Source: an uncultured Acidimicrobiaceae bacterium (GTDB lineage Bacteria > Actinomycetota > Acidimicrobiia > Acidimicrobiales > RAAP-2). Taken from it: DNA of 40,309 bases. Both the position numbers and the translations under genes were made by a program. Below are positions 1 to 40,309 of the stretch, piece by piece (the stretch's first letter is position 1; each line of letters starts with the position of its first letter). The stretch lies in the NCBI GenBank assembly GCA_903894295.1, contig CAITPI010000051.1, positions 1 to 40,309 on the forward strand. The letters are read 5' to 3'. The notes below the pieces were generated by a model, which did no database searches, was not told the DNA's origin, and worked only from the letters and a program-made list of their open reading frames with translations.

Positions 1-90
1 AAGAAGACCGTCGCCAAGAAGACCGTCGCCAAGAAGGCTCCGGCCAAGAAGGCTCCGGCCAAGAAGGCTCCGGCCAAGAAGGCTCCGGCC
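1..90 (+). repeat. 15-bp tandem repeats coding for KK(TV/AP)A
   Basis: Six consecutive 15-bp units are visible: two that encode KKTVA and four identical ones that encode KKAPA. The exact DNA identity of the last four suggests recent expansion by slippage or unequal crossing over. Confidence 0.85.
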
Positions 91-99
91 CGGCGCTGA
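1..99 (+). CDS. C-terminal tail of a Lys/Ala/Pro-rich basic protein (5' end outside window)
   Basis: Frame 1 is open from the first base to a TGA at 97-99. It encodes two KKTVA pentapeptides followed by four KKAPA pentapeptides and a final RR. At the DNA level this is two 15-bp repeats (1-30) and four identical 15-bp repeats (31-90). Such basic tails occur at the C-termini of actinobacterial nucleic-acid-binding proteins such as HU/histone-H1-like proteins and topoisomerase I, where they bind DNA or RNA. The catalytic or folded part lies outside the window, so the protein cannot be named. It is followed by a strong hairpin at 130-155. Confidence 0.75.
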
Positions 100-129
100 T
101 CTGCCCAACGGGGTAGTAGCGGTTCGATT

Positions 130-155
130 CGATGGGGGCCTCCGGGCCCCCATCG
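130..155. terminator. Perfect 11-bp hairpin with UCCG tetraloop between convergent genes
   Basis: Arms at 130-140 (cgatgggggcc) and 145-155 are exact reverse complements and enclose the 4-nt loop tccg, a member of the very stable UNCG tetraloop class. The hairpin lies between the gene ending at 99 (+) and fbiD ending at 184 (-), so it could serve both. No T-tract follows on either strand, as is common in high-GC actinobacteria. Confidence 0.65.
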
Positions 156-183
156 TCGCGACCACGCCCGGGTGACCGGTTTG

Positions 184-819
184 TCAGCCGGAAGGTTCCC
201 CGGCCGGGGCGACCGGAACGACGTCTTCTGGTTCGTCGACGTCCCAGGCCAGATCAGGGCGATCGAGGACGACGACTGGCTCACCCACCCGTTGGGCTTC
301 GGCCTGGTGTCGCTGGAACGACCCGGGTCCATACGAAAAGCGGAAGCCACAAGCCGTGGGCAAGGTGATGACGTTGGTGCCGTTCCGGAAACGGTCGGGC
401 ACCAAGGTGATGCCGGTGAGGTCTCCGACCATGGCCAGATCCCGGGCCCGGGGAAGATCGGCATGGGACACCGTGACCCACGCAACCCCCATGCCGCGGA
501 GGTGGTCGACGCCGGCTTCCACGGCCGGATTCAGTCCTCTTCCTGGCTCCTCGATCACGAGGGCACCACGACTGTCTGCCCACGCGGCCACTTCGGGGTC
601 GTCGCAGACGACGGCGACCCGGGCCGGGAAAGCGGCGTCGACAACCCGGTTGGCCATGGCCCGGGCCAGGTTGGCCCGTTCGGCCGGATCGAGAGCCAGG
701 TGGAGCCGACGCTTGGCTTCCGCGAAGGCCTTGACCGGAATGAGGATGCATCGATCGTCATGGGCGGTGCCGCCCGAACTCCTGTCCTTCGCCACGACGT
801 GCACTGTAGGGGATGCCAC
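184..819 (-). CDS. fbiD: Phosphoenolpyruvate / 2-phospho-L-lactate guanylyltransferase (CofC/FbiD family)
   Basis: The 211-aa product matches the CofC/FbiD nucleotidyltransferase family, which activates phosphoenolpyruvate (actinobacteria) or 2-phospholactate with GTP in the first committed step of coenzyme F420 side-chain assembly. Visible family features are the N-terminal [14 protein letters not shown], the acidic PRARDLAMV segment, [10 protein letters not shown], the [11 protein letters not shown] substrate loop and the C-terminal [12 protein letters not shown]. The start is GTG at 819, six bases after the stop of the mannosidase gene, and has no clear Shine-Dalgarno. About 23 residues precede the conserved core, so a slightly later start is possible. 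It is probably cotranscribed with the mannosidase, though no functional link is obvious. No other F420 gene is in the window. Confidence 0.9.
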
Positions 820-825
820 CGGCGA

Positions 826-3480
826 TCAGATGTCGTCGAGCCTGCACGTGGTGATGCCGTGCGCCCGGAGGGGGAACTCCTCCTCAAAGGGGTCGACAGG
901 TTGACCCCTCAGGTCCATCAACCAGCCGTGCCGGCCGGTGATCCGTACCACCGTCGGCTCGTCGTCTGGATTGAAGACCCGCACTTCCAGTACTCCGGCA
1001 ACGCGACGCAGCGAAGACACCTGTGCTCCCGAAAGCTCCAGTTCTGTGCCGGAATGGCTGCGGTCGCCACCACCGAAGGACGACGTGGTGGCGAGCGGGA
1101 CCAGCACCATCTGAGCGGTGGCGTAGGGATCGTCCCCTGAGGTCGAAAGGGCGTAGTCAACTGCCACCGGACCGATCATCTGAGGTCCGCGAAGGGCGTC
1201 CATCGGGCCGGCGGGCAGGGGTCGGGTCGACATGCCAAGCCGGGACAACATGCCGGTGGCCCGAAGCAGGGTGAGAGCCAACGTGTGGGCGCCGTCATCA
1301 TCGATGTCGACGAGTTCATACTCCAACAGCCCGTCATGGACCACGGTGAGGCCTCCTGCCGTGACGAACCGCCGGGACGGGAACGTGGGCGTGGGGAATT
1401 CCTCGGGTCGCCCTTCGGCGGCGAGGCCCCGCTCCACGATGTCGAAGGCGCACTCGGCCCGCGACGTACGGGTGGCTTCTCTCAACGGGAGGTGGACCCG
1501 CAGGCGATGATCGCGGACGGCGTTGTCGAACTCGGTGTGGATCCTCACCACCGGCTCGTCAGCCCGAACCTCCAGAGTCGTTGTCACCAGCACGTCTCGT
1601 TCGCCACTCCGTGTCTTGGTGGCCGGATCGACCCGGTCGGGCCAGGTGTAGGTCGACCGGATCTCCATTCGACCCCGCACCGGGCCCGATTCGAGCGTCG
1701 AGACGACAACCGACACGGGTGAGCTGACCACAAGGTCTCCGGGCGGCGGTGAGTAGTTGTAGGTGTCTCCGAGGTCGCCGTCATCGACCAGACGGCCATA
1801 GCCGGGAATACCGTTGAGGGTGAATGTGCCATCGACCGGATCGACTTCGATCTCGACCAAGGTGTTGCCGAGCCGAAGACCGTCGGTGCTCACGCGGTTG
1901 CCTAGTGGGGCCGGAGAGAAACGGTTCCAGCCGAATCCCGGCACTTCCGGGGAGCGGGCCAGGATGCGGCGGGCCGGCGGCTGGTCGATCTTCAGGCGAA
2001 CTTCGGTCCTGGGCTGGACGGAGAACCGGGTGTAGAGCTCGCGTTTGAGTTCCTCGATGGGCACCGAGTCGCCGGGCTCGCTTCCGATGGCCACCGTGAG
2101 ATCGATCCCATCCCCATCGTCATTCAGATCCAGGCCGGTGATGTACAGGTCCGGGCCCAGTTGGGTACCCTGGACAAGACCGAGCACGGAGAGGACCGTT
2201 TCCCCGTCGAGGGTCATCGTTCCCGGCAGTCCTGCCTGCTCGGACAGGACCTGGACATCGTCGGACGGAGGGCCGTCGGCCGGAACGACGAGTTCCACGA
2301 CGCCACTGCGCCCGTTCGCCGACGGATTGACCACGAAGTGGCCGGCCCCGGCCATGGAGCGGGAAAGGGAGCGCAGGGCCCGGGCCGTGAGGCCCGTGGC
2401 GATGTGGTGCGCCTCGGCATAGCGGTGGAGGACAGCGTCGACCACGGCGTCGTGGGAGCAGGCGCAGATCGAATCGTGGGCGGAATTCCGGATGACCTCC
2501 AGCCATGCCAAGTGGAGGAACCTCTCGGGCCACTCATCGGGTGACAGGAACAGTGCGCTGAGTGGTTCGGCCCACTGCTCGAGTTCCCGTTCGGCCCGGG
2601 CCGCGGCCTGTTTGACGTCAACCCGGTTGGACCCCACACCCATCAGCAGGTTGGAGCGGGCTCCCGACCGGAGTTCGCCGGACCAGGTAGGAAGGTCCGT
2701 CCGGTGGGCGGTGGCGAGGAACGTCGCCAGTGACTCGATGCGGAGGGAGACCTCGTCTTGCAGGAGGTTCGCCTCGGCCACGCTGCGGCCGAGGCCGTCC
2801 TGGGCCCTGAAGTGGTCCGAGCCGTTCATCAGCAACAGGGGCTCGTCGCTTCCCGTGAATGGTTCGAACTCCTCGATCAGTGAGTCAAGGCGCCGGAGCA
2901 GGGCCTTGGCGTCACCGGGCAGAGCAGCCCCGTTTCCGTAGCCGGCGACCAGATACTCGGCGGTCACCGTTGACCCGTCCGGAGCCGCCCAGTTGAACGC
3001 CGACCGGTCGATGGCAGAAGGAACGCCCCGCCACACGACGGCGTGCTCGAATCCCACCTGGCGGAGGATCTGGGGCATCTGGCCGATATGGCCGAACATG
3101 TCGGGGAGGTAGCCCACCTCGAGCGCTCCACCGAACTCGTTGCCCTTCTTCATGCCGTACTGGAGGTTGCGGATGATGGTCTCGCCGGATACGAGGAACT
3201 CGTCCATGAGGATGTACCACGGGCCGACATTGATCCGTCCCGATGTCGTAAGGGCGGCCAGACGATCCCGGTTCTCGGGCCGGATTTCCAGATAGTCGTC
3301 GATGACCGCCATCTGGCCGTCCAGCAGGAAGTGGCGGAACGACGGATCCTGCTCCATCAGGTCGAGCAGGGCGTCGACTGTCTCCACCAGGCGCATCCGG
3401 AAGGTCTGGAACGGCGAGTACCACTCCCGGTCCCAGTGGGTATGGGGAACCACCGCCACCCGACGAGGCTTCTTGGTCAC
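826..3480 (-). CDS. Glycoside hydrolase family 38 alpha-mannosidase
   Basis: The 884-aa product is a GH38 alpha-mannosidase-type enzyme, predicted cytoplasmic because no signal peptide is seen. Near the N-terminus VVPHTHWDREW contains the zinc-binding His15 and Asp17. GYLPDMFGHIGQMPQIL carries the catalytic nucleophile Asp127. The motif AHDSICACSHDAV supplies the third zinc-ligand region. The C-terminal half has the beta-sandwich composition of the family. The open frame extends upstream to 3564, but the GTG at 3480 has a strong GGGAGAGGAG Shine-Dalgarno and places the catalytic motif at the usual distance from the N-terminus. It is divergent from the acyl-CoA ligase and followed by fbiD after 6 bp. 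Substrate is unknown; turnover of mannosides or mannosylated glycans is likely. Confidence 0.9.
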   Translation of the reverse strand: MTKKPRRVAVVPHTHWDREWYSPFQTFRMRLVETVDALLDLMEQDPSFRHFLLDGQMAVIDDYLEIRPENRDRLAALTTSGRINVGPWYILMDEFLVSGETIIRNLQYGMKKGNEFGGALEVGYLPDMFGHIGQMPQILRQVGFEHAVVWRGVPSAIDRSAFNWAAPDGSTVTAEYLVAGYGNGAALPGDAKALLRRLDSLIEEFEPFTGSDEPLLLMNGSDHFRAQDGLGRSVAEANLLQDEVSLRIESLATFLATAHRTDLPTWSGELRSGARSNLLMGVGSNRVDVKQAAARAERELEQWAEPLSALFLSPDEWPERFLHLAWLEVIRNSAHDSICACSHDAVVDAVLHRYAEAHHIATGLTARALRSLSRSMAGAGHFVVNPSANGRSGVVELVVPADGPPSDDVQVLSEQAGLPGTMTLDGETVLSVLGLVQGTQLGPDLYITGLDLNDDGDGIDLTVAIGSEPGDSVPIEELKRELYTRFSVQPRTEVRLKIDQPPARRILARSPEVPGFGWNRFSPAPLGNRVSTDGLRLGNTLVEIEVDPVDGTFTLNGIPGYGRLVDDGDLGDTYNYSPPPGDLVVSSPVSVVVSTLESGPVRGRMEIRSTYTWPDRVDPATKTRSGERDVLVTTTLEVRADEPVVRIHTEFDNAVRDHRLRVHLPLREATRTSRAECAFDIVERGLAAEGRPEEFPTPTFPSRRFVTAGGLTVVHDGLLEYELVDIDDDGAHTLALTLLRATGMLSRLGMSTRPLPAGPMDALRGPQMIGPVAVDYALSTSGDDPYATAQMVLVPLATTSSFGGGDRSHSGTELELSGAQVSSLRRVAGVLEVRVFNPDDEPTVVRITGRHGWLMDLRGQPVDPFEEEFPLRAHGITTCRLDDI

Positions 3481-3543
3481 GACGTGCTCCTCTCCCGGCA
3501 GGAGACGGCCCTCGGTGAGCCGTTCCGCTAAGAATAGGAGGCG

Positions 3544-5031
3544 ATGGACACCGCCCCGGCTCAATCCCTTCGGTCGTGGTCAGGCCATCTGGCCGGACCA
3601 CTGCCCGAGCGGGCGACCCTGCCCCGGATCTGGTCCAAGCGGTTCACCGAGGCGCCTCGGGCCCCCCTGTGGTGGTCGCCGCAGTCTGGGCAGTGGTGGT
3701 CGGGTGAACGGTTTGACGAGGCAACCCGGCGCGCCGCCGGCTCACTGGCGGATCTCGGAGTCGGACCGGGCGACCGGTTGTTGTGGTCGTGTTCGTCGTC
3801 GGTCGAAGCCATCGCGGTCCACGTGGCCGCCCTGAGATCCGGCGTGGTGGTGGTGCCGGTCAATCCGGGGTATTCAGGCCGGGAGGTCCGCCACATCGTT
3901 GACGACGCACGCCCGGTTGCGGTGGTGGCCGACGACCCGGAACGCTTTGTCGGTTTGCCTGGGGCCCGACCAGGAAACCTGCCGCCATCGGACCGGGTTC
4001 CGGCCCGCTGGGACGAGGCCACCGGGGAGGATCCGGCGCTGATCGGTTATACCTCGGGCACCACCGGTGCACCCAAGGGTGCCGTGCTGACCCATGACAA
4101 CCTGGCTGCGGCGACACAAGGTCTGGTGGCCGCCTGGCGGTGGACGGCGGAGGACCGACTCGTCCATGCCCTGCCGATCTTCCATGCCCACGGACTCTGC
4201 GTCGGCCTGTATGGAACCCTCACGTCGGGCGCGTCGGCGGTGCTGCTGCCGGGCTTCGATCCCACCGCGGTCGGCGAAGCCGCCCGGGTCCACGGTGCCA
4301 CCATGTTCTTCGGCGTGCCCACGATGTATCACCGGTTGGTGGCAGATCGGCCATCGTCCGTCCACTCCTGGCGCCTGTGTGCTTCCGGTTCGGCCCCGAT
4401 GTCGGCCGAACTCCATCGCCGGGCGTCAGAGGTGCTGGGCACGCAGATTCTCGAGCGGTATGGCATGACCGAGACCCTGATGAACACCTCGAACCCGTAC
4501 GTGGGTGAGCGACGGGCCGGTTCGGTCGGCTTTCCCTTACCTGAAGTCGAAGCCATGGTCGATCCTTCGGGGGAGATCCTCGTCCGTGGTCCCCATGTGA
4601 TGGCCGGCTACTGGCAGCGCCCGGCCGCCAACGAAGAGTCGTTCCGGCCTGACGACACCGGTGGCCCGGCATGGTTCCGGACCGGGGACCTTGGCCATGT
4701 GGATGACGGCTACCTCGTGATCCAGGGCCGGGCGAAGGAGTTGATCATCTCGGGTGGCTACAACGTCTATCCGGCCGAGGTGGAAGACGTGCTGATGACC
4801 TACCCGGGAGTCGTGGAAGTCGCGGTGACGGGTACCCCGTCGGACGAGTGGGGCGAAGTCGTCACCGCCTGGATGGTCATGGACGGCGATCTGCCCACAG
4901 CCGACCAGATCGCCGGGTTCTGTGCGTCCCGTCTGGCCGGGTACAAGCGACCCCGACTGGTCCGGGCGGTGGATGCCTTGCCGCGCAACGCTCTCGGCAA
5001 GATTGTCCGATCGGAGTTGGGTGGCCGCTGA
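3544..5031 (+). CDS. MatB/ACSF3-like malonyl-CoA (or related acyl-CoA) synthetase
   Basis: The 495-aa product is a class I adenylate-forming acyl-CoA ligase. The ATP-binding loop YTSGTTGAPKGAVLTH spans residues 169-184. The hinge region GRAKELIISGGYNVYPAEVE and the catalytic lysine in PRNALGKIVR (Lys486) are intact. The segments LPIFHAHGL, GFDPTAV, GVPTMYHRL and ERYGMTETLMNTSNPY resemble malonyl- and methylmalonyl-CoA synthetases (MatB, human ACSF3) rather than long-chain ligases. The likely reaction is ATP-dependent formation of malonyl- or methylmalonyl-CoA from the free diacid; the exact substrate is inferred from similarity only. An AGGAGG sits unusually close (2 nt) before the ATG. The gene overlaps rnhB by 11 bp. 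Confidence 0.85.
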   Translation: MDTAPAQSLRSWSGHLAGPLPERATLPRIWSKRFTEAPRAPLWWSPQSGQWWSGERFDEATRRAAGSLADLGVGPGDRLLWSCSSSVEAIAVHVAALRSGVVVVPVNPGYSGREVRHIVDDARPVAVVADDPERFVGLPGARPGNLPPSDRVPARWDEATGEDPALIGYTSGTTGAPKGAVLTHDNLAAATQGLVAAWRWTAEDRLVHALPIFHAHGLCVGLYGTLTSGASAVLLPGFDPTAVGEAARVHGATMFFGVPTMYHRLVADRPSSVHSWRLCASGSAPMSAELHRRASEVLGTQILERYGMTETLMNTSNPYVGERRAGSVGFPLPEVEAMVDPSGEILVRGPHVMAGYWQRPAANEESFRPDDTGGPAWFRTGDLGHVDDGYLVIQGRAKELIISGGYNVYPAEVEDVLMTYPGVVEVAVTGTPSDEWGEVVTAWMVMDGDLPTADQIAGFCASRLAGYKRPRLVRAVDALPRNALGKIVRSELGGR

Positions 5032-5659
5032 ACGGCCGAGCCGTCGCCGGGAGCGCGCCCTGCTCCGGGAGAGTGGAGCTGGACGACTGGCCGGCATGGA
5101 CGAAGTGGGCCGGGGGAGCATCGCCGGCCCGGTGATGGTGGGTGTGGTGGTCGTGACGCTCGAGACACCGGCCATGCCGACCGGATTGCGGGATTCGAAG
5201 TTGTTGACGCCGGCCAGGCGGGACGCGCTGGTGCCCAGGATCGAAGCCTGGGCCCACGACCATGCCCTGGGTGTGGCATCGGCGGCGGAGATCGATGAGT
5301 GGGGACTGAGCGAAGCGCTGCGGCTCGCCGGTCAGCGCGCCCTGGCTGGCCTCATGGAGCGGCCGGACCTGGTGCTGCTGGACGGGAGTTTCAACTGGCT
5401 GGGTGGCACGTCGTCACCGGATCCCGTTCCACCTGTCGTGACCCAGGTCAAGGCAGATCTCCGGTGTGCGGCCGTGGCGGCGGCGAGTGTGCTGGCCAAG
5501 GTATCCCGGGACGCCTTGATGCGAACGCTGGCCGGAGAGTTTCCCGCCTACGGATGGGACCGCAACAAGGGGTATGGGTCACCGGACCATTTGGCGGCGC
5601 TCAAGAATCTCGGTCCCACCGTCGAACACCGGAGAACGTGGCGGCTTGGTGGGTCATGA
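5021..5659 (+). CDS. rnhB: Ribonuclease HII
   Basis: The product removes RNA from RNA-DNA hybrids and misincorporated ribonucleotides. The 212-aa protein has the RNase HII signature GMDEVGRGSIAGPV (catalytic Asp27 and Glu28), DSKLLTPARRD, a further acidic site in LVLLDGSFNW, VTQVKADLRC and the C-terminal NKGYGSPDHLAAL. The start was set at GTG 5021, which overlaps the ligase stop and has GGAG four bases upstream. The longer open frame beginning at 4922 lies inside the ligase and is not conserved-looking. Length is normal for the family. Confidence 0.93.
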   Translation: MAAERPSRRRERALLRESGAGRLAGMDEVGRGSIAGPVMVGVVVVTLETPAMPTGLRDSKLLTPARRDALVPRIEAWAHDHALGVASAAEIDEWGLSEALRLAGQRALAGLMERPDLVLLDGSFNWLGGTSSPDPVPPVVTQVKADLRCAAVAAASVLAKVSRDALMRTLAGEFPAYGWDRNKGYGSPDHLAALKNLGPTVEHRRTWRLGGS

Positions 5660-5666
5660 TTGGGCG
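5655..5666 (+). promoter_or_regulatory. Possible -10 box for leaderless amidohydrolase mRNA
   Basis: CATGAT (5655-5660) ends six bases before the ATG at 5667, the spacing seen at other leaderless-type starts in this window. No convincing -35 is seen. Confidence 0.3.
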
Positions 5667-7277
5667 ATGACCCAAACGACGTTGGTGAACGGCGCAGTGC
5701 GGACGATGGCCGGGACGAAGGCCGAGGCTGTCGCCATCGAAGACGGGGCCATCGTGCTGGTGGGTACGAACGCCGAGGTTCTCGAGTGGGGCCAGGGGTC
5801 GGCCGAGGTGATCGACGCCGGTGGGGCGAGTGTGCTTCCGGGCTTCATCGATGCCCACAACCACGTGAGACTCGGAGGTGACTCGGCGGCCATCCAACTG
5901 TTTGGCGCCACCTCGCTGGAGGAGATCCACGCCATCATCTCCGCCTACCTCGACGAACACCCGGACGTCGAGTGGATCGAGGCCGAAGGTTGGAACTACG
6001 CGGCGGTTCCAGGGGGACGGCCAACGGCCTCGATGCTGGATCCGGCAACCCGGGGCAAGCCGGCCTGGATCTTCTCCTATGACGTGCACACCGTCTGGCT
6101 GAACACCGAAGGGATGCGCCGGTGGGGCCTCGGGCGGGGAATGACCGAACTTCCCTTTGGCCGGCCCGAGTTCGACGAGACCGGCGAACCGACCGGATGG
6201 GTCCACGATTTCGCGACCATGGGAATCCATCCCCGGGGCCAGGCGGCGCTCGAGGCCGTCCTGCCCGGCTACGCCCTTGATGCCCAGTACGAGCAGTTGG
6301 TGTCCAACCTTTCCATGGCGGCCCGTTTTGGCCTCACCACGGTGGTCGAGCCCCAGAACGGCATGGCCGACATCGCCCTGTTCGAACGGGCCCACCGCGA
6401 AGGTGAACTGCGGTCCCGGCTGGTGGCGGCCTTGATCCATACACCCGAGTCGGAACCCGGTTCGCTGGACGAGATCGACGCCTTCATCCGCGACTACCGG
6501 CACGACCGGATTTCCGTCGGGCCCATCAAGCTCTACATCGACGACGTGATCGAACCCCACACCGCCGCCATGCTCGAGCCTTATGCGAACCATCCGGGCC
6601 GTGGCTCCCTCTTCTGGTCGCCCCCGGACTTCGCCGACGTCCTCTCGGACCTTGACCGGCGGGGTCTCCAGGCCTTCATCCATGCCACCGGAGACCGGGG
6701 CATCCGGGTGGCGCTTGACGCCATCGAAACCTCGGCCGCCCGGGTTGGGCCCGGTGACCGTCGACACCAGATCGTCCACGTCGAGTGCCTCCACGCCGAC
6801 GACATCGGCCGGTTTGCCTCGCTCGGCGTCGTGCCCTGCATCCAGCCCCGGCACTGTGCGCCCGACATCGTCACCGAGTGGCGCGAGAACGTGGGCCCGG
6901 CCCGGGAACGTTACGCCTGGGCCATGCGCTCCCTGATGGACTCCGGCGCCCGGGTGGCCTTCTCGAGTGACTACAACGTGGCGGAGATGGACCCCATGGT
7001 CGGACTGTTCACGGCGCTCACCCGGTCCGACCTGTCCGGCCGGGACGCCTGGAACACCAAGGAAACGATCACGCTCGACGAAGCCCTGGCCGCCTATACG
7101 GAGGGAAGCGCGTGGGCCAACTTTCTGGACAACCGGCGGGGACGGCTGCAGCCCGGTTTTCAGGCCGACCTCGTGGTGTTGGACCGGAACCTCGACGATC
7201 TCGGGGATCCGGGCGAACTGCTCGCCACCTCGGTGGCCCGGACGATCGTGGCGGGTGAAGTGGTGTACGAGGCCTGA
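5667..7277 (+). CDS. Amidohydrolase family 3 protein (YtcJ/NfdA-like metal-dependent hydrolase)
   Basis: The 536-aa product has the composite-domain amidohydrolase layout. An N-terminal beta-sandwich part (LVNGAVRTMAG, AVAIEDGAIVLVG) leads to the metal motif PGFIDAHNHVRLGG. A YtcJ-type core follows, with VVEPQNGMADI, KLYIDDVIEPHTAAM, HATGDRGIRVALDAIE, IVHVECLHADDI and the late metal Asp in FSSDYNVAEMDPM. Relatives hydrolyse N-formyl amides and other C-N bonds; the substrate here is unknown. The ATG at 5667 starts seven bases after rnhB. CATGAT ends six bases before it and there is no Shine-Dalgarno, so it may also be made from its own leaderless transcript. It converges on the acyl-CoA dehydrogenase with a 1-bp gap. 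Confidence 0.85.
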   Translation: MTQTTLVNGAVRTMAGTKAEAVAIEDGAIVLVGTNAEVLEWGQGSAEVIDAGGASVLPGFIDAHNHVRLGGDSAAIQLFGATSLEEIHAIISAYLDEHPDVEWIEAEGWNYAAVPGGRPTASMLDPATRGKPAWIFSYDVHTVWLNTEGMRRWGLGRGMTELPFGRPEFDETGEPTGWVHDFATMGIHPRGQAALEAVLPGYALDAQYEQLVSNLSMAARFGLTTVVEPQNGMADIALFERAHREGELRSRLVAALIHTPESEPGSLDEIDAFIRDYRHDRISVGPIKLYIDDVIEPHTAAMLEPYANHPGRGSLFWSPPDFADVLSDLDRRGLQAFIHATGDRGIRVALDAIETSAARVGPGDRRHQIVHVECLHADDIGRFASLGVVPCIQPRHCAPDIVTEWRENVGPARERYAWAMRSLMDSGARVAFSSDYNVAEMDPMVGLFTALTRSDLSGRDAWNTKETITLDEALAAYTEGSAWANFLDNRRGRLQPGFQADLVVLDRNLDDLGDPGELLATSVARTIVAGEVVYEA

Positions 7278-7278
7278 C

Positions 7279-8496
7279 TCAGGAGGCCGGCGCCGGATCC
7301 TTGGGCAGGCCGAGAACCCGCTCGCCGACGATGTTGCGCAGGACCTCGTCGGATCCGCCGGCGATCCGCATGCCGGGGACCCCCATCAGGTACTGGGTCC
7401 AGGCATAGGTACCCCACTGGCCGGTATCGGCCACAAGGGCCGGACCGAAGATGGAGTCGAGGGCTTCGTTGGTGCGCAACATGTTGGCCGTCAGGGACAT
7501 CTTGGCCAGCGACATTTCGGGACCGGGTAGCTGGCCGGCCAGGATCTTGGCCATGGCCCGTTGGTTCGTGTATCGGGCGACCCGTTCGTTGATGATGATG
7601 TTGGCGAGTTGCTGGCGCACCAGGGGGTCCCCGCTCTTGCCCATCACCTTGGCCGCCTCAATCAGTCGCGTGGTGGCCGGCAGTCCCACCCCGCCACCAC
7701 CGCCGCCGATGGCAGCCCGTTCGTTCATCAGGGTGGTGAGGGCCACGGTCCAACCACCGTTCACGTCACCGAGGAGGTGGTTCGCCGGCACCCGCACGTC
7801 GGTGAAGAAGACCTCGTTGAACGACGCCCCTCCGGTCATCTGGCGCAGCGGCCGCACCTCAACGCCGGGAGCGTGCATGTCAACCACGAAACCCGTGAGG
7901 CCCCGGTGCTTGGGCAGGTCGGGGTCGGTCCGGCAGATGATCTCCCCGATGTCGGATACCTGGGCGCCTGAGGTCCACACTTTCTGGCCGTTGATGACCC
8001 ACTCGTCGCCATCGAGTTCGGCCCGGGTGGTCAGGGAGGCGAGATCCGACCCCGAACCCGGCTCGCTGAACAACTGGCAGGCGACGATGTCGCCGCGCCA
8101 CATCTTCTTGAGGTAGGCCTGCTTCACCTCCTCGGTGGCGTGGTCAAGGATGGTCGGCGCCACCATGCCGAGACCGATGCCGTAGATCGACTGGGACGGC
8201 GTCAGATAATCGCCCGCGATGGCGTTGTAGGCCCGCTGGTGGTCGTTGGTGAGGCCCCGACCGCCGTAGGTGGTGGGGCCGGTAATCCAGCCGAAACCGG
8301 CGTCGTAGACGGTCTGGGCCCACGTCCTTGCTTTCGCCAGATCCTCGAGGGTCTGCTCCGGGGTCTTTTCCGGAAAAAGGCTGACGTCATCGGAGCCTTC
8401 ACCCCAGACAAAGGTCTCTTCGGGTCGCTTCTCGGCATGGCTGTCCAGAAACGCCCGGGCGTCGGCGCTGAACCCTTCAACAGACACGTTCGACAT
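7279..8496 (-). CDS. Acyl-CoA dehydrogenase
   Basis: The 405-aa FAD-dependent enzyme introduces the alpha-beta double bond in an acyl-CoA thioester. Typical features are QLFSEPGSGSDLASLTTRA (FAD and substrate loop), VINGQKVWTSGAQ, the middle-domain VRPLRQMTGGASFNEVFFTDV and the C-terminal RIAGGSDEVLRNIVGERVLGL. The N-terminal helical domain is complete. The ATG at 8496 is preceded by AAGGGGAG. A TACGCT box 32-37 bases upstream suggests its own promoter, in addition to readthrough from the upstream epimerase gene. The chain-length or steroid preference cannot be read from the sequence. Confidence 0.92.
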   Translation of the reverse strand: MSNVSVEGFSADARAFLDSHAEKRPEETFVWGEGSDDVSLFPEKTPEQTLEDLAKARTWAQTVYDAGFGWITGPTTYGGRGLTNDHQRAYNAIAGDYLTPSQSIYGIGLGMVAPTILDHATEEVKQAYLKKMWRGDIVACQLFSEPGSGSDLASLTTRAELDGDEWVINGQKVWTSGAQVSDIGEIICRTDPDLPKHRGLTGFVVDMHAPGVEVRPLRQMTGGASFNEVFFTDVRVPANHLLGDVNGGWTVALTTLMNERAAIGGGGGGVGLPATTRLIEAAKVMGKSGDPLVRQQLANIIINERVARYTNQRAMAKILAGQLPGPEMSLAKMSLTANMLRTNEALDSIFGPALVADTGQWGTYAWTQYLMGVPGMRIAGGSDEVLRNIVGERVLGLPKDPAPAS

Positions 8497-8527
8497 GGAC
8501 TCCCCTTGGGTTGTGAACTGTCTGCCC

Positions 8528-8533
8528 AGCGTA
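8528..8533 (-). promoter_or_regulatory. Likely -10 box (TACGCT) for the acyl-CoA dehydrogenase
   Basis: On the minus strand TACGCT ends 31 bases before the ATG at 8496. That leaves a short leader of about 25 nt containing the AAGGGGAG ribosome site. No good -35 was found. Confidence 0.4.
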
Positions 8534-8548
8534 TCCGAGTCCCGTCGC

Positions 8549-9469
8549 CTACCTGGAGTTGACGACCCACTCGAGGGCGGAGTCGAGATCCGGGTGGATG
8601 AAGTCGTATCCGGAGGCCTGGAGGGCGGCCGGCAGGACCCGTTGGCCGGACAGGATCATCTCCTGGGCCATTTCGCTTCCGAGGGCAACCTTGAGGGCCG
8701 TGGCCGGCACCGGGAGGACGGCGGGGCGGTGCAGGGCCGCTCCGAGGTGACGGGCCAGTTCGGCGTCGGTGGCCGGAGCCGGGGCGGTGGCGTTGACCGG
8801 TCCGTTCAGGCTTTGATCATCCAGGATCCGTCGGATGACGGCCACCTCGTCCTTCAGGGAGATCCAGCTCCGGTACTGACGCCCGGTCCCCATCTTTCCG
8901 CCGAGGCCCAGACGGAAGAGCGGCAACTGCTTGCCGAGGGCCCCACCGGTCGGGGCGAGCACGATTCCGGTACGCAGGAAGACCGTGCGGATGCCGGCCT
9001 CGAGTGCCGGTCGACCGGAGCGCTCCCAGGCGACGCAGACGTCGGCCAGGAAGCCCGAACCGGCCGGGCTCTGTTCGTCCACGGCGCGATCCCCGGTGTC
9101 GCCGTAGTAGCCGACGGCCGACGCGCTGACGAACACGGCCGGAGGGCGGGGGAGAAGGGCCTCGACCAACAGCGAGGTCGAGGCGGTTCGGCTGGCCAGA
9201 ATGGCCTCCTTGCGCGACGGACTCCAGCGGTGGTCACCGATCCCGGCGCCGGCGAGGTGGACCACGCCGTCAAAGGGGCCAGCGTCCGAAAGGGCATCGA
9301 CATCGAGCCAGTGGCGCTCGGGATCCCAGGGGACGTCGATGACGCCGGGAGTCTTGGTGGCAAGGGTCCCGGTCCGGGTCAGCCGGGCCACCTCGTGGCC
9401 GTCGGCCCGGAGGTCTTCCATCAGCGCCGAACCGATCAGGCCCGATGTGCCGGAGATCAGGATGTTCAT
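8549..9469 (-). CDS. TIGR01777-family NAD(P)-dependent epimerase/dehydratase-like protein
   Basis: The 306-aa product is an extended short-chain dehydrogenase of the TIGR01777 (YfcH-like) family. The Rossmann motif is ISGTSGLIGSAL. Further family segments are VVHLAGAGIGDHRW, SASAVGYYGDTGDRAVDE, RTGIVLAPTGGALGKQLPLF, WISLKDEVAVI and GPVNATAPAP. The physiological reaction is unknown for the family. It starts within the stop of the upstream hydrolase (ATGA, 4-bp overlap) and has AAAGGA upstream, so the two are translationally coupled. Confidence 0.9.
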   Translation of the reverse strand: MNILISGTSGLIGSALMEDLRADGHEVARLTRTGTLATKTPGVIDVPWDPERHWLDVDALSDAGPFDGVVHLAGAGIGDHRWSPSRKEAILASRTASTSLLVEALLPRPPAVFVSASAVGYYGDTGDRAVDEQSPAGSGFLADVCVAWERSGRPALEAGIRTVFLRTGIVLAPTGGALGKQLPLFRLGLGGKMGTGRQYRSWISLKDEVAVIRRILDDQSLNGPVNATAPAPATDAELARHLGAALHRPAVLPVPATALKVALGSEMAQEMILSGQRVLPAALQASGYDFIHPDLDSALEWVVNSR

Positions 9470-10254
9470 GGCAAGGTCCTTTCTGCAGCCAGCGCCAGCG
9501 TGTCACGAACCAACGCAGCGAACGAATCGGGATGGGAGAGGTGGGCGCCGTGGGAGGCGCCGGGGATCTCGACCAGCTTGGCTCCCAAGGTCTCCTCGGC
9601 CAGCCAGCGGACGCATTCCCGGTGGTGGCCGAGCGATGCCTCACCCCGACCGAAGACGGCCGGGGTGGCCAGCGTTGTCACGTCGAACGGGGGTTCAGAC
9701 GAACGGATGGCGGCGAGCTCCTTGGCCAGGGCGGCACCGTCGGCCTGGCGCGCTTCCTGGCTGGCTGGACTGAGTCGGTCCCAGGCCGCGTCTCCCACCA
9801 TGCGGCGGAAGAACGCCTCCGCCTGTTCGGCCGGCGAAGGTTCCGCCGATGGCCGGTCCACAGGGTTGCGGGGCCGCCGGCGCCACATGGGCAACCAGGG
9901 CAGGGGCGGCTCGTAGGCCCCGATGGCCCTGATCGGCCCGTCGGGATGGCGCAGCGCCGCCCCGATGGCGATGGCTCCGCCGTAGCTGTGGCCCACCACC
10001 ACGCAGGTGCGGTTGTCGATCACGGAGAACAGGTCATCGATGTGCCCGTCCATCGTTTCGTTGAGGGGAAGGGCATCCCGCGAGTTCTGGTACCCCCGCC
10101 GGTCGTAGGTGACGATGGGGAGGTCGGGAAGCCGTCGGACCACGCGCGAAAAACTGGTGGCGCGGTCAAGCGAACCGTGAACCAGGACCACGAGGGGAGC
10201 ATTTTCCACCGGCCCGTGGTGGTGAAACACCGCGAGCGGAGAAGGTGACGTCAT
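9466..10254 (-). CDS. Alpha/beta hydrolase
   Basis: The 262-aa product has the alpha/beta hydrolase fold. The oxyanion strand is LVVLVHGSLDRATSF, the nucleophile elbow is VVVGHSYGGAI (Ser), and the late catalytic His is in IPGASHGAHLSHPDSF. The middle carries a variable cap. The open frame extends to 10323, but ATG 10254 begins the conserved part and has CAGTCT seven bases upstream without a Shine-Dalgarno. It heads an operon with the TIGR01777 gene and is divergent from HU. Substrate unknown. Confidence 0.88.
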   Translation of the reverse strand: MTSPSPLAVFHHHGPVENAPLVVLVHGSLDRATSFSRVVRRLPDLPIVTYDRRGYQNSRDALPLNETMDGHIDDLFSVIDNRTCVVVGHSYGGAIAIGAALRHPDGPIRAIGAYEPPLPWLPMWRRRPRNPVDRPSAEPSPAEQAEAFFRRMVGDAAWDRLSPASQEARQADGAALAKELAAIRSSEPPFDVTTLATPAVFGRGEASLGHHRECVRWLAEETLGAKLVEIPGASHGAHLSHPDSFAALVRDTLALAAERTLP

Positions 10255-10267
10255 GGGGTCCAGACTG
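10255..10267 (-). promoter_or_regulatory. Possible -10 box (CAGTCT) at a leaderless-type start
   Basis: CAGTCT (10267 to 10262, minus strand) is followed by ggacccc and then the ATG at 10254. The surrounding 18 bases match those at the kgd start at 16 positions. Confidence 0.4.
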
Positions 10268-10356
10268 TCACCAGTTGGGGGTCCGGCGGGCCTATGCACA
10301 CATTTCGCCGCGGAATCGTGCATTCTGTTGTCCTAACCGATCAACAAGGAGAGACA

Positions 10357-10665
10357 GTGCCCCTTACCAAAACTGACCTCATCACCACCGTCGCAGCCCA
10401 CACCGGAGTTGCCGCCAAGGATGTCGCCGCCGTTCTGGGTGGCATCGAAGACGTCGTGGTCGCCAACGTGGCCAAGGGCGAGAAGGTTGTCATCACCGGC
10501 TTCCTGACCTTTGACCGCACCGCCCGGGCCGCCCGCGACGGTCGCAACCCGCAGACCGGTGAGACCATCAAGATCAAGGCGTCGAAGAACCCCAAGGTGA
10601 CCGCCGGCGCTTCGTTCAAGAAGGTCGTCAACGGCCAGGCGCCGGCCCCGAAGATCAAGGGCTAG
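10357..10665 (+). CDS. hup: HU-family DNA-binding protein
   Basis: The 102-aa histone-like protein bends and compacts DNA as a dimer. It shows TKTDLITTVAAHTGVAAKDV (N-terminal helices), KVVITGFLTFDRTARAARDG and the signature RNPQTGETIKIKASKNPKVTAG, ending with AGASFKKVVNG. It lacks the long Lys/Ala tail found in many actinobacterial HupB proteins. The start is the GTG at 10357 with AAGGAG six bases upstream; the frame is open earlier, to 10294, but without conservation. It appears to be monocistronic and is followed by a large hairpin. Confidence 0.94.
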   Translation: MPLTKTDLITTVAAHTGVAAKDVAAVLGGIEDVVVANVAKGEKVVITGFLTFDRTARAARDGRNPQTGETIKIKASKNPKVTAGASFKKVVNGQAPAPKIKG

Positions 10666-10697
10666 TTCCAGAAGCTCCAGTCGTACCAGGAGTACCT

Positions 10698-10740
10698 CTT
10701 CGGCGGTGGCGCCCGGGAAATCCCGGCTCCACCGCCGAAG
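10698..10740 (+). terminator. Large stem-loop downstream of HU
   Basis: The arms 10698-10709 (cttcggcggtgg) and 10729-10740 are perfect 12-bp reverse complements. Inside them a second stem, CCGGG/CCCGG, encloses an AAAT loop, so the whole is an extended hairpin with one small internal bulge. There is no T-run after it. It lies 33 bp after the HU stop and is the likely terminator. The rest of the gap to queE (10741-10839) shows no gene. Confidence 0.65.
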
Positions 10741-10839
10741 CGCGTCCGGGTCCGGAGCGATATGGGCGCAGGCGGAGGAAAAGTGCACGCCCCGCCGCCG
10801 ATCCCCCGATGCCCGACGTGGCCCTTGGGGCCCGGGTGG

Positions 10840-11610
10840 CTAGAGCTGGCCGATCGCCTTGTGGGTCTGGGGGATGACCCGGGTCCGGGGATGAAGGCGC
10901 AGTGCCTCCGCTTGAAGTTCAAGCATCAGGTCCGGACCGGGTGCCTCGGACGCCAGGGCAAATGGGGTCAACGGCTGGAGGAAGAGCTCCGGTACCGGCC
11001 CGGGGAAGCATCCGGCCACCTCGGCCACCATGGTCACGGCCCGGGCAAACTCCATGCGGTCGATTGCGGGGCCGACGACCAGCTTGACCCAGGTGGTGAG
11101 GCCAAGGTCGAGGCAGGTCCGGAGAAACTCCTCCTGGGTGGCCTCCGACACCGATTCGCCGTCAACGCTCGGCAGCTTCAGGTCCATGCTGACGAACGAC
11201 AGCCCCTCCGCCACCTCGGCCAGCGCACCGGGCAAGGTCCCGTTGGTCTCCAGCATGACCCTGGTCCCGAGGCGGGCCAGTCCGGTGACGAGATCGGGAA
11301 CCACCCGGCGTTGGAAGAGCGGCTCGCCTCCCGTCAGGCTCACCGAGTGATGGGGCACCTGGTCGGCGAGGCGACGAACTGCCTCCAGGACGACTTCGGT
11401 ATCCATCGGGCTGGCGATCCCGACCCAGTCCCGCCGTCCGGCGGTCTGTTCCATCCGACAGGTGCCCGCGGTCTTCTCGAGCGCCTCGGGTTGGTCGCAG
11501 TAGTGGCAGCGGATGTTGCACCCCATGAGCCGGACAAAGATCTGGCGCTCGCCCACAAGAGCAGCCTCACCCTGGATGGCGGAGAACACTTCGGAAACAA
11601 AGAGGGTCAT
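10840..11610 (-). CDS. queE: 7-carboxy-7-deazaguanine synthase (QueE), radical SAM
   Basis: QueE converts 6-carboxytetrahydropterin to 7-carboxy-7-deazaguanine on the way to preQ0 and queuosine. The 256-aa protein starts FVSEVFSAIQGEA and binds a 4Fe-4S cluster through Cys31, Cys35 and Cys38 in the CNIRCHYCD motif (CX3CX2C). The SAM-binding glycine-rich strand is SLTGGEPLFQ, followed by MLETNGTLPG and FVSMDLKLPS. The ATG at 11610 overlaps the queC stop by 4 bp (ATGA). The frame is open further upstream, but that part lies inside queC. It is the last gene of queDCE. Confidence 0.94.
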   Translation of the reverse strand: MTLFVSEVFSAIQGEAALVGERQIFVRLMGCNIRCHYCDQPEALEKTAGTCRMEQTAGRRDWVGIASPMDTEVVLEAVRRLADQVPHHSVSLTGGEPLFQRRVVPDLVTGLARLGTRVMLETNGTLPGALAEVAEGLSFVSMDLKLPSVDGESVSEATQEEFLRTCLDLGLTTWVKLVVGPAIDRMEFARAVTMVAEVAGCFPGPVPELFLQPLTPFALASEAPGPDLMLELQAEALRLHPRTRVIPQTHKAIGQL

Positions 11611-12284
11611 CGGTCGAGGGCGGGATCGGGCTGTCCGGCCTCGGCAAAACCGCGGGACCGCAGCACGCAGGCGTCGCAGGTGCCGCACGGATGGGCCCCA
11701 CCCCGGTAACAGGACCAGGTGAGGTCAAGGGGCGCTCCGACGGACAGTCCCAGACGGACGATGTCACCCTTGGTGAGGTCGATCAGCGGGGTGTTGATGG
11801 CGATCGGGTCGCCGTCCACACCGCGTTTCTGGCCGGTGGCTGCCACCTGACGGAAGGCGTCGATGAACGCCGGCCGGCAATCGGGGTAGCCGGAGTAGTC
11901 GATGGCGTTGACTCCGATCCAGACGCCTCCGAGGTTCCGGGCCTCGGCCACACCGAGTGCCACTGCGAGGAAGATGCTGTTGCGGGCGGGCACGTAGGTC
12001 ACCGGGATGCCGTCGGTGGAGTCGGCGGCGTCGGGGACCTCCAGGGAATCATCGGTCAGGGCGGAGCCACCCCAGGCCGATGTGTCGAGATGGACCACGA
12101 GGTGTTCGGACCGGTAGAAACCGGCGACTCCGGCCGCCCGCTCCAACTCGGTGCGGTGACGTTGTCCGTAGTCGAAGGTCAGGGCCAGCGGTGCCACGTC
12201 GCTCTCGGCGTGGGCCAGCGCCATGCAGACGGTCGAATCCAGGCCGCCCGAAAGCACGACCAACTGGCGCCCGTCGGCCGTCAC
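11607..12284 (-). CDS. queC: 7-cyano-7-deazaguanine synthase (QueC)
   Basis: QueC makes preQ0 from 7-carboxy-7-deazaguanine, ammonia and ATP. The 225-aa protein begins with the PP-loop VVLSGGLDSTVCM, followed by LTFDYGQRH, the YVPARNSIFLAVALGVAE segment and GVNAIDYSGYPDCRPAF. The zinc-site cysteines are in WSCYRGGAHPCGTCDAC near the C-terminus. The GTG at 12284 is chosen as start because it overlaps the queD stop (GTGA) and places the PP-loop at the usual N-terminal position. The open frame to 12374 lies inside queD. Confidence 0.94.
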   Translation of the reverse strand: MTADGRQLVVLSGGLDSTVCMALAHAESDVAPLALTFDYGQRHRTELERAAGVAGFYRSEHLVVHLDTSAWGGSALTDDSLEVPDAADSTDGIPVTYVPARNSIFLAVALGVAEARNLGGVWIGVNAIDYSGYPDCRPAFIDAFRQVAATGQKRGVDGDPIAINTPLIDLTKGDIVRLGLSVGAPLDLTWSCYRGGAHPCGTCDACVLRSRGFAEAGQPDPALDR

Positions 12285-12643
12285 GAACCGGCTCGCAAGG
12301 TCACGAAGGAGTCGGCGGTTTCCCACAATCGGATCTCCCCGAGATCGAGTCCAGCCGCAGCGAGGATGCGCCACGCTTCATGGGCCAGATGCTCGGCGGT
12401 GGGGTTGGCGAAGAGGTCGTTCAGGTCATGGTGGTCCCAGGCGTCGATGATCAGGGAGTTGACCACCTCGTGGAGCACGTCGAAATCGAGGACGACACCG
12501 TGTTCGTCGAGTGGACCGGACACGGTGACCTCCAACCGGTAGGAGTGGCCATGGGGATTACGGCACTTTCCGGAGTGCCAGGGCAGGTGGTGGGCCGCTT
12601 CAAACGGGAAGGTGCAGGTGACTGAAGTAGTGGGTCCGACCAT
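12281..12643 (-). CDS. queD: 6-carboxy-5,6,7,8-tetrahydropterin synthase (QueD)
   Basis: QueD converts dihydroneopterin triphosphate to 6-carboxytetrahydropterin, the first dedicated step of preQ0 synthesis. The 120-aa protein has the zinc ligands His18, His31 and His33 (AAHHLPWHSGKCRNPHGHSY), the catalytic Cys27, and the later acid/base region DAWDHHDLNDLF and NPTAEHLA. It heads queD-queC-queE. TAGCGT ends six bases before the ATG and no Shine-Dalgarno is visible, so translation is probably leaderless. QueF and FolE are not in the window. Confidence 0.95.
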   Translation of the reverse strand: MVGPTTSVTCTFPFEAAHHLPWHSGKCRNPHGHSYRLEVTVSGPLDEHGVVLDFDVLHEVVNSLIIDAWDHHDLNDLFANPTAEHLAHEAWRILAAAGLDLGEIRLWETADSFVTLRAGS

Positions 12644-12655
12644 GCCCCGACGCTA
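12644..12655 (-). promoter_or_regulatory. -10 box (TAGCGT) of leaderless queDCE transcript
   Basis: On the minus strand TAGCGT (12655 to 12650) is followed by cggggc and the ATG at 12643. Transcription would begin at or next to the start codon. It shares a 70-bp intergenic space with the kgd promoter. Confidence 0.55.
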
Positions 12656-12700
12656 ACGCAAGCCACGGTCCGACCCGACAGGGCCGGCAAGGCGTCCCGG

Positions 12701-12713
12701 TAGTCTGGACCGC
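12701..12713 (+). promoter_or_regulatory. -10 box (TAGTCT) of leaderless kgd transcript
   Basis: TAGTCT (12701-12706) ends seven bases before the ATG at 12714. No Shine-Dalgarno precedes that ATG. The -35 is weak; CCGACA at 12675-12680 is the best match, with a long spacer. Confidence 0.55.
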
Positions 12714-15700
12714 ATGACCCCCCCGGCTTCGCAGGACGAGACACCCATGGCCAACCATGTCGCTGGCGCATTTGGGCCCAACGCCTGGCTGGTGGAGGAC
12801 ATGTTCGAGAAGTACTCCCAGGACCCGACGTCGGTCTCGGAATCCTGGCGGGAGTTCTTCGCCGACTACCGCCGACCGAGCGGGTCGGCCGCGGCAAGGA
12901 CCGCTTCGCCGGCCGGCCCGCCGGCCGAGCAGGCGGGACCTCCGCCCGCGGCCCCGTCTCCGCCGGAGATGCCTGACGGGGCCAAGGCCCTGCGTGGTGC
13001 GGCCGGTCGAATCGTGGCCAACATGGAGGAGTCGCTCGGCGTTCCCACGGCCACGAGTGTCCGGGTGGTTCCAGCCAAGTTGCTCGAGCTCAACCGGGCC
13101 ACCATCAACACCCAGTTGAAGCGCACCAACGGCGGCAAGGTCAGCTTCACCCACCTGATCGGATTTGCCGTGGTCAAGGGACTCATGGCGATACCGTCGA
13201 TGAATGCATCGTTCGTTCCCTCGGTGGATGAAAAGGGAACCCCCGGGGTGGTGCGTCACGCCCATGTCGGCCTGGGCCTGGCGGTGGACGTCGAGAAGTC
13301 GGACGGCTCCCGGTCGCTGCTGGTTCCCTGCATCACCGAGGCCGATACCCGCGACTTCAGCAGTTTTGTCGGGGCCTACGAGGATCTGGTCCGCAAGATC
13401 CATGCCAACAAGATCGGTGCTGACGACTTCGCCGGCACCACGGTGACCCTGACCAATCCGGGAACCATCGGCACCGTGCAGTCGGTGCCACGACTGATGC
13501 CGGGCCAGGGAGCCATCATCGGCGTTGGTGCGCTCGGGTTCCCTCCCGGTTTCGAGGCGGCCGACCCGAGGACCCTGGCCGAGTTGGGTATCGGCAAGAC
13601 GGTGACCATTACTTCCACCTACGACCATCGCATCATCCAGGGCGCCGAATCCGGCATGTTTCTGGCCTACGTCGAGGGCTGCCTGAAGGGTGACCACAAC
13701 TTCTACGAAGAGATCTTTGCCAGTCTGCAGATTCCCTATGAGCCGGTGCACTGGGAGCGCGACGTCAACGCCTCGGAGAGCGAAGACGAAGGCATCCACC
13801 TGCGCCTCGTCAAGCAGGTGCATGTGCAGACCCTCATCAACATGTACCGGGTCCGGGGTCACCTGATCGCCCACCTGGATCCCCTCGATGCCGAGTCACC
13901 CGAGCTGCACCCCGAACTCGATCCACTGCACTACGGACTGACCATCTGGGACCTGGACCGGCCATTTGTGGCTGACGGACTGGCCGGCCGGGACGTTTGT
14001 ACGCTCGACGAGATCCTCCACATCCTCCGCGAGGCCTACTGCCGCACCCTTGGCGTCGAGTACATGCACATTCAGGACCCGGACCAGAAGCGATGGATCC
14101 AGGAACACGTTGAAGGGGTCAGCCAGCATCTTGGTCCTGATGAACAACGTCATGTGCTGGACCGGTTGAACGCCGCCGAGGTGTTCGAGCGGTTCCTCCA
14201 TTCGCGCTACGTCGGCCAGAAGCGGTTTGGGCTAGAAGGCGCCGAGTCGGCCATCGTCATCCTCGACGCCATTCTCGAGGCGGCCGCCAACGACGGAGTG
14301 TCCGAAGTCGTGATGGGCATGTCGCACCGGGGTCGCCTGAACGTGCTCGCCAACATCGTCGGCAAGTCCTACCGGGAGATCTTCGAGGAGTTCGAGGGCA
14401 ACCTTGATCCCGAGTCCGTGCAGGGCTCAGGTGACGTCAAGTACCACAAGGGCGCCCAGGGGATCTTTGCCGCCCGAACCGGCGCCACCCTGCCGGTCAC
14501 CCTTGCCTCCAATCCTTCCCACCTCGAGGCCGTCGACCCGGTAGTCGTCGGCATGGCCCGGGCCAAGCAGGATATGTTCGCCTGGCGGCACGCCGGGGAC
14601 GACGCAGCCGTCGAAGCCCCCCGGGAGTTTCCGGTCCTCCCTGTCCTTCTCCACGGCGATGCCGCTTTTGCCGGTCAGGGCGTAGTGGCGGAGACCCTCA
14701 ACCTTTCCGGGCTCTCCGGCTACCGCACCGGTGGCACGGTCCACATCGTGATCAACAACCAGCTGGGGTTCACGACAGCGCCGGAAGCGGCCCGCACGTC
14801 CGTCTATCCGACCGACGTGGCCAAGATGGTCCAGGCGCCGATCTTCCACGTGAACGGCGATGACCCCGAAGCCTGCGCCCGGGCGGCCCGGCTGGCTTTC
14901 GGCTTCCGCCAGGCCTTCCACAAGGACGTGGTCATCGACATGGTCTGCTACCGCAAGCATGGCCACAACGAAGGCGACGATCCGAGCTACACCCAGCCCC
15001 TCATGTACGGCCTGATCGACGAGAAGCGTTCGGTGCGCAAGCTCTACACGGAGTCGTTGGTGCGCCGGGGCGACATCTCGTTGGACGAGGCCGAGCAGGC
15101 CCTCGACAGCTTCTCGGCCCGTCTGCAGGCTGCGCTCGACGAGACCCGGGCGGAAGCGCCGGAGGAGACCGTGGCCGTGCTGAACGAGTACGTGGTGCCC
15201 GATCTCCACATTCCGGCCGTGCCGACCGGAATCTCCGAATCGGTACTGCGTGACCTGGTTGAGGTGGTCAGGTCGGCCCCGGAGGGATTCACGATCCACC
15301 CGAAACTGGTTCGCCAGTTCGGACAACGGGATGAACTGGTGGCCGACGGCCAGGTGGACTGGGCCCTCGGCGAGGCCCTCGCCTTTGGCTCGTTGCTGCT
15401 GGAAGGCACCGACGTACGGGTCACCGGCCAGGACAGCCGTCGGGGCACGTTCTCCCATCGCCATGCGGTGCTGGTGGACTACGAGAACGGCCGCGAGTGG
15501 GTGCCGCTGGAACATCTGGCCAATGGCCACTTCACGGTGCGCGACTCCCTCTTGTCCGAGTACGCCTGTCTGGGATTTGAATACGGTTATTCGGTGGAGG
15601 CACCGGACGCACTGGTCGCCTGGGAAGCCCAGTTCGGTGACTTCTGGAACGGCGCCGAGATCATCGTGGACAACTTCCTGGTGGCTGCCGAGGACAAGTG

Positions 15701-16370
15701 GGGGCAGCATTCAGGTCTGGTCATGCTGCTGCCTCACGGCTACGAAGGCCAGGGGCCCGAACACTCGTCGGCCCGGATCGAGCGGTTCCTCACCCTGTGT
15801 GCCCGGGGCAACATCCGGGTCGCCCAGCCCACCTCGGCGGCGCAGTACTTCCACCTCCTGCGGGCCCAGGTCCGCGGGGACATCCGCAAGCCGTTGGTGG
15901 TGTTCACACCGAAGTCGTTGCTCCGGGCCCGTGAGGCCCGTTCGCCGCTCGGAGCGTTCCTCGACGGCAGTTTCGCCGAGGTTCTCGACGACGTAGACGT
16001 CACAAACGGGGAGTCCGTCGAGCGGATCGTCCTCTGTTCGGGCAAGATCGCCTACGACGCCATGGCCCGCCGGGACCAGACGGGTGCACCGGTCGCCGTC
16101 GTCCGGGTGGAACAGCTCTACCCCTGGCCGAAGGACAACCTCCAGACGGTTCTGGATTCGTATCCGGCGGCCCGGGAGGTCGTGTGGCTCCAGGACGAGC
16201 CCGAGAACATGGGCGCCTGGAACTTCGTCCACAGCCGCCTCCACCGACTGCTGCGCGACACCCGTCAACTCCGACACGTCACGCGGGCCGAATCGGCCTC
16301 TCCGGCTTCAGGCAGCGGGGCCCTTCACCGACTGGAGCAGGAAGACCTGCTGGTGCGGGCCATTGGCTGA
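12714..16370 (+). CDS. kgd: Multifunctional 2-oxoglutarate decarboxylase/dehydrogenase E1-E2 (Kgd)
   Basis: The 1218-aa product is the actinobacterial fused enzyme that channels 2-oxoglutarate into the TCA cycle as succinyl-CoA, together with E3 and a lipoyl partner. Order: N-terminal E1 helix GAFGPNAWLVEDMFEKYSQD (about 17-50); a Pro/Ala-rich linker (about 53-85); an E2-like acyltransferase core (about 86-340) with FTHLIGFAVVKG and TYDHRIIQGAESG (His305); then the thiamine-diphosphate E1 part with MYRVRGHLIAHLDPLD, VVMGMSHRGRLNVLANIVG, LHGDAAFAGQGVVAETL, HIVINNQLGF and GQDSRRGTFSHRHAVL. Length matches mycobacterial Kgd. ATG 12714 fits a leaderless start; ATG 12747 is the alternative. The NYN gene follows after 46 bp. 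Confidence 0.96.
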   Translation: MTPPASQDETPMANHVAGAFGPNAWLVEDMFEKYSQDPTSVSESWREFFADYRRPSGSAAARTASPAGPPAEQAGPPPAAPSPPEMPDGAKALRGAAGRIVANMEESLGVPTATSVRVVPAKLLELNRATINTQLKRTNGGKVSFTHLIGFAVVKGLMAIPSMNASFVPSVDEKGTPGVVRHAHVGLGLAVDVEKSDGSRSLLVPCITEADTRDFSSFVGAYEDLVRKIHANKIGADDFAGTTVTLTNPGTIGTVQSVPRLMPGQGAIIGVGALGFPPGFEAADPRTLAELGIGKTVTITSTYDHRIIQGAESGMFLAYVEGCLKGDHNFYEEIFASLQIPYEPVHWERDVNASESEDEGIHLRLVKQVHVQTLINMYRVRGHLIAHLDPLDAESPELHPELDPLHYGLTIWDLDRPFVADGLAGRDVCTLDEILHILREAYCRTLGVEYMHIQDPDQKRWIQEHVEGVSQHLGPDEQRHVLDRLNAAEVFERFLHSRYVGQKRFGLEGAESAIVILDAILEAAANDGVSEVVMGMSHRGRLNVLANIVGKSYREIFEEFEGNLDPESVQGSGDVKYHKGAQGIFAARTGATLPVTLASNPSHLEAVDPVVVGMARAKQDMFAWRHAGDDAAVEAPREFPVLPVLLHGDAAFAGQGVVAETLNLSGLSGYRTGGTVHIVINNQLGFTTAPEAARTSVYPTDVAKMVQAPIFHVNGDDPEACARAARLAFGFRQAFHKDVVIDMVCYRKHGHNEGDDPSYTQPLMYGLIDEKRSVRKLYTESLVRRGDISLDEAEQALDSFSARLQAALDETRAEAPEETVAVLNEYVVPDLHIPAVPTGISESVLRDLVEVVRSAPEGFTIHPKLVRQFGQRDELVADGQVDWALGEALAFGSLLLEGTDVRVTGQDSRRGTFSHRHAVLVDYENGREWVPLEHLANGHFTVRDSLLSEYACLGFEYGYSVEAPDALVAWEAQFGDFWNGAEIIVDNFLVAAEDKWGQHSGLVMLLPHGYEGQGPEHSSARIERFLTLCARGNIRVAQPTSAAQYFHLLRAQVRGDIRKPLVVFTPKSLLRAREARSPLGAFLDGSFAEVLDDVDVTNGESVERIVLCSGKIAYDAMARRDQTGAPVAVVRVEQLYPWPKDNLQTVLDSYPAAREVVWLQDEPENMGAWNFVHSRLHRLLRDTRQLRHVTRAESASPASGSGALHRLEQEDLLVRAIG

Positions 16371-16416
16371 GCCATGGCGCCCGTTGTCGGCCACAAGTGG
16401 TTGACTGGAGAGTGAG

Positions 16417-17655
16417 ATGACTCCTGAACCACCGGCCCGACGCCAGATCGTCGTGGACGGGTCAAATCTGGCCACCGAGGGCCGGACCTTGCCCAGCCTG
16501 CAGCAGTTGCGTGATGCGATTCAGTCCTTCCTCGAGGAGTATCGGGGGTTTGCCTCCGCCGATGTGATTGTCGTCGTCGACGCCAGTTTCGGACATCGCA
16601 TCGATCCTTCGGAACTGGCTGCCTTCGAAGAGGCATTGGAACGGGGCGAGATGATCACCCCGCCGGCCGGGGCCATCGGCCGGGGAGATGGATTCATCCT
16701 GCGGATTGCCGAGAAGTCCGGTGCGCTGGTCCTGTCGAACGACTCCTTCCAGGAATTCCATGTGGAGCGACCGTGGCTCTTTGACAACGGCCGGTTGATC
16801 GGCGGCAAACCGGTTCCCGGGGTCGGTTGGATCTTCACTCCCCGAAGCCCCGTCCGCGGACCCAAGAGCCGAGCGGTCACAGCACAGGCGCGACGGGCGG
16901 AGCGCAACGAAACTGCGGCCGAGTTGTCACCGGAACCCGAAAAAGCCACGAAAGCCACGAAAGCCACCAAGGCGACCAAGGTGACCGAGAAGGCGACCAA
17001 AGCCACGAAAGCCACCAAGGCGACCAAGTCGACCGAGAAAGCCACGAAAGCCACCAAGGTGACCAAGGTGACCGAGAAGGCGACCAAAGCCACGAAAGCC
17101 ACCAAGGCGACCAAGTCGACCGAAAAAGCTACGAAGGCGACCAAGGCGACCAAGGCGACGAAGGCGACCGAGAAGGCGACCAAAGCCACGAAAGCCACCA
17201 AGGCGGCCAAGTCGACCGAAAAAGCCACGAAGGCCGCGAAAGCCACCAAGGCGACCAAATCGACGGCAAGGGCCACCAACGCCGGCAAGGCCGAGGTGGG
17301 TCGCACGGCCGCCGAGATGAAGGCGGCACCGCCCGGGGCGTTGTCACCGGGTTCTTCAGGCAACCGGGGACCGGCCATCCAACCGCTCAACGAAGCCCTG
17401 CCCTTTGTGACCTTTCTGGCCAACCATCCGGTTGGAAGCGAGTTTGACGGCGTGGTGACGGCGTTCACTTCCCATGGCGCTCATGTGGACGTGGACGGGA
17501 TGCTCTGCCACGTGCCACTGAAGGGCCTTGGTCAACCGGCTCCGGTGAAGGCGCGGACGGTGCTGACCAAAGGGGAGACCCGCCGGTTTGTCCTTCGATC
17601 GGTCGACGCTCCCCATCGTCGGGCCGAAATTTTCCTGGCCGGCGTAGACGACTGA
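16417..17655 (+). CDS. NYN-domain (PIN-like RNase) protein with Lys/Ala/Thr repeat linker and C-terminal S1-like domain
   Basis: The 412-aa product has three parts. Residues 10-142 resemble the NYN/Zc3h12a-like nuclease fold: IVVDGSNLAT (Asp14), a helix, VIVVVDASFGH (Asp55) and GRGDGFILRIAEKSGALVLSND (Asp91, Asp109), the acidic residues expected of a metal-dependent RNase. Residues 175-283 are seven EKATKATK-type repeats, very basic and low-complexity. Residues about 338-408 look like an S1/OB-type RNA-binding domain (GSEFDGVVTAFTSHGAHVDVDG). It could therefore bind and cut RNA, with the linker giving nonspecific affinity; this is inferred. The ATG has TGGAGAG upstream. It sits 46 bp after kgd and just before fabZ. 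Confidence 0.8.
   Translation: MTPEPPARRQIVVDGSNLATEGRTLPSLQQLRDAIQSFLEEYRGFASADVIVVVDASFGHRIDPSELAAFEEALERGEMITPPAGAIGRGDGFILRIAEKSGALVLSNDSFQEFHVERPWLFDNGRLIGGKPVPGVGWIFTPRSPVRGPKSRAVTAQARRAERNETAAELSPEPEKATKATKATKATKVTEKATKATKATKATKSTEKATKATKVTKVTEKATKATKATKATKSTEKATKATKATKATKATEKATKATKATKAAKSTEKATKAAKATKATKSTARATNAGKAEVGRTAAEMKAAPPGALSPGSSGNRGPAIQPLNEALPFVTFLANHPVGSEFDGVVTAFTSHGAHVDVDGMLCHVPLKGLGQPAPVKARTVLTKGETRRFVLRSVDAPHRRAEIFLAGVDD
16939..17265 (+). repeat. 48-bp higher-order tandem repeat built from 9-bp KAT units
   Basis: The segment codes for seven units starting at Glu: residues 175-190, 191-206, 207-219, 220-235, 236-251, 252-267 and 268-283. Six are 16 aa (48 bp) and the third is 13 aa (39 bp). 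Each consists of KAT triplets closed by KST, KVT or KAT. Within units the 9-bp block aaagccacg or gcgaccaag recurs. The variant unit ends alternate, which shows duplication of multi-unit blocks. Confidence 0.9.
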
Positions 17656-17669
17656 GCAGGTCGCTCCAC

Positions 17670-17681
17670 TAGCCTCAAGGC
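17670..17681 (+). promoter_or_regulatory. -10 box (TAGCCT) of leaderless fabZ transcript
   Basis: TAGCCT (17670-17675) is followed by caaggc and the GTG at 17682. There is no Shine-Dalgarno, so fabZ probably has its own leaderless promoter in the 26-bp gap after the NYN gene. Confidence 0.5.
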
Positions 17682-18104
17682 GTGCGCGCCGAAGACCTGT
17701 TGCCCCATCGACCTCCCTTCCTGTTCATCACCGAAGTACTCGAAGTCGCTCCTGGGCAATCAGCGACCGGGACCTGGCATCTGACCGGCGACGAGGCGTT
17801 CTTTGCCGGTCACTTTCCGGGACGACCCACGTTGCCCGGTGTTCTCATGGTCGAATCCTTGGCCCAACTGGGTGGCGTAGCGGTTCTGGCGGATCCGGCC
17901 TACGCCGGCAAGTTGCCGCTGTTCGGTGGAATCGAGCGGGCCCGTTTCCGCCGTCAGGTGATACCGGGAGACATCCTGGAGCTTGAGGTGGCACTCACGC
18001 GTATGTCGGCCCGGGCCGGCAAGGGAACGGGCCGGGCCACCGTGAACGGCGAGTTGGCCTGTGAGGCCGACCTGCTGTTCGTCCTCGTGGACGCGGTCGC
18101 CTGA
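17682..18104 (+). CDS. fabZ: 3-hydroxyacyl-[acyl-carrier-protein] dehydratase FabZ
   Basis: FabZ dehydrates 3-hydroxyacyl-ACP in type II fatty-acid elongation. The 140-aa hot-dog protein begins with LLPHRPPFLFITEVLE and contains the catalytic motif AGHFPGRPTLPGVLMVESLAQ (His44 and Glu58), followed by GGIERARFRRQVIPGD. The GTG at 17682 gives the normal short N-terminus. xthA begins one base after the stop. Confidence 0.93.
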   Translation: MRAEDLLPHRPPFLFITEVLEVAPGQSATGTWHLTGDEAFFAGHFPGRPTLPGVLMVESLAQLGGVAVLADPAYAGKLPLFGGIERARFRRQVIPGDILELEVALTRMSARAGKGTGRATVNGELACEADLLFVLVDAVA

Positions 18105-18105
18105 C

Positions 18106-18885
18106 GTGCGCATCGCGACCTGGAATGTGAACTCGCTCACGGCCCGGCTGGGTCGGGTCGAAGAGTGGATCTCCCAAGCCGAACCTGATGTCTTGTGTCT
18201 GCAGGAGACCAAACAGGCTGATGCGGCGTTTCCCCACGAGGCATTTACCGCACTCGGCTACGAGTCGGCCCATTTCGGAGACGGCCGGTGGAACGGGGTG
18301 GCGTTGGTCAGTCGGGTGGGACTGAGCGGGGTGACCCGCGGACTTGGCCACGAGGACGACGACCAGGGACCCCGTCTGATCGGGGCCGACTGCGGCGGGG
18401 TCCGGGTTTATTCGGCCTATGTTCCCAACGGCCGGGCCCTCGATGACGAGCACTATCCGGCGAAGCTGTTGTGGTTGGAACGGCTACGCCACCATCTGAC
18501 CAACGAGTGCGACCCGGAGCAGCCGGTGGCCGTCTGTGGTGACTACAACATTGCCCCCGATGACCGCGACGTTTGGGATCCCAAGGAACTCGTCGGGATG
18601 ACCCATGTCAGTGAGCCGGAACGGGCCGCTCTGGCTGATCTCGAAGCCTGGGGTCTCGTCGATGCCTTCCGGGAGGTCTACCCGGACGCCGGGCTCTTTT
18701 CCTGGTGGGACTACCGGGGCGGATCCTTCCACCGGCACCGCGGCATGCGGATCGACCTCCTGCTCGTCACCCGGATGCTGGCGGAGCGGACCACTTATGC
18801 CCTGATCGACCGCAATGCCCGCAAGGGAGAGAAGCCCTCGGACCACACGGCCGTGTTCATCGACTGCGATCCGGCTGGGGGCTGA
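18106..18885 (+). CDS. xthA: Exodeoxyribonuclease III (AP endonuclease family)
   Basis: The 259-aa product is a magnesium-dependent ExoIII/AP endonuclease of base excision repair. It starts RIATWNVNSLTARL, followed by DVLCLQETK (metal-binding Glu), YSAYVPNG, VAVCGDYNIAPDDRDV (active-site Asp and Asn) and the C-terminal MRIDLLLVT and GEKPSDHTAVFI (catalytic Asp-His). The GTG at 18106 lies one base after fabZ, so the two are cotranscribed. Its last 29 bp overlap the end of the convergent helicase gene. Confidence 0.94.
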   Translation: MRIATWNVNSLTARLGRVEEWISQAEPDVLCLQETKQADAAFPHEAFTALGYESAHFGDGRWNGVALVSRVGLSGVTRGLGHEDDDQGPRLIGADCGGVRVYSAYVPNGRALDDEHYPAKLLWLERLRHHLTNECDPEQPVAVCGDYNIAPDDRDVWDPKELVGMTHVSEPERAALADLEAWGLVDAFREVYPDAGLFSWWDYRGGSFHRHRGMRIDLLLVTRMLAERTTYALIDRNARKGEKPSDHTAVFIDCDPAGG

Positions 18886-20431
18886 GCGAAGCCCGCAGAC
18901 CGGCGAACCGCTCGGCGGTGCTTGTGCGCCCGGTTCGCCCGCGGCGCATTTTGGCGACACGGGCCACATTGGCGAGCCACGGTGACGGCTGCCTGTCCAT
19001 CGACCGCCCGTTGGACATGGTCCGTTCCCTGGCCCATGAACAGTGCAGATTTGTTCCGGCCCGGGTGAGGGCGACGTAAAGGAGGCGGCGCTCCTCCGCC
19101 AGGGACAGGGCATCCTTGGCATGGGAGATCGGGACGAATCCGTCCTCGAGCCCGATGATCCAGACCGACTCCCACTCAAGTCCCTTCGCCCGGTGAAATG
19201 TGGCCAACTCCACGACGTCGCCCCCTTCGACTTCCTCGGGGGGAGACTCGGGTCCGGGTGCCATGCGGTGGGGCACCCCGGCCCGCTTGAGGGCCATGGA
19301 GAGCACCCGGAGCTGTTCGTTTGTCCGGGCCAACACGGCCATGGTCGACCAAGGCGCCCCCTCGTCCGATGCGTTCAGGATCTGGGTGGTGACGTCTTCC
19401 GACTCCGTGGTGCCGTCAGCGAACTCGGTGAGGGTGGCCCGGGGTCCGTCCTGGCCGGCCGACCGGGGGAGCGGTCCTTGCCGCTCGCCCAGCACGGCGT
19501 TGGCGGCGGCGACGACCTGGGGCGTGCAGCGGTGGTTGTCGTCGAGGCGAACGGTGGCCAACGCGGGGACGTGGTCGCCGAGTCGATCCAACAACGTCGG
19601 GTCTGCCCCGTTCCAGCCATAGATGGCCTGGTTGGGATCGCCTACCACGCAGAGGTCGGGTTCCCGGCCGAGTACGGCCTGGATGAACGAAAACTGGGCC
19701 GGATTGATGTCCTGGAACTCGTCCACGAAGAGGTACCGGTAGCGCCAGCGGACCTGTTCGGCGACGGAAGGGTCGCCATCGATCAGGGCCGTCGATCGCA
19801 GGAGGACGTCGTCGAGGTCGAGTACCCGACGCCGGCCCAGGGCTTCCTCGTAGGCAGCGAAGCCCTCCACGATGCCTGCGGCGCCGGAACCGGTGGACCT
19901 GCCGTGGAGTCGGGCTGCGGCCGGGTACCCGGCGGGGGACAGGCCCCGGGCTTTGGCCCATCCGATCTCCTGCTCAAGGGCCGAGGCCCGGGCGGCGTCA
20001 TTCAGGAGCGAGCGAAGCAGCATGAAGCGGTTCTCCAGGATCTCCGGGGGTGCCTGGCCGATGTCCCGGGCGTGCCGGCGCAAGATGGCGAGGGCCAACT
20101 GGTGCAGGGTCCCGGTTCGCACTCCGGGGCCGGGTGGTTGGTCCGGTCGACCCGGTCGGGAGACTTCCACGCCGTAGGTCGAGAGTCGTTGGCGCAGCTC
20201 GATGGCTGCCTTTCGGGTGAAGGTGCAGACTGCGGTGTGGTCGGCATCGGCCGTGCCATGGTGGATGCGGTGGGCCACCCGCAGGGTGAGCACCCGCGTC
20301 TTGCCCGATCCCGCCCCGGCCAGGACCCGCAAGGTGGCGGCATCCGACTCCACGGCCTGACGTTGGGCCCCGGTGAGACCGGCCAGGGCCCGGTCGGCCT
20401 CGGTCGGGTCGGAAGGTCGGAAAGATGCCAC
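18857..20431 (-). CDS. Compact UvrD/Rep-type superfamily 1A DNA helicase
   Basis: The 524-aa ATPase has all SF1A motifs: Q motif and Walker A (LTGAQRQAV, LAGAGSGKTRVLTLRV, 38-50), Ia (CTFTRKAAIELRQRL), II (YLFVDEFQDINPAQF, Walker B 236-241), III (CVVGDPNQAIYGWNGAD), IV (LDDNHRCTPQVV), V (LATFHRAKGLEWESVWI) and VI (RLLYVALTRAGTNLH). It is about 200 residues shorter than UvrD. Between the ALKRAGVPHRM segment and motif V only some 15 residues remain, so the 2B subdomain is nearly absent. No HRDC domain follows. It probably acts in DNA repair. The GTG at 20431 has TAGCCT eight bases upstream; the open frame continues to 21217 but lies antisense to the neighbouring hydrolase. Confidence 0.9.
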   Translation of the reverse strand: MASFRPSDPTEADRALAGLTGAQRQAVESDAATLRVLAGAGSGKTRVLTLRVAHRIHHGTADADHTAVCTFTRKAAIELRQRLSTYGVEVSRPGRPDQPPGPGVRTGTLHQLALAILRRHARDIGQAPPEILENRFMLLRSLLNDAARASALEQEIGWAKARGLSPAGYPAAARLHGRSTGSGAAGIVEGFAAYEEALGRRRVLDLDDVLLRSTALIDGDPSVAEQVRWRYRYLFVDEFQDINPAQFSFIQAVLGREPDLCVVGDPNQAIYGWNGADPTLLDRLGDHVPALATVRLDDNHRCTPQVVAAANAVLGERQGPLPRSAGQDGPRATLTEFADGTTESEDVTTQILNASDEGAPWSTMAVLARTNEQLRVLSMALKRAGVPHRMAPGPESPPEEVEGGDVVELATFHRAKGLEWESVWIIGLEDGFVPISHAKDALSLAEERRLLYVALTRAGTNLHCSWARERTMSNGRSMDRQPSPWLANVARVAKMRRGRTGRTSTAERFAGLRASLSPQPDRSR

Positions 20432-20445
20432 GAAGGCCGAGGCTA
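20432..20445 (-). promoter_or_regulatory. -10 box (TAGCCT) of leaderless helicase transcript
   Basis: On the minus strand TAGCCT (20445 to 20440) is followed by cggccttc and the GTG at 20431. Both this box and that of the opposite gene lie in a 30-bp intergenic space. Confidence 0.45.
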
Positions 20446-20449
20446 TCGG

Positions 20450-20461
20450 TAGGGTGGGTCG
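20450..20461 (+). promoter_or_regulatory. -10 box (TAGGGT) of leaderless alpha/beta hydrolase transcript
   Basis: TAGGGT (20450-20455) is followed by gggtcg and the GTG at 20462. Its -35 would lie in the first codons of the divergent helicase gene. Confidence 0.45.
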
Positions 20462-21211
20462 GTGCTGAAGTCCTTTGCCAACGGTTCCCTCTTCGGGGCG
20501 ACCTGGGGACCCTCCGGACCGGCCGAAGTGCTGGCTCTCCATGGTTGGCGGCGGAGTCATGAGGATTTTGCCCCGGCCTTCGCGTCCGGTCCGGTGTCGG
20601 TTGTCGCACTCGACCTGCCGGGATTCGGCGCCACGCCACCGCCTGATTCCGGGTGGGGGAGTGAGGAGTACGCCCGGGCCCTGCTCGAACTGATCGGCGA
20701 GCCCGGAGTAATGGCCGAGCGCTTCACGGTGGTCGGGCACTCCTTTGGCGGACGGGTTGCCATCCGACTGGCCGGACTGGCTCCTGACCGCGTGGGGCGA
20801 CTGGTACTGACCGGCGTCCCCCTGCTTGACCGCGAAGGTCGCCGGAAAAAGCCGGCCACCGGGTTCCGCCTGGCCCGCAAACTCCACTCCTTCGGACTTG
20901 TCGGTGACCGGAGGATGGAAGAGCTTCGCCAGCAGCATGGATCGCCGGACTACCGGGCGGCCACGGGAACCATGCGGGCCACCTTTGTGAAGATCCTCGC
21001 CGAGAGTTATGCGGCCGAACTGGCGAACATCGCGGCGCCGGTGGACCTTCTGTGGGGTGAGGGCGACACCGAAGTGCCCCTCGAGGTCGCCACGCGGTCC
21101 GAGGCCATGTTCCCCGATGCTGCCCTTGTCACCTTGCCCGGGGTTGGTCACCTCACTCCGACCGAGGCCCCCGAGGCCCTCAGGCAACTGGTGGTGGGCG
21201 GACGGCCATGA
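20462..21211 (+). CDS. Alpha/beta hydrolase
   Basis: The 249-aa product has the alpha/beta hydrolase fold. VLALHGWRRSHEDF carries the oxyanion-hole HGW, VALDLPGFGATPPP follows, the nucleophile Ser lies in VVGHSFGGRVAIRLA, the acid Asp probably in LLWGEGDTEVP, and the His in LPGVGHLTPTEAPEAL. No signal peptide. The stop overlaps the start of the MurF-like gene (ATGA), so the two are coupled and may act on related cell-envelope chemistry. The substrate cannot be read from the sequence. Confidence 0.87.
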   Translation: MLKSFANGSLFGATWGPSGPAEVLALHGWRRSHEDFAPAFASGPVSVVALDLPGFGATPPPDSGWGSEEYARALLELIGEPGVMAERFTVVGHSFGGRVAIRLAGLAPDRVGRLVLTGVPLLDREGRRKKPATGFRLARKLHSFGLVGDRRMEELRQQHGSPDYRAATGTMRATFVKILAESYAAELANIAAPVDLLWGEGDTEVPLEVATRSEAMFPDAALVTLPGVGHLTPTEAPEALRQLVVGGRP

Positions 21212-22758
21212 CGGCATTTGTGAACTACGGAGTCCTGACCCTCGCCGTGGTCGCCATGGCGGTTGCCTCCCTCCGGTGGTTGCGGGTGGCCCAGCGGGAG
21301 CACTATCTCGGTGGGTCGGTGAGCAGATTCGCCTGGCGTTGGTGGCGTCTCGGTGTCGTCAATCCCGTCGGCCTCCTGGTGGCCGTGGTGGCGGGCGTCC
21401 TGGCATTCCGCTGGCCGCTGGCCGGAGTGCTGACCGTCGTGGTGGTCGTGTTGGCCCCCAGGGGCCTGTCGCTTCGCGGTCGCACGTCAAAGCTGGCATG
21501 GACCCGGCGACTACGCACCCTGGCCGCCGTGAGTGGGGTGGTGATGGTGGTCTGGATCATGTTCGGACTGGTTGTGGGACATGTGGCCGCCCTCGGCGTG
21601 TTGGGCGGCCTGCTGGTGCCGGCCTTTGTCGATCTGGCGTGCTGGCGGACCGCTCCGCTCGAGCATCGTCTGGGTCAGTACTACGTGACCGAGGCCCGGG
21701 ACCGCCTGGACCGGGTTGCCCCGGTTGTGGTGGCGGTGACCGGAAGTTACGGAAAGACGTCGACGAAGGGGCATGTTGCCCAGTTGGTCGGGGGATCCCG
21801 CAACGTGGTGGTGACCCCGGCCAGTTTCAACAACCGGGCCGGTCTGGCCCGGGCCGTCAACGAGCACCTCGCCGACGGCACCGAGGTCTTTGTCGCCGAG
21901 ATGGGAACCTACGGCCCGGGCGAGATCGCGGATCTCTGCTCGTGGTGTCCGCCGAAGATCAGCGTGATCACGGCGATCGGCCCGGTCCATCTCGAACGAT
22001 TCGGCACCGAGGACAGGATCGTCGAGGCCAAGTCGGAGATCCTCAAGGGGGCCGAGACGATCATCCTCAACGTCGACAATCCCCATCTGGCCCGGCTCGC
22101 CGGACGACTGGCGACCGAAGGCAAGGCTCCGGTCGCCGTGTCGGCCACCGACTCCGGGGCATCGGTGTGCGTGCGGGCGGACGGTGATGCCCATGTGGTC
22201 CTGGTCGACGGGGTCGAAGTGGCCCGCGATGTCCACCTGCCGTCCGGGGTGCAGCCCACCAACGTCGCCTGTGCCCTGGCCGTCGGCCGAGCCCTCGGCG
22301 TCGACGTGGCTGCCTTGGTGGGCCGACTCGGCGATCTCGGCGCGGCGTCGCACCGACTGGAAGCCTCAACGTCTGCGACAGGTGCGACCATTCTCGATGA
22401 CACCTACAACTCCAACCCGGCCGGAGCCGCCAGTGGAGTGTCGGTGTTGACTGCGTCGGCTCCGACCGGGCGCCGGGCGGTGGTGTCGCCGGGCATGGTT
22501 GAACTTGGCTCCCGACAGTTCGAGGAGAACCGCCGCTGGGCCGCCGATTCGGCCCGGGTCGTCTCGGATTTCGTGGTCGTAGGTCATACCAACCGCCGGG
22601 CCCTGGTCTCGGGACTGGAGGAGGCCGGCGCGGCCGGATCACCGGTCAATGTCGTGAAGGTCGACCGACGGGAGCAGGCGGTCGACTGGGTGCGAAAGAA
22701 CCTGGGGCCGGGTGATGCCGTGTTGTACGAGAACGATCTGCCGGACCATTACCCTTGA
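21208..22758 (+). CDS. Membrane-anchored Mur ligase family protein (MurF-like)
   Basis: The 516-aa product joins a membrane domain to a Mur ligase. Five hydrophobic segments are visible at about 4-24, 49-67, 70-86, 105-124 and 126-145. The ligase part then shows the ATP loop VTGSYGKTSTKG (177-188), VVTPASFNNRAGLARA, VAEMGTYGPGEIADLC, ITAIGPVHLERFG, AKSEILKGAETIILN and the late LDDTYNSNPAGA (396-407). MurF adds D-Ala-D-Ala to the UDP-MurNAc peptide. Finding ddl directly downstream supports a D-Ala-D-Ala-dependent role. Canonical MurF is cytoplasmic, so this could be a paralogue with a different acceptor. It begins in the hydrolase stop (4-bp overlap). Confidence 0.85.
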   Translation: MTAFVNYGVLTLAVVAMAVASLRWLRVAQREHYLGGSVSRFAWRWWRLGVVNPVGLLVAVVAGVLAFRWPLAGVLTVVVVVLAPRGLSLRGRTSKLAWTRRLRTLAAVSGVVMVVWIMFGLVVGHVAALGVLGGLLVPAFVDLACWRTAPLEHRLGQYYVTEARDRLDRVAPVVVAVTGSYGKTSTKGHVAQLVGGSRNVVVTPASFNNRAGLARAVNEHLADGTEVFVAEMGTYGPGEIADLCSWCPPKISVITAIGPVHLERFGTEDRIVEAKSEILKGAETIILNVDNPHLARLAGRLATEGKAPVAVSATDSGASVCVRADGDAHVVLVDGVEVARDVHLPSGVQPTNVACALAVGRALGVDVAALVGRLGDLGAASHRLEASTSATGATILDDTYNSNPAGAASGVSVLTASAPTGRRAVVSPGMVELGSRQFEENRRWAADSARVVSDFVVVGHTNRRALVSGLEEAGAAGSPVNVVKVDRREQAVDWVRKNLGPGDAVLYENDLPDHYP

Positions 22759-22782
22759 CCCATCCGGTGCGCGCGCTACGCT
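22755..22782 (+). promoter_or_regulatory. Sigma-A-type promoter for ddl (TTGACC-16-TACGCT)
   Basis: TTGACC at 22755-22760 overlaps the stop of the MurF-like gene. It is followed after 16 bp by TACGCT at 22777-22782. A start near 22789 gives a leader of about 33 nt with GAGGAG ahead of the GTG at 22822. Among the best -35/-10 pairs I found in the window. Confidence 0.55.
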
Positions 22783-22821
22783 CGCCGCCGACCTGCCCAT
22801 CGAGTTGAGGAGTTCCTGCCC

Positions 22822-23931
22822 GTGTCCGACGTCGCCGTCATCTTCGGTGGTCCATCTCCCGAGCACGACGTCAGCGTGTTGACCGGACTTCAGGCGGCCC
22901 GGGGCCTCGCCTCCGGCGGCCGCACGCCGAAGGCCCTCTACTGGTCCAAGACCGGTGAATGGTTCGAGGTTGATCCCGCCCTTGAGGCCGAGGCGTTTCT
23001 GGAAGGCGTCCCGCGGGGATCGTCCCGCCTGAACCTGGTGGCCGGCGCCGGTGGTGGCTTCGTGGAGGTCGGTGGCCGACTGGGTCGCAGCCGGGCCATC
23101 GAACTTGACGCCGCCCTGGTCTGTTGCCACGGCGGTCCGGGCGAAGACGGCACGTTGCAGGCGGTGCTCGATCTGGCCGGCATCGCCTACTCCGGCCCGA
23201 CCGTGGCCGGCGCAGCGCTCGGCATGGACAAACTCGCCTTCGGAGCCGTCGTCGACCAGGCCGGGTTGGCGACCCTGCCCCGGGTGGCCCTCGCTGCGGG
23301 TTCACCCGCCCCGGAGTACGAGGGTCCCTACATTGTGAAGCCCCGGTTTGGCGGCTCGTCCATCGGAATCGATGTGGTGCAGGATTTCGCCACCGCCCAG
23401 GCCCGGTTGTCGGCCAATCCCCACCTGCGCTTCGGCGCCGTTCTCGAGCCCTACCGTCCCGATCTCTTCGACCTCCAGATCGCAGTGCGAACCTGGCCGG
23501 AACTGTCCCTGTCCGCCATCGAGCGTCCCATCCGCTCCACCTCGACGGCCGACATCCTCGACTACCGCGACAAGTACGTCGCCGGAGAAGGCATGGCCGG
23601 TGCCAACCGGGAACTGCCGGCGGTGATCCCCGACTCCCTGGCGTCCGGGTTGCGCCAGGCGGCAACGACCATTTCGGCGGTGGCCGGGGTGCGGGGGGTG
23701 GCCCGGATCGACTTCCTGTCCGATGGCGAGACCTTCGTGGTGAACGAGGTCAACACCATTCCCGGATCACTGGCCCGTTATCTCTGGGTGGAGCCGCCCC
23801 TTCCGTTCGCACGCCAGCTGGCCGACCTGTTGGAAGAAGCCCGGCAGCGGCCCACCCACGGGTACTCGGCGGCCGGAGCGGACGGCACGGTCCTGCGTTC
23901 GGCGGGATCGATCGCCGGCAAACTGGGCTGA
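22822..23931 (+). CDS. ddl: D-alanine--D-alanine ligase
   Basis: The 369-aa ATP-grasp enzyme makes the D-Ala-D-Ala dipeptide for peptidoglycan. Features are the N-terminal FGGPSPEHDVSVLTG, the signature CCHGGPGEDGTLQAVLDL with YSGPTVAGAALGMDK, the ATP-grasp strand YIVKPRFGGSSIGI, and the magnesium-site segment ARIDFL followed by FVVNEVNTIPGSLARYLW. The GTG has GAGGAG nine bases upstream. It follows the MurF-like gene by 63 bp and precedes a PH-domain gene by 4 bp. It is divergent enough from textbook Ddl that a D-Ala-D-X ligase cannot be excluded. Confidence 0.9.
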   Translation: MSDVAVIFGGPSPEHDVSVLTGLQAARGLASGGRTPKALYWSKTGEWFEVDPALEAEAFLEGVPRGSSRLNLVAGAGGGFVEVGGRLGRSRAIELDAALVCCHGGPGEDGTLQAVLDLAGIAYSGPTVAGAALGMDKLAFGAVVDQAGLATLPRVALAAGSPAPEYEGPYIVKPRFGGSSIGIDVVQDFATAQARLSANPHLRFGAVLEPYRPDLFDLQIAVRTWPELSLSAIERPIRSTSTADILDYRDKYVAGEGMAGANRELPAVIPDSLASGLRQAATTISAVAGVRGVARIDFLSDGETFVVNEVNTIPGSLARYLWVEPPLPFARQLADLLEEARQRPTHGYSAAGADGTVLRSAGSIAGKLG

Positions 23932-23935
23932 GCTG

Positions 23936-24442
23936 GTGGCGGCCCGGAGGCTGGAACTCCTGCCGGGCGAAGTGGTCGTGGTGGACACCCGTCCCCACTG
24001 GGCGTATCTGTTCTGGCCCTTTGTCCTGGCCCTGTTCGCGGTGTCAACGGGCGTGGTCCTCGACGTGGCGTGGCCCCACTCGACCCCTCCGGTCCATTGG
24101 GCCGAGGGAATCATCTGTGGATTGCTGTGCCTGTGGTTCGTGGGTCGCTTCGCCAAGTGGATTGCCAACCACCTGGTGTTGACCTCGCTTCGGCTTGTCC
24201 AGACCTGGGGATTGCTGCGCGGCCACCACTTCGAGGTGGCATTGGCCCGGATCGAGTTCCTCCGCCGCCGCCAGGGCATCCTCCAGCGTCTGGTGGGTGC
24301 CGGTCGTCTGGAAGTCGGCGTCTGGGCCGAGCCCGAGGTGTTCGTCTTTGAAGATGTACGCCACGTGGCCGCCTTCCAGCGCCTCGTGCACCGCCGGATT
24401 CCCGTCACCGGCATCAGACCCGACGAAGACGGGAACTGGTGA
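23936..24442 (+). CDS. Bacterial PH-domain membrane protein (bPH2/YdbS-like)
   Basis: The 168-aa protein has a short N-terminal strand (LELLPGEVVVVDTRPHW), two hydrophobic segments at about 24-45 and 57-74, and a soluble C-terminal part typical of bacterial PH domains: NHLVLTSLRLVQTWGLL, ALARIEFLRRRQGILQRLVGAG, LEVGVWAEPEVFVFEDV. Such proteins sit in the inner membrane; function is mostly unknown. The GTG start lies four bases after the ddl stop, so it is cotranscribed with ddl. Confidence 0.8.
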   Translation: MAARRLELLPGEVVVVDTRPHWAYLFWPFVLALFAVSTGVVLDVAWPHSTPPVHWAEGIICGLLCLWFVGRFAKWIANHLVLTSLRLVQTWGLLRGHHFEVALARIEFLRRRQGILQRLVGAGRLEVGVWAEPEVFVFEDVRHVAAFQRLVHRRIPVTGIRPDEDGNW

Positions 24443-24853
24443 TTAGGGACTTTGGGCGGTGGCGGAAGAGACGTCGTGGTCGTTTACTGGAGTTGACGCC
24501 GGATGCATGGTGCGGTCGGAGAGCACAATGGTCAGTCGGCCGGAACGTCGCGTAGTGCGGCGGGTACGAATCGAAGTGGGTAGAAGGAGGGCGGGCATGG
24601 ACGGTCATCCACCACAACCGGTTCCCTGTTGGGCGGTGGGTGGTCCCGACCCGGTCCTGTTGCTGGCCCTACCCGACTTCCGGTGGCCACGGCCCTGCAA
24701 TCACCTGAAACCGGTGAGCCAATGTGGGCGGGCGACGTCGTCGGGAGAGAAACGGTTCGGGCCATGAACCAGGCCCCCTACGGCGGTGTGGCCGGACTGC
24801 TGGTGCCGGCGTTGCGCCCCCGGCGCCGGGTCGACGGGGCGGAGCATCAGCCG
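24443..24853. other. Gene-poor gap between the PH-domain gene and the galactokinase-family gene
   Basis: About 410 bp without a confident gene. Short frames are open on both strands. The only one with a strong ribosome site is 24597-24767 (+), preceded by AGAAGGAGGG; its 56-aa product is Pro/Cys-containing and unlike anything I recognise. A second frame, 24764-24925 (+), overlaps it by ATGA but runs antisense into the kinase gene. A 12-bp perfect palindrome CCCGGCGCCGGG lies at 24819-24830. No clear terminator is seen. Confidence 0.5.
24597..24767 (+). CDS. Possible small ORF with strong Shine-Dalgarno, unknown function
   Basis: The ATG at 24597 follows AGAAGGAGGG. The 56-aa frame begins MDGHPPQPVPCWAVGG and contains three cysteines and several Trp/Pro. 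Third-position GC is lower than in neighbouring genes, which argues against a long-established gene. It may be spurious or decayed. Confidence 0.2.
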   Translation: MDGHPPQPVPCWAVGGPDPVLLLALPDFRWPRPCNHLKPVSQCGRATSSGEKRFGP

Positions 24854-25948
24854 TCAGCGTGGCGGGCGCCCTCCGGCGGGCATGTGTTCGTGCACTCCTC
24901 GACCGAACGGTCCAAAGCGACGTAGTCCGACGAATGACGACCAGTCGGGTGATGCCCCCGAGGTGGTCAGGGCCAGCACGCACCCACCGAAGCCGGCACC
25001 CGTCAGTCGGGCTCCGAGCACGCCCTCGGTGGCCAGGAGTCGGTCCACCAGATCGTCAAGCACCGGGGTGGACACCTCGAAGTCGGCGGCGAGCGAGTGG
25101 TGGCTTTCCGTCATGAGTCGACCCGCCACGACGAGGTCTCCGGTCCCGAGGGCCGAGGCACACCGGCGTACCCTTGCGCACTCGGTGATGACGTGGCGGG
25201 CCCGGCGGACCAGAAGATCGTCGACCAACCGGTCAAGATCGGCCTCCATGGCCTGGGGGAGGGGCCCGAGTATCTCGGTGGCCTGGCGGACCTGTTTGAC
25301 CCGTTCGGCGTAGGCGGAAGTGGCCACCTGTCGGGGTTCGCCCGAGTCGAAGATGACGAACCGGGCCATCTCGGGTAGGACCACCGGCTGCAGGGTCTCA
25401 CCGCCGAAATCGACCAACAGGGCCTCCCCGGTCCCGCCGGCGGCCGATACCAACGGGTCCATCAGCCCGACCGGAGCGCCGATATCGTGCTCGCACGCCT
25501 GACACCAGGCGGCGATTTCCCAGGGGGATGCGGCCCGACCTGGATGGAACAGTTTCCACAGGGCGACCAGCAAGGCGGCACTGGAGGACAGGCCCGAGCC
25601 GATGGGCAAGGTCGAGGAAAACGTGAGTTCGCCTCCGCCGGCGACCCCGGCGCGACCCAGGGCGACGAGGATCAGGCGGAACCAGGCCCGTTCGTTGTCG
25701 GCCTCGGCGGCCAACGCCTTCCAACCGGCGGGACTCGACGGGACAGGCAGGGTGATCTCGCCCAGGGCATCCGAGCGGATGAGCAACCGGTCTCCGGGAT
25801 CGGAGGCAAAACCGGCGGTCACCCCAAGATCGAGGGCCATCGGCAGGGCGAGGCCGGCCGCGTAGTCGGTGTGGTCGCCGATCAGGTTGACCCGGCCGGC
25901 GCCGAACGCCGACCTTGCTCCATGTCCTGTGGTCCGGCCATTTTCCAT
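24854..25948 (-). CDS. galK: Galactokinase-family GHMP kinase
   Basis: The 364-aa product phosphorylates a sugar at the expense of ATP. GRVNLIGDHTDYAAGLALPMAL is the galactokinase signature, with Asp in place of the usual Glu in GEHTDY. The ATP loop is LPIGSGLSSSAALLVAL. The region around the catalytic Asp reads GAPVGLMDPLVSAAGG, where galactokinases usually have a CGIMDQ-type sequence. GARLTGAGFGGCVLAL is the third GHMP motif. These changes leave the sugar uncertain; galactose is the default. The C-terminus is short. No other Leloir genes are nearby. ATG 25948 has CAGGAT six bases upstream and is divergent from the carbonic anhydrase. Confidence 0.8.
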   Translation of the reverse strand: MENGRTTGHGARSAFGAGRVNLIGDHTDYAAGLALPMALDLGVTAGFASDPGDRLLIRSDALGEITLPVPSSPAGWKALAAEADNERAWFRLILVALGRAGVAGGGELTFSSTLPIGSGLSSSAALLVALWKLFHPGRAASPWEIAAWCQACEHDIGAPVGLMDPLVSAAGGTGEALLVDFGGETLQPVVLPEMARFVIFDSGEPRQVATSAYAERVKQVRQATEILGPLPQAMEADLDRLVDDLLVRRARHVITECARVRRCASALGTGDLVVAGRLMTESHHSLAADFEVSTPVLDDLVDRLLATEGVLGARLTGAGFGGCVLALTTSGASPDWSSFVGLRRFGPFGRGVHEHMPAGGRPPR

Positions 25949-25960
25949 GGTGCCATCCTG
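25949..25960 (-). promoter_or_regulatory. Possible -10 box (CAGGAT) at the galactokinase-family start
   Basis: On the minus strand CAGGAT (25960 to 25955) is followed by ggcacc and the ATG at 25948. No Shine-Dalgarno of normal strength is present. Confidence 0.35.
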
Positions 25961-25999
25961 ACAGGGCCCGATTGGTTAGCCACGACCCGTTCCCTTTGC

Positions 26000-26012
26000 C
26001 ATAGTGGGGGCC
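26000..26012 (+). promoter_or_regulatory. Possible -10 box (CATAGT) of leaderless carbonic anhydrase transcript
   Basis: CATAGT (26000-26005) is followed by gggggcc and the ATG at 26013. TTAGCC at 25976-25981 could be a poor -35 with an 18-bp spacer. Confidence 0.4.
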
Positions 26013-26513
26013 ATGTTCGACGATCTGCTTCTCGCCAACGACGGCTACGCCACCGAGTTCCGCCTGTCGGGAATCGCAGCGCCGGCCGCCAAGGGATTTG
26101 CCCTGCTGACCTGCATGGACAGCAGGATCGAGCCATTGGCCATGCTGGGTCTGGCGCCCGGGGACGCCAAGATCATGCGCAACGCCGGAGGCCGGGTCAC
26201 CGATGACATGCTGCGGTCCCTGATCCTGGCCACCCACTTTCTGAACGTCTCCGAGATTGCGGTGATGCAGCACACCCACTGTGCCATGACGTCCCGGACC
26301 GAAGAGCAGGTTTGGGCGGAGATCGCCGCCGAACTGCCGGATGCCGTCGACGAGGACCGGTGGGAGTTCGGAACGATGGCCGATCCCGACGCCACGTTGG
26401 CCGAGGATGTCGAACGACTGCGCTCGTGCCCGCTCTTGCCCCCCGAAGTTCGGGTGGAAGGCTGGCGCTACGACGTGGACTCGGGCCGCATCGCCCGACT
26501 GATTGCCTCGTGA
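26013..26513 (+). CDS. Beta-class carbonic anhydrase
   Basis: The enzyme interconverts CO2 and bicarbonate with a zinc ion. The 166-aa protein has LLTCMDSRIEP (zinc Cys34 and the Asp36/Arg38 dyad), IMRNAGGRVTDDM and MQHTHCAM (zinc His87 and Cys90). It resembles the short mycobacterial type (Rv1284-like). The frame also contains a GTG at 26004, but ATG 26013 fits the CATAGT box and the family N-terminus. Bicarbonate supply for carboxylases or for pH balance is the likely role. It precedes the racemase gene by 133 bp. Confidence 0.92.
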   Translation: MFDDLLLANDGYATEFRLSGIAAPAAKGFALLTCMDSRIEPLAMLGLAPGDAKIMRNAGGRVTDDMLRSLILATHFLNVSEIAVMQHTHCAMTSRTEEQVWAEIAAELPDAVDEDRWEFGTMADPDATLAEDVERLRSCPLLPPEVRVEGWRYDVDSGRIARLIAS

Positions 26514-26580
26514 GCACCGGTCACCTCATGGGCGTGGTCCACAACCGGCGAGGGCGGGTCCATTTGACCCAACGGTGCTC
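26512..26580. repeat. 8-bp inverted repeat around the leader/racemase -35 region
   Basis: GAGCACCG at 26512-26519 and CGGTGCTC at 26573-26580 are exact reverse complements 53 bases apart. Between them GGGTC-cattt-GACCC (26556-26570) forms a small hairpin that includes the TTGACC -35. This could be an operator, a terminator for the carbonic anhydrase gene, or chance. Confidence 0.3.
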
Positions 26581-26599
26581 TTCGGGCCACGATCCCGCC
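26564..26599 (+). promoter_or_regulatory. Promoter TTGACC-18-CACGAT before the racemase leader ORF
   Basis: TTGACC (26564-26569) and CACGAT (26588-26593) are separated by 18 bp. The -10 box ends six bases before the ATG at 26600, so the transcript would begin at that codon. Together with the ddl promoter it has one of the best -35 elements seen in the window. Confidence 0.45.
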
Positions 26600-26650
26600 A
26601 TGACCAATGCTGTTGACTCCGTTTCGAATCCCGACCGGGGACGTCGATGA
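26600..26650 (+). CDS. 16-codon leader ORF overlapping the racemase start
   Basis: The frame runs from ATG 26600 to TGA 26650 and encodes [16 protein letters not shown]. Its stop overlaps the ATG of the racemase gene (ATGA), so ribosomes finishing here could re-initiate on the racemase. A promoter with its -10 box six bases before the ATG fits a leaderless leader ORF. No repeated regulatory amino acid is obvious beyond the RGRR end. Below the size of a normal gene; supported by position only. Confidence 0.4.
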
Positions 26651-27789
26651 GCGGGCCTCTGGCCGGCGTTCGCATCGTCGAACTGGCTGGTCTTGGCCCG
26701 GCGCCCTTTGCCGGCATGATGCTGGCTGATGCCGGGGCCGACATCATCCGGATTGACCGTTCGGACCGGGCGACCTATCCGCCGAACTCCGCACCACACA
26801 TCGACCTCATGAACCGTGGCCGCCGGTCGGTGGCCGTCGACTTGAAGAATCCCGAAGGTGTCGCCCTGGTGCTCCGACTCGTCGAGCAGGCCGATGGCTT
26901 GATGGAGGGCTTTCGACCCGGGGTCGCCGAGCGCCTGGGTCTGGGTCCTGACGCGTGCCTGGCCCGCAACCCGAAACTGGCCTACGGACGGATGACCGGC
27001 TGGGGGCAGGACGGCCCGATGGCACCCGCCGCCGGCCACGATGTGGACTACATCGCCCTCTCGGGGGCCCTCGAAGCCATCGGAAGGGCCGGCGAGCGCC
27101 CGGTGCCACCCCTCAACCTTGTGGGCGACTTCGGCGGTGGGGGCATGATGTTGGCCTTTGGCATGGTGGCCGCCATCCTGTCGGCCCGTTCCACCGGCCA
27201 GGGTCAGGTCATCGATGCCGCCATGGTGGACGGAGCAGCCTCCCTCATGGCGATGACGTTCACCTTGAAGGCGGCCGGCATGTGGCAGGAGCGGGGAACC
27301 AACCTGCTCGACACCGGTGCCCACTTCTACGAGGTCTACGAGACCGCCGACGGCGGCTACATGGCGGTCGGAGCCATCGAGCCCCAGTTCTACGCCGAGC
27401 TCCTCCGGGGACTGGATCTCGAGGGGGCCGAACTTCCACCCCAGATGGACCGGGGGGCCTGGCCGGCCATGAAGGAGCGCTTTGCAGCCATCTTCGCGGC
27501 GAAGACCCGCGACGAATGGACCGCCATCTTCCACGGGACCGATGCCTGCGTGGCCCCGGTGCTCTCGCTGGACGAAGCCCCCGACCATCCCCACAACCGT
27601 CATCGCGGCACCTTCACCGAGGTGGCCGGCGTGACCCAGAATGCTCCGGCGCCGAGGTTCCTCGGAACGCCCGGGTCCATCCGCCGTCCGCCGCCGTATC
27701 CGGGTCACGGAGCCGACGAGGCGTTGGGTGAGTGGGGTCTGGCGGCCGACGAGGTGGCGCAGTTGCGCCAGGGCGGCGCCATCGCCTGA
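26647..27789 (+). CDS. mcr: Alpha-methylacyl-CoA racemase (CoA-transferase family III)
   Basis: The enzyme inverts the 2-methyl stereocentre of branched acyl-CoAs so that beta-oxidation can proceed. The 380-aa product has the racemase-specific segments [20 protein letters not shown] (catalytic His), [17 protein letters not shown] (catalytic Asp) and [19 protein letters not shown] followed by [11 protein letters not shown] (catalytic Glu), which set it apart from true CoA transferases. The ATG overlaps the stop of a 16-codon upstream ORF; GGGGACG lies a few bases upstream and may serve as a weak ribosome site. It ends next to the convergent SRPBCC gene, with stops back to back in TGATCA. It fits with the acyl-CoA dehydrogenase at 7279-8496. 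Confidence 0.92.
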
Positions 27790-28287
27790 TCAGGTCGCCG
27801 AGGCTTCGGCCAGTGCGGCGATCCCGTCCAGGGTGGCTTCCATGCCGGCTTTCCACACGTCCATCCGGTAGGCCACGATCTCTTCTTCCCGGCCCGGGTC
27901 CCGACCGACGGCGGCCGTGAGGCCCGACGGTGCGGTCCCGAGTTGGGCGTGCATCACCAGTCGGGTGGTTGCCGGGCCGACGGACTCCAGGGTGAAGCCC
28001 CATGTGGCCACCCGGTCGTCCGGGTCCCCGACCGCCCAGACGAAGGCATGGTGGCGCTCGAAGGTGACGATGGTCGACACGGTGGTCCAGGTGCTGTCGC
28101 CCAACTGGTTGGTTCCGGCAAAGCGGGCACCAGGTCCGGGCTGTTCACCATCGAGCCAACCGGCCGACTGCAGTTCACCCGAGAAGCGGGCCGGCAAGGA
28201 GACGTCGACGACAAGATCCCACACGTCGGACACCCCTGCGGCCACAGTGCGCTCCGCCACCACGGCGGGGGAGTCGGAGAGCTTCAC
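27790..28287 (-). CDS. SRPBCC (START-like) superfamily protein
   Basis: The 165-aa product looks like a polyketide cyclase/dehydrase or lipid-transport type SRPBCC protein: an N-terminal strand VVAERTVAAGVSDVWDLVVD, the conserved WxLVxDVSLPARFS, and strands TWTTVSTIVTFERHHAFVWAV and ATWGFTLESVGPATTRLVMHAQLG, followed by the long C-terminal helix. These proteins bind hydrophobic ligands; the ligand is unknown. The start is GTG 28287, five bases after the RAM-domain gene, and has no clear ribosome site, so it is probably translated from the same mRNA. Confidence 0.8.
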   Translation of the reverse strand: MKLSDSPAVVAERTVAAGVSDVWDLVVDVSLPARFSGELQSAGWLDGEQPGPGARFAGTNQLGDSTWTTVSTIVTFERHHAFVWAVGDPDDRVATWGFTLESVGPATTRLVMHAQLGTAPSGLTAAVGRDPGREEEIVAYRMDVWKAGMEATLDGIAALAEASAT

Positions 28288-28292
28288 TGGCG

Positions 28293-28529
28293 CTAGAGGT
28301 GGACGACGGGGCAGGTGACGGTGCGGGTGATTCCTTTGATCAACTGGATGCGGCCGACCACCATCTGGCCCAGTTCGTCCACGGTTTCGGCTTCGGCCTT
28401 GACGATCACGTCATACGGGCCGGTCACCCCTTCGGCCGAAATCACGCCGGCCAATCCGGACACTTCGCGGGCCACGCTGGCGGCCCGGCCGACCTCGGTC
28501 TGAATCAGTACGTATCCACCCACCGGCAT
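28293..28529 (-). CDS. Stand-alone Lrp/AsnC ligand-binding (RAM) domain protein
   Basis: The 78-aa product consists only of the RAM domain: GYVLIQTEVGRAASVAREVS, GLAGVISAEGVTGPYDVIVK, and the closing GITRTVTCPVVHL. It lacks the DNA-binding helix-turn-helix of full Lrp proteins. Such proteins oligomerise and bind amino acids; some modify the action of full-length Lrp regulators. The ATG has GAGGAG five bases upstream. It heads a short operon with the SRPBCC gene and is divergent from the MFS gene. Confidence 0.88.
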   Translation of the reverse strand: MPVGGYVLIQTEVGRAASVAREVSGLAGVISAEGVTGPYDVIVKAEAETVDELGQMVVGRIQLIKGITRTVTCPVVHL

Positions 28530-28562
28530 GAGTTCCTCCTCGGCAACCTCTGCAACCTTCCC

Positions 28563-28568
28563 ATGCTA
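28563..28568 (-). promoter_or_regulatory. -10 box (TAGCAT) for the RAM-domain gene
   Basis: On the minus strand TAGCAT (28568 to 28563) would start a leader of about 27 nt carrying GAGGAG before the ATG at 28529. The divergent MFS box lies 21 bp away. Confidence 0.45.
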
Positions 28569-28589
28569 TCCCCGCGCCCACCCCCGACC

Positions 28590-28601
28590 TACCATGCGGG
28601 G
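28590..28601 (+). promoter_or_regulatory. -10 box (TACCAT) of leaderless MFS transcript
   Basis: TACCAT (28590-28595) is followed by gcgggg and the GTG at 28602. There is no Shine-Dalgarno. Confidence 0.5.
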
Positions 28602-30122
28602 GTGGGCCTGAAAGAGCGCGGTGACCGGTTTCTGCGTCTGGCCCGCCAGGCCATCGCCGACCTCTTCGACCAGAAGCGCCCCTTTGGTCGACTGGCCCTG
28701 ACCCACGTTCTGATGACCGCCGGAGACACGCTGTTTGCGGTCTCCCTGGCCGGATCGCTCTTCTTCTCGATCTCGCCGACCGCGGCCAAGGACAAGGTAC
28801 TGCTCTACCTTCTCCTCACCATGGGCCCCTTCGCCGTGGTGGCGCCCGGACTCGGACCGCTGGTGGATCGAAGTCGTGGGGCCCGGCGGGCGATGGTGGT
28901 TGCCTCGGCGGTTGGACGGGCCGCCCTCTGTCCGTTCCTCGCCCGCGACATCCACTCCTTGCTCCTGTTTCCCGAGGCCTTCCTGATGCTGGTCCTCTCC
29001 AAGGTCTATCTGGTGACCAAGGGGGCACTGGTGCCCGAGATCGCCGCCCTGGAGGTGGCCGAAGGCCCTCGGGCCACCGAGGGGGTCACCTCGGTGGGGG
29101 AACCCGACCGTTTTGACCCCACCGGTCGCCTGCCCGACGACACTCCGCCCTACGGCACGCCGATGATCCATGTCGACGATCCGGTCACCGGCGAAGAACG
29201 GATCGAACCCGACCTCGCCACGATGAACGCCCGGCTCGGATTGCTGGCGTCGCTGGCCGGCTTCGTGTTTGCCCTTCCGGCCCTCGGGATCCTGAAACTG
29301 GCGGGGGCGCCTGGAGTGCTGTGGGCCGATCTCTTCGTCTTTGTGGCGGCGGTGGCGGCCGGCTTGCGCCTGCCGGTCCGCCGGGACCGTTCGCTCAACA
29401 GGCGACAGTTACGCCGGGCCCGGGCGATGCCGGTGGCGGGAGCAGAGGGGATCGCCGACGAGGCGGCCGGCCCGGACGGCGAAGCCGGTTCGGGGGCGGA
29501 CCGGTGGGAGGGCGATGCCGAAGACCTGGCCCTGTTCCGGCCTCTGGCCGACCCCGAGGCGATGCGGGCGCTCGGCCCCATGTCGGTCCTCAAGGGGGTG
29601 CTCGGCTTCCTCACGTTCCTGCTGGCATTCGGCTTTCGCCGGGAGGACGCCGCCACCTGGTGGTTCGGTCTCGTGGTGGGCGCCCTGACGGCCGGGGCCC
29701 TGGTCGGCGTGCTCGTGGTGAGCCGGCTCCGGCGCTATCTCAGCGAACCCCAGATGCTGCTGGTCTCCCTGGCCCTGGTCTTTGCCGTCACCCTGGCCGG
29801 GGGACTGTATCCACCCCGGGCGTTCCTCGCCGTGGTGTCCTTCGGGGTCGGAGCGGCCGGCGCCATGGCCAAGCCGTCGTTCGATGCCCTGGTCCAACAG
29901 CACGTGCAGGAACTCGACCGCGGTCGGGCCTTCGCCCGTTTCGAGACCCGACTCCAACTGATGTGGGTGCTCGGGGCGTTGGTTCCGGTCGTCCTGTCGC
30001 TGCCCATCCCGGCGGGCAACGACGTCATGGCCGCCTGTGCCGGGGTGGGCGGTCTGCTCTACTTCCGGGCCGAACGCCGGAGTCGCGAACCGACGACCCT
30101 CCGGCGACAAAACCGCCGGTGA
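28602..30122 (+). CDS. MFS-like multi-spanning membrane transporter
   Basis: The 506-aa product has about ten hydrophobic segments in two blocks and the arginine-rich loop GPLVDRSRGARRAMVV, which resembles the loop between helices 2 and 3 of major facilitator proteins. A hydrophilic stretch at about 150-205 and a longer one at about 265-325 (Asp/Glu/Gly-rich) interrupt the halves, longer than in typical MFS. The second half has LLVSLALVFAVTLAGGLYPP and FGVGAAGAMAKPSFDALVQ. The substrate is unknown. The frame is open to 28299, but GTG 28602 with the TACCAT box and no conservation upstream favours this start. A small hairpin (30101-30119) lies at its end. Confidence 0.75.
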   Translation: MGLKERGDRFLRLARQAIADLFDQKRPFGRLALTHVLMTAGDTLFAVSLAGSLFFSISPTAAKDKVLLYLLLTMGPFAVVAPGLGPLVDRSRGARRAMVVASAVGRAALCPFLARDIHSLLLFPEAFLMLVLSKVYLVTKGALVPEIAALEVAEGPRATEGVTSVGEPDRFDPTGRLPDDTPPYGTPMIHVDDPVTGEERIEPDLATMNARLGLLASLAGFVFALPALGILKLAGAPGVLWADLFVFVAAVAAGLRLPVRRDRSLNRRQLRRARAMPVAGAEGIADEAAGPDGEAGSGADRWEGDAEDLALFRPLADPEAMRALGPMSVLKGVLGFLTFLLAFGFRREDAATWWFGLVVGALTAGALVGVLVVSRLRRYLSEPQMLLVSLALVFAVTLAGGLYPPRAFLAVVSFGVGAAGAMAKPSFDALVQQHVQELDRGRAFARFETRLQLMWVLGALVPVVLSLPIPAGNDVMAACAGVGGLLYFRAERRSREPTTLRRQNRR

Positions 30123-30149
30123 GACATCGCCTCCAGACCAGCCAGCCGT

Positions 30150-31940
30150 TCAGCCGAGGTCGGCTTCGAGCCGGTCGACCTGGGCGTGAAGGGCAGCGGG
30201 AATCTTGTCGCCGAAGGAGGCGTAGTGCTCGCGGATGCTGGGCACCTCGGCCTGCCATTCGGCCCGGTTGACGTTCAAGAGCTCCTCCATGTCCTCGGCG
30301 CTGACGTCAAGGCCGCTGACGTCGATGGCGCCCGGAGCCGGCACGTAACCGATGGGGGTCTCGACGGCTTCACCGCCGCCACTCACCCGGTCGAACACCC
30401 ACTCGAGAACCCGGGAGTTGTCTCCGTAACCGGGCCACAGCCACCGGCCGTCTTCGCCCTTGCGGAACCAGTTGACGTAGAAGACCTTGGGCAGCTTCTC
30501 CGGCGCCGCCCCGGCGCCAACTTCAAGCCAGTGGGCGAAGTAGTCGGCCATGTTGTAGCCACAGAACGGCAGCATGGCGAAGGGGTCGCGCCGCAGGTTG
30601 CCGACCGCACCGGCCGCGGCGGCTGTGGTCTCGGACGACATGATCGAGCCGAGGAAGACACCGTGCTCCCAGTCGCGGGACTGGAAGACCAACGGCACCA
30701 CCGAGGCCCGGCGCCCGCCGAAGAGGATGGCGTCGATCGGCACGCCGACCGGATCTTCCCACTCGGCGGCGATGGCGGGATCCTGGGAGGCGGGCACCGT
30801 GAAGCGGGCGTTCGGATGGGCGGCCGGGGTGCCGGCTTCCGGCGTCCAGTCCTCGCCCTTCCACGACGTCAGATGGGCCGGAGCGTCGTCGGTCATGCCT
30901 TCCCACCAGACATCACCGTCATCGGTGAGGGCGGTGTTGGTGAAGATGGCGTTGCCGCTCAGGGTGAGCATGGCATTGAGGTTGGTGTGGCTGTTGGTGC
31001 CCGGAGCCACCCCGAAGAATCCGGCTTCGGGGTTGATGGCGTAGAGCCGTCCGTCGGCTCCGAACTTCATCCAGCAGATGTCGTCACCGACGGTCTCCAC
31101 CTTCCAGTCCGGAAGCGTGGGAATCAGCATGGCGAGATTGGTCTTGCCGCAGGCCGACGGGAAGGCGGCGGTGACGTAGCGGGTCTCGCCGGTGGGCGAG
31201 GTCAGCTTGAGGATGAGCATGTGCTCGGCCAGCCAGTTGTCGTCGCGGGCCATGACCGAGGCGATGCGGAGGGCGAAGCACTTCTTGCCGAGCAGGGCGT
31301 TGCCGCCGTAGCCCGAGCCGTAGGACCAGATCTCCCGGGTTTCGGGGAAGTGGACGATGTACTTGTTCTCGGCGTCGCACGGCCATGGCGAATCGGTGGC
31401 GCCGTCGGCCAGGGGAGCGCCCACCGAGTGCAGGCAGGGCACGAAGTCACCGTCGGCCCCGAGGACCTCGAGTGCTCCCCGGCCCATGCGGGTCATGATC
31501 CGCATCGACACGGCCACGTACGGAGAGTCGGTCAGTTCCACGCCGATATGGGCGATGGAGGAGCCGAGCGGGCCCATGGAGAACGGCACCACGTACATGG
31601 TCCGGCCCCGCATCGAACCCCGGAAGAGGTCGGTGAGGGTGGAGCGCATCTCGACCGGATCCCGCCAGTTGTTGGTCGGGCCGGCATCGGCTTCGTCCGC
31701 CGAGCAGATGTAGGTGCGGTCTTCCACCCGGGCCACATCACCCGGGTCGGAATGGGCCCAGTAGCTGTTGGGGCGCTTGGCGTCGGACAGTTTGGTGAAA
31801 GTCCCGGCATCCACGAGAAGTTGGCACAGGCGGTCGTACTCCTCGGCCGAGCCGTCGCACCATTCGATCCGGTCGGGTTCGGTCAGCGCAGCAACCTCCT
31901 CCACCCAGGCAATCAGCTTCTTGTTCTCGGTGGGGGGCAT
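30150..31940 (-). CDS. pckG: Phosphoenolpyruvate carboxykinase (GTP)
   Basis: PckG converts oxaloacetate and GTP to PEP, linking the TCA cycle to gluconeogenesis. The 596-aa product matches the GTP-type enzyme: [33 protein letters not shown], the kinase loop [15 protein letters not shown] with its reactive Cys, [29 protein letters not shown] and [14 protein letters not shown]. Length is normal. The frame is open to 31970, but ATG 31940 (MPPTENKK) has AAGGAGG about 12 bases upstream and matches family N-termini. TAGCAT at 32066-32061 would give a leader of about 115 nt, long for this window. Confidence 0.95.
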
Positions 31941-32060
31941 AACTCTGAACTTCCTCCTTGGCACGGGCACCCTCTGGCGCCGATTGCTCGTCTGGTCCCC
32001 TCGGACAGGTCGGGTCGCTGGTGACGGTCTTGTCGTTTCCGGGTGTGGTGACCGACACCC

Positions 32061-32076
32061 ATGCTAGGCAAGGAGT
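32061..32076. promoter_or_regulatory. Overlapping divergent -10 boxes of pckG and thiL
   Basis: On the minus strand TAGCAT (32066 to 32061) points to pckG. On the plus strand TAGGCA (32065-32070) ends six bases before the GTG of thiL. The two hexamers share two base pairs. The thiL box lacks the final T, and an AAGGAG sits only one base before the GTG, so the thiL assignment is weak. Confidence 0.3.
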
Positions 32077-33066
32077 GTGGCCCAGCCCAATTCCGACGAC
32101 AACACCGTCCCCGAGGACGAATTCACAATAATCGGTCGACTGGCCTCCCGTTTCACAACGGCGGCCCATGACGCAGGCTGTGAACTTGCCGCCACCGAGA
32201 CGGGTATCGGCGACGACGCGGCCCTGCTGGAGCCAACTGGCGACCGGCAGTTGTGGGCGACGGATCTCGTAGTGGACGGAGTGCACGTGGACCGTCGGTT
32301 CTGCTCGTGGGGCGACATCGGATACAAGGCCGTCATGGTCACTGTGTCGGACCTCGGTGCCATGGGTGGGCGCCCGACCCACCTTCTGGTATCGGTGGCG
32401 GCTCCGGCGGGCAGCCACCTCGACGACCTCATGGAGGGGGTGGCCGAGGCGGCCACGGAGTCGCACTGCGCGGTCGTTGGTGGCGACCTGTCGGGTTCCG
32501 GCACCCTCGTGGTCTCGGTGGCCGCCTGCGGAGTGCTGGACGGTCCCGGGCCGGCGTTGCTGCGAAGCGGAGCCCGTCCGGGAGACACCTTGCTTGTGAC
32601 CGGGCCACTTGGGGGGTCGGCCGTCGGGCTCCGGAAGTTGCGCGGCGGGGCTCCCGGCAACAGGGAGTCCGGCAGGACATCGGGCGTTCGACCCGAGACG
32701 GCCTATCGGCGGCCCGTGGCCCGGATCGCCGAAGGGATCCTGGCCCGGCAGGCTGGCGCCCGGGCAGCCATCGACGTCTCGGACGGATTCTGGGCCGATC
32801 TCGGCCACCTGGCCCGGGCCTCGGGCGTTGGAGCGGAGATCGACGACGTGCCGGTCGCCCCGGGGGCCAGCGAGGAGGAGGCGTTGTCCGGTGGAGAGGA
32901 CTACGAACTGATTCTTTCCACTCCGGATCCACAACGGCTCATCGCCGCTTTCGCCGAGGCCGGACTGCGACCTCCCGTGGTCGTCGGTCGCTGCACGGAC
33001 CACGCCGGGACGCTGCGCCTTCGGGGCGGCGAACCAGAGGCGCCAGGTTGGCGCCACAACTTCTGA
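32077..33066 (+). CDS. thiL: Thiamine-monophosphate kinase
   Basis: ThiL phosphorylates thiamine monophosphate to the active diphosphate, the cofactor required by Kgd. The 329-aa product shows the AIR-synthase-like fold: EDEFTIIGRLASRF, GIGDDAALLEP (magnesium and ATP Asp pair), ATDLVVDGVHVDRRF, GYKAVMVTVSDLGAMGG, VVGGDLSGSGTLVVSV, LLVTGPLGGSAVGL and AAIDVSDGFWADLGHLA. The start is GTG 32077. It is divergent from pckG and convergent with rpmB. Confidence 0.94.
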   Translation: MAQPNSDDNTVPEDEFTIIGRLASRFTTAAHDAGCELAATETGIGDDAALLEPTGDRQLWATDLVVDGVHVDRRFCSWGDIGYKAVMVTVSDLGAMGGRPTHLLVSVAAPAGSHLDDLMEGVAEAATESHCAVVGGDLSGSGTLVVSVAACGVLDGPGPALLRSGARPGDTLLVTGPLGGSAVGLRKLRGGAPGNRESGRTSGVRPETAYRRPVARIAEGILARQAGARAAIDVSDGFWADLGHLARASGVGAEIDDVPVAPGASEEEALSGGEDYELILSTPDPQRLIAAFAEAGLRPPVVVGRCTDHAGTLRLRGGEPEAPGWRHNF

Positions 33067-33192
33067 GGGGCCCGGACCTTTCGGCCCGGGGTTGCCGGGG
33101 ATGGCCCGGACAGAAGCGGACCCGCGTTACTACCGCAGTGGTGGGTGGACCCGAAGGTCTCCTGGGTTGCTTTCGGCGGGTGCGGTAGGGAA

Positions 33193-33209
33193 CTTCGCCA
33201 AGGGCGAAG
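33193..33209 (-). terminator. 7-bp hairpin downstream of rpmB
   Basis: CTTCGCC (33193-33199) and GGCGAAG (33203-33209) are exact reverse complements around a 3-nt loop. They lie 18 bp after the rpmB stop on the minus strand, and ttccct follows in that direction. The rest of the 33067-33192 gap between thiL and rpmB holds GC-rich imperfect repeats near 33064-33082 that may terminate thiL, and no gene. Confidence 0.4.
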
Positions 33210-33227
33210 GCCGGCCGCCCGGACCGC

Positions 33228-33437
33228 TCAGGCCGGGATGTTGCGGACCGGCCGCTTGGTGACCTTGCCGGCCCGGATGCAGGACGTGCAGACGTGCAGT
33301 CGCTTGGGTGATCCGTCCACCATGGCCCGCACCTTCTGGATGTTGGGATTCCAGCGACGCTTGGTGCGCCGATGGGAATGGCTGACGTTCATGCCGAACG
33401 AAGGCTTCTTGCCGCAGACTTCACACACTGCTGCCAT
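33228..33437 (-). CDS. rpmB: 50S ribosomal protein L28 (zinc-ribbon form)
   Basis: The 69-aa basic protein starts [20 protein letters not shown] and continues [17 protein letters not shown], the L28 signature. Cys5/Cys8 and Cys50/Cys53 (HVCTSC) form a complete zinc ribbon, the C+ type. The start ATG 33437 has AGAGGAAG about nine bases upstream. The open frame continues to 33605 but lies antisense to the next gene. It is divergent from the fakA-like gene with 76 bp between. Confidence 0.96.
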
Positions 33438-33496
33438 GTTGATCCGACTTCCTCTTGAGATCGCTGCGGCCAAAAGAACCGCGGGGTAAGCAGTAA

Positions 33497-33513
33497 AGGT
33501 TAGCATCCTGCCC
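33497..33513. promoter_or_regulatory. Overlapping divergent -10 boxes of rpmB and the fakA-like gene
   Basis: On the plus strand TAGCAT (33501-33506) is followed by cctgccc and the ATG at 33514, a leaderless-type start. On the minus strand TAACCT (33502 to 33497) could drive rpmB with a leader of about 55 nt. The hexamers share two base pairs, so polymerase could not occupy both at once. Confidence 0.45.
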
Positions 33514-35190
33514 ATGGAGGTCCTGGACGCCCTGACGGCAGACGCACTTTGTGGGGCGATTTCGTCCTTCCGCGACGGCCTGGTGCAGCACCGGGAGGTC
33601 ATCAACCGCCTGAACGTTTACCCGGTTCCGGATGGAGACACCGGCACCAACATGTCCCTCACCCTGGAGTCGGTGGTCAAGGAACTCGAGACGGTCGACC
33701 GGTCCGACCTTGAAGCCGTGTGTCGGGCCATCTCCCACGGGTCCCTGATGGGGGCGCGTGGCAACTCCGGAGTCATCCTCTCGCAACTCCTGCGCGGGCT
33801 GGCCGAAGGTCTGAACCAACCCGACGGTCTGGCGGGCCCGGACCATCTGGCCCACGCCCTTGCCCGGGCTGACGAGTTGGCCCGTGAAGCGGTCATGCGA
33901 CCGGTTGAAGGGACCATTCTCACGGTGGCCCGGGGGGCCGCCGAAGGGGCGCAAGGCCAAAGTGGTGCCGACCGGTCGCTGCTCTCCGTGGTGGAAGGAG
34001 CCCGGCAGGGAGCCGCCGAAGCATTGGCCCTGACTCCGACCATGCTGCCCGTGCTGGCCCAGGCCGGTGTGGTCGATTCCGGTGGCACCGGACTGCTCCT
34101 GCTCTTTGACGCACTACTCCACACGATCGACGGTCGACCCATGCCGGTGGCCGATGCGGTGGCCGATCTTGACGCCGGCCCGGTCTTTTCCGGCCCGGAA
34201 GGCCACTCGGTCATCGACGAAGCAGACAAGGCGCTGGCCGGGTTGCGCTACGAAGTGATGTACCTCCTCGAGGCGGAGGACGCCACCATCCCGGCGTTCA
34301 AGGAGGTCTGGGCCGGACTCGGTGACTCCATTGTGGTGGTCGGCGGCGACGGCCTGTGGAACTGCCACATCCACACCGACGACGTCGGGGCGGCCATCGA
34401 AGCCTGCCTTGATGCCGGTCGACCCCGGTCGATCCGGGTGACCGATCTCCTTGACGAGGTGGAAGAAGAGCGGTGGGTCCGCGAGGCGGCGGTGGCCGAA
34501 GACTTGGTGCCGCCCGAGGTGCAACGACCCGTTTCGCTCTCCGGAGTGGTGGCAGTGGCCAGTGGCGACGGCATCGGACGCATCTTCCGCTCACTGGGCG
34601 TCGAAGGACTGATCGCCGGTGGCCAGTCGATGAATCCGTCGATCGCCGAACTCGTGGAGACGGTGGACGCCATGCGCTCGGCCGAGGTCATCGTGCTGCC
34701 CAACAACTCCAACATCCGTCCGGTCGCCAACCGGGTGGACGAACTGAGCGCCAAGAAGGTGTGGGTCGTGCCGACCGACACCATCGCCGAAGGCTTCGCC
34801 GCGTTGTTGGCCTATGACCCCGAAGCCAGTGGAGAAGTGAACGCGGCGGCCATGGAGGAGTCGGCCCGGCGGGTGGTGCCGGGAGAGGTGACCCGGGCCG
34901 TGCGCAACTCGGACTCTCCGGCCGGCCCCATCGCCACCGGTGACTGGCTGGGCCTGTCGCGGGACGGGATCGAGGTGGTGGCCGATTCCCTGGCTGCTGT
35001 GGCGTGTGAACTGCTGGACCAGCTCATGACGGCCGAGCACGACCTGGTCACCATCATCGAAGGGGACGGATCGGGGGCGGCCGACACCCGCCGGATCACC
35101 GAGTGGGTCAAGGAGCACCGGCCGGAGGCCGAGGTGGAGGTTCACCACGGCGGCCAGCCGTTGTATCCGTATCTCTTTTCCATCGAGTGA
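33514..35190 (+). CDS. fakA: DAK2-domain protein (YloV / fatty acid kinase FakA-like)
   Basis: FakA phosphorylates fatty acids held by FakB, which feeds exogenous acyl chains to PlsX/PlsY. The 558-aa product begins with the DAK2 domain: [20 protein letters not shown] (nucleotide-site Asp40 and Asp42) and [16 protein letters not shown], followed by [18 protein letters not shown]. The C-terminal two-thirds match the YloV extension, with [19 protein letters not shown] and [15 protein letters not shown]. plsX at the end of the same block supports the fatty-acid assignment, although many actinobacterial homologues are uncharacterised. The ATG 33514 has TAGCAT seven bases upstream. Confidence 0.85.
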
Positions 35191-37418
35191 CCATCCCGGG
35201 TGGATCGGGCTCCGGGGACCAACCCTCACCGGGTCGCCGCCTCCGGCAACTGGCCGGGCTGTCCCTGTCGGTCCTGAAGGGCGTCGGACCGGCCGCCGAG
35301 GCAGATCTCGCCACCCTCGGTCTGGCTTCGGTCCTTGATCTGCTGACCCACTACCCGCGCCGGTACATCGACGCCACCCGTCTGGTGACGATCGACCAGC
35401 TCCGGGCCGGGGAGAAGGCATCGGTCCTCGGCGAGGTGGTCCGCGTCCAGAAGATCGGCGGTGGTTACGGAAAGGGCCGACGGTCTCCCGGTCGGGTCGA
35501 AGTGACGGTGGCGGATCCGACCGGGCGGCTTGGGGTCACGTTCTTCAACCAGGCGTGGCGGGCCGGACAGCTTCCCCCGGGCACCCTTGCGTTGTTCTTC
35601 GGTCCGGTCACGTCGTTCCGGAATGCGCTCCAGATGACCGGGCCCCAGGTGGAGATACTGGCCCTGGCCAGCCAGGACGGGGAGGCCCGGCCGGACCGCG
35701 GCCGGATCTTCCCCGTCTATCCGCTGACCGAGAAGGTGAAGCTCACCTCGGCCCGGCTCGGCCGGTATGTGGCCGAGGCACTCGAGCGGGCCGGCCCACT
35801 CGCCGATCCGGTGCCGGAGCCGTGGCTTGACCGGGTGCAGCTCATCGACCGTACGACGGCGCTCAATGCCATCCACCGACCCGAAGCCATGTCCGAGGTG
35901 GAGCCGGCCCGGCGTCGGCTCGCCTTCGACGAACTGTTCCGGCTGCAGTTGGCGTTGGTCCTCCGCCAGCGGCGCCTCGAAGACGACGCCCGGGGCATCC
36001 GGCACCGTACCGCCCCGTCTTCGGCGGAGGACAACCTGTGGCAACAGTTCGTTGCGGCCTTGCCCTTCGAGTTGACCAATGCCCAGAGCCGGGCCATCGA
36101 GGCCATCGCCGGTGATCTGGCTTCACCCCTGCCGATGCACCGCCTGCTGCAAGGTGATGTCGGGGCCGGCAAGACGCTGGTGGCGCTGGCGGCCATGCTC
36201 ATCTCCGCCCAGGGTGGTCACCAAAGCGCACTGATGGCCCCCACCGAAGTGCTCGCCGAACAGCACGCCGCCGAGGTGGCCCGGTTGGTCGACGGCCTGT
36301 CGGTGCCTGACCCCGGCTGTCTCGGTGGCCGGCGGCCGTTGCGCAGCGCCCTGTTGACCAACCGCACCCCGGCGGGCGAACGGAGCCGGTTGCACGACGA
36401 ACTCCGCACCGGACAACTCGACATCCTGGTCGGTACCCACGCCCTTCTGGTCGACGAAGTCGTGTTCCATTCACTGGGTGTGGTGGTCATCGACGAGCAG
36501 CACCGGTTCGGTGTGGAACAGCGGGCCGCCCTTCGTGACAAGGGCCGGGGTCAAGACGGCACCGGGGCCGATCCCGACCTGCTGGTCATGACGGCCACGC
36601 CGATTCCCCGCACCGCGGCCATGGTGGTGTTCGGCGATCTGGACATGACGATCATCGACGAACTGCCACCCGGCCGTCAGGGGATTGCCACCACCTGGCT
36701 TCGGGGCCGGGACCGGCACGGGCGAGCCTGGTCGCGGGTGCGTGACGAAGTGGCGGCCGGTCATCGGGCGTTTGTGGTCTGTCCTCTCGTGGAGGGCTCG
36801 GAACGTATCGAGGCGACATCGGCGGTCGCCGAGGCCGAGCGGCTGGCCGGGGAGGACCTGGCCGGGCTTCGCATCGGGCTGTTGCATGGCCAGATGAAGG
36901 CCGCCGACAAGGAGCGCGTCATGGCCGGGTTCCGTTCGGGCGGGCTCGACGTGCTGGTGGCGACCACCGTGATCGAAGTGGGTGTCGATGTGCCCGAAGC
37001 GACCGTGATGGTGATCGAGGACGCCGACCGGTTCGGGATTGCCCAGCTGCACCAACTCAGGGGTCGGGTGGGCCGTGGCTCGGCCCCGTCGTACTGCTTC
37101 CTGCTGTCCGACGAAGAGTCGAGCGACGAGGCGACGGCCCGGCTCGAGGCGATGGAGCGGACCTCGGACGGATTCGAACTGGCCGATGTGGATCTCCTGC
37201 TCCGGGGTGAGGGCACCATCCTTGGTGCCCGCCAGAAGGGGAGAAGCGATCTCAAGCTGGCCCGGCTGCTCTCGGATCGGGACCTGGTCGCCGAGGCCCG
37301 TCAACTGGCGGTCGAGGTGGTGGCTGGCGACCCGACGCTGACTGGACACCCCCTTCTGGTGGAGGAGTTGCGGGTCTTCGTCGATGACGAAGAAGCGGCG
37401 TTCCTGTTCAAGAGCTGA
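35187..37418 (+). CDS. recG: ATP-dependent DNA helicase RecG
   Basis: RecG remodels stalled forks and branched DNA. The 743-aa product has the N-terminal wedge/OB domain (LKGVGPAAEADLATLGLASV, HYPRRYIDATRL, GRLGVTFFNQAW), the Walker A LLQGDVGAGKTLVALAAML (323-330), DEQHRFGVEQR (DEQH 436-439), VMTATPIPRTAAM, RIGLLHGQMKAADKERVM, ATTVIEVGVDVPEAT and QLHQLRGRVGRG, all the RecG helicase motifs. The start GTG 35187 overlaps the fakA-like stop (GTGA, 4 bp). The frame is open from 35103 but inside the upstream gene. Confidence 0.95.
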   Translation: MTIPGGSGSGDQPSPGRRLRQLAGLSLSVLKGVGPAAEADLATLGLASVLDLLTHYPRRYIDATRLVTIDQLRAGEKASVLGEVVRVQKIGGGYGKGRRSPGRVEVTVADPTGRLGVTFFNQAWRAGQLPPGTLALFFGPVTSFRNALQMTGPQVEILALASQDGEARPDRGRIFPVYPLTEKVKLTSARLGRYVAEALERAGPLADPVPEPWLDRVQLIDRTTALNAIHRPEAMSEVEPARRRLAFDELFRLQLALVLRQRRLEDDARGIRHRTAPSSAEDNLWQQFVAALPFELTNAQSRAIEAIAGDLASPLPMHRLLQGDVGAGKTLVALAAMLISAQGGHQSALMAPTEVLAEQHAAEVARLVDGLSVPDPGCLGGRRPLRSALLTNRTPAGERSRLHDELRTGQLDILVGTHALLVDEVVFHSLGVVVIDEQHRFGVEQRAALRDKGRGQDGTGADPDLLVMTATPIPRTAAMVVFGDLDMTIIDELPPGRQGIATTWLRGRDRHGRAWSRVRDEVAAGHRAFVVCPLVEGSERIEATSAVAEAERLAGEDLAGLRIGLLHGQMKAADKERVMAGFRSGGLDVLVATTVIEVGVDVPEATVMVIEDADRFGIAQLHQLRGRVGRGSAPSYCFLLSDEESSDEATARLEAMERTSDGFELADVDLLLRGEGTILGARQKGRSDLKLARLLSDRDLVAEARQLAVEVVAGDPTLTGHPLLVEELRVFVDDEEAAFLFKS

Positions 37419-37429
37419 CGACTTGCCGG

Positions 37430-37441
37430 TACGATTCCCCC
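37430..37441 (+). promoter_or_regulatory. -10 box (TACGAT) of leaderless rsmD transcript
   Basis: TACGAT (37430-37435) is followed by tccccc and the GTG at 37442. TTCAAG at 37407-37412 may be a -35 with a 17-bp spacer. Confidence 0.5.
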
Positions 37442-37984
37442 GTGCGGGTCATCGGAGGTGAACTGCGGGGTCGAAAACTCACCGCCCCGGCTTCCGCTTC
37501 GGTCCGACCGACCCTGGACCGGGTGCGGGAAGCGGTCTTCGACATCCTCTATTCGCGCGGTGGGGTCGACGGGCGCTCGGTGCTCGACCTGTTTGCCGGT
37601 TCGGGGGCAATGGGTATCGAAGCGTTGTCCCGGGGCGCAACCCACGTGACCTTTGTCGACCAGGATCCGTTGGCCATCTCGACCATCCGGGACAACCTGG
37701 CCGGGGTCGGGTTGTCGGAGGCCGAAGGCGACGGGGACGCAACGATCATCCGGGCCGACGCCCCAACCTGGTTGACGCGCACCGAAGCCCGTTTCGACCT
37801 TGCCTTGTGTGACCCGCCCTACGGGTTCGACCAGTGGCCTGCGTTGATCGCCTCGCTGCCGGTCGATCTGGCCGTCCTCGAGTCCGGTTCCGAGGTTGCG
37901 GTACCGGACGGATGGGAAAGCCTCAAATCCAAACGATACGGGGGTACCATCGTCACCGTGGTCCGTCCGTTTCGGACGGCGTAG
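37442..37984 (+). CDS. rsmD: 16S rRNA (guanine966-N2)-methyltransferase RsmD
   Basis: RsmD methylates G966 of 16S rRNA in the assembled small subunit. The 180-aa SAM-dependent enzyme has MRVIGGELRGRKL, RPTLDRVREAVFDIL, the SAM loop VLDLFAGSGAMGIEALSRG and the catalytic DPPYGFDQW. The GTG start fits a leaderless transcript. coaD follows after 11 bp. Confidence 0.94.
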   Translation: MRVIGGELRGRKLTAPASASVRPTLDRVREAVFDILYSRGGVDGRSVLDLFAGSGAMGIEALSRGATHVTFVDQDPLAISTIRDNLAGVGLSEAEGDGDATIIRADAPTWLTRTEARFDLALCDPPYGFDQWPALIASLPVDLAVLESGSEVAVPDGWESLKSKRYGGTIVTVVRPFRTA

Positions 37985-37995
37985 AAAGGTTTCCC

Positions 37996-38478
37996 GTGAC
38001 GATTGCGTTAGTCCCCGGCTCGTTTGATCCGGTCCACAACGGACATCTGGAGGTCATCGAACGGGCCGCCCGTCTCTTCGACGAGGTCGTGGTGGCCACC
38101 GTGCGCAACCCGCAGAAGAGCGAGGCGTGTTTCACCCTGGAAGAGCGTGAAGAGATTCTGGCCGCCACGCTCTCCCACGTGGAAAACGTCCGCATCGTGG
38201 CGTTCTCCACCCTGATCGTCGATGTCGCCCGCGACGTTGGAGCCAGCGTGATCGTGAAAGGCCTCCGGGTGGTCTCCGACTTTGAAAACGAGTTGCAGAT
38301 GGCCCAGATGAACAAGCAACTCTCCGGCGTCGAGACCCTGTTCCTGCCGACAAGTTCGGCGCATTCGTTCATCGCGTCACGCCTCCTGCGGGAGGTGGCC
38401 CGCTACGGCGGCGACGTGCGGGCGTTCGTGCCGGAAGTGGTTGCGCAACGCCTTGAGGAGAAGTTTGCCAATGAGTGA
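37996..38478 (+). CDS. coaD: Phosphopantetheine adenylyltransferase CoaD
   Basis: CoaD transfers AMP to phosphopantetheine to give dephospho-CoA, the fourth step of CoA synthesis. The 160-aa product shows LVPGSFDPVHNGHLEVIERA (nucleotidyltransferase HxGH), VVVATVRNPQKSEACFTLEER and KGLRVVSDFENELQMAQMN, then SSAHSFIASRLLREVARYGG. The GTG start is preceded by AAAGG. The frame is open to 37834 inside rsmD. It overlaps the next gene by 8 bp. Confidence 0.95.
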   Translation: MTIALVPGSFDPVHNGHLEVIERAARLFDEVVVATVRNPQKSEACFTLEEREEILAATLSHVENVRIVAFSTLIVDVARDVGASVIVKGLRVVSDFENELQMAQMNKQLSGVETLFLPTSSAHSFIASRLLREVARYGGDVRAFVPEVVAQRLEEKFANE

Positions 38479-39079
38479 CACGTTCGACGATGGAGAAGTG
38501 GACATCACTCCGGGCAATCCGGCGGAAGCGGAGGCGTTGGTCCGCGAGGTTCTCGACCTTGTGCAGAACGCCCGGGTGATGCCCCTGTCGACCTCGGCGC
38601 TGGTCGACCAGGGACTGGTCGTCAACCTGCTCGAGGAGATCCTCATCAAGATGCCCGAGGAGGTGCGTCAGGCCCGGTGGCTGCTCCGTGAGCAGGACGA
38701 GTTCATCGCCTCCAAGGCCCGCGAAGCCGACGCCCTGATGGAGGAGGTGCGGGTCCAGGCCGAGCGGATGGTCCAGCGCACGGAGATCGTCCGCCAGGCC
38801 AACCAGGTGGCCCAGAAGATCATCGACGAGGCGAACGAACGTTCCCGCATGATGATCCATGAGGTCGAAGATTTTGTCGACCGGAAACTGGCGAGTTTCG
38901 AGATTGTTCTGGACCGCACCCTGAAAACGGTGCAGGGTGGGCGCGAGAAACTTCAGGCGGTGCCGTTGCCCCAGATGAACATGGTGGAGCCGGCCACGGC
39001 GAACCGCGGTGACGAGGCGGAACCGGCGTCGCGCCTGCACGAAGAGTCGGAAGGCTTCTTCGACCAAGACCTGGCGTAG
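38471..39079 (+). CDS. SepIVA/DivIVA-like coiled-coil protein
   Basis: The 202-aa protein is acidic at both ends and strongly helical in the middle. The stretch from about residue 60 to 150 has heptad-like spacing (READALMEEVRVQAERMVQR, RQANQVAQKIIDEANERSRM) typical of SepIVA/DivIVA-type proteins. In mycobacteria SepIVA, a septum-associated protein, lies next to DUF177 and rnc, which fits this location. The start ATG 38471 overlaps the coaD stop and has GAGGAG about 13 bases upstream. The role in division is inferred from family and location. Confidence 0.75.
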   Translation: MSDTFDDGEVDITPGNPAEAEALVREVLDLVQNARVMPLSTSALVDQGLVVNLLEEILIKMPEEVRQARWLLREQDEFIASKAREADALMEEVRVQAERMVQRTEIVRQANQVAQKIIDEANERSRMMIHEVEDFVDRKLASFEIVLDRTLKTVQGGREKLQAVPLPQMNMVEPATANRGDEAEPASRLHEESEGFFDQDLA

Positions 39080-39084
39080 CCGCC

Positions 39085-39636
39085 ATGGCCACCGCCTTGG
39101 GCCAGGAGGGAACGAGACGGCCGGCCCGGCCGTTCATCGTCCAGGTGGCGGCGCTGCGCAAGGCCATCGGAACGTCGCGCCACGAGCATCGGGACGGCAT
39201 CATCAACGGCCTGGCCGCTGTCGGCGTGGTGGTGCCCGACGGTTCGGTGACCGATGTCGATCTGGAACTCACATCGGATCCGGGCGGCATCACCGCCCAG
39301 GGCGTGGTCAAAGCGCCGTGGACGTCGGAGTGCCGTCGATGTGGTGGACCGGTTTCCGGCATGGTGGAGGCCGATGTCCGGGAACGCTTCGCCCCCACCA
39401 CCGGTCGTTATGCCGACGAAGACGCCTATCCGCTGACCGGTGACGAGATCGATCTCGAGCCCCTGGCCCGGGACGCCGTCCTGCTCGGGCTGCCCCTTGC
39501 CCCGTTGTGCCGCGAGGAGTGCCGGGGGCTCTGCCCGGTCTGTGGAACCGATCTCAACGAGTCCCCGTGCACCTGTCAACCGGCCGGTGACCCCCGTTGG
39601 TCGGCCCTTGACGCGCTGCGTGATCCACCGGCCTGA
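39085..39636 (+). CDS. YceD family (DUF177) protein
   Basis: The 183-aa product has the DUF177 pattern: an N-terminal helix/strand part (FIVQVAALRKAIG), VVKAPWTSECRRCGGPVSG, the acidic YPLTGDEIDLEPLARDAVLL and the zinc-binding APLCREECRGLCPVCGTDLN with a further Cys pair in SPCTC. YceD is usually encoded just before rpmF, as here, and is linked to 23S rRNA or ribosome assembly. It begins five bases after the SepIVA-like gene. Confidence 0.88.
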   Translation: MATALGQEGTRRPARPFIVQVAALRKAIGTSRHEHRDGIINGLAAVGVVVPDGSVTDVDLELTSDPGGITAQGVVKAPWTSECRRCGGPVSGMVEADVRERFAPTTGRYADEDAYPLTGDEIDLEPLARDAVLLGLPLAPLCREECRGLCPVCGTDLNESPCTCQPAGDPRWSALDALRDPPA

Positions 39637-39645
39637 AGAATGGCC

Positions 39646-39660
39646 TAGGATGTTCTCCTT
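39646..39660 (+). promoter_or_regulatory. Possible -10 box (TAGGAT) before rpmF
   Basis: TAGGAT (39646-39651) ends nine bases before the rpmF ATG, so the transcript could be leaderless or have a few leader bases. Confidence 0.35.
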
Positions 39661-39840
39661 ATGGCCGTCCCAAAGCGAAAGACCTCCAAGGCAAAGAGCC
39701 GCAGCCGCCGTGCATCGAACTGGGTCCTGAAGACTCCGGCTCGCTCGGTGTGCCCTCAGTGCACCAACGCCAAACTTCCCCACGTCGTGTGTCCGACCTG
39801 CGGCTGGTACAAAGGCCGGCAGGCCATCGAAGTCGACTAG
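39661..39840 (+). CDS. rpmF: 50S ribosomal protein L32 (zinc-ribbon form)
   Basis: The 59-aa protein begins MAVPKRKTSKAKSRSRRASN and contains VCPQC and VCPTCGWY, the four-cysteine C+ form of L32. The stop TAG shares its last base with the GTG of plsX (TAGTG). It is translated right after yceD, the usual arrangement. Confidence 0.96.
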   Translation: MAVPKRKTSKAKSRSRRASNWVLKTPARSVCPQCTNAKLPHVVCPTCGWYKGRQAIEVD

Positions 39841-40309
39841 TGGCCCGGGGCGACTCTCGTCCAACCGGAGCTGAGCTCGCCGCCCTTCCGGTGGCGGTTG
39901 ACGCCATGGGGGGCGACCACGCCCCCGACGCCATTGTGGCCGGCGCCCGTCAGATCGCGGCATCGACCGACATCTCGGTCTTGCTGGTGGGACCGCCGGA
40001 CGCCATGGGTGACACCGGTGGCCTGGCGGTGATGGCCGCGTCGGAAGTCATCGGGATGGATGAGGATCCGAGTTTCGGGGTCCGTCGCAAGAAAGACTCG
40101 TCGCTTGTCCGCGCCGCCGAAGCCGTGCGGGACGGACAGGCCATGGCCATGGTCTCGGCCGGCAATACCGGAGCCACTATGGCGTCGGCCCTTCTGCGGA
40201 TGGGGCGCCTGCCCAGCGTCATCCGGCCGGCCATTGCCACGCCCATTCCCCAACTGGGTCGGGCCTGGCCGACCGTGCTGCTCGATTCAGGGGCCAACGC
40301 CGAGTGCAC
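39840..40309 (+). CDS. plsX: Phosphate acyltransferase PlsX (3' end outside window)
   Basis: PlsX converts acyl-ACP to acyl-phosphate for phosphatidic acid synthesis and works with the fatty-acid kinase at the head of the block. The visible 156 codons show VAVDAMGGDHAPDAIVAGA, KKDSSLVRAAEAV, the conserved MVSAGNTGATMASAL and VLLDSGANAEC. The GTG at 39840 overlaps the rpmF stop; about 17 residues precede the conserved core, so GTG 39891 is an alternative. The gene runs off the window. Confidence 0.93.
   Translation, partial: MARGDSRPTGAELAALPVAVDAMGGDHAPDAIVAGARQIAASTDISVLLVGPPDAMGDTGGLAVMAASEVIGMDEDPSFGVRRKKDSSLVRAAEAVRDGQAMAMVSAGNTGATMASALLRMGRLPSVIRPAIATPIPQLGRAWPTVLLDSGANAEC

Follow-up and report, generated by a model that had tools for sequence, protein, structure and literature searches.

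The closest described systems are those of other Actinobacteria. Zheng et al. 2011 (PMC3160421) described TA-led genes, in which a TANNNT hexamer lies about 12 bp upstream as counted from its first T, and from which leaderless mRNAs were inferred; such genes make up on average 19.2% of genes in Actinobacteria (range 2.3–29.8%; 86/89 genomes), and the word Acidimicrobium is absent from the main text of that paper. According to the report of Cortes et al. 2013 (PMC3898074) on M. tuberculosis, TANNNT is present at 73% of primary start sites, with no -35 motif, CGN often precedes the box, and transcription starts preferentially at a purine; the leaderless share is put at 22–26% of genes, depending on the basis of calculation, with no ribosomal protein genes and nearly no energy-metabolism genes among them. 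As described by Shell et al. 2015 (PMC4633059), mycobacterial translation from the 5′ end uses ATG and GTG only, and TTG works in leadered mRNAs with a Shine-Dalgarno site. A further paper that mentions both leaderless and Acidimicrobi- (PMC10783764) has anti-Shine-Dalgarno types as its subject.

We have analysed a window of 40,309 nucleotides, which is the complete contig C51 of a draft genome (2.68 Mb, 137 contigs) from an uncultured genus that most likely belongs to the Acidimicrobiia; among 80 named loci, the highest kgd identities (61–63%, best segment) are with bins from metagenomes that carry the labels Acidimicrobiaceae (L003), Ilumatobacteraceae (L068), and unplaced Actinomycetota (L062). 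The box found here and its distance from the start codon are like those of the TA-led genes. An earlier note listed nine starts in the window as carrying TANNNT, and each of these hexamers is exact, with a gap (the number of nucleotides between hexamer and start codon) of 6–9; a tenth, upstream of cofC, is missing from that list (Table 1). The chance rate given there, 1 in 75 starts, is too low; with alternative start codons taken into account, it rises to about 1 in 31 per gene. Using 3.26 of 407 genes per other offset as the chance rate, nine boxes are indeed far above expectation (P = 2.8e-6 for at least nine of 35 heads, Poisson, four offsets), and with cofC included the probability is 4.0e-7 for at least ten of 36 heads, where about 1.1 would be expected by chance. 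The window has no Rfam matches at gathering thresholds.

Table 1. Exact TANNNT hexamers and CANNNT strings before start codons in the window, with their occurrence in orthologs.
Gene	Hexamer	Position (strand)	Gap (nt)	Start codon	Orthologs
cofC	TACAGT	803..808 (-)	7	GTG 795	sole ortholog found: TANNNT, gap 6
queD	TAGCGT	12650..12655 (-)	6	ATG 12643	TANNNT in 9/9, gap 6–7
kgd	TAGTCT	12701..12706 (+)	7	ATG 12714	9/9 same-genus; 5/7 same-order loci (gap 6–9)
fabZ-like (FabA-like domain)	TAGCCT	17670..17675 (+)	6	GTG 17682	9/9, gap 6–8
helicase (name from the earlier note)	TAGCCT	20440..20445 (-)	8	GTG 20431	8/8
alpha/beta hydrolase (20462)	TAGGGT	20450..20455 (+)	6	GTG 20462	3/4
MFS gene	TACCAT	28590..28595 (+)	6	GTG 28602	7/7, hexamer and gap identical
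fakA-like	TAGCAT	33501..33506 (+)	7	ATG 33514	10/10 same-genus
rsmD	TACGAT	37430..37435 (+)	6	GTG 37442	7/8
rpmF	TAGGAT	39646..39651 (+)	9	ATG 39661	gap 9 in 5/6, gap 10 in the sixth
amidohydrolase	CATGAT (read from the sequence)	5655..5660 (+)	6	in-frame ATG 5667	
alpha/beta hydrolase (10254)	CAGTCT	10262..10267 (-)	7	ATG 10254	n = 8
galactokinase-like	CAGGAT	25955..25960 (-)	6	ATG 25948	n = 7
carbonic anhydrase	CATAGT	26000..26005 (+)	7	ATG 26013	n = 5
16-aa ORF before the CoA-transferase III (racemase-family) gene	CACGAT	26588..26593 (+)	6	ATG 26600	

We consider it very probable that the TANNNT hexamers are -10 boxes from which transcription begins at the start codon, so that the mRNAs are leaderless. 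The typical distance from the hexamer of a -10 box to the RNA start is about 7 nt, which corresponds to a gap of 6, so that the RNA would begin on the start codon itself. In the mechanism we propose, TANNNT would act as a promoter -10 element, most likely for the primary sigma factor; RNA polymerase would begin about 7 nt past the hexamer, on the A or G that opens the start codon and with no leader, and the ribosome would initiate at the 5′-terminal AUG or GUG with no Shine-Dalgarno pairing. Between positions 20432 and 20461 two divergent GTG starts, those of the helicase and the 20462 hydrolase, are just 30 bp apart, and their boxes stand back to back with 4 bp between them; with such an arrangement, only one of the two promoters should be usable at a time.

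The earlier note had suggested that a genome-wide peak of TANNNT at this offset would support leaderless starts, and such a peak is present. Genes were called from codon usage only, using no motif information, and hexamers ending a given distance before any in-frame ATG or GTG were scored for each gene, the range searched beginning at the 5′ end of its open frame and closing 90 nt beyond the predicted start, with several starts allowed per gene; gene starts throughout are those of our own caller and not mapped RNA 5′ ends. In the first sample of the genome (33/41 stretches, eight with N being left out; 490,268 bases, 407 genes), TANNNT is found at gaps 6, 7, and 8 in 54, 18, and 8 genes, compared with about 3.3 per other offset, and in a held-out sample of the same genome (16/20 stretches, four with N being left out; 227,478 bases, 188 genes) the numbers are 26, 12, and 6, compared with 1.57 elsewhere. 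The excess amounts to 17% and 21% of genes respectively, and roughly 18% of genes carry an exact box. One-letter variants show small rises at most in the held-out sample (GANNNT, +6.5 at gap 7; AANNNT, +3.3 at gap 6; TTNNNT, +3.1 at gap 7). Allowing several starts per gene does raise the number of matches at every offset, and the boxes could in principle reflect stop codons that contain TA at the ends of upstream genes, or the free choice of starts; yet other offsets, codons, and frames, at which starts could be chosen just as freely, yield no peak, the peak repeats in the held-out sequence, and it is most pronounced at divergent heads, which have no upstream gene ending there, such that we give this explanation almost no credence.

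The peak is also seen in relatives, with 39, 22, and 20 of 296 genes at gaps 6, 7, and 8 in a pooled same-genus set, and 16, 31, and 9 of 253, 21, 12, and 11 of 203, and 5, 8, and 2 of 54 in the same-order genomes G014, G017, and G018. The other five of the eight same-order genomes are small samples (13–42 genes, with 4–9 matches each): G013, G016, G019, and G020 have 4, 9, 9, and 4 matches at gaps 6–8 among 13, 37, 42, and 17 genes; in G015, where 4/31 genes have them and gap 10 alone has equally many, the peak is not clear. An apparent complete absence of the box in G014 and G017 proved to be an artefact of antisense frames being called at 72–75% GC, and both genomes show the box once codon usage is seeded from the window's genome. 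In relatives of such GC content (L184–L186, L192–L194, and L202–L221), self-training on the longest frames picks antisense frames and the box is falsely absent; a related codon table as seed cures it.

The main gap thus varies by genome, being 6 in the window's genome and 7 in G014, and this bears on the possibility of a -10 element from which RNA often starts 1–5 nt upstream of the start codon, producing very short leaders. Gaps of 8 to 10 do occur, as at the helicase, rpmF, and many orthologs, and for rpmF, where a gap of 9 lies outside the main gap, a leader of a few nucleotides may fit better than none. Against short leaders as the common state, with the dominant gap of 6 a start site at standard spacing coincides with the start codon's first base, and the lack of TTG among box starts (below) suggests that the codon sits at the 5′ end. 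We regard short leaders as fairly unlikely in general, noting that the two readings overlap and that both may apply, depending on the gene.

Start codon and reading frame are both important to the position of the box. With counts pooled over ten sets and gaps 6–8 compared with the background per offset, TANNNT precedes 163 in-frame ATG codons (background 2.95 per offset) and 129 in-frame GTG codons (5.75), and among the triplets compared the peak is confined to these two. There is no peak at TTG (4 of 633 candidates, with a background of 1.90 per offset and about 5.7 expected) or at CTG (5 of 2965 candidates, background 4.80), out-of-frame ATG and GTG have 18 and 4 matches, as expected from 6.00 and 1.75 per offset, and AT[ATC] and A[CAG]G triplets in the same pooled sets have no TANNNT peak. 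At TTG starts, Shine-Dalgarno sites are weakly in excess (by 19.7, with about 62 expected), and together with the missing box peak this suggests that TTG is used by leadered genes only, while its absence among box starts points to a start codon located at the 5′ end. The same ATG/GTG-only pattern is known as the mycobacterial start-codon rule (Shell et al. 2015), for which the evidence was from reporters, whereas here it is a statistical pattern.

The location of the box within gene arrangements is similarly restricted. With the heads of transcription units judged from divergent orientation and not from mapped operons, the box is present at 39/112 divergent heads in the first sample, as against 3/89 genes that lie 20 nt or less behind a same-strand neighbour; in the held-out sample the corresponding figures are 27/64 and 2/34. 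Box genes also lack Shine-Dalgarno sites, which are found in 0/71 box genes and 80/325 others in the first sample, and in 0/44 and 34/138 in the held-out sample, although this absence is partly mechanical because the hexamer takes up part of the scanned region; in a control window 40 nt further upstream, such strings occur in 5/71 box genes and 22/325 others. The assembly contains no 16S rRNA, and the anti-Shine-Dalgarno sequence could thus not be read from it. The box might instead be a translation signal in the mRNA, such as an A/U-rich site for the ribosome or S1, with the transcripts being leadered, and its location near the distance of a ribosome-binding site, as well as the lack of Shine-Dalgarno sites in box genes, would fit this. 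Were it such a signal, operon-internal genes and TTG starts should have it as well, but the box is rare at the former and at chance level at the latter; moreover, a fixed T, A, and T with free middle bases is the form of a -10 element. We think this alternative very improbable.

The sequences around the box are in keeping with its putative role as a -10 element. At spacers of 8–29, neither sample of the genome showed a TTG-type -35, and CGN precedes the box more often than it precedes control TANNNT hexamers (24/76 versus 17/103, Fisher p 0.020, in the first sample; 17/44 versus 8/56, Fisher p 0.0096, in the held-out sample). The context matches that of mycobacterial SigA-type promoters, without a conserved TTG-type -35, with CGN frequent and TGN rare before the box. 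CGN precedes 13/56 boxes in G014 and 9/40 in G017, the excess not being clear in either. TANNNT, the lack of a -35, and the CGN context are common to this genome and M. tuberculosis (Cortes et al. 2013), with the difference that RNA was mapped there and sequence alone is used here.

Of the claims in the earlier note, leaderless starts at TANNNT are supported by offset, frame, start codon, divergent heads, absence of Shine-Dalgarno sites, and conservation (below), while two extensions are not: the widening of the box to YANNNT, considered below, and the statement that such starts dominate operon-first genes. The latter is overstated, as the exact box at gaps 6–8 is found at 43/112 and 27/64 divergent heads, or about 40%; in the first sample the remaining divergent heads comprise 28 with a Shine-Dalgarno site and 41 with neither. 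A Shine-Dalgarno-like string is present at all eight of the window heads to which the note had assigned one. We also fitted an EM mixture to estimate leaderless and Shine-Dalgarno shares, but discarded the result because the 'leaderless' class was just as large at wrong gaps (null gaps, 0.592 and 0.445; gaps 5–9, 0.385).

Conservation was examined in stretches around kgd and fakA from ten same-genus genomes, which are largely syntenic with the window. For the 36 window heads, orthologs were taken only where the alignment reaches the N-terminus, with alternative in-frame starts allowed in both groups. TANNNT is present at gap 5–9 in 68/71 same-genus orthologs of the ten box heads and in 12/178 orthologs of the 26 other heads, the orthologs within the genus not being independent of each other. 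These 12 are in rnhB (5/8), carbonic anhydrase (4/5), and one each in an acyl-CoA dehydrogenase, the 10254 hydrolase, and the galactokinase-like gene, suggesting that a few genes gain or lose the box. Beyond the genus the comparison covered kgd (Table 1) and fakA, whose box recurs in 6/7 same-order loci, one of which is in the same-genus genome G008. In 60 named kgd loci (of 80 fetched) TANNNT is found at gap 6–9 in eight, three of them nearer relatives (L002, L004, and L062) and the others scattered; this count proves nothing alone, because some other four-offset blocks match equally often. Upstream of fakA (33495–33513), conservation at the genus level extends past the box, with AAAGGTTAGCATCCTG in most rows, which suggests a further constraint or the site of a regulator.

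CANNNT had been proposed as an equivalent of the box at five starts. The strings are present (Table 1), but CANNNT is common at every offset in the window's genome, and in neither of its two samples is there a peak or excess at this one, so YANNNT is unsupported as a general rule here; mild rises are seen in the same-genus set (26 at gap 7, compared with 10 to 20 at other gaps of the phase) and in G014 (21 at gap 6, compared with 6 to 14). Orthologs lend support to two of the five. Those of the 10254 hydrolase have CAGGCT at gap 7–9 in 4/8 and at gap 10 in 1/8, TAGTGT at gap 9 in 1/8, and neither in 2/8; those of carbonic anhydrase have TANNNT at gap 8–9 in 4/5, and the fifth has CATGCT at gap 7. 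In these two genes CANNNT is probably a variant -10 box. There is little support for such a role at the galactokinase-like gene, where the seven orthologs divide into one with TAGCCT at gap 6 from the nearest start, one with CATATT upstream of a different in-frame start, and five with neither. The amidohydrolase has no ortholog in the same-genus stretches compared, and the 16-aa ORF (26600–26650) and the CoA-transferase III gene behind it overlap at an ATGA, where the ORF stops and the gene starts. In this genome CANNNT is no more than an occasional variant.

Two other upstream motifs are conserved. The AIR synthase-related thiL-like gene (GTG 32077) has TAGGCA, a TANNNA variant, at 32065–32070 with a gap of 6, and 6 of the 9 orthologs compared share it, the gap being 6 (once 7); there is no general excess of TANNNA at gap 6 in the held-out sample. 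The NYN-domain gene (ATG 16417) has TTGACTG at 16401–16406, about 10 nt before the start and shared with all 9 orthologs compared, which does not conform to TANNNT.

If the share of start sites with TANNNT were the same as in M. tuberculosis (73%), the 18% of genes with an exact box would suggest that about a quarter of genes are leaderless, a share that falls within the published actinobacterial range. Earlier papers already describe the box and its spacing, the start-codon rule, the CGN context, and the missing -35; new here is that they are demonstrated in an uncultured genus, with conservation traced gene by gene, by which the mycobacterial-style architecture, including the ATG/GTG-only pattern, is extended to an uncultured lineage. 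Gene-start annotation in such genomes should make use of the box, which corrects starts missed by coding potential alone; for example, the codon-usage caller set the kgd start 85 codons too late. The leaderless set of M. tuberculosis has no ribosomal protein genes and almost no energy-metabolism genes, whereas kgd, which is central to energy metabolism, and perhaps the ribosomal protein gene rpmF are leaderless candidates here. It is possible, though we hold it only tentatively, that a set of leaderless genes including kgd and perhaps rpmF is inherited gene by gene across the whole order and differs from that of mycobacteria. The conserved box genes provide test cases for why some genes remain leaderless, and if kgd and perhaps rpmF are indeed among them, leaderless translation would serve core growth.
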